64,000 nt of DNA, taken from positions 45,507,496-45,571,495 of the forward strand of contig CM068587.1 in assembly GCA_035048485.1 (NCBI GenBank). The letters are read 5' to 3'. The DNA is from Pteria penguin. Its lineage: Eukaryota; Mollusca; Bivalvia; Pterioida; Pteriidae. The notes beneath the pieces were generated by a model. It was not told the origin of the DNA and did no database searches. It saw nothing but the letters and a program-made list of their open reading frames with translations. This document shows, piece by piece, positions 1 to 64,000 of the stretch. A program made the translations under genes and the position numbers. Within the stretch, counting starts at the first letter, position 1, and each line of letters begins with the position of its first letter.

Positions 1-690
1 GTGTGGGTTCTTAATTTGTTTTGGGGTTCGAACTCTCTTGTTTGGGTTTCTGGAACTGGAATTGTTCGTATGGTCCGTAGTCACCACTGAAAATTATAAG
101 AACAGCAAATTTAAGGTTTACTTCTTTATTCGTTGACATGCCAGCATAAAGTGATGCGCTGGGCACGGACGTGGAGTTATTGGACCCTCGGACATTAGCT
201 GGGTCCCAAAGAGGTTAATTAATTATCATATAGTATATAAGTATTTAAACTCTTTCTGCCAGGCTGTGACGTAAAATACCCGACTTAAACAATGGCAGGT
301 TTCTTAAGGGTAATCACAATAATTTACCTATGTAAGTATATGTAACGAGAATTGGGATAAGCTCACAGATAAAGAATATCCAGGGTCGGAATCTCGAAAA
401 ACAACTTGAGGTGACCAGAGGAATTAGATTACGTAATAAGAGTAAACGACGCGACGAGTTACAAACGAAACAATTTCTTTACCCAAATTAAAATGTCAGC
501 TTATCTTTACTTAGGGATTAAGTGACCGCTGTTAGATAAAAAAAAGTCAATTTACTTATTGTGATAAAAGGAAACTGTATTGAAATTTGTAAATAATTGG
601 TTCAATATTCTTAAATCTAAAATTGAGGAAAATAAGAAAAATGCAATAAAAACTATCTGTAAATCATGAAGATAAAAATACTTCATGATA
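1..690. other. Left flank outside the satellite, no gene recognised
   Basis: AT-rich sequence with no ORF above background and no repeat shared with the rest of the window. It ends in a perfect 9-bp inverted repeat (ATCATGAAG at 663-671, CTTCATGAT at 681-689, 9-nt loop) immediately before satellite homology begins. It may be part of another mobile element bordering the array, but nothing in it is diagnostic. Confidence 0.5.
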
Positions 691-947
691 ATACCTTGAC
701 GATTTGCGCAAAGATGCATGCCGTCTAGGACCCCTACAGGTCATTAATGGCCGCATTTCTTGTACTGTTGCACAGGGAAATAGCAATGCTTTACTGCTTA
801 CACTCTGAGAAAAGGTGTACCGGTTGAAGGAAGTCGACTGATGTCTGAATGCATGGGAAGAAGGGAAACACGGGATGGGAGTTGTGAAAAGGGAACAGAA
901 ACACCTAAAGTCCCCCCTTTAATAAAGGGATTTAACAAGGTGGCTTT
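691..947. repeat. Satellite monomer fragment, leftmost copy
   Basis: Partial copy of the 1.65-kb satellite. Homology begins near ACCTTGACGATTTGCG, which lies about 555 bases into a monomer if the monomer is taken to start at ACGTCCGGCACG. It continues through the CTTTAATAAAGGG segment to AACAAGGTGGCTTT (934-947). That last stretch is duplicated at 1453-1466 around an inserted LINE tail. Confidence 0.85.
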
Positions 948-1452
948 CATTATCAATAGTAATAGATTTTATTAAGTAAATCTTACAGACATGATCACAC
1001 GAAACGTGTCAACTTTCCACTCTTTTATCAATATGCTCATTCATTAAATACCAGAGCTTTTTTCCCACTTAAATAAAATCCGGTAAATAAGGATTGAATT
1101 TCTCATTTCTCATCTGATTAGCATCCACTACCTTCAGCCTTGTTACCCTTTTTTTATATTTATTTTTTTTCTGCTTTCTTTTGTCCCTTTTTCTTTTTCC
1201 TGCTTTCGTTTTCCCCTTATTGTTATTTATAAGGTTTACACGAGATGGTAAATATAAGCATGAAATTTATACTCATGAATTTTCATTTATGTATTTGTAT
1301 TATATATAATGTTGGCCAATATATTTACTAGTAATTTCAAGTTCGATTTCAGGAGAGAGCCTTATATAAGTCCAAGACTTGTTGCTCAATCCTGTATATA
1401 TGTGTTATGTTATACAATTCATGCGATTTTCTAAATAAATACTGTTTAAACC
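948..1452 (+). mobile_element. 5'-truncated LINE copy (3' tail only) inserted in the satellite
   Basis: The satellite is interrupted between two 14-bp copies of AACAAGGTGGCTTT (934-947 and 1453-1466), the typical duplication left by target-primed reverse transcription. The insert of about 505 bp has no coding potential and ends AATAAATACTGTTTAAACC. This is very close to the 3' terminus of the full-length LINE at 52722 (TAAAATATGTTTAAACC, then AAACC). It is read as a 3'-UTR fragment of a related CR1/L2-like family, severely 5'-truncated. The rest of the tail is not obviously the same sequence as the 41-52 kb element, so it belongs to a different subfamily. Confidence 0.8.
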
Positions 1453-3928
1453 AACAAGGTGGCTTTTTATACCCTTTATAATAAGTATGAACGCCATGTG
1501 AAAGAAATAAAGTCACTCGTGAACCCTTAAAAGAACCTTGTGCTACATATATTCTCCCACGAGTTGCTTTATTTGGTTCTTTTAAACTTACAGAATATAC
1601 TTATCAGGTATACATTAAAACGGAACTTTCATGTATAACTACAATTCTCACACTAGAAAAGTATCTGAACTTATCCCGGCGATGTATGGCGCTGTGATCT
1701 CTTGAGTTATGCACAGGACAGTTGCCCTATCATGCAAGTAACACCATCATGTTTTGTCAATGAAACATTCTGCGATCATATACATTACTTCAATCCTTTA
1801 AATCCGGGGTCCCCGCTTCTTCCCTTTCTTATAGTTTTCATAACTTTTTACAATTCAACGTTCTAAACTCTGAAGTTCCAGCTTATTTTAAAGTGTGTTG
1901 TGTGCATGATATATCATTCAAAATAATTTACATTATTTACCATTCATAAAAATTGCCACGATATACAGACAAAGGTCATGTATCCATGTATTGATACACA
2001 TATATAGTAGAATCGCATACCCTCTGAAGACAGGCTCCGCACCCCCGGTTCTGTTGCGAGGTCATCACGGCTGTACGCGTCCTCGTTTCGTGTCATTGAA
2101 TATTAATACAAGAGTCTAAATTTATCTACGTTACAATGTGCAAGCTATCCTGGAAATATCACAATATATATACGTGTATCAATTCGATGTCCCTAGGCCC
2201 CATCTAAATTTCATTCCGTAATAGAGTGAGTACTTAACTGTATAGTCTAATATAGAGTTGATTTGTTTTGTTAACTCTCTACGTCCGGCACGCTGAAAAG
2301 TGATTGACTAATAATTGGTTAATCGACATCTTGACCGTTACATTGTCATTTCATGGTTCATTGCCTCTTGAAACCAAGAGAATGTTAAAGAGATGATGTT
2401 TTCTACTGAAATAAAACATTTGAAATGCGTATCTACTGAATTATGCGAATGGGTGGCGAATAGGAACATGAAGGTAGAGCGATTGCTTTGCATTTCATTG
2501 TTGAAACGAAAGTTTAGGACACGTTGTGATCGGTGAAGCATTGATCAACTACTTGTAATAACACGCTAATTCACACGTGTATAACGGTGATTACTGCACG
2601 AAATGTGTTGGCCGTATCATAATACAGACCTAGATTAATGTCGTAGTCTGATTGGATGAATTTGATTAGGCATGATCACGTGATCAGGCCAGATCAAAGA
2701 CGAGTCCAGATTTCACACAGGGATGCCCCAAAACAGCAAACATTCGTACTATAATCAAGAATAAATGTTTGAAGTTGAAATTCGAATACGTCACTGGAAT
2801 AAGAAATTCAACTGATATTAAAACTAAACGTAGTATCATTACTATACCTTAACGATTTGCGCCAAAGATGCATGCCGTCTAGCACACCTACAGGTCATTA
2901 ATGGCCGCATTTCTTGTACTGTTGCACAGGGAAATAGCAAGGCTTTACTGCTTACACCCTGAGAAAAGGTGTACCGATTGAAGGAAGTCGACTGATGTCT
3001 GAATACATAGGAAGAACGGAAACACGGGATGGCAGTTGTGAAAAGGGAACAGAAACACATCAAGCGCCCCCCCCCCTTTTAAAAAGGGGTTTAACAAGGT
3101 GGCCTTTTATACCCTTTATAATAAGTATGAACGCCATGTGAAAGAAATAAAGTCACTCGTGAACCCTTAAAAGAACCTTGTGCTACATATATTCTCCCAT
3201 GAGTTGCTTTATTTGGTTCTTTTAAACTTACAGAATATACTTATCAGGTATACATTAAAACGGAACTTTCACGTATAACTACAATTCTAATAGTAGAAAA
3301 GTATCTGAACTTATCCCGGTGATGTATGGTGCTGTGATCTCTCGAGTTATGCGCAGGGCAGTTGCCCTATCATGCAAGTAACACGATCATGTTTTATCAA
3401 TAAAACATTCTATGATCATATATTTTACTTCAATCCTTTAAATCCGGAGTCCGCGCTTCATCTCTTTCTTATAGTTTTCATAACTTTTTACAATTCAACG
3501 TTCTAAACTCTGAAGTTCCAGCTTATTTTAAAGTGTGTAGTGTGTATGGTATATCATTCAAAAGAATTCACGTTATTTATGATTCATAAAAATTGCCACG
3601 ATATACAGACAAAGGTCATGTATCCATGTATTGATACACATATATAGTAGAATCGCATACCCTCTGAAGACAGGCTCCGCATCCCCGGTTCAGTTGCGAG
3701 GTTATGACGGCTGCACGCGTCCTCATTTCGTGTCATTGAATATTAATACAAGAGTCTAAATTTATCTACGTTACAATGTGTAAGCTATCCTGGAAATATC
3801 ACAATATATATACGTGTATCAATTCGATGTCCCTAGGCCCCATCTAAATTTCATTCCGTAATAGAGTGAGTACTTAACTGTATAGTCTAATATAGAGTTG
3901 ATTTGTTTTGTTAACTCTCTACGTCCGG
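1453..3928. repeat. Satellite array, left block
   Basis: About one and a half monomers of the satellite. Landmark ACGTCCGGCACG occurs at 2281 and the next copy of the landmark at 3921 is split by the transposon after CCGG, giving a period of 1640. The monomers contain the same diagnostic segments as the blocks at 28-41 kb and 53-62 kb: the C-run/T/AAAAGGGG tract, the TTAAAAGAACC inverted repeat, and a conserved hairpin TGTATC..GATACA. No coding gene is supported; short ORFs recur only because the units are copies. Confidence 0.9.
3925..3928. other. 4-bp target-site duplication CCGG (left; right copy 28305-28308)
   Basis: CCGG flanks both terminal repeats, whereas uninterrupted monomers show a single CCGG at the same position (for example 2285 and 29949). 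This proves the boundaries and the insertion into a pre-existing satellite unit. A staggered 4-bp cut is in keeping with integrase-like DDE transposases. Confidence 0.93.
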
Positions 3929-3969
3929 TGTAACGGTTTCAAAGTTCCCCCATGCTGAAAGTTCCCTTT
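3929..3969 (+). repeat. Left terminal inverted repeat
   Basis: Starts TGTAACGGTTTCAAAGTTCC and matches the reverse complement of 28264-28304 with two visible mismatches over 41 bp (positions 7 and 24). It contains two copies of an AAAGTTCC core (CAAAGTTCCCC and CTGAAAGTTCCC). Beyond the strict repeat both ends share a GCATGCG palindrome at similar distance (here around 3980), so weaker terminal similarity extends to about 60 bp. Confidence 0.92.
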
Positions 3970-6900
3970 GTCGCACATACGCATGCGTCAATAATTTTTC
4001 TAATATCCGGTTTGAAAGTTTCCAAAACTGAGTAGGCCTATACCTGATTTGTAAAGAAAATTTATTATCATATACTTTATTTGACGACATAAATACTAGT
4101 AGTAGTACTAGCAAGATGGTTGGTAGACCTATTTCTATATCGCTTCTGTGCTCACAATTTATGCGTTTAAATTTTAATTTTATTTGTTGTTAGGAATACT
4201 GTGCTGGTTCAGTGCAAGTGCCTTGAAGTGGTTTAGGAAATTATGTAACCCATGTGATTAATATCCATTGTAATGTAGTCTTAAATATAAGACAGAGGCT
4301 TGAGACTTGGGTCTTAATTCTTCCTACACAGATAATCGACGGGAAGATCGGAAAAATCGAAAGGCATTTAGAAGAATATTACTTGCAAGACACCTTGTCA
4401 TTTACTTTTAAAAATAAAATTATCTGGAACAACTACACTACACTTAAGCGGGCATTGTAAAAAGTGTGGTCCATGGTGTGCTATATCGATGCTACCCACT
4501 TGCATGGATTATGTTTAATTTGGGGGCTGCTGCCCCCAAACCCCCACTTGAAAGCTAAGAACGTGTTACCAATTCTCAGTAATAATATGGCATATGCCAC
4601 ATGCATGTGCAGAAGGCTGTTCCACCCGCTAAAGTGCAATCTACCCAATTATCTGCATAATACATTCAGAAAGTTAAACAAAGGGCTCAAAGCAGGCAAA
4701 TTTCAACATTCTTTAGCCAAATCTCCCACAAGTGCTTTTTTTTACATTATGGTAAATTCCAATTTAAGTGAAATAGAAGGAAATTCGGTGATAGAATGTC
4801 ATAAATCACTGTCTACAGTACATGACTTATATTGGACTTTATGATATTAAGTAAGGCTTTATAGTTTGGATGTAAACAAGTGAATTATCAAGCAAATCTT
4901 TTTAGTAAAATAAGTTTACTTTTTTTCAATTTTTAGTTCCTGTCGATTCTGTCTATTATGGAAGAATTAATTGAGACACAAGTCTCATGCTTAGGTCTGA
5001 TATTTCTTACTATCTCTAGCGGTGCTATTTATAAATAAAACCTTGAGTACTCTGGTGTATTCTAGTGTAGTCTGTTTAGCAGCAGCCCTGTCTCTAGAAC
5101 AGTTGTGCAGTACTGACAATTGAGATCTAGTTACTCCTAAACGTGACATTTTCCCATTTTTTTTTAAACTTCACTTTGAATTGTCACTGTAACTGGATCT
5201 CGGTATAGATTGATATGTGAGCTACGAATGTGAGCTAGATATGCATTATATCTGTATATAAATTTTATACTATTTATATAGAGAATAAAGAATGTGTTTG
5301 TGTATATACATGAGCTACGGGCTGATACCAGAGGGGTTCGAATGAAACAATTTCCATGTGATATTAAGGCCTGATAAGACACTTTTTGGCATCCATATTT
5401 GTTTCTTAACCAAATCAGGCATATATCTGATTAAAAAAATTCACGATGAATTAATGTACATGTAAGTGGGTTGTGTTTTATCATTAGTTTTAAATTCTCC
5501 AAACACAATGCAAGCCTAAAAGAGAAAATGCATTTTTATGAATTGATGTTGAAAGTGAAGTGAAGTTGATACACAGTAAAGATTTAGAAATCTAGACTTT
5601 AATTTTTCAGGCATAATAAAAGAAAATGTACCTAAATTTTTAATATTTAAAAAGTGTACTTCATAACCAAATCATTATTATGCATACAATGCAAGCCTAT
5701 GCATTAATTACTATGAATTGATGTTAAAAGTGAGATATTGTTTCACTACACTTTCGGCATAACAACAGGTGTGCCTGGTCGGCAGGGGATGCTCCATGGC
5801 ACCTCATCCCACTTCTGTTTTGACAAAGGTTTGTGATTGCTTGTGTGTGTTTACATTGTTATTTATTGCCTTGTTGTTTCGAATTTGAGTCAGGATTTCA
5901 GATCCATATCTCAGGTTTGAACATACACGATAAAGATTTAGAAATCCAGACTTTGAATTTTCAGGTATAATAAAAAAAAATGTACCTTTATTTCTAATAA
6001 TAAGAAAATGTATTCTTCTTCTTCTTCTTTAAGTGCCTTACTTGGTTGGAGTATACTCTCACTCTACTCTTGACTTCTTGTAATAGATTATAGGTCACTT
6101 CATAATCAAATCAATTGGTTACAGGTTTATTCTGTAACCATTTTGTACTGGTTGATTCATAACCTATCAAATGATACTGTGATACTTACATCTAAATAAA
6201 ATTTTGATCTCATGTAATTCATTGTCAGCTATTGAAGGTTGCCAAACTCAAAAGTAACGCTTTGGTGGAGAAATACTGCAAATAGGGGTTTTTTTTAATT
6301 ATAGGAATTATAATTACATGTAATTAAAGTCAGAAAAATAGTTTTTAATTGTCAAAAAAGGATTTTTAGCTGTTTCTCTGTTTATAATGAATATAAACAA
6401 TTGAATAAATGGGAAAAGTAGTTTGAGTAGCCACACAATTTTAAATTATTTTGTTTGTTTAGCATGTTTGTTTAGATTTACCTTGATTTGAAAACAGAAT
6501 AATATATACATGTATAAAAATGTTATGCCTCTGATATCATTCATGATTGTAATGCCGCAGTCTGGCAGCACTAGATCTGTCTTGCATAACAATTGTCCCC
6601 AAACAAAGTAAATTCTGTCATTGAGATATAAAAGCAAACAAGTATGCTGAAGAAAAACTAGAATGAGAACGTTTTCATAACATCAAACAGCCAGAAATAC
6701 TAGTACATGAACCTGAGTACACATACCAATGTCTACAGTGCTACAGTACAATGTATAATTTCAGCAGACAGCTAAAGATTTATTTATTATAAATTTATTT
6801 AGAATTGAATTGAATGTGTGATATTATGTGTACTTAAACAAGTTTATTTTTTCATTTCAACATGAAATACAATAAGTCTGAGAATCTCTATCCTTTCTCC

Positions 6901-7701
6901 CACATATGATATAGAAAGTGGGAGAAAGGGCAGAGAATCTCTGACTAGAAATACAGTGGACCCACCAAATTTGATTTGACAACTACTACATGTACACTTT
7001 TCTGTATCTGCATCATTATAATGTTATTCTTATCAAGATATTACATACAAACATATTAGTAACTTTGAGATTTGCCTTGAATCAGTTTGATACATGTTTC
7101 ATGACACCACTCATATGAACAACATATACATGTATCATTACATATACCGGTACATATATGTCTTATACTCTTACTTCTCCAATTCTACCGATACATGTAC
7201 CGGTAACATCACTAAGAAACTTCAAATAGATAATTTGTAAAACTTTGATGTCTTGTATAATTTGACTCCTTCATTGACTTATTTCACTCTAGAGAGTTTT
7301 GTAACATTTTAAAAAGTGATGACTTTCATCGAGTACTCTTCCTCAATAGTTAATGATTGCTTGCATATTGCAATACATGTATCAGTCTGTATTATTGTTA
7401 CAACAATGTACATTGTACTGTACATGTATGCAAGTACCGGTAATCAAGCTTTTCAAGAGGGGTGGCGTGAGCCTGGGATCAAATCCCTTTGGAAGAGAAG
7501 CCCCTTGGCTTGGTGATACTCACTTTTTACATTGTATCTCTCTATTGAGTGATTTTTGAGTCACTGTTTAGGGCCATTATTCCTTTTATCTTTTTTTCTT
7601 ATTATAGATCTCATTCACTAATGCTTAGATGTTTTTAGACAAGTGACTTTGCATGAAAAATTTAAGAGCTTTAAATATGTCAAATTATAATATATTTTTA
7701 G
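3970..7701. other. Left arm of the DNA transposon, noncoding or unresolved 5' exons
   Basis: No exon can be recognised with confidence; the start codon and first exon(s) of the transposase probably lie here. A 126-codon ORF at 4464-4844 has no recognisable motif. A subterminal GGTTTGAAAGTTTCC motif occurs near 4010. A local direct duplication exists: the segment around 5550-5690 (AAAGATTTAGAAATC, then TTTTCAGG.ATAATAAAA.AAAATGTACC) recurs around 5930-6010 and 6090-6120. A short CTT microsatellite lies at 6013-6030. A hairpin-forming pair (GGATAGAGATTC-like and its inverse) is visible around 6880-6945. Confidence 0.5.
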
Positions 7702-7855
7702 ACTGTGAAGCCGACTGATAAGTTTGCAGAATTTGTCAAATACATGCAAAATATTTTGCATTATTTGCAAACTGGGACGTATTTGCCTGGTACGTCAAGT
7801 AGTAGGAAGAAGGCGATCAGAAAGGCAACTTCAAAAGGGCAATATACATATGAAG
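7702..7855 (+). CDS. Transposase exon 1 (first recognisable): N-terminal linker
   Basis: Acceptor TTTTTAG before 7702 and donor G|GTAAAG after 7855. The exon encodes KFAEFVKYMQNILHYLQTG..SSSRKKAIRKATSKGQYTYE. This pattern (F..I..YL.TG.Y...S..RK.AIR) is typical of the segment just N-terminal to the H2C2 finger in gypsy-type integrases and their domesticated relatives. It ends in phase 1, which matches the next exon. An ATG for the gene must lie upstream and was not found. Confidence 0.72.
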
Positions 7856-8226
7856 GTAAAGATTCTGATTTCACAAGCAAGATGAGTGAAACAAAAATGT
7901 ACATATGCTCATAATATATACCCATGAGTTACATGGTTGAATTTATATGAGATTTTGACACAGTTATGACCAAACTATTTGTGCATTGGTATGCCACCAT
8001 AATTCAGAACATACCATTTAAGGTTGAAGCCAAATATACTTTGTTACATTTCAGTCAGATTGAAATTAATATGTAAATAAGTTGGTTCAAATTCAAATTG
8101 GGTTGAATATAAATACCCTATTTTAAGTAGTTCAAATGTATATGTAAAATGCATTTGTAATTACAGACATGACAATTGTGGAATGTTGTGCTGATATTAT
8201 TCTACATACTCAAGTTATCCTAATTA

Positions 8227-8800
8227 TTGTGTCGCCTGCATAGCATGACAGACACAAAGGGGTAACTTTTTCTGTTTGCGAGAGCAGCAGCAGTGTCGTT
8301 GTCACACTTTCTTGTCTGGGGCAGTAGCTCCAACATTATTGCATGGATTCACTCCATACTTGCAACAAAAATACCTTATGAGGTGGGAAAGTGCAAAGCT
8401 TCAGAACCATAACTCTACCTTAGATACTGGTAATTCTTGAATTATCACCCATACTTGATTTTTATTCAAATCGTCTTGCTTGCTGTATAGTACTGTTACA
8501 TGTAACAAAATTGCATGGATTCACTCTTAACCATGAACACAGAAATCTTACGGGGTGTGATTAACTGCAATGCACAAAATCGTTCTAGTTAACTATAGCT
8601 TGTTTTATTCAATTATTCTATATAAAAGCTGACAAAATCAGGATTTCAAGTTTTTTATTTTTATCCTTGCAGAGTTTTACAATACTGATAACTGTATGAC
8701 TTTATTTCTGTAATGTAACTTTTTTTGTTACAAAAAACATCTGCCAGTAATTTTGATTTGATACCTTTTTTTGACAGCTGCTAAAATGCAGGTGACACAA
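8227..8800. mobile_element. Small non-autonomous element in intron 2
   Basis: Bounded by a 14-bp inverted repeat with one mismatch (TTGTGTCGCCTGCA at 8227-8240 and TGCAGGTGACACAA at 8787-8800). It contains no ORF and has an internal direct echo of 'GCATGGATTCACTC' at 8341 and 8513. It lies in the intron between the linker exon and the H2C2 exon. Confidence 0.5.
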
Positions 8801-9076
8801 TTAAGTGTTCTGAGGAACACCCTTCTATTATTGTCTTGTAAAGGAGATGTATTTCAATATCAATTTTACTGCTGGATCACAATGTTCAACCTAAACAATA
8901 AACATGAACAACTTTAAAAGTATTCAATTTTCAAATAGATTTCAGTTGTCCACTAAAATATAAAACTGCAATTATTACAAATAAAAGAACAGACTGTGAA
9001 ATAAATGCTTGAGAAATTCTCAATTTACTATTGTTAACAGTCAGACAATTGCCAAATCTCTAATTTTCCTATTTAG

Positions 9077-9252
9077 GATCAACCCTCTTTTATAAACATA
9101 TGGGCAGGAGGTTACAACAGAAGACCTAAGGGTAGCCGTACTTAGGGAGTGTCACAACACTGCTCATGCTGGACATAGTGGGATAAATGCAATGGTGGCC
9201 AGAATCACACAGGAATTTTGGTGGAAAGGAGCTCACGATGATGCTGTAGAAT
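9077..9252 (+). CDS. Transposase exon 2: first half of H2C2 zinc finger
   Basis: Acceptor CTATTTAG before 9077. In phase with the previous exon it reads GSTLFYKHMGRR and then runs into a stop. The obvious continuation, LRVAVLRECHNTAHAGHSG followed by INAMVARITQEFWWKG, lies in another frame, so a frameshift sits near 9100-9110. The HxnGH..G and WWKG motifs are the two-histidine half of the integrase H2C2 finger. No canonical GT donor is seen right after the coding similarity ends (about 9252), so the 3' edge is approximate and may be mutated. Confidence 0.72.
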
Positions 9253-10025
9253 GGGCAAGAAATTACGATTTTCTTCTTTTTTAGTTACATTTATTATGCA
9301 GTCTTTCAATTGTGACAAGTACAGGCAAACAGATTTAATTGATTGTGTTATGATGCTGGTCAGTTTTAAGGGAAAAACACAATATTGCCCAGCCCTTCAT
9401 CTCTTTGGGTTCAAGTCCAAGCAGGATTCAGGTAAGGAAGTCTTACAACTGGTATAACATGTGGTCACCAATTGTCGCTACATGTAGTTCTTACAACTGG
9501 CTTAAAATTGTCTAAGTCTGTAGTACAACCTTGGGTTGTCTGTGTGCCCAGGTTCTTCTTCCACTATAATACATTGTGATTAGCTGTTTGTCCCATGTGC
9601 CGTAAATACCGGTATTGTCATAACACAACAACATCAAGAATAAACTGGTACAAGTATTTTGCAGCTTAGTGGGATTCAGTATTAGCTCATTTATGATGTA
9701 TACTTTCTTGAGTTATAAAAAAAGGCAAATAGTATAATCATTTGGCAAAATGAAAGTTGTTCTATTACTGTTTGACCTAGCGTCAAGTTAATATTCACTA
9801 TTACTTTTTTAGTGTAATTTATATCAAAAGCTGCATAGTTTCTTTTGTTTTGTTTTTTTGCTTTCTCTTTATAAGAAACTGTGGTATGGTACACTAAAGT
9901 GCATTCTCGGTGAACAGTTCTGACACTCAGGTTTCATAATGTTAACATTTCTTACTAGTCGGAAGTGTATTTTAAATATTGTTTTAATTCTCTTGTCTAA
10001 TAAGTAAAAATCATATTTTAATTAG

Positions 10026-10273
10026 AAACAAAAATGCATTGCATGCCAGCATCAGGAAGTAATTAAGACTCAGGCACCAGTGCTGCAACCGATCCCAGTA
10101 AAGGAGCCATTGTATATGGTTGGGATGGATCTGATTGGCCCTCTGAAGGAAACTGAAGGTCATAAATACATTCTGACTATGACTGACTACTTCACCAAGT
10201 GGGTTGAGTTTTTCCCCTTGAAGAGTAAAACTGCTGTGGAAGTTTGTTCAGGCGTACGTAGTTTCATCTACAG
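10026..10273 (+). CDS. Transposase exon 3: CxxC of H2C2 and first catalytic Asp
   Basis: Acceptor TTTAATTAG before 10026; donor CTACAG|GTGAGA after 10273. It encodes KCIACQHQ (the cysteine half of the finger), then EPLYMVGMDLIGPL with the first catalytic aspartate at 10128-10130, and then YILTMTDYFTKWVEFFPL, a hallmark of Ty3-type integrase cores. It ends with AG of an Arg codon, which is completed by the first base of the next exon. Confidence 0.88.
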
Positions 10274-11449
10274 GTGAGAACAATATGGGTTTATTTAAGT
10301 CCCCTACCATGTAATGTGTACGTACAATATACATAAATGTTGAAGTGTGTTTGGGCCATATCTCTTATACTTATGTCAACTGATTGTCAGTAGCTATTGC
10401 GTAACCATTTATTCCTAGGGTCAAGGTCACAACTATAAACATGCATATCTGTAAACACGTTTTCCATGTACCTGAACATTGTACATATATATAAGATATG
10501 TGTATAGTTTTTACCCTTTGCAGAAAAGGTTCACAGACAAACTTACATGGTAGGGGACTCTGGTAATGCTTGTTTTACAATATTAACTTGTTTAGTATTC
10601 ACTTTATCAGAATTACATATTTATTCATGTGAGATTACAACAATGAATTCCATTGTCATTTAACTTTGTCCAATACAATGAGAATACATATTTTTTATAA
10701 ACACCTGTTATGCTTTGAAAATATACATGTAACACAATTAATTTATTTTAAAAAAATGCATCTTTATTGCAAAATTGGTTGAGACTTTCATTTAAGAGAA
10801 GTTGAAGGTTTGTTAAACAAACATAATAAATATGAAGTATACATGTTTATGTAACAGGTGCTAAAAATATCAATCAGTAGTTCACTTACTAAGGGCATCA
10901 AATGAGACAACTGGTGAAAAATTCTGATTTAACCAGGACTTGAACACTGTTGAGTGCCTTTCATAGGGTGAATTGTCTATAACTGAGCTACTCAGCAACC
11001 TGCTGATTTGTTTTGTGATTTATCACTAAATCCTTGTAAATGAAATTATGTATTTTTAAGCCTTTAAATTACTTGATTGTTGATCTTAGAGCATTAATTA
11101 CATTATATGTACTAAGGTTGATTTTATGTCATCAAGAAGTATTATGTAAAATTGTTTACCATTTATTTTTTGATATAAATCTGAATTAAAATTCTTATCA
11201 TGTAAGATGGATCAATTCCCTCCCCAGACTGTAAAAAGGCTGTTACAAAAAGGTCAGATTGTTTGGTCCCCCCCCCCCATGATTTGTGTTGAAATCCCAA
11301 TTAAAGCATAAATCTAATTTTGTTACTATATCTCATTAAAATATTAAGCAGAGTTTTGCTGCAACTTTTGCTGTGCTCTATAAAGTCATATTTACTGAAT
11401 TGTCTTATAAATAAGTCAATTATTAATGATATTTTGGTGCTTAATTCAG

Positions 11450-11986
11450 ATATGGACCTCCAAAAGTCATTCTGAGTGACCGGGGAAAGGAGTTTGTAAA
11501 TTCATTGAATGATCAACTTTCTGAGGAGTTTGGGATCAGGCGGTTGGTAAGCTCGGCTTACCATCCACAAACAAATGGATTGGATGAAAGAACAAATAAA
11601 ACCCTCAAGGAGAGGTTAAGTAGATTGACCAACTCGGAACAAGATAACTGGGACATATATTTAGAAGGGGTGGCATACAGTATGCGAACACAGAAGCAAT
11701 CCAGTACGAAGTATACACCCTTTTTTTATTATACCATAGAGAGCCCAATCACATTGGTGCCACAAGTGATACAAAGGAGCCAACACTTGAAGATCTCCTT
11801 GAACCTACTGATCAAGACATTGAAGGTCATGTTAAACACATAGAAGAAGCTTTCTTTCCAAAAGAGAACACTGAAGGGTTTTAAGGTATTTGACTTTTCT
11901 GTTGGAGACCTAGTGCTAAAAAAGAACATGAGGAATATAGGCAGAAAAGGGGACCGACTGGCTGAGAAGTGGAATGGTCCCTACAG
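11450..11986 (+). CDS. Transposase exon 4: integrase core, second Asp and Glu
   Basis: Acceptor TTAATTCAG before 11450; donor CTACAG|GTATTG after 11986. It encodes YGPPKVILSDRGKEF with the second Asp at 11478-11480, and SSAYHPQTNGLDERTNK with the Glu at 11586-11588, exactly 35 residues apart (DD35E). The family-typical continuation YHREPN..EEAFF appears one frame off after the T7 run (11721-11727). The original frame resumes by about 11865 with FDFSVGDLVLKKNMRN..EKWNGPYR, the start of a GPY/F-like module. Two opposite indels are therefore inferred. Confidence 0.87.
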
Positions 11987-12186
11987 GTATTGTATTTGTA
12001 GACTTTGATGTCATCTTCATTCATGGGCAAGTCTATGTTTTTTGTAAGCCAAACATAATTATAGGTTTTCCATGGCCAAACTGGTTAAGGTTGCTAACGT
12101 TAAACCCCACAATGATGTGGGTTCATGGCATTTGGGTCAATTTGATGTTTCATTTATATTAATTAAAGAAGCCTTTTAGCTTGCTT

Positions 12187-12848
12187 GAGTTAGGTCACTT
12201 ATTCTACCACTAGGATGGAAAACTTTGCCTGCGATTGTAAAAAGTCTCTCTATTGCTGTGGATGATATATGGTAGAGCCACACTGTATCCCAAGCTTGGG
12301 CAATATTGTTTTGAGTGTTACTTCAACTTTTCATAATTTTGCCAGATTCTGATTAACAATTGTCACCAACAAAACACTTCTGTGTCAGTATTATGTTTTT
12401 TGTGTCAACATATTTACTGGCTCCTCTGTGGTGGCTTTTGTCATATGGCTTAGTCAGATGTCATTCACTTCTCTTTTATATACTTTTACTTTAATACATT
12501 CTGAGCTAGCTACCAGTTGTGCAATCAGTAACTGCATGGTGACGAGTATTTATCACCTGCTCTTTTAGAAGATTAATGTTCTTTTGATTGAGTCTACTAA
12601 ACAATTATGTGAAGAATTTGACTAGATTCTATGTAATAAATAATTTATAATGTTAATTCAGTTTTCATGTCACCTGCAAATGTAGCATAACAGCACATGG
12701 GGATCACTTTGTCAGGTTTTGTCTGTCCGTCAGTCTGGCTGGTACTCACACTTTTACATAATATACCCACAGACGACACATGTGTTCCTGGGAACACTTC
12801 CATTCTAGTGGTTTAATTAACCATTCTTTTAATTATATGATTTTAAAC
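12187..12848. other. Intron 4 sequence with an interspersed-repeat fragment
   Basis: Intronic. Around 12668-12805 lies GTCACCTGCAAATGTAGCATAAC..GTCTGTCCGTC..GACACATGTGTTCCTGGGAACAC. It shares its left end (GTC.CCTGCA, then TAGCAT.ACAG) and its terminal GTGTTC..GGAACAC motif with the element at 8227-8820, so it is probably a second, shorter copy of the same family. Confidence 0.5.
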
Positions 12849-12850
12849 AC

Positions 12851-13060
12851 TTATAATTAATAGACCACATTCTGGTTTTGAAAATGAGTGTCTTTTTGTC
12901 TGAAGCTATACATTTTTGCATAGTTTTGTCTGTGACATTACAATGAACATGCATCATATTTGCTGTGACATCTTCAGGAAAAACACTGCCAAAATGGTAT
13001 TAGCTAAGACAAAAAGACAGCTATTTTCAAAAACAGGAATGTGGTCTATTGAATTATAAT
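12851..13060. mobile_element. MITE of about 210 bp in intron 4
   Basis: Long imperfect terminal inverted repeats of about 50 bp. The left end is ATTATAATT.AATAGACCACATTC..GTTTTGAAAAT..TGTCTTTTTGTCT; the right end (13011-13060) is its inverse, AGACAAAAAGACA..ATTTTCAAAA..GAATGTGGTCTATT. No coding capacity. The short unique centre and the TIR size indicate a non-autonomous DNA transposon. The exact target duplication was not resolved because the flanks are TA-rich. Confidence 0.75.
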
Positions 13061-13243
13061 TGTAATAGTACCCATTATTGTTTGGTTAACATGAAATGTT
13101 CTTCTTCATTTTCTAACAGCAGCATGCAGTTCAATTTGTAGCCCATTTATGCAAATTTTTAAGATTTTAGTCTATTATTCAATAACTATATCAATTTATA
13201 TCATGGTTTATGATATGGATTTTTTATCCACTTTTACTTTCAG

Positions 13244-13930
13244 AGTTCATCAAGTATCATCAAATCAGCGCTATGTATTGCAGGGCATGTCCGGAAACAT
13301 TTTGAAATCCAAAGTACCACATGTTCAATTGAAACCTTACCTGGTCTCTCAGCTATCGTCACCCCCGACATGCAGCACTCCAGCACCACCATCACCCCCA
13401 ACATGCAGCACTCCAACACCACCATCATCCCCCATATGCAGCACTCCAGCACCACCATCACCCCCCATATGCAGCACTCCAGCACCACCATCACCCCAGA
13501 CATGCAGCACTCCAGCACCACCATCACCCCCCTCCCCATATGCAGCACTCCAGCACCACCATCACCCCCCCATATGCAGCACTCCAGCACCACCATCACC
13601 CCCCCATATGCAGCACGCCAGCACCACCATCACCCCAGACATGCAGCACTCCAGCACCAGCACCACCATCATCCCCCATATGCAGCACTCCAGCACCACC
13701 ATCACCCCAGACATGCAGCACTCCAGCACCACCATCACCCCAGACATGCAGCACTCCAGCACCACCATCACCCCAGACATGCAATACTTCAGCACCACCA
13801 TCACCCCAGACATGCAATACTTCAGCACCACCATCATCCCCAACATGCAGTACTTCAGCACCACCATCTGCTTCAACACCTCTGGCATGCAGAAAACCAA
13901 CATTACCGTGTGTGGAAGATGCAGTATTAG
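13244..13930 (+). CDS. Transposase exon 5: GPY/F-like end and Pro/Ser/Cys-rich repeat
   Basis: Acceptor CTTTCAG before 13244; donor TATTAG|GTTTGT after 13930. It begins RVHQVSSNQRYVLQG, then KSKVPHVQLKPYL, which completes the GPY/F-like module begun in exon 4. It then enters a 33-bp tandem repeat translated as CSTPAPPSPPT-like 11-residue units. After the array the frame that fits the next exon reads CRKPTLPCVEDAVL. Entry and exit frames differ by one base, so the array carries a net frameshift, although all three forward frames are open through most of it. The Pro-rich stretch is presumably a flexible linker between integrase and protease. Confidence 0.8.
   Translation, partial: SSSSIIKSALCIAGHVRKHFEIQSTTCSIETLPGLSAIVTPDMQHSSTTITPNMQHSNTTIIPHMQHSSTTITPHMQHSSTTITPDMQHSSTTITPLPICSTPAPPSPPHMQHSSTTITPPYAARQHHHHPRHAALQHQHHHHPPYAALQHHHHPRHAALQHHHHPRHAALQHHHHPRHAILQHHHHPRHAILQHHHHPQHAVLQHHHLLQHLWHAENQHYRVWKMQY
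13365..13865 (+). repeat. 33-bp coding minisatellite inside exon 5
   Basis: About 15 tandem copies of CAGCACTCCAGCACCACCAT + CACCCCAGACATG. Unit length is a multiple of three, but several units differ by C-run length (CCCCC to CCCCCC), an extra CCCTCC or an extra CAGCAC block, which changes the frame. Later copies change to TACTTC. Cytosine-rich and strongly strand-asymmetric. Confidence 0.95.
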
Positions 13931-15337
13931 GTTTGTAATTTATCTTTATCTGCCACTATTTTCAAAATTACTATGGAATTTGGACTGATTTTATGTTTGT
14001 GTCCATTTCTTAATAACTATCAAAGACATCCTCTTGAAAGTTAGAATACTATTTGGTTATGAAAAGGGGAACCCATTTCCAATTTTCAGGTTATTCTAAA
14101 ATTGATTTCTTGAAATTTGGTTAACTTGTTTGTTAATTTTTAATTTTTTTTTTTTTTGGTGTCCATTTCTCAAAAACTATCAAAAGATATCCATTGGAAG
14201 ATTGGATTGATTTTTCATTATGAGAAGGGAATGTATTTTGAAAGGGTAGATAATAATCTAAATAAAGTATACAGAGTTATGACCCTTGTTTGACTTAGAT
14301 ATTTTGTAAATAATTAAATCATTTGCAGGTACATGTAACTCTTATCTGAAAACTATATATCTAAAAATTTTAGGTACCCACTTGATACTTTGAAAACTTG
14401 TTTAATATCAATGCTCAAGACATTTCAGAATGTTTATATAAATGATAATCTTTACTTCCATATGTCTTGGTATATATGAATCACTGTAAGCCTGTCCTTT
14501 ACTCTACAGTAGTTTTCAGGAGACCCATTACTTTAAAAATTGTACTCTTACAGTTCTTCTTTCGAGATAGGAGTGGGATCAGATGTTACACTTGTGCAGT
14601 TGATTTCACAGAAATGTTAAAATCTATGTTTATACTTTAGAAACACAATTTGTTAACAGAAATTTTTCTAGCTATCCAAGAACAAAAAAAGCTTAATTTA
14701 TTAACCATGCAACGAAGAAAAGTCAAGTGTGCTGTATGTGACAGCTCTTAAAAATGTTACCGGGTATATTTCATTATAATACAGTTATGTTACATTTGAA
14801 TAGGTAGACATGTTTTTTAATGAAAAGGAAAATATAGTGTATTTTATAAATACATGAATATGAATTGTTAAATATTTATAAGTACTATAGTCTTTCTAAG
14901 AATCAGGCAATTTCGTAAAAAATTGAAACAGGCACATCATTTACTTATAGATTTTAATGCAAATTTGTCATTAGGATGTGCATCTAAATAAGGAAACGTG
15001 TTTAATTTTTCTGTAGTCTTTTGCATATTGAAGTAATTTTTTGTAAGAAATGTTAAGAAATTGCTATTTCCGATAAGAGTTATCTGCTCTTGATTTGCTA
15101 TTTATTATACATTCTATACAATTAAATGAATTCATTTCTCACATGTGCAGACCTAAAATTGAAATTAAAGTAATATTATTTTCGTATATTATGTGCAGGT
15201 TAAAATTTCAGTGAAAAATTCATGGGATCTTTTACCCCTTGTTTCACCTACTGCCTGATTCTTAGAAACACTGGTACTTTAAAAAAAAACATTATATTTA
15301 GACACTGTGTGTGTTTTTGGGGTTTTTTTTTTTTTAG
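13931..15337. other. Intron 5
   Basis: Noncoding. It holds an imperfect local duplication: GTCCATTTCTTAATAACTATCAAAGACATCC near 14000 recurs as GTCCATTTCTCAAAAACTATCAAAAGATATCC near 14160. It ends in a long T-run polypyrimidine tract before the acceptor TTTTTAG at 15337. Confidence 0.6.
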
Positions 15338-15453
15338 ATCTGGCGTATGTACAGTCACTACCTGAGGACAATACTTCATTAAATGTCAAAGTGGGCAGTT
15401 ATGATTTGTCCGCCTCCTCATTCAAGCATCTACAGTCTACACTATCAGATGAA
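15338..15453 (+). CDS. Transposase exon 6: N-terminus of Ulp1-like protease domain
   Basis: Acceptor TTTTTTAG before 15338; donor GAA|GTAAGC after 15453. It encodes LAYVQSLPEDNTSLN, VKVGSYDLSASSFKHL and QSTLSDE, continuing directly into VIDAYIEL in the next exon. L.DEVIDAY at the start of the fold is characteristic of C48 (Ulp1/SENP) peptidases, whose counterpart is the 'W-L-N/D-D-x-x-I' motif. Phase 1 start and phase 0 end agree with the neighbours. Confidence 0.8.
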
Positions 15454-16032
15454 GTAAGCTGATTCAGTTTATTCTCAATATTTTGTACTTAATTTATAAG
15501 GCATTCTTGTGCTTATAGTTTTAAATCCATTTGCCACTGAAATGCCATAACTTGATTATTGATCAAAATGCATAAAACACAAAATAGGATTGAAATGACT
15601 GTGCAAAAGCACTTTAAGTCTAGCTTATTGAGATACGTTTACAAGTGTTTTGAGAAAATGTTTATCTAATTTTTAATTCAGTGTCCATCGTATACAGTGA
15701 ATCTGCATGTATATGTTTTTTAAACAAAAGATAATGGAACAAACATTGTTTGTAACATATCTAAGGTGTCAAACTTCCTTGTCATATGACTTGTAATATG
15801 CTTAAAAAAGATAATTATAATGATATGTGATAATGATATGTATTAAGACAGCAGCACAATATTAATACAAATATAGGTCTGGTAACTATATTGGCATTGA
15901 ACTTTCAAAAGTTATTTAATATTTGTGCATATACTGGTAATCAAAAGTGTATGTCTGCTTGTATTTTCAAAATGCTATTAATTATGATGTCATTCCATAC
16001 CAAGGAATTATAGAACTATGATTTATTTGCAG

Positions 16033-16152
16033 GTTATCGATGCTTACATCGAACTGCGCTCACAGAAGAGAAGCGAATTCCATCCTTTCAATGCTGTAGT
16101 AGCAACTTCCATCTTCATGAGATCATCTGGGCTGCATTGTTATTTAAAGCAG
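16033..16152 (+). CDS. Transposase exon 7: Ulp1-like protease
   Basis: Acceptor TTTGCAG before 16033; donor AAGCAG|GTAATT after 16152; 40 codons, phase 0 on both sides. It encodes VIDAYIELRSQKRSEF, HPFNAVVATSIFMRSSG and LHCYLKQ, matching the helix and 'V..S.F' segment that precedes the catalytic His in C48 proteases. Confidence 0.8.
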
Positions 16153-17632
16153 GTAATTTCTTTAACTTCAGAAGATTGCTTCTATGTACTGGATATACTG
16201 AAGGACATTGGTCTTAAGGCTCCGATAACGTTATTTTATCATGTAATAAAATAGTCAAACGTCTCCTAAATAGACAATATGATATTGAGATCATCAAAAA
16301 GACTATAGGTCTTGTATTTGGTCCCTCTACAGCCTTATGCAGACTTTTACTTGAACGTTGCACGCTGACTAACAGGGCGGTGGGGACTATATGACGGGCC
16401 TTGTCCAAACCTCTTTCAGAGGAGACATGGTCCTGAACCTCGTCCCCTCTGACTGTTAGTCGGGACTCCTACAGATCTAGGGTCTTAGCTCGCTTTCAGA
16501 CTGGCAGAGCACGGTTTATCATGTTGATGTCGCATATATTTTTATACCATTATGTGTTTTACAATACCTTACGTGTTTATATTTTTATGACCTCTCAATA
16601 TGCGATACCTGTTGACCCTTGTTCTTTACATGGAGGATTATTTATAAATTTTTAAATGTACGTCTTTTGATTGTTCTGCTGTTACGGTGAGTGGGAAGGT
16701 GGGCCCGTAAACCGGTTAACCACACCATTTGTTTGGCTTTTGTCAAATTAAATGACCGTCCTAAGTCGGTATCGTAATTGCACTACAATCAAATATTTTT
16801 GTGATGTGTTAAATGTTCTATTATATTATTTATATTCATGTATTGTATAGCTCCATGGTGACTTCTGCCACATAACTGAGCCGGTAACTCCTCTTTTTTC
16901 TTAACTAAATTAATATAAATGAAGAAAATTTGGAAAGTTAACAACAAATTCCAAACTTTTAATTGTGACTTAAGGAGCTATACTTTTGAAACCAACCAAG
17001 CAACCAACCTACCTCTTTTAGGAGGCAGGTGTGACATAAATGTCCCGTTTGCTTTTAGAATTCTTTAAAAAAAATTATATATCTATCCTGAGTAAGGTTA
17101 TCCTAACAAAAAATCAGTTCCATCCACTCTGCTGCACTAACATCCTTTAATATTTGAGTTGCAATATTTCAAGCAGGCAATATAGTTAACTTGTACAATA
17201 TATAGGTTGAAACTATCAAATAAATTAATGTAATAATAATAAAAATACATGTAATAGAAATTTTTATATAAGATTTTGATATTAATATTTTAATGAAGTT
17301 AATGTATTTTCTGAAAAAGAGATGAACAGTGTATGCAGTTATTGCAATATGACTATATACTGGAGACCCCCAAATTAATTAAGAAGTATTTTTAAAGGTT
17401 CTCGGTTTGTTTGTTTGTTTGTTTGTACTTGACTATAGGTTAATACCTAAATGTATGTGTTTAAGCGCATTTCCTTTGAAGATGTTTTCACATCTTCATG
17501 TCATTTGATATACATAATTAGTACGTATATACACTGTATTGTATTTATACAAACCAAGCCTCAGCATCAAACTTACTCATTTTCTTATTAAAACTTACTA
17601 ATGCCTTTTTATTATTTTTTAAATTGATACAG
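16153..17632. other. Intron 7, with LINE-like or unclassified repeat remnants
   Basis: Noncoding. The segment 16260-16900 is less AT-rich and contains degenerate coding-like sequence (GCTGACTAACAGGGCGGTGG..TCAGAGGAGACATGG..GACTGTTAGTCGGGACTCC), probably the 3' end of an old retroelement; I cannot name the family. A GTTT tetranucleotide run lies at 17406-17424. Confidence 0.4.
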
Positions 17633-17698
17633 ACAAACATTTACGCATATGACAAGATCATTTTCCCAGTAAATGAAGGATTTCATTGGGTTCTTGTG
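17633..17698 (+). CDS. Transposase exon 8: protease catalytic His
   Basis: Acceptor GATACAG before 17633; donor GTG|GTGAGT after 17698; 22 codons. It encodes TNIYAYDKIIFPVNEGFHWVLV. The His codon is at 17684-17686 in the FHWVLV motif, equivalent to the P.N...HW.L/V motif of Ulp1/SENP proteases. Confidence 0.87.
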
Positions 17699-17814
17699 GT
17701 GAGTACAGTGTACTAAGATATTATACATTTCACTTTAAGTTTGCCTGATCAAAATGGTTATTAATTAAATGTTTTAATATACTTCATTTCTTTGAGAATG
17801 TTCTAAAAAATATT

Positions 17815-17975
17815 GCTCATAGCCTTAGTAATTGGATGTAGGTTCATGCCCTGTCAGGGTCACTCAATTTATTTATGTTAGGAAGTCTTCCAGTTTGCTT
17901 GACGGACACTGATTTTACAAGGATTTCGAGACAGGTATCATACCACTGGACCACTACCTCCACCTCAAATGAATA
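17815..17975. repeat. SINE-like interspersed repeat, copy 1
   Basis: Contains CCTGTCAGGGTCACTCAATT, TTATGTTAGGAAGTCTTCCAG and TTTGCTTGACGGACACTG. The same block recurs at 20380-20520 (CCTGTCAGGGTCAGTTAGAT..GGAAGCCTTCTAGATGGCTTGCGG). Two diverged copies within introns of one gene indicate a dispersed family. No clear A/B box was established. Confidence 0.5.
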
Positions 17976-18151
17976 ATTATAAAATCAGAAATAGAATCTT
18001 TATGTAATGAAAACAAATCTTACTAGAGCTATATGTTAAAGATTAATCATGTAGCAGCATATCCTGGTATTTTGATTAGGTGTATATTGCATATGTGTTT
18101 CATGCGCATGGTTTAAAGAGCATGTGCCTCTAACCAACTTTTTCATGGTAG

Positions 18152-18246
18152 ATTGCTGAGCCAAAAAAGCTCACATTAACATACCTCAATTCATTTGGTG
18201 AGACTCAGAAGCAAAAGAAACAAATTCTGAAACATTGGCAGTTTTA
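18152..18246 (+). CDS. Transposase exon 9: protease Asn (Asp position)
   Basis: Acceptor CATGGTAG before 18152; donor TA|GTTATA after 18246 (phase 2), which joins cleanly with exon 10. It encodes IAEPKKLTLTYLNSF and QKKQILKHWQF. The TYLNSF motif occupies the YxDS position of C48 proteases, so the canonical catalytic Asp is replaced by Asn (18188-18190). Asn occupies this place in some related viral proteases, so activity is not excluded. A strong-looking alternative donor, TTTG|GTGAGA, lies inside the exon at 18197. Confidence 0.77.
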
Positions 18247-18754
18247 GTTATAAGTTCAGAAAGTTGATTTTAAATTGTTATATTATTTATAGTTTTGTTT
18301 TATTTTCTTTTTATTTGGCTGTACAAACATAATAACCATCTGCAGTGGCTGGTGGCATCCACAAACATTGTCTGCTTTCTAACATTAACTTTTATAAGAT
18401 CTTGAAAATTCATTCAACTAGATCAAAATTAAATTTTGTGACATTCTTCAGATATGATGAATTACTAGCTAGATCAGTACAGTGTACAGTCAGTGTTTGT
18501 GGTTATTGATCGAGACGTAACTGTTACTTTGTTAACCCTTTGCCTGATATGGAACCAACAGAAGTGACCCATGCAAACAGCATAAAACCAGATCAGCTTG
18601 TCATTTCTTGCAAGCTGATCATGTTTTATGCCGTTAAAATGCTGCTTCATTATGTATTGGGAATGATCGAGCTTTATAAGCAAGACAACCTGATAAGACT
18701 AAATCATATACTTGCATGCTGATAAGGACTATTTTATTTGGTTATTTTACACTT

Positions 18755-19465
18755 GTTAGGTTTTCGCTTTTGCAGAGCGAAAACCTATTGTTCTTCTGTT
18801 GAATTCTTATTATCCCCCGCTGAATATATTTGGCATTGTCCATCCAGTTGTGCGTCTGTCTGGATGTTCGTCCATCCGGACGTCACTTCTGTTTAGGCTA
18901 TATCTCAAAGACTATATCGCAACTTAATCGATCAACATGTAAGTTACTTCATTTATGGACAGATTTCAATGAGAAGTGCATTGCAAAAGAACAATAACTA
19001 TCTTCTTGCAATATTTAAGAATTATTGACTTTCATTAGTTTTTTTGCTTATTTTTTGTGCAGAACATATCTCTGAGTGACTACAGAATTTAAGATAAATC
19101 AGCATACAGTAAATTAACTTCATATGGGATCATGGATCTCATTGACTAGAACTGCACTGTTTAAGAATTGTAACATTATCCCTCTTCTTTAGAGTTATTG
19201 CCCTCTGTTATTTTTTTTTTTACTTTAAAGTGGGGGATATATCTCAGGGACTTATAATCAGCCGATATTAATATGAAATTTTAAGCTTTAATCGATCTCA
19301 TTGTTAATTTCTTCACTTGAATTTAATTCTGTCTGGGTCATGTCTCAGTGTACAAAAATACCTGCAATATTATTTGTACAGCTCACATGTTTGACATTAT
19401 GCTCCCATTACTGAGAAAAATATTATTGGCGGGAATATCAATTCGACGAATTTGCTTGTTAATTA
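18755..19465. repeat. Interspersed repeat in intron 9
   Basis: Opens with the palindrome GGTTTTCGCTTTTGCAGAGCGAAAACC and continues with TTGTCCATCCAGTTGTGCGTCTGTC and repeated 'ATATCTCA..GACTT' segments. It appears to end near GGCGGGAATATCAATTCGACG. The palindromic head and the simple phrase-like repeats resemble a dispersed family common in bivalves. No ORF; the boundaries are approximate. Confidence 0.45.
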
Positions 19466-20019
19466 AGTGTTGCAGAGTTACATGGTTAAAAACCTTAAAT
19501 TGTTTCTTCTAATCTGTTGATTTACTTTTCATTCATGTTGCGATTTCCATTCTTTTGCATGCAAGTGTAGCAAGATAGCCAAAACAACAGTATTCACCAT
19601 TTGACTTCAATTCACCCAAGAAGTTTGAAAATTTGACATTATTGTGTGTATTTTTCAAGTTTTAAAAGCTAATTCATAAATGTCATAAAATGGTAGGATA
19701 CTGTGTCTGATTCGATCTGGCTGATCATGTTTATAATTAAATGTCTGATATTAGACACCCATGATGTATATTCACAAATGCTACTAAAGTCATATTGGCT
19801 ATTATTCGCAGTTAAATATTTGTATTTCTTAATTGAATATATCTATAATCTTTGTAAATAAATATTTTGCTTCATGGTTTTCTTCTTCAGATGTAAATTA
19901 TATATCATCTTGTGTAACTATAATATATATACATATATAGTTATTTAGTTAAAACTACATGTATGTGCATTACATTTTAAAAATATTATAATAGACCTAC
20001 CAATATGTTCTATTTTCAG

Positions 20020-20140
20020 TATGTTTTTGAAAGGACGTTTCCAGCAGGGTATAGATAAAATATTTAAAAAATGGAGTCTTAAAACAGTAACCCATGCAAA
20101 ACAAAGAGATAGCACCTCTTGTGGCATGTTTGTTTTGAAG
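20020..20140 (+). CDS. Transposase exon 10: protease Gln and catalytic Cys
   Basis: Acceptor TTTTCAG before 20020; donor TTGAAG|GTATAT after 20140. It encodes MFLKGRFQQGIDKIFKKW and HAKQRDSTSCGMFVLK. The Gln (20102-20104) supports the oxyanion hole and the Cys (20120-20122) is the nucleophile in the Q...D.x.S.CG.FV signature of C48 peptidases. This is the strongest single piece of evidence for the protease assignment. Confidence 0.9.
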
Positions 20141-20379
20141 GTATATATATATTTTTTAATAAATTAATTTCACTGAATATATCTTAAGCAAGCTTTTTGG
20201 TTTGGAATCATTAACTCAGTTGCATTTTCTGTTTTAAGAAGTTTGAAATGCTATATTATAAAGTCAGTCACCATGTTGGATATCAGTCAGTCAAGCTAGT
20301 TAGGTTAAAATATTGTTTTAGTATCTGTTAAAATTGCTTGACTTATGACTCATATCAAAATTCGGGTCTTAATGACAGA

Positions 20380-20650
20380 GCAGGTAAAGTCCCTAAGGCT
20401 TAATTTATATCGTTGAGACCCTCACTCTTAAGGTTTCTACACCTGTCAGGGTCAGTTAGATTATTCATGCGGGGAAGCCTTCTAGATGGCTTGCGGTAGG
20501 TCGGTGGTTATACCCGGGTGTAGTTAGATGTGCTCCGTTAGAGTCATAAATTCAATTCAATTCAAATTGTATTGTATTGTATTGCTGCATATGGCTATGA
20601 ACATGTTTGTTTAATGCCAATAAATGAATTTGAATTTGAGTTAGAGTCTT
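20380..20650. repeat. SINE-like repeat copy 2 and a LINE-type tail
   Basis: 20380-20520 is the second copy of the repeat at 17815 and includes GGCTTGCGGTAGGTCGGTGG. Next to it, 20555-20640 holds GTATT pentanucleotide repeats and GCCAATAAATGAATTTGAATTTGA, the kind of low-complexity tail seen at the 3' ends of molluscan LINEs. Boundaries approximate. Confidence 0.45.
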
Positions 20651-21174
20651 CCTGGACCACCTGTAATTAAGCTGAACGTCACTATATTACTTAATTAATT
20701 AAAACAGCAGTTGCAGCGACGGTTAACTCATGAAAAACCAAAATTAACAAACCATTTGACCCTAAGTAACATATGCAAGTTAGCTCAAATATATGTGTAT
20801 AAATATTTAAATGATATTGATTGCTTAAATTTTGTGAATTAATTTGCAAATTGTGGTGGGCCTGTTTAAATCTTGGATATGATTAAGAACAAAAGTTATT
20901 GTAAATATTGTAAAATATTACAAATATGATATTGTTATTAAGTTACAAAATAGTCAAACATTGCTCAACAAAACAGCCTTAAATACTGCATAGTCACAAT
21001 AAATTTTAAAAAGACTATCTGAATGACATGCTTACTAAGAATTGGTATATAATATAAATATATGTGCATAAATATTTATTTTTAGTTTTAATTATCATTG
21101 ATCCCCGTGAAAACGCCATATATCTGTTAAAGATGTTTCGATGCTTGAATTTTAATTGATTACATTTTTTGCAG

Positions 21175-21294
21175 TTTGTAGACAATATTTTAAATAGAGA
21201 ACCATTTAAATCTTCTTGGACGAAAGAAGAAATAGAAGATGAGAGGCTGCATGTTGGAAACACCCTTCTGCAGGCGGGAGTGAAAGTAAAAACA
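21175..21294 (+). CDS. Transposase exon 11: end of protease domain
   Basis: Acceptor TTTTTGCAG before 21175; donor AAAACA|GTAAGA after 21294; 40 codons, phase 0. It encodes FVDNILNREPFKSSW and TKEEIEDERLHVGNTLLQAG, the C-terminal helix that follows the Cys box in Ulp1-like proteins. Confidence 0.8.
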
Positions 21295-21873
21295 GTAAGA
21301 CGTTCCATATGGAATTGTTACTGAATTGTCACCATTTTAAAATATTGGTGTAGGTTTTGCGTGCATTAGAGGCCTTTGTTCTAATATCTGATATGCTATT
21401 ATTTAATAATAATATAATTTGTGATAAATTACATCGTAATTGATTTAATTGACATTATGTTATAAAGATAGATATCAAATCTTGTAATTTAATATGATCA
21501 ATTACCAACAGTTATCATATTCACAAATATATTGCATGTTTATATCAAAAAGCATGTATAGAGTGCTTTGCCCATTGTTGGTAAGTCTCTCCATCGCTCG
21601 ATCAGAGTTTGTTCCAGTGATAACTTAGAGGTCAATAGGTTAATTTTCAAGGTCACAATAAATGTTTTCACACTTGCATTTATAATGTTATGGATCAGTT
21701 TAAACTACAGTTTTCATATTTGGTAGAAATGTTTGTCGTAGTGGGTAAATGAAGCCTATTGATTTTGAAGTCATTATGTCAAAGATGATCACGTCAGTGA
21801 CCTGGCAATTGAGGGGGCATATATATTTCATAAACATATTTTGTAATATATCATATTTATTTTTAATATCTAG

Positions 21874-21915
21874 GCAGAAGGGAAATCTCGGGATTTGAGG
21901 GTGAATAGAAAAAAG
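21874..21915 (+). CDS. Transposase exon 12: short basic linker
   Basis: Microexon of 14 codons between acceptor ATATCTAG and donor AAAAAG|GTAAAA, phase 0 on both sides. It encodes a basic peptide (AEGKSRDLRVNRKK). Supported only by splice signals, phase and position between two recognisable exons. Confidence 0.55.
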
Positions 21916-22515
21916 GTAAAATATTATGGCTGTTATATAACTTACAATGCAACAACTTTCTTAGGATACATGTATGTTACAAATGTTACAATAATGTAAA
22001 TACTAGAGAAAGTTAAATCTTTTTATCATATGCATCATAGTTATTATATGGGGGTCAGTAATTATAAATAGGTTAGACAAGTTGTCAAATATCAGTGTAA
22101 TTATAATGTCATTAATCTATCTTATAAGTTCTGTTAATCAGAAGCCTTTTGCCATTAGATAAAATTTCCTAAAGATATTGTTGTAATGTAAGTCCAAATG
22201 ATAGTCCAATATGGTCCAATATCATTTTATAAATTTTGTTGATTTAAAGTTTCACGTTGCTCTGGCTTAGGACAAGTATATTACAGGTGCAATAATATAA
22301 TGTATATACAAAGACACCCAGTCAGAAATATTGCTGTATTAACCGGCTTGAAGATTTTCTCGCATGAATAATCTGATTGACTCTGATTGGGATTGAACTC
22401 ACAGCTGTCGGGGCTGAGTAACAATATTAATTTAAGTCAATGACTGTACCAGCTTGCATGGCCTTGACAAATGTCAACTAATAATATGCTTTTTTTTCTT
22501 TCTTTGTTTTTGTAG

Positions 22516-22602
22516 AGAATGCGTCCATCTTTCGTCTACGAAAAACCCGTCAAAAAAAAGCAGAGGGATGTACTGCATATGCCAGCAGCCAGAAGATGAC
22601 AG
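22516..22602 (+). CDS. Transposase exon 13: first half of PHD finger
   Basis: Acceptor TTTTTGTAG before 22516; donor GACAG|GTATGA after 22602. The 3' part encodes MYCICQQPEDDR, the first Cys pair of a PHD finger, and joins in frame to exon 14. In the phase inherited from exon 12 the exon instead reads RMRPSFVYEKPVKKKQRD and hits a stop. The switch between the two frames maps to the A8 run at 22552-22559, so a one-base slip there is inferred. Confidence 0.75.
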
Positions 22603-23126
22603 GTATGACATATAATTAAATGAATTTTAGTTTATAACACTTAATTTGACTTAAACATTTTTTTCACTTTTGCTTTAAATTGCCGTCTGTGTGGCAAACA
22701 TATCGTATTTTATATACTGTGTATTATGAAGAACTCTAATTTGTTCTGTCATTTGGTATTCCTATTAGTTTAATGTTTTACATGTGGATTAAATTGATTG
22801 GGCTAACTCATTATGTATAACAGCATTATTAATGTATACAAGACAGTGCCATATCATATTACATTTTAAGCGAAAAGGGTATTCTAGTGTATACCACATA
22901 TCTCTGTTAAAACATTTATTATCATTATTATATCTTTGATATAAGCAAAACTATGAACAAAATGCTTCATGTTTTTGATGCTAAAGTCATGGGTGGGTGT
23001 TACCATGCTATGGCAAAATTGTCAAATGTAAATGGACTGCCTGTTTCTTACTTAATTTCAATTAACAATAAAACTTCATGTAGTTGTTCCTGATACAGTA
23101 CATCTTCTTTTTCTTTTTTTATTCAG

Positions 23127-23226
23127 AATCTATTACCAGTGTGAGTATTGCAGGCAGTGGTTCCACCCGGAATGCCTGGGTATTGAAGAGGAACCAGCTT
23201 CTTTCTTCTGTCCTGGATGCTTTTGA
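23127..23226 (+). CDS. Transposase exon 14: second half of PHD finger and stop
   Basis: Acceptor TTATTCAG before 23127. It encodes IYYQCEYCRQWFHPECLGI and then FFCPGCF with TGA at 23224-23226. With exon 13 this completes a C4HC3 arrangement (CxC, CxxC, HxxC, CxxC) with the conserved aromatic before the His, typical of PHD fingers that read histone H3 tails. Which mark it would read cannot be told. Confidence 0.87.
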
Positions 23227-23569
23227 AACTTCCTATCCAACATATACTTTACAGAATTACAATTTTGTGGCTCTAACTTACTAGTACTTCTGTTTACATT
23301 TCTGAAGACTAGCTGATTTGGAAGAAATTATCACCAAAAAATGTTGATGTGCTTGAAAATTATTTGTATGTGTGTCGGTTGACTTATTTCATGTATAATT
23401 ATTAACCTATATACATTTACAGATTCAGTTACATTTAAGTAAAAGGCAGTTCATGCAGTGTTCATTATCTCTACTACATACATGTCAACCTCTGGAAGAC
23501 CCAATGAGGGAAATCTCCCTCATTTGATCTCTCCAATGAGGAAGGTTTTGTGTAAGCGCAATGTGATGA

Positions 23570-26500
23570 AAGTAACTACTTTAAAGATGTATATAAAAGT
23601 CCGTATTGGAAGATTGTACCCACTATGGTGAAAGTTTCTACCTGTATTATGTATATTGAGACCCGTGGTGAAAGTTCCTACCTGTAATATGTATATTAAG
23701 GCCCGTGGTGAAAGTTCCTACCTACCGTGGTGAAAGTTCTTACCTGTTATATGTATATTAAGGCCCGTGGTGAAAGTTCCTACCCACTGTGGTGAAAGTT
23801 CCTACCTGTAATATGTATATTAAGGCCCGTGGTGAAAGTTCCTACCTACCGTGGTGAAAGTTCCTACCTGTAATATGTATATTAAGGCCCGTGGTGAAAG
23901 TTCCCACCCACTGTGATGAAAGTTCCTACCTGTAATGTGTATATTAAGGCCTGTGGTGAAAATTCCTACCTACTGTGGTGAAAGTTCCTACCTGTAATAT
24001 GTATATTAAGGCCCGTGGTGAAAGTTCCTACCCACTGTGGTGAAAGTTCCTACCTGTAATGTGTATATTACGGCCTATGGTGAAAGTTCCTACCTACCGT
24101 GGTGAAAGTTCCTACCTGTAAGATCTATATAATTAGGCCTATGGTGAATGTTCCTACCTACCGTGGTGAAAGTTACTACCTGTTATATGTATATTAAGGC
24201 CCGTGGTGAAAGTTCCTACCCACTGTGGTGAAAGTTCCTACCTGTAATGTGTATATTAAGGCCCGTGGTGAAAATTCCTACCTGTAATATGTTTATTAAG
24301 GCCCGTGGTGAAAGTTACTACCTGTAATGTGTATATTACGGCCTATGGTGAAAGTTCCTACCTACCGTGGTGATAGTTCCTACCTGTAATATGTTTATTA
24401 AGGCCCGTGGTGAAAGTTCTTACCTACCGTGGTGAAAGTTCCTAACTGTAATATGTATATTAAGGTCCGTGGTGAAAGTTCCTACCTACCGTGGTGAAAG
24501 TTCCTAACTGTAATATGTATATTAAGGTACGTGGTGAAAGTTCCTACCTACCGTGGTGAAAGTTCCTAACTATAATATGTTTATTAAGGCCCGTGGTGAA
24601 AGTTCCTACCTACCGTGGTGAAAGTTACTACCTGTAATATGTATATTAAGGTCCGTGGTGAAAGTTCCTACCTACCGTGGTGAAAGTTCCTAACTGTAAT
24701 ATGTTTATTAAGGCCCGTGGTGAAAGTTCCTACCTACCGTGGTGAAAGTTCCTACCTGTAATGTGTATATTAAGCCCCGTGGTGAAAGTTCCTACCTGTA
24801 ATGTGTATATTACCGACTATGGTTAAAGTTCCTACCTACCGTGATGAATGTTCCTACCTGTAATATGTATATTAAGGTCCGTGGTTAAAGTTCCTACCCA
24901 CTGTAGTGAAAGTTCCTACCTGTAATGTGTATATTATGGCCTATGGTGAAAGTTCCTACCTACCGTGGTGAAAGTTCCTACCTGTAATATGTTTATTAAG
25001 GCCCGTGGTGAAAGTTCCTACCTACCGTGGTGAAAGTTCCTACCTGTAAGATCCATATAATTAGGCCCATGGTGAAAGTTCCTACCTGTAAGATCCATAT
25101 AATTAGGCCCATGGTGAAAGTTCCTACCTGTAATGTGTATATTAAGGCCCGTGGTGAAAGTTCCTACCTACCGTGGTGAAAGTTCCTACCTGTAATATGT
25201 ATATTAAGGCCTGTGGTGAATGTTCCTACCAACTCTGGTGAAAGTTCTCACCTGTTATATTAAGGCCCGTGGTGAAAGTTCCTACCTGCCGTGGTGAATG
25301 TTCCTACCTGTAATATGTATATTAAGGCCCGTGGTGAAAGTTCCTACCTCTAATATGTTTATTAAGGCCCGTGGTGAAAGTTCCTACCTACCGTGGTGAA
25401 AGTTGCTACCTGTAATGTGTATATTAAGGCCCGTGGTGAAAGTTCCTACCTACCGTGGTGAAAGTTACTACCTGTAATGTGTATATTAAGGCCCGTGGTG
25501 AAAGTTCCTACCTCTAATATGTTTATTAAGGCCCGTGGTGAAAGTTACTACCTGTGATGTGTATATTAAGGCCCGTGGTGAAAGTTCCTACCCACTGTGG
25601 TGTAAGTTCCTACCTGTAATATGTATATTAAGGCCTGTGGTGAATGTTCCTACCAACTGTGGTGAAAGTTCTCACCTGTTATATGTATATTAAGGCCCGT
25701 GGTGAATGTTCCTACCCACTGTGGTGAAAGTTACTACCTGTAATGTGTATATTAAGGCCCGTGGTGAAAGTTCCTACCTACCGTGGTGAAAGTTCCTACC
25801 TGTAATATGTATATTAAGGCCCGTGGTGAAAGTTCCTACCTGTAAGATCTATATAATTAGGCCTATGGTGAATGTTCCTACCCACTGTGGTGAAAGTTCC
25901 TACCTATAATGTGTATATTAAGGCCCGTGGTGAAAGTTCCTACCTGCCGTGGTGAATGTTCCTACCTGTAATATGTATATTAAGGCCTATGGTGAAAGTT
26001 CCTACCTACCGTGGTGAAAGTTCCTACCTCTAATATGTTTATCAAGGCCCGTGGTGAAAGTTCCTACCTGTAATATGTATATTAAGGCCCGTGGTGAAAG
26101 TTCCTACCTACCGTGGTGAAAGTTCCTATCTGTAAGATCTATATAGTTAGGCCTATGGTGAATGTTCCTACCCACTGTGGTGAAAGTTCCTACCTGTAAT
26201 GTGTATATTAAGGCCCGTGGTGAAAGTTCCTACCTTTAATATGTATATTAAGGCCAGTGGTGAAAGTTCCTACCCACTGTGGTGAAAGTTCCTACCTGTA
26301 ATGTGTATATTACGGCCTATGGTGAAAGTTCCTACCTACCGTGGTGATAGTTCCTACCTGTAATATATTTAGTAAGGCCCGTGGTGAAAGTTCCTACCTG
26401 TAATATGTATATTAAGGCCAGTGGTGAAAGTTCCTACCTGTAATATATCTATTAAGGCCCGTGGTGAAAGTTCCTATCTACCGTGGTGAAAGTTCTTACC

Positions 26501-27600
26501 TGTAATATGTATATTAAGGCCCGTGGTGAAAGTTCCTATCTACTGTGGTGAAAATTCCTACCTGTAATATGTATATTAAGGCCTGTGGTGAATGTTCCTA
26601 CCAACTGTGGTGAAAGTTCTTACCTGTTATATGTATATTAAGGCCCGTGGTGAAAGTTCCTACCCACTGTGGTGAAAATTCCCACCTGTAATATGTATAT
26701 TAAGGCCCGTGGTGAAAGTTCCTACCTACCGTGGTGAAAGTTACTACCTGTAATATGTATATTAAAGTCCGTGATGAAAGTTCCTACCTACCGTGGTGAA
26801 TGTTCCTACCTGTAATATGTATATTAAGGCCCGTGGTGAAAGTTCCTACCTGTAATGTGTATATTACCGCCTATGGTGAAAGTTCCTACCTACCGTGGTG
26901 AAAGTTCCTACCTGTAATATGTATATTAAGGCCCGTGGTGAAAGTTCCCACCCACTGTGGTGAAAGTTCCTAACTGTAATGTGTATATTAAGGCCTATGG
27001 TGAAAGTTCCTACCTACCGTGGTGAAAGTTCCTATCTGTAATATGTTTATTAAGGCCCGTGGTAAAAGTTCCTACCTGTAATATGTATATTAAGGCCCGT
27101 GGTGAATGTTCCTATCTGCCTTGGTGAAAGTTCCTACCTGTAATATGTATATTAAGGCCCGTGGTGAAAGTTCCTACCTACCGTGGTGAAAGTTCCTATC
27201 TGTAAGATCTATATAATTGGGCCTATGGTAAATGTTCCTACCCACTGTGATGTAAGTTCCTACCTGTTGTATGTATATTAAGGCTCGTGGTGAAATTCCT
27301 ACCTGTAAGAATGTTCCTAGCTACCTGTAATATGTTAATAGGTCCGTTGTTGAAGTTCCTACCCACTGTGGAAGAATTCCCTACTTTAAAGATGTACATA
27401 AAGGCCCGTAGTGGAAAACTCTACGCACTATGGTGATAGTTCTTACTTTAAATATGTGGAGGCCTGTTGTGGAAGTTCCTACCAACCGTGTTGAAATTCC
27501 AATCTGTTACATGTTAATTGTAAGGCCCGCGTTGAAAGTTCCTACTTTAAATATGTATATAAAGGCCCTTGTGGAATTTCCTACGAAACGTATATATAAA
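23570..27600 (+). repeat. 4-kb subterminal minisatellite (22-bp + 40-bp modules)
   Basis: Tandem array of two interleaved modules: GTGGTGAAAGTTCCTACCTACC (22 bp) and GTGGTGAAAGTTCCTACC followed by TGTAATATGTATATTAAGGCCC (40 bp). They occur mostly as 62-bp pairs and sometimes as runs of the 40-bp form. The core TGAAAGTTCC occurs on the order of a hundred times (not counted exactly) in one orientation and is the same motif as in the terminal repeats (CTGAAAGTTCCC). Edges are more diverged, especially 27300-27600. It begins about 340 bp after the transposase stop codon. Confidence 0.95.
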
Positions 27601-28263
27601 ACCCATTGTTGTGAAACTATCTACCTGCAGTTACTGCATTTTTTTTTCTAAGGAACCTTCTAATTTAATTAAAGCTAATTTGCTCTTTATTTCAAACTGT
27701 CAATCTGTCATTATTATTATTATTATTATTATTATATTTCCCTATTTTCATAGCAATTGATGTACATTCAAATATGCTTAAGATTAATTTTTACCAGTTT
27801 TAGATGTAGGTGTAGTTATAGATTCATCATACTTCATGTATGAAGGGGCGCACAGAGATACCTCTCTTCCCTAGCTCCTGCAAATATCCAGTGTGATTAT
27901 TTTTGTCGTTTTCTTAAAGAAGTTTAGGACTCTCCCCAATTTATTATTTTCTCCCTCCCTCTCTCTCCTTTCCCTTACGTACCTTCTTCCGCCCCTACGC
28001 CTTCCCTCTCCCCATTGCCTCCATCTCCACTTTCTCTTACCCTGTCCACCCCCTCAGCCATGTAGAACTTTTTAACAATATTAGAATCCCTCAAATTTAT
28101 CACAATTATATCCTAACAGCCAGGTCCAGTACAATTATAAGAATTAATCTTTATTCTTTCATATTTCTCGTGGACCAAGCAACTTTTACCACGAGGAAAC
28201 TTTCACCATGCATATAACACAGACTGAAAGTTTCCTACCGATACGCGCATGCGCAAAACATCA
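27601..28263. other. Right arm between minisatellite and terminal repeat
   Basis: Noncoding. Contains an ATT trinucleotide run (about 27709-27736), a pyrimidine-only-like tract rich in CCCTCTC (27930-28060), and then subterminal motifs near 28175-28250: ACGAGGAAACTTTCACC, GACTGAAAGTTTCCTACCG and the palindrome CGCGCATGCGCA. Confidence 0.7.
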
Positions 28264-28304
28264 AAAGGGAACTTTCAGCACGGGGGAACTTTGAAACTGT
28301 TACA
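28264..28304 (-). repeat. Right terminal inverted repeat
   Basis: Ends GGGGGAACTTTGAAACTGTTACA-type sequence, the inverted counterpart of 3929-3969. Just inside it lies ACGCGCATGCGCA (around 28233-28251), a near-perfect palindrome of the type bound by NRF-1 in animals. Further in are more AAAGTTTCC/GGAAACTTT motifs (28190-28230) in both orientations. Confidence 0.92.
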
Positions 28305-28308
28305 CCGG

Positions 28309-31300
28309 CACGCTGAAAAGTGATTGACTAATAATTGGTTAATCGACATCTTGACCGTTACATTGTCATTTCATGGTTCATTGCCTCTTGAAAATAAGAG
28401 AATGTTAAAGAGATGATGTTTTCTACTGAAATAAAACATTTGAAATGCGTATCTACTGAATTATGCGAATGGGTGGCGAATAGGAACATGAAGGTAGAGC
28501 GATTACTTTGCATTTGATTGTTGAAACGAACGTTTAGGACACGTTGTGATCGGTGAAGCATTGATCAACTACTTGTAATAACACGCTAATTCACACGTGT
28601 ATAACGGTGATTACTGCACGGCATGTGTTGGCCGTATCATAATACAGACCTAGATTAATGTCGTAGTCTGATTGGATGAATTTGATTAGGCATGATCACG
28701 TGGTCAGGCCAGATCAAAAACGAGTCCAGATTTCACACAGGGATGCCCCAAAACAGCAAACATTCGTATTATAATCAAGAATAAATGTTTGAAGTTGAAA
28801 TTCGAATATGTCACTGAAATAAGAAATTCAACTGATATTAAAACTAAACGTAGTATCATTACTATACCTTAACGATTTGCGCCAAAGATGCATGCCGTCT
28901 AGCACACCTACAGGTCATTAATGGCCGCATTTCTTGTACTGTTGCACAGGGAAATAGCAAGGCTTTACTGCTTACACTATGAGAAAAAGTGTACCGATTG
29001 AAGGAAGTCGACTGATGTCTGAATACATAGGAAGAACGGAAACTCGGGATGTCAGTTGTGAAAAGGGAACAGAAACACATCAAGCGCCCCCCCCCCTTTT
29101 TTTTAAAAGGGGTTTAACAAGGTGGCCTTTTATACCCTTTATAATAAGTATGAACGCCATGTGAAAGAAATAAAGTCACTCGTGAACCCTTAAAAGAACC
29201 TTGTGCTACATATATTCTCCCATGAGTTGCTTTATTTGGTTCTTTTAAACTTACAGAATATACTTATCAGGTATACATTAAACCGGAACTTTCACGTATA
29301 ACCACAATTCTAATAGTAGAAAAGTATCTGAACTTATCCCGGCGATGTATGGTGCTGTGATCCCTCGAGTTATGCGCAGGGCAGTTGCCCTATCATGCAA
29401 GTAACACCATAATGTTTTATCAATAAAACATTCTATGATCATATATTTTACTTCAATCCTTTAAATCCGGGGTACGCGCTTCATCTCTTTCTTATAGTTT
29501 TCATAACTTTTTACAATTCAACGTTCTAAACTCTGAAGTTCCAGCTTATTTTAAAGTGTGTAGTGTGTATGGTATATCATTCAAAAGAATTCACGTTATT
29601 TATGGTTCATAAAAATTGCCACGATATACAGACAAAGGTCATGTATCCATGTATTGATACACATATATAGTAGAATCGCATACTCTCTAAAGACAGGTTT
29701 CGCACCCCCGGTTCTGTTGCGAGGATATCACAGCTGCACGCGTCCTCGTTTCGTGTCATTGAATATTAATACAAGAGTCTAAATTTATCTACGTTACAAT
29801 GTGTAAGCTATCCTGGAAATATCTCAATATATATACGTGTATCAATTCGATGTCCCCCCGCCCCATCTAAATTTCATTCCGTAATAGAGTGAGTACTTAA
29901 CTGTAAAGTCTAATATAGAGTTGATTTGTTTTGTTACACTCTGTACGTCCGGCACGCTGAAAAGTGATTGACTAATAATTGGTTAATCGACATCTTGACC
30001 GTTACATTGTCATTTCATGGTTCATTGCCTCTTGAAACTAAGAGAATGTTAAACAGATGATGTTTTCTACTGAAATAAAACATTTGAAATGCGTATCTAC
30101 TGAATTATGCGAATGGGTGGCGGATAGGAACATGAAGGTATAGCGATTGCTTTGCATTTCATTGTTGAAACGAACGTTTAGGACACGTTGTGATCGGTGA
30201 AGCATTGATCAACTACTTGTAATAACACGCTAATTCACACGTGTATAACGGTGATTACTGCACGAAATGTGTTGGCCGTATCATAATACAGACCTAGATT
30301 AATGTCGTAGTCTGATTGGATGAATTTGATTAGGCATGATCACGTGGTCAGGCCAGATCAAAGACGAGTCCAGATTTCACACAGGGATGCCCCCAAACAG
30401 CAAACATTCGTACTATAATCAAGAATAAATGTTTGAAGTTGAAATTCGAATATGTCGCTGAAATAAGAAATTCAACTGATATTTAAACTAAACGTAGTAT
30501 CATTACTATACCTTGACGATTTACGCCAAAGATGCATGCCGTCTAGCACACCTACAGGTCATTAATGACCGCATTTCTTGTACTGTTGCACAGGGAAATA
30601 GCAAGGCTTTACTGCTTACACTATGAGAAAAGGTGTACCGATAGAAGGAAGTCGACTGATGTCTGAATACACGGGAAGAACGGAAACTCGGGATGGGAGT
30701 TGTGAAAAGGGAACAGAAACACATCAAGCGCCCCCCCCCCCTTTTTTTTTTAAAAAGGGGTTTAACAAGGTGGCCTTTTATACCCTTTATAATAAGTATG
30801 AACGCCATGTGAAAGAAATAACGTCACTCGTGAACCCTTAAAAGAACTTTGTGCTACATATATTCTCCCATGAGTTGCTTTATTTGGTTCTTTTCAACTT
30901 ACAGAATATTCTTATCAGGTATACATTAAAACGGAACTTTCACGTTTAACTACAATTCTAATAGTAGAAAAGTATCTGAACTTATCCCGGCGATGTATGT
31001 CGCTGTGATCCCTCGAGTTATGCACAGGGCAATTGCCCTATCATGCAAGTAACACCATCATGTTTTATCAATGAAACATTCTATGATCATATACATTACT
31101 TCAATCCTTGAAATCCGGGGTCCGCGCTTCATCTCTTTCTTATAGTTTTCATAACTTTTTACAATTCAACGTTCTAAACTCTGAAGTTCCAGCTTATTTT
31201 AAAGTGTGTAGTGTGTATGGTATATCATTCAAAAGAATTCACGTTATTTATGGTTCATAAAAATTGCCACGATATACAGACAAAGGTCATGTATCCATGT

Positions 31301-34300
31301 ATTGATACACATATATAGTAGAATCGCATACTCTCTAAAGACAGGTTTCGCACCCCCGGTTCTGTTGCGAGGTTATCAAGGCTGCCCGCGTCATTTCGTG
31401 TCAATGAATATTAATAAGAGTCTAAATTTATCTACGTTACAATGTGTAAGCTATCCTGGAAATATCTCAATATATATACGTGTATCAATTCGATGTCCCT
31501 AGACCCCATCTAAATTTCATTCCGTAATAGAGTGAGTACTTAACTGTAAAGTCTAATAATATAGAGTTGATTTGTTTTGTTACACTCTCTGCGTCCGGCA
31601 CGCTGAAAAGTGATTGACTAATAATTGGGTAATCGACATCTTGACCGTTACATTGTCATTTCATGGTTCATTGCCTCTTGAAACTAAGAGAATGTTAAAC
31701 AGATGATGTTTTCTACTGAAATAAAACATTTGAAATGCGTATCTACTGAATTATGCGAATGGGTGGCTAATAGGAACATGAAGCTAGAGCGAATGCTATG
31801 CATATGATTGTTGAAACGAAAGTATAGGACACCTAGAGATCGGTGAACCAATGATCAACTACTTGTAATAACACGCTAATTCACACGTGTATAACGGTGA
31901 TTACTGCACGAAATGTGTTGGCCGTATCATAATACAGACCTAGATTAATGTCGTAGTCTGATTGGATGAATTTGATTAGGCATGATCACGTGGTCAGGCC
32001 AGATCAAAGACGAGTCCAGATTTCACACAGGGATGCCCCAAAACAGCAAACATTCGTATTATAATCAAGAATAAATGTTTGAAGTTGAAATTCGAATATG
32101 TCGCTGAAATAAGAAATTCAACTGATATTTAAACTAAACGTAGTATCATTACTATACCTTAACGATTTGCGCCAAAGATGCATGCCGTCTAGCACACCTA
32201 CAGGTCATTAATGGCCGCATTTCTTGTACTGTTGCACAGGTAAATAGCAAGGCTTTACTGCTTACACTATGAGAAAAAGTGTACCGATTGAAGGAAGTCG
32301 ACTGATGTCTGAATACATAGGAAGAACGGAAACTCGGGATGTCAGTTGTGAAAAGGGAACAGAAACACATCAAGCGCCCCCCCCCCCTTTTTTTTTTTAA
32401 AAAGGGGTTTAACAAGGTGGCCTTTTATACCCTTTATAATAAGTATGAACGCCATGTGAAAGAAATAAAGTCACTCGTGAACCCTTAAAAGAACCTTGTG
32501 CTACATATATTCTCCATGAGTTGCTTTATTTGGTTCTTTTAAACTTACAGAATATACTTATCAGGTATACATTAAAGCAGAACTTTCACGTTTAACCACA
32601 ATTCTAATAGTAGAAAAGTATCTGAACTTATCCCGGCGATGTATGGTGCTGTGATCCCTCGAGTTATGCGCAGGGCAGTTGCCCTATCATGCAAGTAACA
32701 CCATCATGTTTTATCAATAAAACATTCTATGATCATATATTTTACTTCAATCCTTTAAATCCGGGGTCCGCGCTTCATCTCTTTCTTATAGTTTTCATAA
32801 CTTTTTACAATTCAACGTTCTAAACTCTGAAGTTCCAGCTTATTTTAAAGTGTGTAGTGTGTATGGTATATCATTCAAAAGAATTCACGTTATTTATGAT
32901 TCATAAAAATTGCCACGATATACAGACAAAGGTCATGTATCCATGTATTGATACACATATATAGTAGAATCGCATACTCTCTAAAGACAGGTTTCGCACC
33001 CCCGGTTCTGTTGCGAGGATATCACAGCTGCACGCGTCCTCGTTTCGTGTCATTGAATATTAATACAAGAGTCTAAATTTATCTACGTTACAATGTGTAA
33101 GCTATCCTGGAAATATCTCAATATATATACGTGTATCAATTCGATGTCCCCCCGCCCCATCTAAATTTCATTCCGTAATAGAGTGAGTACTTAACTGTAA
33201 AGTCTAATATAGAGTTGATTTGTTTTGTTACACTCTGTACGTCCGGCACGCTGAAAAGTGATTGACTAATAATTGGTTAATCGACATCTTGACCGTTACA
33301 TTGTCATTTCATGGTTCATTGCCTCTTGAAACTAAGAGAATGTTAAACAGATGATGTTTTCTACTGAAATAAAACATTTGAAATGCGTATCTACTGAATT
33401 ATGCGAATGGGTGGCGGATAGGAACATGAAGGTATAGCGATTGCTTTGCATTTGATTGTTGAAACGAACGTTTAGGACACGTTGTGATCGGTGAAGCATT
33501 GATCAACTACTTGTAATAACACGCTAATTCACACGTGTATAACGGTGATTACTGCACGGCATGTGTTGGCCGTATCATAATACAGACCTAGATTAATGTC
33601 GTAGTCTGATTGGATGAATTTGATTAGGCATGATCACGTGGTCAGGCCAGATCAAAGACGAGTCCAGATTTCACACAGGGATGCCCCAAAACAGCAAACA
33701 TTCGTATTATAATCAAGAATAAATGTTTGAAGTTGAAATTCGAATATGTCGCTGAAATAAGAAATTCAACTGATATTTAAACTAAACGTAGTATCATTAC
33801 TATACCTTAACGATTTGCGCCAAAGATGCATGCCGTCTAGCACACCTACAGGTCATTAATGGCCGCATTTCTTGTACTGTTGCACAGGGAAATAGCAAGG
33901 CTTTACTGCTTACACTATGAGAAAAAGTGTACCGATTGAAGGAAGTCGACTGATGTCTGAATACATAGGAAGAACGGAAACTCGGGATGTCAGTTGTGAA
34001 AAGGGAACAGAAACACATCAAGCGCCCCCCCCCCCCTTTTTTTTTTTAAAAAGGGGTTTAACAAGGTGGCCTTTTATACCCTTTATAATAAGTATGAACG
34101 CCATGTGAAAGAAATAAAGTCACTCGTGAACCCTTAAAAGAACCTTGTGCTACATATATTCTCCCATGAGTTGCTTTATTTGGTTCTTTTAAACTTACAG
34201 AATATACTTATCAGGTATACATTAAAGCAGAACTTTCACGTTTAACCACAATTCTAATAGTAGAAAAGTATCTGAACTTATCCCGGCGATGTATGGTGCT

Positions 34301-37300
34301 GTGATCCCTCGAGTTATGCGCAGGGCAGTTGCCCTATCATGCAAGTAACACCATCATGTTTTATCAATAAAACATTCTATGATCATATATTTTACTTCAA
34401 TCCTTTAAATCCGGGGTCCGCGCTTCATCTCTTTCTTATAGTTTTCATAACTTTTTACAATTCAACGTTCTAAACTCTGAAGTTCCAGCTTATTTTAAAG
34501 TGTGTAGTGTGTATGGTATATCATTCAAAAGAATTCACGTTATTTATGGTTCATAAAAATTGCCACGATATACAGACAAAGGTCATGTATCCATGTATTG
34601 ATACACATATATAGTAGAATCGCATACTCTCTAAAGACAGGTTTCGCACCCCCGGTTCTGTTGCGAGGATATCACAGCTGCACGCGTCCTCGTTTCGTGT
34701 CATTGAATATTAATACAAGAGTCTAAATTTATCTACGTTACAATGTGTAAGCTATCCTGGAAATATCTCAATATATATACGTGTATCAATTCGATGTCCC
34801 CCCGCCCCATCTAAATTTCATTCCGTAATAGAGTGAGTACTTAACTGTAAAGTCTAATATAGAGTTGATTTGTTTTGTTACACTCTGTACGTCCGGCACG
34901 CTGAAAAGTGATTGACTAATAATTGGTTAATCGACATCTTGACCGTTACATTGTCATTTCATGGTTCATTGCCTCTTGAAACTAAGAGAATGTTAAACAG
35001 ATGATGTTTTCTACTGAAATAAAACATTTGAAATGCGTATCTACTGAATTATGCGAATGGGTGGCGGATAGGAACATGAAGGTATAGCGATTGCTTTGCA
35101 TTTGATTGTTGAAACGAACGTTTAGGACACGTTGTGATCGGTGAAGCATTGATCAACTACTTGTAATAACACGCTAATTCACACGTGTATAACGGTGATT
35201 ATTGCACGGCATGTGTTGGCCGTATCATAATACAGACCTAGATTAATGTCGTAGTCTGATTGGATGAATTTGATTAGGCATGATCACGTGGTCAGGCCAG
35301 ATCAAAGACGAGTCCAGATTTCACACAGGGATGCCCCAAAACAGCAAACATTCGTATTATAATCAAGAATAAATGTTTGAAGTTGAAATTCGAATATGTC
35401 GCTGAAATAAGAAATTCAACTGATATTTAAACTAAACGTAGTATCATTACTATACCTTAACGATTTGCGCCAAAGATGCATGCCGTCTAGCACACCTACA
35501 GGTCATTAATGGCCGCATTTCTTGTACTGTTGCACAGGGAAATAGCAAGGCTTTACTGCTTACACTATGAGAAAAAGTGTACCGATTGAAGGAAGTCGAC
35601 TGATGTCTGAATACATAGGAAGAACGGAAACTCGGGATGTCAGTTGTGAAAAGGGAACAGAAACACATCAAGCGCCCCCCCCCCTTTTTTTTTTAAAAAG
35701 GGGTTTAACAAGGTGGCCTTTTATACCCTTTATAATAAGTATGAACGCCATGTGAAAGAAATAAAGTCACTCGTGAACCCTTAAAAGAACCTTGTGCTAC
35801 ATATATTCTCCCATGAGTTGCTTTATTTGGTTCTTTTAAACTTACAGAATATACTTATCAGGTATACATTAAACCAGAACTTTCACGTTTAACCACAATT
35901 CTAATAGTAGAAAAGTATCTGAACTTATCCCGGCGATGTATGGTGCTGTGATCCCTCGAGTTATGCGCAGGGCAGTTGCCCTATCATGCAAGTAACATCA
36001 TCATGTTTTATCAATAAAACATTCTATGATCATATATTTTACTTCAATCCTTTAAATCCGGGGTCCGCGCTTCATCTCTTTCTTATAGTTTTCATAACTT
36101 TTTACAATTCAACGTTCTAAACTCTGAAGTTCCAGCTTATTTTAAAGTGTGTAGTGTGTATGGTATATCATTCAAAAGAATTCACGTTATTTATGGTTCA
36201 TAAAAATTGCCACGATATACAGACAAAGGTCATGTATCCATGTATTGATACACATATATAGTAGAATCGCATACTCTCTAAAGACAGGTTTCGCACCCCC
36301 GGTTCTGTTGCGAGGATATCACAGCTGCACGCGTCCTCGTTTCGTGTCATTGAATATTAATACAAGAGTCTAAATTTATCTACGTTACAATGTGTAAGCT
36401 ATCCTGGAAATATCTCAATATATATACGTGTATCAATTCGATGTCCCCCCGCCCCATCTAAATTTCATTCCGTAATAGAGTGAGTACTTAACTGTAAAGT
36501 CTAATATAGAGTTGATTTGTTTTGTTACACTCTGTACGTCCGGCACGCTGAAAAGTGATTGACTAATAATTGGTTAATCGACATCTTGACCGTTACATTG
36601 TCATTTCATGGTTCATTGCCTCTTGAAACTAAGAGAATGTTAAACAGATGATGTTTTCTACTGAAATAAAACATTTGAAATGCGTATCTACTGAATTATG
36701 CGAATGGGTGGCGGATAGGAACATGAAGGTATAGCGATTGCTTTGCATTTGATTGTTGAAACGAACGTTTAGGACACGTTGTGATCGGTGAAGCATTGAT
36801 CAACTACTTGTAATAACACGCTAATTCACACGTGTATAACGGTGATTACTGCACGGCATGTGTTGGCCGTATCATAATACAGACCTAGATTAATGTCGTA
36901 GTCTGATTGGATGAATTTGATTAGGCATGATCACGTGGTCAGGCCAGATCAAAGACGAGTCCAGATTTCACACAGGGATGCCCCAAAACAGCAAACATTC
37001 GTATTATAATCAAGAATAAATGTTTGAAGTTGAAATTCGAATATGTCGCTGAAATAAGAAATTCAACTGATATTTAAACTAAACGTAGTATCATTACTAT
37101 ACCTTAACGATTTGCGCCAAAGATGCATGCCGTCTAGCACACCTACAGGTCATTAATGGCCGCATTTCTTGTACTGTTGCACAGGGAAATAGCAAGGCTT
37201 TACTGCTTACACTATGAGAAAAAGTGTACCGATTGAAGGAAGTCGACTGATGTCTGAATACATAGGAAGAACGGAAACTCGGGATGTCAGTTGTGAAAAG

Positions 37301-40300
37301 GGAACAGAAACACATCAAGCGCCCCCCCCCCCTTTTTTTTTTAAAAAGGGGTTTAACAAGGTGGCCTTTTATACCCTTTATAATAAGTATGAACGCCATG
37401 TGAAAGAAATAAAGTCACTCGTGAACCCTTAAAAGAACCTTGTGCTACATATATTCTCCCATGAGTTGCTTTATTTGGTTCTTTTAAACTTACAGAATAT
37501 ACTTATCAGGTATACATTAAACCAGAACTTTCACGTTTAACCACAATTCTAATAGTAGAAAAGTATCTGAACTTATCCCGGCGATGTATGGTGCTGTGAT
37601 CCCTCGAGTTATGCGCAGGGCAGTTGCCCTATCATGCAAGTAACATCATCATGTTTTATCAATAAAACATTCTATGATCATATATTTTACTTCAATCCTT
37701 TAAATCCGGGGTCCGCGCTTCATCTCTTTCTTATAGTTTTCATAACTTTTTACAATTCAACGTTCTAAACTCTGAAGTTCCAGCTTATTTTAAAGTGTGT
37801 AGTGTGTATGGTATATCATTCAAAAGAATTCACGTTATTTATGGTTCATAAAAATTGCCACGATATACAGACAAAGGTCATGTATCCATGTATTGATACA
37901 CATATATAGTAGAATCGCATACTCTCTAAAGACAGGTTTCGCACCCCCGGTTCTGTTGCGAGGATATCACAGCTGCACGCGTCCTCGTTTCGTGTCATTG
38001 AATATTAATACAAGAGTCTAAATTTATCTACGTTACAATGTGTAAGCTATCCTGGAAATATCTCAATATATATACGTGTATCAATTCGATGTCCCCCCGC
38101 CCCATCTAAATTTCATTCCGTAATAGAGTGAGTACTTAACTGTAAAGTCTAATATAGAGTTGATTTGTTTTGTTACACTCTGTACGTCCGGCACGCTGAA
38201 AAGTGATTGACTAATAATTGGTTAATCGACATCTTGACCGTTACATTGTCATTTCATGGTTCATTGCCTCTTGAAACTAAGAGAATGTTAAACAGATGAT
38301 GTTTTCTACTGAAATAAAACATTTGAAATGCGTATCTACTGAATTATGCGAATGGGTGGCGGATAGGAACATGAAGGTATAGCGATTGCTTTGCATTTCA
38401 TTGTTGAAACGAAAGTTTAGGACACGTTGTGATCGGTGAAGCATTGATCAACTACTTGTAATAACACTGTAATTCACACGTGTATAACGGTGATTACTGC
38501 ACGAAATGTATTGGCCGTATCATAATACAGACCTAGATTAATGTCGTAGTCTGATTGGATGAATTTGATTAGGCATGATCACGTGGTCAGGCCAGTTCAA
38601 AAACGAGTCCAGATTTCACACAGGGATGCCCCAAAACAGCAAACATTCGTACTATAATCAAGAATAAATGTTTGAAGTTGAAATTCGAATATGTCGCTGA
38701 AATAAGAAATTCAACTGATATTTAAACTAAACGTAGTATCATTACTATACCTTGACGATTTACGCCAAAGATGCATGCCGTCTAGCACCCCTATAGGTCA
38801 TTAATGACCGCATTTCTTGTACTGTTGCACAGGTAAATAGCAAGGCTTTACTGCTTACACTATGAGAAAAGGTGTACCGATAGAAGGAAGTCGACTGATG
38901 TCTGAATACACGGGAAGAACGGAAACACGGGATGGGAGTTGTGAAAAGGGAACAGAAACACATCAAGTCCCCCCTCCTTTAAAAAAGGGGTTTAACAAGG
39001 TGGCTTTTTATACCCTTTATAATAAGTATGAACGTCATGTGAAAGAAATAACGTCACTCGTGAAACCTTAAAAGAACTTTGTGCTACATATATTCTCCAC
39101 GAGTTGCTTTGTTTGGTTCTTTTCAACTTCCAGACTATTCTTATCAGGTATACATTAAAACGGAACTTTCATGTATAACTACAATTCTAACACTAGAAAA
39201 GTATCTGAACTTATCCCGGCGATGTATGGCGCTGTGATCTCTTGAGTTATGCACAGGACAGTTGCCCTATCATGCAAGTAACACCATCATGTTTTGTCAA
39301 TGAAACATTCTACGATCATATACATTACTTCAATCCTTTAAATCCGGGGTCCGCGCTTCTTCCCTTTCTTGTAGTTTTCATAACTTTTTACAATTCAACG
39401 TTCTAAACTCTGAAGTTCCAGCTTAGTTTAAAGTGTGTAGTGTGTATGGTATATGGTATATCATTCAAAAGATATCATGTTATTTATGATTCCTAAAAAT
39501 TGCCACGATATACAGAAAAAGGTCATGTATCCATGTATTGATACACATATATAGTAGAATCGCATACTCTCTGAAGACAGGCCCCGCACCCCCGGTTCTG
39601 TTGCGAGGTTATCACAGCTGCACGCGTCCTTGTTTCGTGTCATTGAATATTAATACAAGAGTCTAAATTTATCTACGTTACAATGTGTAAGCTATCCTGG
39701 AAATATCACAATATATATACGTGTATCAATTCGATGTCCCTAGACCCCATCTAAATTTCATTCCGTAATAGAGTGAGTACTTAACTGTAAAGTCTAATAA
39801 TATAGAGCTGATTTGTTTTGTTACACTCTCTGCGTCCGGCACGCTGAAAAGTGATTGACTAATAATTGGGTAATCAACATCTTGACCGTTACATTGTCAT
39901 TTCATGGTTCATTGCCTCTTGAAACTAAGAGAATGTTAAACAGATGATGTTTTCTACTGAAATAAAACATTTGAAATGCGTATCTACTGAATTATGCGAA
40001 TGGGTGGCGAATAGGAACATGAAGGTAGAGCGATTGCTTTGCATTTCATTGTTGAAACGAAAGTTTAGGACACGTTGTGATCGGTGAAGCATTGATCAAC
40101 TACTTGTGATAATACGCTAATTCACACGTGTATAACGGTGATTACTGCACGAAATGTATTGGCCGTATCATAATACAGACCTAGATTAATGTCGTAGTCT
40201 GATTGGATGAATTTGATTAGGCATAATCACGTGGTCAGGCCAGATCAAAGACGAGTCCAGATTTCACACAGGGATGCCCCAAAACAGCAAACATTCGTAC

Positions 40301-40999
40301 TATAATCAAGAATAAATGTTTGAAGTTGAAATTCGAATATGTCACTGAAATAAGAAATTCAACTGATATTTAAACTAAACGTAGTATCATTACTATACCT
40401 TGACGATTTACGCCAAAGATGCATGCCGTCTAGCACCCCTATAGGTCATTAATGACCGCATTTCTTGTACTGTTGCACAGGTAAATAGCAAGGCTTTACT
40501 GCTTACACTATGAGAAAAGGTGTACCGATTGAAGGAAGTCGACTGATGTCTGAATACACGGGAAGAAGGGAAACACGGGATGGGAGTTGTGAAAAGGGAA
40601 GAGAAACACATCAAGTCCCCCCTCCTTTAAAAAAGGGGTTTAACAAGGTGGCTTTTTATACCCTTTATAATAAGTATGAACGTCATGTGAAAGAAATAAC
40701 GTCACTCGTGAACCCTTAAAAGAACTTTGTGCTACATATATTCTCCACGAGTTGCTTTGTTTGGTTCTTTTCAACTTACAGACTATTCTTATCAGGTATA
40801 CATTAAAACGGAACTTTCACGTATAACTACAATTCTAACACTAGAAAAGTATCTGAACTTATCCCGGCGATGTATGGCGCTGTGATCTCTTGAGTTATGC
40901 ACAGGACAGTTGCCCTATCATGCAAGTAACACCATCATGTTTTGTCAATGAAACATTCTACGATCATATACATTACTTCAATCCTTGAAATCCGGGGTC
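28309..40999. repeat. Satellite array, middle block (about 7.7 monomers)
   Basis: Head-to-tail monomers. With ACGTCCGGCACG (or GCGTCCGGCACG) as start, units begin at 29945, 31591, 33239, 34889, 36536, 38184 and 39832, giving periods of 1646-1650; the first unit begins in the CCGG at 28305. Units from 31.6 to 38.2 kb are almost identical by eye (type A: long C-run plus T-run plus AAAAAGGGG, GACAGGTTTCGCACC). From about 38.4 kb the type B variant appears (CAAGTCCCCCCTCCTTTAAA, GACAGGCCCCGCACC). No gene or RNA gene recognised. The block is cut at 40999 by a LINE. Confidence 0.95.
34134..34192. repeat. Conserved inverted repeat inside each monomer (example)
   Basis: TTAAAAGAACC (34134-34144) and GGTTCTTTTAA (34182-34192) form a perfect 11-bp stem with a 37-nt loop in type A monomers. 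Type B monomers keep an 8-bp core (AAAAGAAC/GTTCTTTT) although both arms carry changes. Confidence 0.8.
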
Positions 41000-41263
41000 T
41001 CAATGCGCATGCGTCGTAAAAGAAAGTCACGAAATTTAAACTTGGAAAAAATATCGTAAAAACATGTAATCTAAAGCCTCTCAACCCTTTAAAAGTGGAA
41101 TAACTTATTGTACTAGTAACATTTTTGTGTTCATAAGTGATATATCTCTTGGATTTACTCTATAAGACGTGGTAAGACATTTTTTCCTTGATTGCCATTG
41201 CTACCGAGTTGAACTCATACTCACGAAAATATTGTTGACATTTAAAAACACAAATACTGTATT
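41000..41263 (+). promoter_or_regulatory. LINE 5' UTR with GCGCATGCG palindrome
   Basis: 264-bp leader before the ORF1 start. An ATGCGCATGCGTCG palindrome lies only 3 bases from the element's 5' end, close to the NRF-1 consensus. LINE promoters are internal to the 5' UTR, so the position is suggestive. No TATA box is evident. Promoter activity is inference. Confidence 0.4.
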
Positions 41264-41735
41264 ATGAGCAACAGTTTTCACACAAATACTAAGCGGAAAT
41301 ATTTATCGTCTTCCTCATCAAACTCTCCTTCGCTATTGCAAATAAGTAAAAAACCCAAGGAACAATCAACATTCAATATGAGCTACACTGGCGAATCATC
41401 AGTAAGTGCGGTGGCGGATCCCATTCATGCTCTTGCCAAATTAGGAGTGATACAGGGACCTCTGCAGAGCACATATAATGTGTCTCCCATGCCTAATACG
41501 TCAACACCACTACCAAATGTGAATCTTCCCCCAATACCTCCATCCCACCCAAGGCTGATGGATGAAGATATTGTGAGAATAGCAATAGCCGTTAAATCGA
41601 TGATGACTCAAGAAATCAACGATATGATTCAAGCTAGAATTGCCCCGCTTGTCAAGTGCTGTACCCAGTTAGCTAACGAAAATAAAATATTACATCAAAA
41701 AATTGATGATCTTGAAATGTATAGCCGTCGCAACT
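41264..41735 (+). pseudogene. LINE ORF1, N-terminal part, split by LTR element
   Basis: Starts at ATG 41264 (MSNSFHTNTKRKYLSSSSS...). The N-terminus is Ser-rich and low-complexity. A segment from about residue 105 (LMDEDIVRIAIAVKSMM.. QLANENKILHQKIDDLEMYS) looks like a coiled coil ending in the DLE.YSRRN motif that precedes the RNA-binding domain in LINE ORF1 proteins. The frame is cut at 41735, after the AAC codon. It resumes in the same frame at 46339 once the insertion and one CAACT copy are disregarded, so the transposon is the only visible lesion. ORF1 proteins bind LINE RNA and form the ribonucleoprotein. Confidence 0.85.
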
Positions 41736-41882
41736 TGTGGTGTTCGCATCTGATGCAGCCGGATTAAACCCAAATAACATCAACACCATTGAAGGTTTTT
41801 CTACTTTCATTTTCTAGAACAACAGAAGACAACTCGACAATAAAGTCAATTCGTACACAAACATTTCATTAAAGACACTACA
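41736..41882 (-). repeat. 3' LTR (in element orientation)
   Basis: Second 147-bp LTR copy, directly followed on the + strand by the inverse of the polypurine tract. No sequence difference from the 5' LTR was found on reading both. Confidence 0.95.
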
Positions 41883-41894
41883 TTCCTCCCCTAC
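41883..41894 (-). other. Polypurine tract
   Basis: On the minus strand TAGGGGAGGAA abuts the 3' LTR start TGTAGTG. This purine run at the exact junction is the expected plus-strand primer. Confidence 0.85.
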
Positions 41895-42137
41895 TTAGAA
41901 TTGAACTTTACCATTACAGTCTCTAACTACTTGTTAATTGATAACCAAATGTTTCTGCTATTACTACTGAACACTTCACATTATAATTACAACCTGAAAT
42001 GAAATACATGCAACATATCAAATTCAATTATAAAATTCAGTCTATCAGTACTTGATTCCTGAAATGAAAACATAAATTCATGAAATGAACTAAAGATATC
42101 CACTTTATTCAATGTGTCGATTATTCATCATGAAGAT
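41895..42137. other. LTR element 3' noncoding region
   Basis: Noncoding, AT-rich, between the gag-pol stop and the polypurine tract; no second ORF (no env). Confidence 0.7.
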
Positions 42138-45100
42138 TCACTTGTCCATGACATAGTCTTTGAATCGGACTGGTATCATTTTGGTACGCTGCGGTCGGAC
42201 ATATGGTTCATTACAGACATCTGTATGTTCGGTCTCTGTCGGAGCACACAAATCGTGGTCTGTATCGATATCAACAGACTGGTCGGAACTGCTTTGTTCG
42301 GAATTAGTTTTTTCGACAAATTTCTTGACGTGAGTCACATTCCGATCATACTGTACTCCTGCATTTGTCTCTACGGTTACATTACTACCTTGTTTACTAG
42401 TAACAGTCATAGGTTCAGGACGATAGCTTGGCGATAGTTTATTTTCACGGTTCTGCTTCACTAGTACCTTGTCGCCTGGTACAATGTCACTAAGTGTAGC
42501 TTGACGTTTAGAGTCCGAATAGTCTTTCCCCTTTTCTTTTTCCTCTGAGTCACGATCACGTACCTCAATGTCATCACTGCTGAAGTCGGAAATCTGAGGT
42601 ATCTTGGTACGCATTTTCCTACCGAACATCAACTCGGCTGGACTGATTCCAGTTACGGAATGCGGTGACGACCTATACATCATCAGGTAAGTGTTTATTT
42701 CTTCCGGCCAATTTTTACCTTCACTGTGAGCAATGCGAATACGTTTCATAAACGAACGGTTTTGCCTTTCTACCTGGCCATTGGCTTGCGGCCATAACGG
42801 TGTAATGCGTCTATGCTGAATTCCGTTTTCGCTCATGTAATCAGCGAAAGTGTCACTTACGAACTGAGGACCGTTATCGGTTGTAATGGATAGCGGTAAT
42901 CCATACACACCGAATACTTCTTTCAAATATTTGACAGTTTTCTCTGCTGTCGTCGACTTCATGACTTCGACAACTTTCCAACGTGAGTAATAATCGACTA
43001 AGACGAATAACGATTCTCCGGACGGCAACGGACCTAAGAAATCTGCTGCGAGATGCTCCCAGGGTGCATCTGGTAACTTAGTTCTTTGCATAGGTTCCGG
43101 TTTTGTCGGTAGACCCACTAATTGACAGCCATAACAACTTCGACATTCCTTTTCCGCATCACGGTCAATTCCTGGCCACCATACTTTAGTACGCAGATTA
43201 CGCTTCATCACTACTATTCCTGGGTGACCCTCATGTCCTAATTCTAATACTCTCGAGCGCAACAATTTAGGTACGACTATGCGAGTGCCACGCAGTACAA
43301 TTTGTCCTATAGCACTAAGTTCATTACGCACGGGAATATACTCTTTGAACTGACACCGCTCCCACTGACCTGATATAAGACAGTTTCGAATGTCAATAAG
43401 TTCTTCATCAGTTTCGGACGCTCGTTCGATTTCACGTGTTGTCAGTGCAGTCGGAGTAGCTGCGATCGCTACGTTTCTGATGTATTCCTCGGTACGATTG
43501 TTATTCTCTTTTGGCACTGAATCGGGCAACAATCTCGACAATGAATCAGCTACGTTTCGGTTGCCAGAAATGTACTTCACGGTATAGTTAAATGATTGTA
43601 GTCGGAGTACCCATCGTTCAATACGCGCACTTGGCTTCGACTTCGGCGCAAAGATACACTCTAAAGGTCGATGGTCTGTCCATAACTCAAATTGCGATCC
43701 GATGAGATACATACGAAATCTCTCGCAACCCCACACTAATCCTAACGCTTCCTTCTCCGTTTGGGAGTAACGACGCTCAACATCGCTGAGGCTTCGACTT
43801 GCATACAAAATAACACGATAGTCATCTCCAGGTTTCTGTGCTAGTACGGCACCAAGGCCTACTGGACTCGCATCAGTGATCACGACAGTTTGCGCAGACG
43901 GATCATAATATCCTAGAGTACTCGCATTTGATAACTGAGTTTTGAGTTTTTCAAACGCACACGTTTGTTCGGTTCCCCAATTGAATGGTACGCCATTACG
44001 AGTAAGCTTACGTAACGGTTCCGCAATAGTTGCTAAATTCGGTATAAACCGGCCTGAAAAGTTCACAAGTCCTAAGAAACTGCGCACTTCGGACACAGAA
44101 TTCGGTTGTCTAGCATTCTGGACCGCTTCGACTTTAGACTCCGCTAAGCCTACACCATGCTCGGACAGAATATGACCCATAAATTCTATATGCGACATGT
44201 TAAACTGACATTTTTCAATGTTCAACGTAAGTCCTTTCTCGCACAATCTCTGCAGTGTAGCCTCCAAGTGTTTTTTGTGTTCGGCTTGCGTTTTACCATG
44301 TACGACAATATCATCAAAGATACTCTGAACCCCATCGCATCCATCTAAGGTTTGTTGCAAAATTTTATTGTACATTTCCGGAGCACAACTTATGCCAAAC
44401 ATGAGTCTCTTATACCTGTACATTCCCTTATGAGTCATGAATGTCGTGATTTCACGCGAACTCGGATCTAACTCGATTTGATGGTACGCAAGTTTAATAT
44501 CAAGTTTCGAAAATACAGTGCTCTGGTTGAAATCTTGCAGTACTTCTTCAACGGTAGGTATAGGATACCTCTCACGAATGACCGCTTGATTAGCCTGGCG
44601 CATGTCAACGCAGAGACGGATGTCGTTTTTCTTCGGTACGACAACAACTGGAGAAATCCAGGGACTAGGTTGGTTCACTTTTTCAATAATGTCTTGCGCT
44701 ACTAACTCATCCAATTTCCGTTCTAACTTATCACGCAAATGATACGGAATACGGCGCAGCGGCTGAGCTACTGGAGTAACATCAGGATCAATCGGTACTT
44801 TTAACTGATAGTCTTTCAGTTTGCCAAACCCATTAAAACATTCTGGAAATTTCGATTTCCACTGACCTTTCTGATCATCGACTTGGTTCACATAAGTACG
44901 CTCAGGTATTCCAATATGCAAAAGTCCTAATTTTGTAGCCGCATCTTTACCTAAGATGCCTGGCGCATTTTCGTTAATGACGAAAAACTGAGTCTGAAGG
45001 TTAGTACCCTTGTCAGTAACAACGTTGGCTTCAAAACAACCAATCACGGTAAGTGGGTTACCTCCATACGCATGTAACGTTTTTGACGACACTTTACTAG

Positions 45101-46133
45101 TGCACTTTACTTTACTGGCCTTCATGGCTTCCCATAGTTTTTTGTCAATTACATTTACGGTAGCACCAGAGTCTATTAACAAATTGACGCGTACTCCTCC
45201 TACGTCAAGTGAAACAACACCATCGTTCGACTGATCATTTACGCTTCTTACAACGAACGCATAATCAGCATTATCGTCAGAGTCACTACCAACATCAATA
45301 TTTCTCACTTTACCGGATCGCTGTTTCGGTCGCGCTGACCCACTTTTGTCAGGACCAGAACCCTTTTTCAGTTTAGATTTACACATTTTCTCGAAGTGTC
45401 CGATATTACGACATTTACGACACGCTTTTCCCTTTGCGGGGCATTCAGGATCATAACGCATGTGGCCACGTTGTCCGCACGCATAACATACACATTTGCT
45501 GCCACGTTGTTGTTTTTCGCGTTTCGGTTCATGCGAGTCGACACGGTTAACGTTCGCACTAGCTTGCGATGACAATGCTTGTCCTTCCATAGTTAGGGCA
45601 CGCTTATCAGAATACTCGATTGTCTGAGCAGTTTCTCTCAATTTCGCTAAAGTCAGATCTTTCATTTCAAGTAATTTGCGACGTAACCTGTGTGACATGC
45701 ACTTTTCAATGACCTGGTCCGCAATCATTTGATCTACACCTGTACCAAATTCACAGTATTCAGCCCTTTCTTTCAAACGGGTAATGAATTGTTCAATAGT
45801 CTCATTAACCTGTTGGGAACATGCACGGAACAATGACCTTTCGTATGTAACGTTTTTCAGGGGCGAAAAGTGAGTGGTCAACATGTCTCGAGATACATCA
45901 TACACGGTTTGATCCCCTTCCGGTTCAGTTTCAGTCAAAGTATAATAAATGTCTTGCACCTCTGCGCCTGCAGAATGAAGGAGTAATGCTTTTTTTTGTT
46001 CAGCTTTTGTTACACCTTTACCCAATGCATACAGTTCAAAACTTCTCACCCATTTTTTCCACCGAAACCCTACATTGTTTATGTCGCCGCTTGGATCGAA
46101 TTTCGCAATACCCGATAATTCTATGGCCTGCAT
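42138..46133 (-). CDS. Gag-Pol polyprotein of the LTR retrotransposon (1331 aa)
   Basis: Starts at ATG 46133 (MQAIELSGIAKFDPSG) and ends at 42138. Domains: gag about 1-200; two zinc knuckles (CYACGQRGHMRYDPEC 216-231, CRKCRNIGHFEKMC 238-251); aspartic protease LLIDSGATVN (DSGA 321-324); reverse transcriptase about 490-655 with FSKLDIKLAY and SIFDDIVV (FDD at 606-608, where most relatives have YxDD); RNase H about 750-870 (D754, D820); H2C2 finger about 967-1003; integrase D1031, D1086, E1122 (D-54-D-35-E); and a C-terminal GPY/F-like end (GDKVLVKQ..VTHVKKF). Gag and pol are in one frame, so there is no frameshift to set the ratio; only proteolysis or another route could. All catalytic residues appear present. 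Replicates by reverse transcription in cytoplasmic particles, then integrates in the nucleus. Confidence 0.95.
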   Translation of the reverse strand: MQAIELSGIAKFDPSGDINNVGFRWKKWVRSFELYALGKGVTKAEQKKALLLHSAGAEVQDIYYTLTETEPEGDQTVYDVSRDMLTTHFSPLKNVTYERSLFRACSQQVNETIEQFITRLKERAEYCEFGTGVDQMIADQVIEKCMSHRLRRKLLEMKDLTLAKLRETAQTIEYSDKRALTMEGQALSSQASANVNRVDSHEPKREKQQRGSKCVCYACGQRGHMRYDPECPAKGKACRKCRNIGHFEKMCKSKLKKGSGPDKSGSARPKQRSGKVRNIDVGSDSDDNADYAFVVRSVNDQSNDGVVSLDVGGVRVNLLIDSGATVNVIDKKLWEAMKASKVKCTSKVSSKTLHAYGGNPLTVIGCFEANVVTDKGTNLQTQFFVINENAPGILGKDAATKLGLLHIGIPERTYVNQVDDQKGQWKSKFPECFNGFGKLKDYQLKVPIDPDVTPVAQPLRRIPYHLRDKLERKLDELVAQDIIEKVNQPSPWISPVVVVPKKNDIRLCVDMRQANQAVIRERYPIPTVEEVLQDFNQSTVFSKLDIKLAYHQIELDPSSREITTFMTHKGMYRYKRLMFGISCAPEMYNKILQQTLDGCDGVQSIFDDIVVHGKTQAEHKKHLEATLQRLCEKGLTLNIEKCQFNMSHIEFMGHILSEHGVGLAESKVEAVQNARQPNSVSEVRSFLGLVNFSGRFIPNLATIAEPLRKLTRNGVPFNWGTEQTCAFEKLKTQLSNASTLGYYDPSAQTVVITDASPVGLGAVLAQKPGDDYRVILYASRSLSDVERRYSQTEKEALGLVWGCERFRMYLIGSQFELWTDHRPLECIFAPKSKPSARIERWVLRLQSFNYTVKYISGNRNVADSLSRLLPDSVPKENNNRTEEYIRNVAIAATPTALTTREIERASETDEELIDIRNCLISGQWERCQFKEYIPVRNELSAIGQIVLRGTRIVVPKLLRSRVLELGHEGHPGIVVMKRNLRTKVWWPGIDRDAEKECRSCYGCQLVGLPTKPEPMQRTKLPDAPWEHLAADFLGPLPSGESLFVLVDYYSRWKVVEVMKSTTAEKTVKYLKEVFGVYGLPLSITTDNGPQFVSDTFADYMSENGIQHRRITPLWPQANGQVERQNRSFMKRIRIAHSEGKNWPEEINTYLMMYRSSPHSVTGISPAELMFGRKMRTKIPQISDFSSDDIEVRDRDSEEKEKGKDYSDSKRQATLSDIVPGDKVLVKQNRENKLSPSYRPEPMTVTSKQGSNVTVETNAGVQYDRNVTHVKKFVEKTNSEQSSSDQSVDIDTDHDLCAPTETEHTDVCNEPYVRPQRTKMIPVRFKDYVMDK

Positions 46134-46170
46134 CGTGAAGACCGATTGTTATACTTTGTTTAATCTTCAA

Positions 46171-46181
46171 CCTCGTCGCCA
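46171..46181 (-). other. tRNA primer-binding site, tRNA-Ser(GCU)-like
   Basis: On the minus strand, 5 bases after the 5' LTR, the sequence TGGCGACGAGG is complementary to the 3' end CCTCGTCGCCA of animal tRNA-Ser(GCU). An 11-nt match is short but starts exactly at CCA. Ser tRNA priming is known for mag-type elements. Confidence 0.75.
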
Positions 46182-46186
46182 AATTA

Positions 46187-46333
46187 TGTGGTGTTCGCAT
46201 CTGATGCAGCCGGATTAAACCCAAATAACATCAACACCATTGAAGGTTTTTCTACTTTCATTTTCTAGAACAACAGAAGACAACTCGACAATAAAGTCAA
46301 TTCGTACACAAACATTTCATTAAAGACACTACA
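46187..46333 (-). repeat. 5' LTR (in element orientation)
   Basis: 147 bp. On the minus strand it starts TGTAGTGTCTTTAATG and ends GCGAACACCACA. Identical by eye to 41736-41882. Very short for a Ty3 element but in the range of mag-type LTRs. Confidence 0.95.
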
Positions 46334-46338
46334 CAACT

Positions 46339-46826
46339 GTGTACGAGTATTTGGTGTGTCAGAACAGGAAACTGATACGGATAAGATTATTCTAGACATT
46401 GCAAATGAACTTGATGTGCCTCTGACCCCAGATGACACCGACGTATCGCATCGCATTGGCAGGCCAAGTGCTCACACCGAAAACACCAAACCAAGACCAA
46501 TTATAGCCCGCATTAAAAACTACTCCCTTCGCCATAGGCTGTTAAAAAATAGTAAGAACCTACACAAAAACCCGGGACGAAAAGGTGTGTTCATAAATCA
46601 GGACTTAACTAAAGCCAGAAACAAAATTGCATTCGAAGCCCGCCAGCTCGTTAAAATTGGCAAAGCGAAATCTACTTTTGTCTGGGACGGAAAAATATTT
46701 CTGATAGACAATGCCGAGCACAAACACAAATTACTCTGCCTAGACGACCTCCTAAATGTCAAAAGGAAAATATGCCCGGAAATGTGTGTTGATCCTAGTG
46801 ATCTCCCAGGTACACTGGAATTCTAA
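46339..46826 (+). pseudogene. LINE ORF1, C-terminal RRM-like part
   Basis: Continuation of ORF1 to TAA at 46824-46826. It reads VRVFGVSEQETDTDK, DVSHRIGRPS, RPIIARIKNYSLRHRLL, GRKGVFINQDLTKARNK and KSTFVWDGKIFLI. The arrangement (R.FGV, then HR.GR, RPII..F, 'I..DLT..R', K..W..G.I) is the standard single-stranded-nucleic-acid-binding ORF1 fold of LINEs. Separated from the first half by 4.6 kb of nested retrotransposon. Confidence 0.85.
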
Positions 46827-48467
46827 ATTCACAACACGTGCAGCAGTGTTTATCAACATTACAGTAAACCTGTTGATTGGATGGTGAATTGACTCTTCCG
46901 GGGCAAATGCACCGGCCCATCCAATCACGTGACTATTCATACCTAGTATACAGACTAGGCGTATCCAGATGTTTCGCTCCACTGCTGTAACTTGTAAGCA
47001 TGAAGTTTATGATCGTACCTTTTGTATCATCGAACACGATCTCCTGTATATAACACTATTCCTACCTAATTTGATTTCATAAATCTCCTACATACGAAAT
47101 GAGATAAATGATTTGTCAGGCCAATCAAATGTGATCGATTATTGTGACTCTTGTCATATACACAGCACGCGCAGCTGCAATAACACAACGTCAACCCCCG
47201 GATTGGATGGTGAATGACTCTTCCGTGGCAAAAGCACCGGCCCATCTAACCACGTGACTACTTTGACCTAGTAAGCAGACTAGGCGTACTCATTGCATAA
47301 AATATCGCTCTGCTGTTGACTGAGTGTAACTTTCACGACCATCACTTTTATGATTTATGATATAGTTTTGCCCTATACATGCACAGGTGTTATGTGCATT
47401 TAAGTACAAGTTTAGAACTTTTGGGCATATAAGATTGTAGCTATACATATGCGAGTTCGAACAATTAGGTTGATGTATATAGGTGTATATGTATTACGAA
47501 GCTATGTAATACAAAATTGTGTACTGATTTTTGTGTATTATCAATCACAGAAGTATATCGTTACTGAAATACTTAACAACTCGGTATCTTCATATCTATA
47601 CGCAGTGATAAGTATATAACATCTTACTAAATAGCATTCCTTCAAAATAAAATTGTAGTTTTTCTGAGATCAGATATCTGATATGGTCAGTACAGTTCAA
47701 CTTACTGACTTATAGTATCATAATTCTACAAAAGCAACGCAATCGATATTGTAAATGCGTAATTGATATTCAATATCTTTACTGTTCTGCTGGATAGCTT
47801 TTTCAAATTGATATATCTGTAAAAATTTTGACTTATCTCTTTACCTGGATTTAACATAACCAAAAATGTATTTACTAATATGTTTCATAAGGAAAATAGT
47901 CCTCAAAATAGTTTGCTCGAGGTTTCATCCTCTGAAATTATGCAAATCTTGCTTGTGCAGTTATATGTATATCGATGTATAATTTGTGAGTGTATATGTA
48001 TGAGTGTGTGTATATGTGTGTATATATATGTATATGTATATATATATGTATATATTTGTGTATACATGTGAGGGTGTGTATGTACATGTATGTAAGGGTG
48101 TATGTACATGTGTAATTATGTGTATGTATGTATATGTATATTAACTCTCTGACTGTAAATTTTGCCCCCCCCCCCCTATTGAGTAATTCTACAGTATCCA
48201 AAAGTTAAAATCTATTAAACAGGTTTGGGGCGGCCACTCGTTTAAGAGATGGTCGCTCGGGTGTGCGTAAGGGGGAATGCTTGGCCTTGAGGGGGCATGT
48301 TCGACTCTGGCGGAACCCTAATACATCCTAGTAAAATAATGCGTGTTTTGTAAAAACTAGCCTTTTTAGTATATGAACTAAGTACTTTATCACTTATAAA
48401 TAGTAGAACATCATGACCACTTCCACTAATAAAGGGTTCATACTTGCTTTTTTTTCTTATCTCAACC
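46827..48467 (+). other. LINE inter-ORF spacer with duplicated block
   Basis: About 1.6 kb without a convincing gene, far longer than normal between LINE ORFs. A block of about 80-90 bp (GATTGGATGGTGAAT.GACTCTTCC, GCACCGGCCCAT, CACGTGACTA, CAGACTAGGCGTA) occurs at 46875-46963 and again at 47211-47288, period about 336 bp, with weaker similarity on both sides. Each copy holds a CACGTG E-box-like palindrome. A TG/TA-rich microsatellite lies at 47985-48140 and a C-run at 48166-48177. Confidence 0.7.
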
Positions 48468-48728
48468 ATGTCATTGGTTGACCCATCACTCAATGAGTCT
48501 TTGTTAGCACTCATTACTTTGTATATATGTTTATGTTATTCTTTTTTCACAATATGTCTTCGTGTTATTTTATACTGTACACTATATCATAGAGTTGTGC
48601 TTATTCCTCCATTTCACTACAGTGTCTCAAATGACCAAGTTTCAATCCAATGCAATCTCAACGACTATAGATTATTCGAACCTTTCCGGACTCTGAACTT
48701 TGACATCAAAGACAGCACTATTACGTAA
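48468..48728 (+). CDS. Small ORF overlapping LINE ORF2 start (TAATG)
   Basis: 86 codons from ATG 48468 (ACCATGTCA context). The product has a strongly hydrophobic stretch (LLALITLYICLCYSFF, about residues 12-30) followed by a polar tail. Its stop TAA (48726-48728) shares its last A with the ORF2 ATG (48728-48730), forming TAATG. Overlapping UAAUG is the coupling signal described between the ORFs of the SART1 LINE, so termination-reinitiation is conceivable here. No known family recognised; the ORF could be fortuitous. Confidence 0.4.
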   Translation: MSLVDPSLNESLLALITLYICLCYSFFTICLRVILYCTLYHRVVLIPPFHYSVSNDQVSIQCNLNDYRLFEPFRTLNFDIKDSTIT

Positions 48729-51700
48729 TGAATATGACAGTATTTGAATACAGAGTCCGTATAGGAACATTTAATAATAGATGCCATTGTATTAAACATT
48801 CTATGTATATAGACTTAAGTCATACAGTAAGTCTAGCATGTAACATTACATATTTCTCAATACTGTGTTCAATTTTACTGTTGTGTGGTGATATTGAAAT
48901 CAACCCAGGACCTGTTATGTCCAATAATACTATTTCGCTTGATTCAGATTCAAACTCAAATGAAGACACAAACAGTTTAAATTTTAAACTGAAAATGTAC
49001 TTATCCTTAATGCACCTTAATATTCAGAGCTTAAAACCAAAACTTAATATCCTAAATGGCAATCTTCAAGACTTTGATATTTTGTGTTTTACTGAAAGCT
49101 GGTTGAACCCAAATATTACAACCACAGATATTTTACTGGAAAATTTCAGCTCGCCATTCAGAAAAGACAGAACTGATCGGCCCGGTGGGGGTGTCATTGT
49201 ATATTGCAAAAATAATCTATACACTAAACGAAGATTAGACCTCGAACCTAGAAATCTCGAATGTGTCTGGATAGAAATTATTTCTAATAAAATTAAATAC
49301 TTAATCGGAACTTTTTATAGACCCCCTAACAGTGACGTCAACGTCTGGAACCAAATCGAACACTCAATTGAATTAGCAGTAGACACAGGAACTAAAAATA
49401 TTATTGTTACAGGTGATTTTAATGAAAATCAGAACACTCTGTGTGATACTAAAGTGAAATACTTTTGCAATGCCTTCAACTTACACCAACTTATTAACAA
49501 ACCTACATCTTATTCCGAAAATTCATCTACTTTAATTGATCTTCTTTTAACTAGTACTAAGGATATTATATACCACAGTGAAGTTGTTGAACCTTTTCTT
49601 GATGTTAACATACGCTAACATTGCCCAATAATAGCAATTATTCAACAAGACAAATGTAAAAACAATGTGTTTAAAAGAAAAATATGGCTTTATGACAAAT
49701 GCAACTTCAACGATTACAGACGAGAACTATCTCAAATTGACTGGGGATTAATTATAACGCCCACTGACCATATAGATCAGAGTGTCAATAAGTTTACATC
49801 AAAACTGATTGAAGTTGCAAATAAACATATACCAAATCGTTTTGTTACTATCAGGCAAGGTGACTTGCCCTGGATAACATCTGAAATACGTAGAGCAATG
49901 CGAAGTAGAAACAGATCGAGGTCCAAAGCCAAGAAAAGTAACTCTATATACCATTGGAATAAATTCAAAACCCTACGAAATAAAGTTGTTGACTTACTCA
50001 GAACTGCTAAACAAAAATACCACGAAACTCTCTGTAACAAAATACAAAATAATAACTTCTCTAATAAAGATTGGTGGAAACTAGTAAAACAACTATCTAA
50101 ATTCAATACTAAATCAGATAATATAAAAACCCTTGTTTCTGATGAAGATAAAGTAATAACAGATGATAAAGAGAAAGCTGAACTACTGAATAACTTCTTT
50201 GCCTCTCAATCTATTATTGAAGATAATAATGTTGACCTTCCTTGCAGTGAAAACCTTAGTCAAAATCAAAATGTCCTAGAAAATATAGTGATCCTCGAGT
50301 CTGAGGTGTGTGATATTATGAATATATTAAATATATCAAAAGCTGCAGGTCCTGATTTTATTAGCCCTAGACTCCTTAGGGAGGCCTCTACAGAATTAGC
50401 TGCCCCGTTATGTAAACTCTTTAATGCATCACTAACACAAAAAGTATATCCATCACAATGGAAACATGCAAACGTAGTTCCGGTCTTCAAAAAAGATGAT
50501 CCATTAAAAGTTCAAAACTATAGACCAATCTCTCTCCTTTCCGTAATTAGCAAAATATTTGAAAAGTGTATTTATAAATACCAACATAACTTCATCCATG
50601 TACATAAACTACTATCTAAACATCAGTCTGGGTTTCAGGAAGGGGATTGTACAATTAATCAACTATTATATATAACACATAAATTTTCCGAAGCCCTTGA
50701 CGATGGTAAAGAAATTCGAGTTGTATTTTTCGATATTAGTAAAGCCTTCGATAGAGTGTGGCACAAAGGATTATTACATAAAATTAAACAATTTGGAATA
50801 ACAGGAAATTTACTGAAATGGATTAAAAATTATCTTTTGGATCGTAAACAAAGAGTGGTTTTAAACGGAAAGGAGTCTGATTTGGCCAAAATAAATGCTG
50901 GGGTACCCCAAGGGTCAATCCTTGGTCCATTATTTTTCTTAATATTTATAAATGACATTGTTAATGAAATAAGCTGCAAAATAAAGCTATTTGCTGATGA
51001 TACTTCTTTGTACATAATTATTGATGACCGTGATACTGCATCTCAAATACTTAATGAAAATCTTGAAAAAGTAAATAAATGGTCTAAGCAATGGCTTGTT
51101 AAATTTAATCCCAATAAAACTGAGAGTTTACTAATTTCCAGAAAACGCAACCAAACCCCCCACCCACCCCTCTTTTTCGATCACATACCCGTTTTGGAAG
51201 TTTCAAAACATAAACACTTAGGTCTCATTCTGAACAATAAATGTCATTGGGGTGAACACATCGATTATATTCTACAAAAGGTGACTGTGAAACTAAATAT
51301 ATTACGTAGTTTTAAATTTGATCTTGATAGAAAAACACTCCAGTGTATGTATTATTCATTCATACGTCCAATTCTAGAATATGGTGATATTGTATTTGAT
51401 AATTGTCCTGACTATTATAAAGACAAAATAGAAAACATTAACATTGAAGCTGCAAGAATAGTTACAGGGGCCACTAAACTTGTTAGTTTTACTGAGCTAT
51501 ATAAAGAATCTGGGTGGGAAAGTCTTGAAAAACGCAGGGAAAAACATAAATTAATTGAGCTCTATAAAATTATTCATGCATTAACTCCTCAATATCTAAA
51601 AGAGTTATTGCCCCATCAACATGAACAACAACATGCATATAGTACTAGAAATTCTGAAAATTTTGTTGTGCCTCAATGTAGAACCACTTACCATCTAAAT

Positions 51701-52144
51701 AGCTTTATTCCTTCTACTATCTCCCTCTGGAACAGACTCCCTCGTCACATTAAAGATTCAAACACTATGACTTCGTTTAAATATAACATTGATAAACACT
51801 ATTCTCCAAACAAAATCCCAAAACACTATCTCGTTGGTACTCGCATGGGTCAAATATTACATGCGCGATTGCGCATGTCCTGTAGTAGTCTCAAACATCA
51901 CCTTTATGTAAAAAATATTGAATCTGATCCTTTTTGCACTTGCGGAGAAATTGAAACTACCACACACTACTTATTACATTGCCAAAATTACCAAAATCTA
52001 AGAATTAACTTAGAAAATTCATTAAATTTTCCAATAACTTGTAATATTCTCTTGTATGGAAACGAGGACATGTGCTTTGAATTTAATAAAAACATATTTA
52101 TTAATGTACAAAACTTTATTCTGAATACAAAACGCTTCACATAA
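48728..52144 (+). pseudogene. LINE ORF2: 2A site, APE endonuclease, reverse transcriptase
   Basis: One frame of 1139 codons broken by a single in-frame TAA at 49616-49618; the frame is open on both sides of it. Residues 1-61 form a hydrophobic leader ending in the 2A-like GDIEINPG|P. The endonuclease (about 95-295) shows LMHLNIQSL, FTESW, GGGVIVY, GTFYRPP and VTGDFNE, and the stop falls just before the catalytic HCPI box. Reverse transcriptase: VVPVFKKDD..NYRPISLL, FFDISKAFDRVWH, AGVPQGSILGPL and LFADDTS (catalytic ADD, about 50990-51004). The C-terminal tail CTCGEIETTTHYLLHC is the zinc-knuckle-like end of CR1/L2 proteins. It nicks target DNA and reverse-transcribes the LINE RNA. As it stands only a truncated endonuclease would be made unless the stop is read through. 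Confidence 0.9.
48887..48913 (+). promoter_or_regulatory. 2A-like ribosome-skipping site in LINE ORF2
   Basis: Encodes GDIEINPGP, a full match to the D(V/I)ExNPGP consensus at which ribosomes omit the Gly-Pro bond. It would release a 61-residue leader with a hydrophobic run (YFSILCSILLL) from the endonuclease-RT protein. 2A-like motifs at this location are known in non-LTR retrotransposons, including molluscan CR1-like families. Confidence 0.9.
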
Positions 52145-52722
52145 CATGTGTCAATAACAACACTAGTATTAATTATAATAAATCATATCATAAATAATAA
52201 AAATAATATCCTACATACTGTGGAATACTTTATTTTCGTGGGGTCCAATTTTCGTGGTTTCACAAAAAATAACAGGTTCGTGGGTTCGTAATTTCGTAAT
52301 TTCGTGGATAACACATGATGAAATAAAAAAAAAAAAAAAACCAAAATATAGTAGCTTTGTCTCGAACATACGATCTATTCTGAAGTCACCCATTGAGTGA
52401 CATATATTCTTAATAAAAACATAGCATAGAATAGCACAGTATAGTATAGTATGGCATATTATGGTATGGTATAGTATAGTATGATATAGTATAGTATAGT
52501 TTATTTATCTGTCATTATTACATAGTTGCATCTTCATTGCTTTTTTTTTCAAGTTTATATTCAATCGTATTATTACAATATTTAGTGACTGTAAAATCAA
52601 CTATTTTTGGGAAATGAATTTATATAAGCGTTTCGCTTTTTTTCAGATCCCATGATATTATATTATGTAATTTACTTATTCATTGTATTATTTGAATTAA
52701 TAAAATATGTTTAAACCAAACC
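52145..52722 (+). other. LINE 3' UTR with embedded repeat and microsatellites
   Basis: Contains TGGAATACTTTATTTTCGTGG..AATTTTCGTGG..TAATTTCGTGGAT (52219-52310), a TTTCGTGG-rich interspersed motif resembling one common in bivalves. Then an A16-like run (52324-52340), a GTATA pentanucleotide tract (52432-52502), a hairpin-like AAGCGTTTCGCTT (52628-52640), and the terminal AATAAAATATGTTTAAACC. Confidence 0.65.
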
Positions 52723-55700
52723 AAATCCGGGGTCCGCGCTTCTTCCCTTTCTTGTAGTTTTCATAACTTTTTTACAATTGAACGTTCTAAACTCTGAAGT
52801 TCCAGCTTATTTTAAAGTGTGTAGTGTGTATGGTATATCATTCAAAAGAATTCACGTTATTTATGGTTCATAAAAATTGCCACGATATACAGACAAAGGT
52901 CATGTATCCATGTATTGATACACATATATAGTAGAATCGCATACTCTCTAAAGACAGGTTTCGCACCCCCGGTTCTGTTGCGAGGTTATCACGGCTGCAC
53001 GCGTCCTCATTTCGTGTCATTGAATATTAATACAAGAGTCTAAATTTATCTACGTTACAATGTGTAAGCTATCCTGGAAATATCTCAATATATATACGTG
53101 TATCAATTCGATGTCCCTAGGCTCCATCTAAATTTCATTCCGTAATAGAGTGAGTACTTAACTGTAAAGTCTAATATAGAGTTGATTTGTTTTGTTACAC
53201 TCTGTACGTCCGGCACGCTGAAAAGTGATTGACTAATAATTGGTTAATCGACATCTTGACAGTTACATTGTCATTTCATGGTTCATTGCCTCTTGAAACT
53301 AAGAGAATGTTAAACAGATGATGTTTTCTACTGAAATAAAACATTTGAAATGCGTATCTACTGAATTATGCGAATGGGTGGCGGATAGGAACATGAAGGT
53401 AGAGCGATTGCTTTGCATTTCATTGTTGAAACGAAAGTTTAGGACACGTTGTGATCGGTGAAGCATTGATCAACTACTTGTAATAACACTGTAATTCACA
53501 CGTGTATAACGGTGATTACTGCACGAAATGTATTGGCCGTATCATAATACAGACCTAGATTAATGTCGTAGTCTGATTGGATGAATTTGATTAGGCATGA
53601 TCACGTGGTCAGGCCAGATCAAAAACGAGTCCAGATTTCACACAGGGATGCCCCAAAACAGCAAACATTCGTATTATAATCAAGAATAAATGTTTGAAGT
53701 TGAAATTCGAATATGTCACTGAAATAAGAAATTCAACTGATATTAAAACTAAACGTAGTATCATTACTATACCTTAACGATTTGCGCCAAAGATGCATGC
53801 CGTCTAGCACACCTACAGGTCATTAATGGCCGCATTTCTTGTACTGTTGCACAGGGAAATAGCAAGGCTTTACTGCTTACACTATGAGAAAAAGTGTACC
53901 GATTGAAGGAAGTCGACTGATGTCTGAATACATAGGAAGAAGGGAAACTCGGGATGGGAGTTGTGAAAAGGGAACAGAAACACATCAAGTCCCCCCTCCT
54001 TTAAAAAAGGGGTTTAACAAGGTGGCTTTTTATACCCTTTATAATAAGTATGAACGTCATGTGAAAGAAATAACGTCACTCGTGAACCCTTAAAAGAACT
54101 TTGTGCTACATATATTCTCCACGAGTTGCTTTGTTTGGTTCTTTTCAACTTCCAGACTATTCTTATCAGGTATACATTAAAAAGGAACTTTCATGTATAA
54201 CTACAATTCTAACACTAGAAAAGTATCTGAACTTATCCCGGCGATGTATGGCGCTGTGATCTCTTGAGTTATGCACAGGACAGTTGCCCTATCATGCAAG
54301 TAACACCATCATGTTTTGTCAATGAAACATTCTACGATCATATACATTACTTCAATCCTTTAAATCCGGGGTCCGCGCTTCTTCCCTTTCTTGTAGTTTT
54401 CATAACTTTTTACAATTCAACGTTCTAAACTCTGAAGTTCCAGCTTAGTTTAAAGTGTGTAGTGTGTATGGTATATAGTATATCATTCAAAAGATATCAT
54501 GTTATTTATGATTCCTAAAAATTGCCACGATATACAGACAAAGGTCATGTATCCATGTATTGATACACATATATAGTAGAATCGCATACTCTCTGAAGAC
54601 AGGCCCCGCACCCCCGGTTCTGTTGCGAGGTTATCACAGCTGCACGCGTCCTTGTTTCGTGTCATTGAATATTAATACAAGAGTCTAAATTTATCTACGT
54701 TACAATGTGTAAGCTATCCTGGAAATATCACAATATATATACGTGTATCAATTCGATGTCCCTAGACCCCATCTAAATTTCATTCCGTAATAGAGTGAGT
54801 ACTTAACTGTAAAGTCTAATAATATAGAGCTGATTTGTTTTGTTACACTCTCTGCGTCCGGCACGCTGAAAAGTGATTGACTAATAATTGGGTAATCAAC
54901 ATCTTGACCGTTACATTGTCATTTCATGGTTCATTGCCTCTTGAAACTAAGAGAATGTTAAACAGATGATGTTTTCTACTGAAATAAAACATTTGAAATG
55001 CGTATCTACTGAATTATGCGAATGGGTGGCGAATAGGAACATGAAGGTAGAGCGATTGCTTTGCATTTCATTGTTGAAACGAAAGTTTAGGACACGTTGT
55101 GATCGGTGAAGCATTGATCAACTACTTGTAATAATACGCTAATTCACACGTGTATAACGGTGATTACTGCACGAAATGTATTGGCCGTATCATAATACAG
55201 ACCTAGATTAATGTCGTAGTCTGATTGGATGAATTTGATTAGGCATAATCACGTGGTCAGGCCAGATCAAAGACGAGTCCAGATTTCACACAGGGATGCC
55301 CCAAAACAGCAAACATTCGTACTATAATCAAGAATAAATGTTTGAAGTTGAAATTCGAATATGTCACTGAAATAAGAAATTCAACTGATATTTAAACTAA
55401 ACGTAGTATCATTACTATACCTTGACGATTTACGCCAACGATGCATGCCGTCTAGCACCCCTATAGGTCATTAATGACCGCATTTCTTGTACTGTTGCAC
55501 AGGTAAATAGCAAGGCTTTACTGCTTACACTATGAGAAAAGGTGTACCGATTGAAGGAAGTCGACTGATGTCTGAATACACGGGAAGAAGGGAAACACGG
55601 GATGGGAGTTGTGAAAAGGGAACAGAAACACATTAAGTCCCCCCTCCTTTAAAAAAGGGGTTTAACAAGGTGGCTTTTTATACCCTTTATAATAAGTATG

Positions 55701-58700
55701 AACGTCATGTGAAAGAAATAACGTCACTCGTGAACCCTTAAAAGAACTTTGTGCTACATATATTCTCCACGAGTTGCTTTGTTTGGTTCTTTTCAACTTA
55801 CAGACTATTCTTATCAGGTATACATTAAAACGGAACTTTCACGTATAACTACAATTCTAACACTAGAAAAGTATCTGAACTTATCCCGGCGATGTATGGC
55901 GCTGTGATCTCTTGAGTTATGCACAGGACAGTTGCCCTATCATGCAAGTAACACCATCATGTTTTGTCAATGAAACATTCTACGATCATATACATTACTT
56001 CAATCCTTGAAATCCGGGGTCCGCGCTTCTTCCCTTTCTTGTAGTTTTCATAACTTTTTTACAATTGAACGTTCTAAACTCTGAAGTTCCAGCTTATTTT
56101 AAAGTGTGTAGTGTGTATGGTATATCATTCAAAAGAATTCACGTTATTTATGATTCCTAATAATTGCCACGATATACAGACAAAGGTCATGTATCCATGT
56201 ATTGATACACATATATAGTAGAATCGCATACCCTCTGAAGACAGGCTCCGCACCCCCGGTTCTACTGCGAGGTTATCACGGCTGCACGCGTCCTCATTTC
56301 GTGTCATTGAATATCAATACAAGAGTCTAACTTTATCTACGTTACAATGTGTAAGCTATCCTGGAAATATCACAATATATATACGTGTATCAATTCGATG
56401 TCCCTAGGCTCCATCTAAATTTCATTCCGTAATAGAGTGAGTACTTAACTGTAAATTCTAATATAGAGTTGATTTGTTTTGTTACACTCTCTACGTCCGG
56501 CACGCTGAAAAGTGATTGACTAATAATTGGTTAATCGACATCTTGACCGTTACATTGTCGTTTCATGGTTCATTGCCTCTTGAAACTAGGAGAATGTTAA
56601 AAAGATGATGTTTTCTACTGAAATAAAACATTTGAAATGCGTATCTACTGAATAATGCGAATGGATGGCGAATAGGAACATGAAGGTAAAGCGATTGCTT
56701 TGCATTTCATTGTTGAAAAGAGATTTTACGACACGTTGTGATCGGTGAAGCATTGATCAACTACTTGTAATAATACGCTAATTCACACGTGTATAACGGT
56801 GATTACTGCACGAAATGTATTGGCCGTATGATAATTCAGACCTAGATTAATGTCGTTGTCTGATTGGATGAATTTGATTAGGCATGATCACGTGGTCAGG
56901 CCAGATCAAAGACGAGTCCAGATTTCACTCAGGGATGCCCCAAAACAGCAAACATTCGTACTATAATTAAGAATAAATGTTTGAAGTTGAAATTCGAATG
57001 TGTCACGGAAATAAGAAATTCAACTGATATTTAAACTAACGTAGTATCATTACTATACCTTGACGATTTGCGCCAAAGATGCATGCCGTCTAGGACCCCT
57101 ATAGGTCATTATTGACCGCATTTCTTGTACTGTTGCACAGGGAAATAGCAAGGCTTTCCTGCTTCCACTATGAGAAAAGGTGTACCGATTGAAGGAAGTC
57201 GACTGATGTCTGAATACACGGGAAGAAGGGAAACACGGGATGGGAGTTGTGAAAAAGGAACAGAAACACATCAAGTCCCCCCTCCTTTAAAAAAGGGGTT
57301 TAACAAGGTGGCTTTTTATACCCTTTATAATAAGTATGAACGTCATGTGAAAGAAATAACGTCACTCGTGAACCCTTAAAAGAACTTTGTGCTACATATA
57401 TTCTCCACGAGTTGCTTTGTTTGGTTCTTTTCAACTTCCAGACTATTCTTATCAGGTATACATTAAAACGGAACTTTCATGTATAACTACAATTCTAACA
57501 CTAGAAAAGTATCTGAACTTATCCCGGCGATGTATGGCGCTGTGATCTCTTGAGTTATGCACAGGACAGTTGCCCTATCATGCAAGTAACACCATCATGT
57601 TTTGTCAATGAAACATTCTACGATCATATACATTACTTCAATCCTTTAAATCCGGGGTCCGCGCTTCTTCCCTTTCTTGTAGTTTTCATAACTTTTTACA
57701 ATTCAACGTTCTAAACTCTGAAGTTCCAGCTTAGTTTAAAGTGTGTAGTGTGTATGGTATATAGTATATCATTCAAAAGATATCATGTTATTTATGATTC
57801 CTAAAAATTGCCACGATATACAGACAAAGGTCATGTATCCATGTATTGATACACATATATAGTAGAATCGCATACTCTCTGAAGACAGGCCCCGCACCCC
57901 CGGTTCTGTTGCGAGGTTATCACAGCTGCACGCGTCCTTGTTTCGTGTCATTGAATATTAATACAAGAGTCTAAATTTATCTACGTTACAATGTGTAAGC
58001 TATCCTGGAAATATCACAATATATATACGTGTATCAATTCGATGTCCCTAGACCCCATCTAAATTTCATTCCGTAATAGAGTGAGTACTTAACTGTAAAG
58101 TCTAATAATATAGAGCTGATTTGTTTTGTTACACTCTCTGCGTCCGGCACGCTGAAAAGTGATTGACTAATAATTGGGTAATCAACATCTTGACCGTTAC
58201 ATTGTCATTTCATGGTTCATTGCCTCTTGAAACTAAGAGAATGTTAAACAGATGATGTTTTCTACTGAAATAAAACATTTGAAATGCGTATCTACTGAAT
58301 TATGCGAATGGGTGGCGAATAGGAACATGAAGGTAGAGCGATTGCTTTGCATTTCATTGTTGAAACGAAAGTTTAGGACACGTTGTGATCGGTGAAGCAT
58401 TGATCAACTACTTGTAATAATACGCTAATTCACACGTGTATAACGGTGATTACTGCACGAAATGTATTGGCCGTATCATAATACAGACCTAGATTAATGT
58501 CGTAGTCTGATTGGATGAATTTGATTAGGCATAATCACGTGGTCAGGCCAGATCAAAGACGAGTCCAGATTTCACACAGGGATGCCCCAAAACAGCAAAC
58601 ATTCGTACTATAATCAAGAATAAATGTTTGAAGTTGAAATTCGAATATTTCACTGAAATAAGAAATTCAACTGATATTTAAACTAAACGTAGTATCATTA

Positions 58701-61700
58701 CTATACCTTGACGATTTACGCCAAAGATGCATGCCGTCTAGCACCCCTATAGGTCATTAATGACCGCATTTCTTGTACTGTTGCACAGGTAAATAGCAAG
58801 GCTTTACTGCTTACACTATGAGAAAAGGTGTACCGATTGAAGGAAGTCGACTGATGTCTGAATACACGGGAAGAAGGGAAACACGGGATGGGAGTTGTGA
58901 AAAGGGAACAGAAACACATCAAGTCCCACCTCCTTTAAAAAAGGGGTTTAACAAGGTGGCTTTTTATACCCTTTATAATAAGTATGAACGTCATGTGAAA
59001 GAAATAACGTCACTCGTGAACCCTTAAAAGAACTTTGTGCTACATATATTCTCCACGAGTTGCTTTGTTTGGTTCTTTTCAACTTACAGACTATTCTTAT
59101 CAGGTATACATTAAAACGGAACTTTCACGTATAACTACAATTCTAACACTAGAAAAGTATCTGAACTTATCCCGGCGATGTATGGCGCTGTGATCTCTTG
59201 AGTTATGCACAGGACAGTTGCCCTATCATGCAAGTAACACCATCATGTTTTGTCAATGAAACATTCTACGATCATATACATTACTTCAATCCTTGAAATC
59301 CGGGGTCCGCGCTTCTTCCCTTTCTTGTAGTTTTCATAACTTTTTTACAATTGAACGTTCTAAACTCTGAAGTTCCAGCTTATTTTAAAGTGTGTAGTGT
59401 GTATGGTATATCATTCAAAAGAATTCACGTTATTTATGATTCCTAATAATTGCCACGATATACAGACAAAGGTCATGTATCCATGTATTGATACACATAT
59501 ATAGTAGAATCGCATACCCTCTGAAGACAGGCTCCGCACCCCCGGTTCTACTGCGAGGTTATCACGGCTGCACGCGTCCTCATTTCGTGTCATTGAATAT
59601 CAATACAAGAGTCTAACTTTATCTACGTTACAATGTGTAAGCTATCCTGGAAATATCACAATATATATACGTGTATCAATTCGATGTCCCTAGGCTCCAT
59701 CTAAATTTCATTCCGCAATAGAGTGAGTACTTAACTGTAAATTCTAATATAGAGTTGATTTGTTTTGTTACACTCTCTACGTCTGGCACGCTGAAAAGTG
59801 ATTGACTAATAATTGGTTAATCGACATCTTGACCGTTACATTGTCGTTTCATGGTTCATTGCCTCTTGAAACTAGGAGAATGTTAAAAAGATGATGTTTT
59901 CTACTGAAATAAAACATTTGAAATGCGTATCTACTGAATAATGCGAATGGATGGCGAATAGGAACATGAAGGTAAAGCGATTGCTTTGAATTTCATTGTT
60001 GAAAAGAGATTTTACGACACGTGATCGGTGAAGCATTGATCAACTACTTGTAATAATACGCTAATTCACACGTGTATAACGGTGATTACTGCACGAAATG
60101 TATTGGCCGTATGATAATTCAGACCTAGATTAATGTCGTAGTCTGATTGGATGAATTTGATTAGGCATGATCACGTGGTCAGGCCAGATCAAAGACGAGT
60201 CAAGATTTCACTCAGGGATGCCCCAAAACAGCAAACATTCGTATTATAATCAAGAATAAATGTTTGAAGTTGAAATTCGAATGTCACTGAAATAAGAAAT
60301 TCAACTGATATTAAAACTAAACGTAATATCATTACTATACCTTAACGATTTGCGCCAAAGATGCATGCCGTCTAGCACACCTACAGGTCATTAATGGCCG
60401 CATTTCTTGTACTGTTGCACAGGGAAATAGCAAGGCTTTCCTGCTTCCACTATGAGAAAAGGTGTACCGATTGAAGGAAGTCGACTGATGTCTGAATACA
60501 TAGGAAGAACGGAAACTCGGGATGTCAGTTGTGAAAAGGGAACAGAAACACATCAAGCGCCCCCCCCCCCCTTTATTTTTTAAAGGGGTTTAACAAGGTG
60601 GCCTTTTATACCCTTTATAATAAGTATGAACGCCATGTGAAAGAAATAAAGTCACTCGTGAACCCTTAAAAGAACCTTGTGCTACATATATTCTCCCATG
60701 AGTTGCTTTATTTGGTTCTTTTAAACTTACAGAATATACTTATCAGGTATACATTAAACCGGAACTTTCACGTATAACCAGAATTCTAATAGTAGAAAAG
60801 TATCTGAACTTATCCCGGCGATGTATGGTGCTGTGATCCCCCGAGTTATGCGCAGGGCAGTTGCCCTATCATGCAAGTAACACCATCATGTTTTATCAAT
60901 AAAACATTCTATGATCATATATTTTACTTCAATCCTTTAAATCCGGGGTCCGCGCTTCATCTCTTTCTTATAGTTTTCATAACTTTTTACAATTCAACGT
61001 TCTAAACTCTGAAGTTCCAGCTTATTTTAAAGTGTGTAGTGTGTATGGTATATCATTCAAAAGAATTCACGTTATTTATCGTTCATAAAAATTGCCACGA
61101 TATACAGACAAAGGTCATGTATCCATGTATTGATACACATATATAGTAGAATCGCATACTCTCTAAAGACAGGTTTCGCACCCCCGGTTCTGTTGCGAGG
61201 ATATCACAGCTGCACGCGTCCTCGTTTCGTGTCATTGAATATTAATACAAGAGTCTAAATTTATCTACGTTACAATGTGTAAGCTATCCTGGAAATATCT
61301 CAATATATATACGTGTATCAATTCGATGTCCCCCCGCCCCATCTAAATTTCATTCCGTAATAGAGTGAGTACTTAACTGTAAAGTCTAATATAGAGTTGA
61401 TTTGTTTTGTTACACTCTGTACGTCCGGCACGCTGAAAAGTGATTGACTAATAATTGGTTAATCGACATCTTGACCGTTACATTGTCATTTCATGGTTCA
61501 TTGCCTCTTGAAACTAAGAGAATGTTAAACAGATGATGTTTTCTACTGAAATAAAACATTTGAAATGAGTATCTACTGAATTATGCGAATGGGTGGCGGA
61601 TAGGAACATGAAGGTATAGCGATTGCTTTGCATTTCATTGTTGAAACGAAAGTTTAGGAAACGTTGTGATCGGTGAAGCATTGATCAACTACTTGTAATA

Positions 61701-62219
61701 ACACTGTAATTCACACGTGTATAACGGTGATTACTGCACGAAATGTATTAGCCGTATCATAATACAGACCTAGATTAATGTCGTAGTCTGATTGGATGAA
61801 TTTGATTAGGCATGATCACGTGGTCAGGCCAGATCAAAAACGAGTCCAGATTTCACACAGGGATGCCCCAAAACAGCAAACATTCGTACTATAATCAAGA
61901 AGAAATGTTTGAAGTTGAAATTCGAATATGTCGCTGAAATAAGAAATTCAACTGATATTTAAACTAAACGTAGTATCATTACTATACCTTGACGATTTAC
62001 GCCAAAGATGCATGCCGTCTAGCACCCCTATAGGTCATTAATGACCGCATTTCTTGTACTGTTGCACAGGTAAATAGCAAGGCTTTACTGCTTACACTAT
62101 GAGAAAAGGTGTACCGATAGAAGGAAGTCGACTGATGTCTGAATACACGGGAAGAAGGGAAACACGGGATGGGAGTTGTGAAAAGGGAACAGAAACACAT
62201 CAAGTCCCCCCTCCTTTAA
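52723..62219. repeat. Satellite array, right block (about 5.8 monomers)
   Basis: Resumes exactly where the LINE entered. Unit starts (ACGTCCGGCACG and variants) are 53206, 54854, 56493, 58140, 59779 and 61421, periods 1639-1648. Units alternate between two subtypes (B1: TATAGTATATCATTCAAAAG + ATATCATG; B2: CTACTGCGAGG, AATAATGCGAATGGATGG). A type A unit follows near 60.3-61.4 kb, then type B. Ends abruptly at CTCCTTTAAA, where normal units continue AAAGGGGTTTAAC. No gene recognised. Confidence 0.95.
54483..61000. repeat. Higher-order dimer repeat of about 3286 bp
   Basis: Matched positions in B1 units are 54483 and 57769 (3286 apart), and in B2 units 56125 and 59411 (3286 apart), giving B1-B2-B1-B2. 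The two dimers look nearly identical while B1 and B2 differ at many sites, so the duplication unit was a dimer and is younger than the monomer divergence. Confidence 0.85.
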
Positions 62220-64000
62220 ACAAGAGGCCGAAGTGGGCCTATATCGCTCACCTGAGTACCTAGATGATCAGTCATGCATGAAGGAAGAATTCATTTATTT
62301 TTGCATTAATGTGACTAAGTCAACACAGATGTTGAAAATATGTCAAATTTTATTTCAGGCTAGAATAAAAAAACAACACTTTTTTGCACATCCATTCACG
62401 TGATTTTGATATTAAGCATTTCCTTTGTCTCTGCAAGAAGTCATTTAGGGCAACAAGTTAGTTATTTTCTTTAGGTGGGGCCTTTTGTTGACTGATTTCA
62501 AGTCTGGGTCATGAACAATAATTGTTTCAAATATTGTCCAGATCTAACTTAAAATTGCCTAATTTCATATGTTGAGTGTTGAGAAACATCTAAAAACTTA
62601 TTTAGATGTGTAAAGAAATGAAAAAAAAAATTTCTCCATATTTCAATTACCAAGTGGTATATGTACCATTGTGAGAACTGCTTTTTAGACATGGTGGCAT
62701 TATCTGTTAACCAATTTGGATAAAAATTTACCAAATTGATAGAGGACCTTTAGTACTTCATGTATTCCTTGTTTCATTAAAATCTTTCATGTGGTATAAC
62801 AGCAGAAGTGAAAAATGTGATTGAATTGTTCCTATACACCCTCATTTGGAAGTCTTAAAAAATTCATAGATAATCCAAAAATTGAGATATTGACAAAATT
62901 CTTTCAAAGTAACAATCCTTACCATAATTATGATCACAATAGTCCATAAGAAATCATCATTATCAATTAACTAGGAAATATGACACTTTTTTTCTGCATT
63001 GAATCATCAAGTCCAAAGAAATGTCGAAAAAAAATTCTAAAATTTGATTTTGGAAGGGAACCAAAATGACAATACGTCTTCACTCATCCCTCTAGATCAT
63101 TTCAATGCATTCTGTTTGTCTCTGTATACAGCCCGTATGAAAAAGAATATTGTTAAAGGAGGGAACTCTTTTGTGACCTACTTTTGACTATGGTGGTGCC
63201 ACCTGTAAAGAGGTCTGGACGAAAACAACAGAATTTGAAGAGGATCATAAGTGACTTATTTCTATCAAGATTTATTAAAATCCTTCAAACAGTTTTGTAG
63301 AAAAGGTTGAAAATGTGAAAAATGTCCACCCCACCCCCCTTTTTTTTTGGAAGTCTTAAACGTAAAATTCCTAATTTCATATGTTGAGTGTTGAGAAACA
63401 TCTAAAAACTTATTTAGATGTGTAAAAAAAAAAAAAAATTTTTTTGACCACAGCTGGATTTGATCCGCTACTCTCTATATTTCAATTACCAAGTGGTATA
63501 TGTACCATTGTGAGACCTACTTTTGAGACATGGTGGCATTATCTGTTAACCAATTTGGATGAAATTTACCACATTGATAGAGGACTTTTAGTACTTCATA
63601 TATTCCATGTTTCATTAAAATCTTTCATGTGGTTTCGTAGAAAAAGTTGAAAATGTGAAAAATGGCCAACCCCCCCCCCCCTTTTTTTTCTTGGAAGTCT
63701 TAAAAAATTCATAAGTTGAGATAATGACAAAATTCTTTCACAATAATATTCCTTACCACAATTATGATCAAAATAGTCATTAAGAAATCATCAATATCAA
63801 TTAACTGAAAAACATGACACTTTTCTTCATTGAAATGACTAAGTCCAGAAACACGTCAAAAAAGCGTAAATTTCTATTTGACGGATCTTAACCCCGAACA
63901 CAATTTTTAATAACCCATCTTTATAGATTGTTGAAATGCAATTAGTTTCCCCATTTATGTACCGGTTCTGGAGAAGATGTTTGAAGAGGGGTACCCTTTT
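62220..64000. repeat. Interspersed repeat with internal duplication of about 812 bp
   Basis: Begins CAAGAGGCCGAAGTGGGCCT + ATATCGCTCACCTGAG, a head resembling a repeat common in bivalve genomes. Inside, the block from 62558 (CCTAATTTCATATGTTGAGTG) recurs at 63370 and runs to the window end with the same order of phrases (ACATGGTGGCATTATCTGTT, TTTCATTAAAATCTTTCATG, GGAAGTCTTAAAAAATTCAT). The second copy has about 35 extra bases near 63445-63475. C-run/T-run tracts at 63340 and 63670. No gene seen. Confidence 0.7.

Follow-up and report, generated by a model that had tools for sequence, protein, structure and literature searches.

The window analysed here, a 64,000-nucleotide stretch of the Pteria penguin genome, contains a DNA transposon of 24,376 bp (positions 3929-28304) inserted within a satellite with monomers of about 1.65 kb. 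The ends of the element are inverted, not direct, repeats of 41 bp (3929..3969 on the + strand and 28264..28304 on the - strand), which start with TGTAA, are identical at 39/41 positions and are flanked by a CCGG target-site duplication on the left (3925..3928) and on the right (28305..28308). When the CCGG of each side is included, the inverted repeat (3925-3969 / 28264-28308) measures 45 nt and is 96% complementary. Two motif copies, CAAAGTTCC and TGAAAGTTCC, lie inside the left repeat, and CGCATGCG occupies positions 52-59 at both element ends. The empty site reconstructed from the joined flanks (150 + 150 bp, with one CCGG) is matched, at 96-99%, by 14 satellite monomers of the window that run on uninterrupted. 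Thus, the element is precisely bounded inside the satellite by 41-bp repeats and a CCGG duplication, as the initial annotation had stated. The satellite itself showed no Rfam family at the gathering score and no tRNA.

Between these ends we modelled, from the sequence, 13 exons (A-M) and about 12 introns on the + strand. The single spliced gene that these exons probably form would encode, in this order, an H2C2 zinc finger, a DD35E integrase, a GPY/F module, an Ulp1 (C48) protease and a PHD finger, with the integrase and protease pieces placed in one exon run whose phases mostly match. Pfam matches above the curated cut-offs were obtained for H2C2 (E=8.8e-15), rve (E=6.3e-13) and PHD (E=1.4e-6) in the spliced exons of a second full-length copy of 24,190 bp, referred to as C10, and for Peptidase_C48 (E=1.3e-7) in the spliced exons of the window copy, with X at one unresolved junction. 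The GPY/F module was read by eye as WNGPYR, with no profile match; the DD35E spacing was likewise determined by eye, from the spliced protein of C10. The intron-rich gene with this domain order, described previously from the letters of the locus, is upheld by the Pfam matches and, for GPY/F, by eye. Solved relatives of the integrase include the PFV and Ty3 integrases. A search with the C10 Ulp1-PHD region gave no relatives at E <= 0.001 among 283 candidates, and pairwise the region aligns to proteins P0021 and P0019 at 27-28%.

Exon A (7702..7855) lies upstream of the zinc finger, and its segment YLPG...QYTYEG is a plausible candidate for the YPYY position; the true first exon and the start codon were not found. 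The H2C2 finger is encoded by exon B (9077..9254), which is 10 bp shorter than in C10, is broken in frame and is followed by a GC-AG intron. Exon C (10026..10273), 3 bp shorter than in C10 and in frame, contributes the integrase core, including the first catalytic Asp, and exon D (11450..11986), short of one base and of 62 bp relative to C10, the second Asp and the Glu of DD35E together with GPY/F. Exon E (13244..13930) completes the GPY/F region and continues into a linker rich in Ser, Thr and Pro, within which a 33-bp minisatellite (13359..13868, + strand) is stop-free in all three + frames; in both full-length copies, the net frame at entry into the minisatellite differs from that at its exit. 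An end of exon E ahead of the minisatellite was dropped because it would not join exon F in phase. The Ulp1 domain starts in exon F (15338..15453; open in the window copy and 7 bp shorter in C10) and continues through exon G (16033..16152), exon H with the catalytic His (17633..17698; FHWVLV), the provisional exon I (18513..18563) and exon J with the catalytic Gln and Cys (20045..20140; QRDSTSCG) to its end in exon K (21175..21294). The junction of exons H and I is in frame conflict in both full-length copies. The first half of the PHD finger is provided by exon L (22516..22602), one base longer than in C10 and broken in frame, and the second half, with the stop codon, by exon M (23127..23226).

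Neither full-length copy is intact: disabling changes affect exons B, D and L of the window copy, and C10 is short in exon F. The disabling of several window exons relative to C10 had escaped the initial annotation, as had two stretches of about 680 bp (16217..16898, a dispersed repeat with an Rfam SECIS_1 match) and about 830 bp (19063..19892) that are missing in C10. A size resulting from nested insertions was rejected: since C10 lacks these two large inserts and still measures 24,190 bp, large size is a property of the family. The two copies differ by 176 substitutions in 15,094 aligned positions, a count that excludes the array described below, the minisatellite and the 13.8-16.2-kb block. 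Within exons, nine substitutions are synonymous, 14 are not and one falls at a split codon, which shows no evident constraint since the two copies separated.

Downstream of the gene lies a subterminal array (23600..27545, + strand), in which the TGGTGAAAGTTCCTACC core recurs at a spacing of mostly 22 or 40 bp; allowing up to 5 substitutions, there are 119 copies, all in one orientation. The 4-kb array noted earlier is confirmed at 23.6-27.5 kb, and its unit contains the terminal-repeat core of 10 bp. At <= 1 mismatch, the TGAAAGTTCC core was counted 114 times in the array of the window copy and 152 times in that of C10, always on the + strand and never on the - strand. Outside the array, it occurs three times in the first 200 bp of each copy, four (window copy) and five (C10) times in the last 350 bp and twice in the 18-19-kb body of each full-length copy. 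The core is also found outside the element: the same 10-mer read on the other strand, GGAACTTTCA, occurs at 11 places in the surrounding satellite. Conservation in the array differs slightly between motif and spacer (0.953 v 0.912 in the window copy and 0.928 v 0.912 in C10).

Is the element a member of a mobile family? At least five long copies exist in the genome, searches with either end recovering the same five, and three of them are internally deleted (11,166, 12,203 and 2,464 bp). Their flanks are CCGG/CCGG in three of the five cases, ATAT/ATAT in one and unmatched 4-mers in one. Genome-wide, 150 exact CCGG-flanked ends were found versus none of the reversed pattern; other copies sharing the ends, on which the transposon reading of the initial annotation had been made to depend, are thus present. 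An array piece used as a query matched the five long copies only (5 candidates, 5 scored). Array length varies widely between the long copies, with exact core counts of 76, 102, 14, 22 and 9, one of each belonging to the left repeat.

The ends also bound miniatures of 289 bp, which consist of the first 67 and the last 229 bp of the element with an overlap of 7; the 3' part corresponds to the right terminal 229 bp (28076..28304, - strand). Of 120 candidates, 40 were scored and the 25 best-scoring loci were taken; the right end was found in 24, and 22 of these 24 are 289 nt long. CCGG flanks both sides in 17/24 cases and CCCT in 1/24, while 6/24 are unmatched. The mean divergence of 1.52 differences in 289 bp (n=22) is biased to young copies because the best-scoring loci were examined. 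The miniatures are without any array unit, yet they are widespread; the array is therefore dispensable for movement.

Another important question is the affinity of the integrase. Searches with 13 RT-bearing queries revealed no RT in either full-length copy (E <= 1e-3): nine queries, Gypsy-type proteins that have both RT and integrase, align to the element solely at the integrase exons B, C and D (24-41%), and the remaining four (the Gypsy and the LINE of the window, plus two LINE homologues) have no element match at E <= 1e-3. As a positive control, 13/13 queries match RT elements at 40.6-53.2 kb. Moreover, none of the ten further ORFs of the window element that were scanned, the longer ones, has a Pfam match. 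In the integrase tree, the element falls into a 29-row clade (bootstrap/SH-aLRT 100/98) that includes 0/17 RT/RNase H rows and that we name Ginger1 from common features, the tree holding no labelled Ginger1 protein. A 108-row quick tree gives the same grouping (SH-aLRT 96, 0/31 RT/RNase H rows), and the integrase of the Gypsy in the window is distant, at 27% identity. The earlier observation of an element without RT thus holds, and the grouping with RT-bearing retrotransposons that would have spoken against the initial annotation did not appear in the trees. The Ginger-like identity is supported and would best be narrowed to the Ginger1 type, which anatomy and tree fit.

The Ginger1 features found here are 4-bp CCGG duplications, 41-bp TGTNR repeats, H2C2/DDE, GPY/F, Ulp1 with PHD and no RT. 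For Ginger1, the relevant sections of PMC2836005 give 4-bp duplications (75% CCGG, 24% CCGT/ACGG), inverted repeats of 40-270 bp with TGTNR ends, and GPY/F; Ginger1-9_HM has Ulp1 with PHD, and Ginger1-5_HM has a GC-AG intron. As described there, the element shares with Ginger1, and especially with Ginger1-9_HM, the integrase order, GPY/F and Ulp1 + PHD, as well as TGTNR ends, short inverted repeats, CCGG duplications and a spliced gene. In contrast, the Ginger1 table of 2010 (Bao, Kapitonov, Jurka; PMC2836005) spans 2,649-7,091 bp and 0-4 introns versus 24.4 kb and about 12 introns here, and the 4-5-kb terminal-core array and the 33-bp minisatellite in the coding linker also set the element apart from that table. 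The element thus lies outside the range of 2.6-7 kb and 0-4 introns, which is descriptive and not defining. Size, about 12 introns and array are new relative to that table, so the suggestion that the family was possibly undescribed at this size or with its array stands against the 2010 table, later Repbase entries being outside the comparison. In the parts of the open Ginger literature covered (PMC2836005, PMC6431247, PMC12863088, PMC10045372, PMC8268682; Repbase aside), no Ginger element >7.1 kb is named. A Ginger1-type integrase is also present in the host genes Imagin and GIN1, and P0013, a protein of Homarus and possibly Imagin itself, belongs to the same three-row tree group as the element; unlike the element, Imagin is presented in PMC12863088 as a host gene without inverted repeats.

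A second Ginger1-type family in the same genome (L043-L048) combines the integrase with OTU in place of Ulp1/PHD. At the sole locus with both ends, it measures 12,410 bp, with CCGG flanks and inverted ends, and its 668-aa frame contains rve and OTU (Pfam). Its GPY-type integrase is about 42% identical to that of the giant element, and the family is found at 35 places with identities of 41-43%, of which 18 have a frame of 667-670 aa that is open. Ten copies of its end motif were detected in the 12,410 bp, none of them farther than 200 bp from the start or 250 bp from the finish; 20 shuffles gave 0-2 copies. Both families iterate an end motif, but the kilobase array is absent in the OTU family. 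Because the OTU family iterates its own motif only near its ends, it supports the reading of end motifs as putative transposase binding sites.

Could the locus instead be what decay or rearrangement has left of a Gypsy LTR retrotransposon, with gag and RT lost and the inverted ends incidental? Its integrase is Gypsy-type and is matched by the nine RT-bearing Gypsy proteins, and TG..CA ends also occur in LTRs; however, many copies share these ends, which are inverted and not direct repeats, with 4-bp CCGG duplications, about 12 introns are present, neither full-length copy has an RT match, and the tree separates the element from 17/17 RT/RH rows and from the distant window Gypsy. We consider such an origin very improbable. 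A Polinton/Maverick-type self-synthesising element is hardly credible: Pfam showed no family-B polymerase, packaging ATPase or capsid gene in the exons or in the ten further, longer ORFs, the duplication is 4 bp versus the 6 bp stated for Polintons in PMC10045372, and integrase and protease share one exon run with mostly matching phases, although the size (Polintons are typically 15-25 kb) and the integrase-cysteine protease pair are similar to those outlined in PMC6431247.

A different alternative concerns the mechanism only and overlaps the Ginger1 identity: the array could reflect neutral slippage unrelated to transposase binding, and the size intron drift. The good spread of array-free 289-bp miniatures, the wide variation of array length and a motif kept only slightly better than its spacer agree with this account, whereas the one-orientation array unit carrying the terminal-repeat core, and an OTU family with its own end motif solely at its ends, argue against it; we regard it as a real possibility, somewhat short of an even chance. 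Against the Ginger1 reading itself, 2/5 long copies and 7/24 miniatures are without CCGG on both sides. We nevertheless favour, with a probability of about 88%, a giant Ginger1-type DNA transposon with an intron-rich gene, a motif array and mobilised deletion copies.

According to this Ginger1 reading, one intron-rich gene would produce an integrase-type transposase (H2C2, DD35E, GPY/F) with C-terminal Ulp1 and PHD, which would bind the iterated core TGAAAGTTCC and its relatives at both ends, cut at TGTAAC / GTTACA and favour CCGG for insertion, duplicating 4 bp, presumably by cut-and-paste. Tandem duplication would have turned the right subterminal motif into an array of more than 100 copies in one orientation, and internally deleted copies, mainly the 289-bp miniature, would be mobilised by the same enzyme. 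The roles of the array, Ulp1 and PHD are inferred. If the binding reading is right, Galileo of Drosophila is alike in its terminal tandem repeats with several transposase binding sites, but in the description in PMC3688188, it has a P-superfamily THAP transposase and repeats inside long inverted repeats, unlike the integrase-type enzyme and one-sided array found here. A speculative and rather unlikely extension is that Ginger1 elements here multiply the binding site near their ends and that a one-sided array of >100 sites captures or doses transposase in cis, limiting or steering the large element, while array-free derivatives escape and spread.

These data extend the published Ginger1 table, as far as it was compared, with an element whose gene is rich in introns and whose size exceeds that of the largest entry more than threefold. 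Judging from the 289-bp miniature, about 300 bp in cis appear to be enough for movement. We know of no experiment on the binding site of a Ginger1 transposase, and the two families would provide a direct, testable candidate for it. In genome annotation, such integrase genes with their many introns could pass for host genes.

Element W, the window copy of a giant Ginger1-type DNA transposon (window 3929-28304), is embedded in a satellite with a monomer of ~1.65 kb, which covers window 1-3928 and 28309-64000 and gave no Rfam match and no tRNA. The initial annotation had placed the element precisely within this satellite, with 41-bp terminal repeats and a CCGG duplication. An inverted repeat of 45 nt (3925-3969 and 28264-28308; 96% complementary) includes the CCGG of either side; the terminal inverted repeat proper is indeed 41 bp, matching at 39 of 41 positions, and beyond a gap CGCATGCG is common to both ends at positions 52-59. 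When 150 bp of the left flank and 150 bp of the right flank were joined with one CCGG, the product matched 14 uninterrupted satellite monomers within the window (96-99%). Thus, the insertion is exact, with a 4-bp duplication, and the proposed bounds are confirmed. The same satellite also contains a LINE (41246-52144) with its best named homologues in Pinctada imbricata (~50% identity), a weak pointer to a bivalve host; its first frame is apparently broken by a Gypsy retrotransposon, whose own 1,336-aa frame at 42138-46148 is uninterrupted.

Searches of the assembly from which the window was taken (838 Mb, 49 contigs) revealed the expected further copies with the same ends. The first 332 bp of W gave at least five full matches (40 of 120 candidates scored), and its last 705 bp led to the same five loci (40 of 180 scored). 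These long copies are W itself (24,376 bp), the second full-length copy C10 (24,190 bp) and three internally deleted copies, C6 (12,203 bp), C2 (11,166 bp) and C8b (2,464 bp). Their ends differ from those of W by single bases at most, and three of the five carry a CCGG target duplication, while C10 has ATAT and the two sides of C2 do not match. W and C10 show 176 differences over 15,094 aligned positions, a count that excludes the subterminal array, a minisatellite and the 13.8-16.2-kb block. Segments of ~680 and ~830 bp are present in W and absent from C10, the similar length of the latter being due partly to its longer array. The ~680-bp segment (16217-16898) is a dispersed repeat, 98% identical to a stretch ~1 kb downstream of C6, and at 16383-16446 it matches Rfam SECIS_1, the selenocysteine insertion element model (36.6 bits; cut-off 35).

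The remaining matches to the first 332 bp share only the first 65-67 bp and represent miniatures. The right end was located in 24 of the 25 loci taken; 22 were 289 nt long, one 288 and one 261, and CCGG flanked 17 of the 24 on both sides, CCCT one, the other six being unmatched. In structure, W positions 1-67 are fused to the last 229 bp, with 7 positions shared at the join. The 22 miniatures of 289 nt, a set chosen as best matches, differ pairwise by a mean of 1.52 bases. Genome-wide, 150 exact CCGG-flanked ends (77 + 73) were counted, while the reversed pattern gave 0 over the whole genome.

The predicted intron-rich gene with H2C2, DDE integrase, GPY/F, C48 protease and PHD in that order could be modelled with 13 placeable exons (A-M), splice sites and phases being taken from C10 and W. 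After exon A, H2C2 is encoded by exon B, the integrase core and GPY/F by exons C and D, the remainder of the GPY/F region plus a linker by exon E, Ulp1 by exons F-K, and PHD with the stop by exons L and M. Pfam matches were obtained in C10 for Integrase_H2C2 (8.8e-15), rve (6.3e-13) and PHD (1.4e-6) and in W for Peptidase_C48 (1.3e-7); ten further ORFs of the element had no Pfam match at 0.01. Ten of the 12 introns are GT-AG and one, 3' of exon B, is GC-AG, while that before exon I is unclassed because exon I has no proper in-frame acceptor; intron lengths in C10 range from 524 to 1,408 bp. Among solved relatives, PFV integrase ranks first and Ty3 second; the catalytic triad, counted by eye, is DD35E. 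The C48 pieces (FHWVLV, QRDSTSCG) contain His, Gln and Cys, with Asn, judged by eye, where the homologous proteins P0019 and P0021 carry Asp. The exon E linker holds a 33-bp minisatellite (window 13359-13868), which is stop-free in all three plus-strand frames and varies in length and frame between copies.

Both full-length copies are damaged. In W, exon B is 10 bp short, exon D 1 + 62 bp short and exon L 1 bp long; in C10, exon F is 7 bp short. In both, the minisatellite is left in a frame other than that of entry, and joining exon H to exon I gives a frame conflict. Exon substitutions between them over 1,976 sites (9 synonymous, 14 non-synonymous, 1 at a split codon) show no sign of constraint. 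Among 150 scored of 1,207 candidates, exon D of this family was found in two places only, C10 (100% identity) and W (82%), the next-best match reaching 42%; since both copies are broken, this search yielded no intact transposase source.

The absence of reverse transcriptase (RT), noted initially, was borne out, and the integrase grouped apart from the RT-bearing proteins included in the trees. Nine of 13 RT-bearing queries matched W and C10, at exons B, C and D only, and four, including the window's own Gypsy frame, had no match at E <= 1e-3; all 13 matched the neighbouring Gypsy and LINE, which served as control. In a quick tree of 108 rows, with 107 core-covering homologues from 120 listed of 328 found, the C10 protein fell inside a 29-row clade (SH-aLRT 96) with none of the 31 RT/RNase H rows. 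A careful tree of 73 rows, including 71 picked from the 107 and the window's Gypsy integrase, recovered the identical clade (bootstrap/SH-aLRT 100/98) with none of 17 RT/RNase H rows, although rows labelled 'other' may include Gypsy-element fragments and the rows comprise no labelled Ginger1 protein. Two members of the clade bear Ulp1, and the smallest supported group holding the C10 protein (99/93) also includes P0001 and P0013, the latter from Homarus.

Ginger1 elements are described as having 4-bp CCGG or CCGT duplications, 40-270-bp repeats, TGTNR ends and a protein with H2C2, DDE, GPY/F, YPYY and OTU or Ulp1, with PHD present in Ginger1-9_HM (PMC2836005). The family of W agrees in its duplications, repeat length, terminal sequence, H2C2, DDE, GPY/F and Ulp1 with PHD. 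It departs from that description in its size (24,376 bp versus 2,649-7,091 bp in the table), introns (12 in the model versus 0-4) and array. Repbase held 23 Ginger1 entries in 2022 (PMC10045372), and a giant-transposon paper cites Ginger for comparison with Polintons (PMC6431247). We conclude that W belongs to a genuine, multi-copy giant family of Ginger1 type with well-defined bounds.

The array spans ~23.6 to 27.5 kb of W, where the core TGGTGAAAGTTCCTACC recurs mostly at 22- or 40-bp intervals (119 copies with <=5 substitutions in W, 162 in C10); an array piece used as a genome query matched the five long copies only. Its 10-bp centre, TGAAAGTTCC, is also present in the terminal repeat. Allowing <=1 mismatch, the array has 114 copies of this centre in W and 152 in C10, on one strand throughout; the first 200 bp have three, the last 350 bp four and five, and each 18-19-kb body two. 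The miniature carries two motif copies per terminal repeat and three subterminal ones and has no array; therefore, movement does not depend on the array. Two observations argue against a special role of the array motif: its conservation hardly differs from that of the spacer, and GGAACTTTCA, which is the terminal-repeat core read from the opposite strand, is present at 11 places in the surrounding satellite.

A second family bears on this question. The next-best integrase matches in the genome number 35, at 41-43% identity; in 18 of these places a frame of 667-670 aa is open, and Pfam identifies rve and OTU. Two loci compared (C3:27.89-27.91 Mb and C1:26.03-26.05 Mb) are 99.3% identical over 12.4 kb; one lacks the right end, and the other, at 12,410 bp longer than any element in the published Ginger1 table, starts with TGTAAAGCCGAATAATGACCCCC, ends in its inverse and is flanked by CCGG. 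The end motif AATAATGACCCCC occurs 10 times at <=2 mismatches, four in the first 200 bp and six in the last 250 bp (zones chosen after the sequence was seen), the outermost inside the inverted repeat; the 11,960 bp between has none, and 20 dinucleotide shuffles of the element gave 0 to 2. Elsewhere, at C11:15.64-16.10 Mb, there are twelve integrase matches on one strand (40-41% identity to exon D); nine of the 11 intervals between them are ~28-46 kb and the other two 79 and 90 kb, a pattern that resembles tandem duplication of a unit carrying an integrase.

Because each of two Ginger1-type families repeats its own, different motif at its ends, we favour regarding these motifs as putative transposase binding sites, tandem binding sites having a precedent in Galileo (PMC3688188). 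For the ends of a giant Ginger1-type family, such putative iterated sites are an idea open to experiment.
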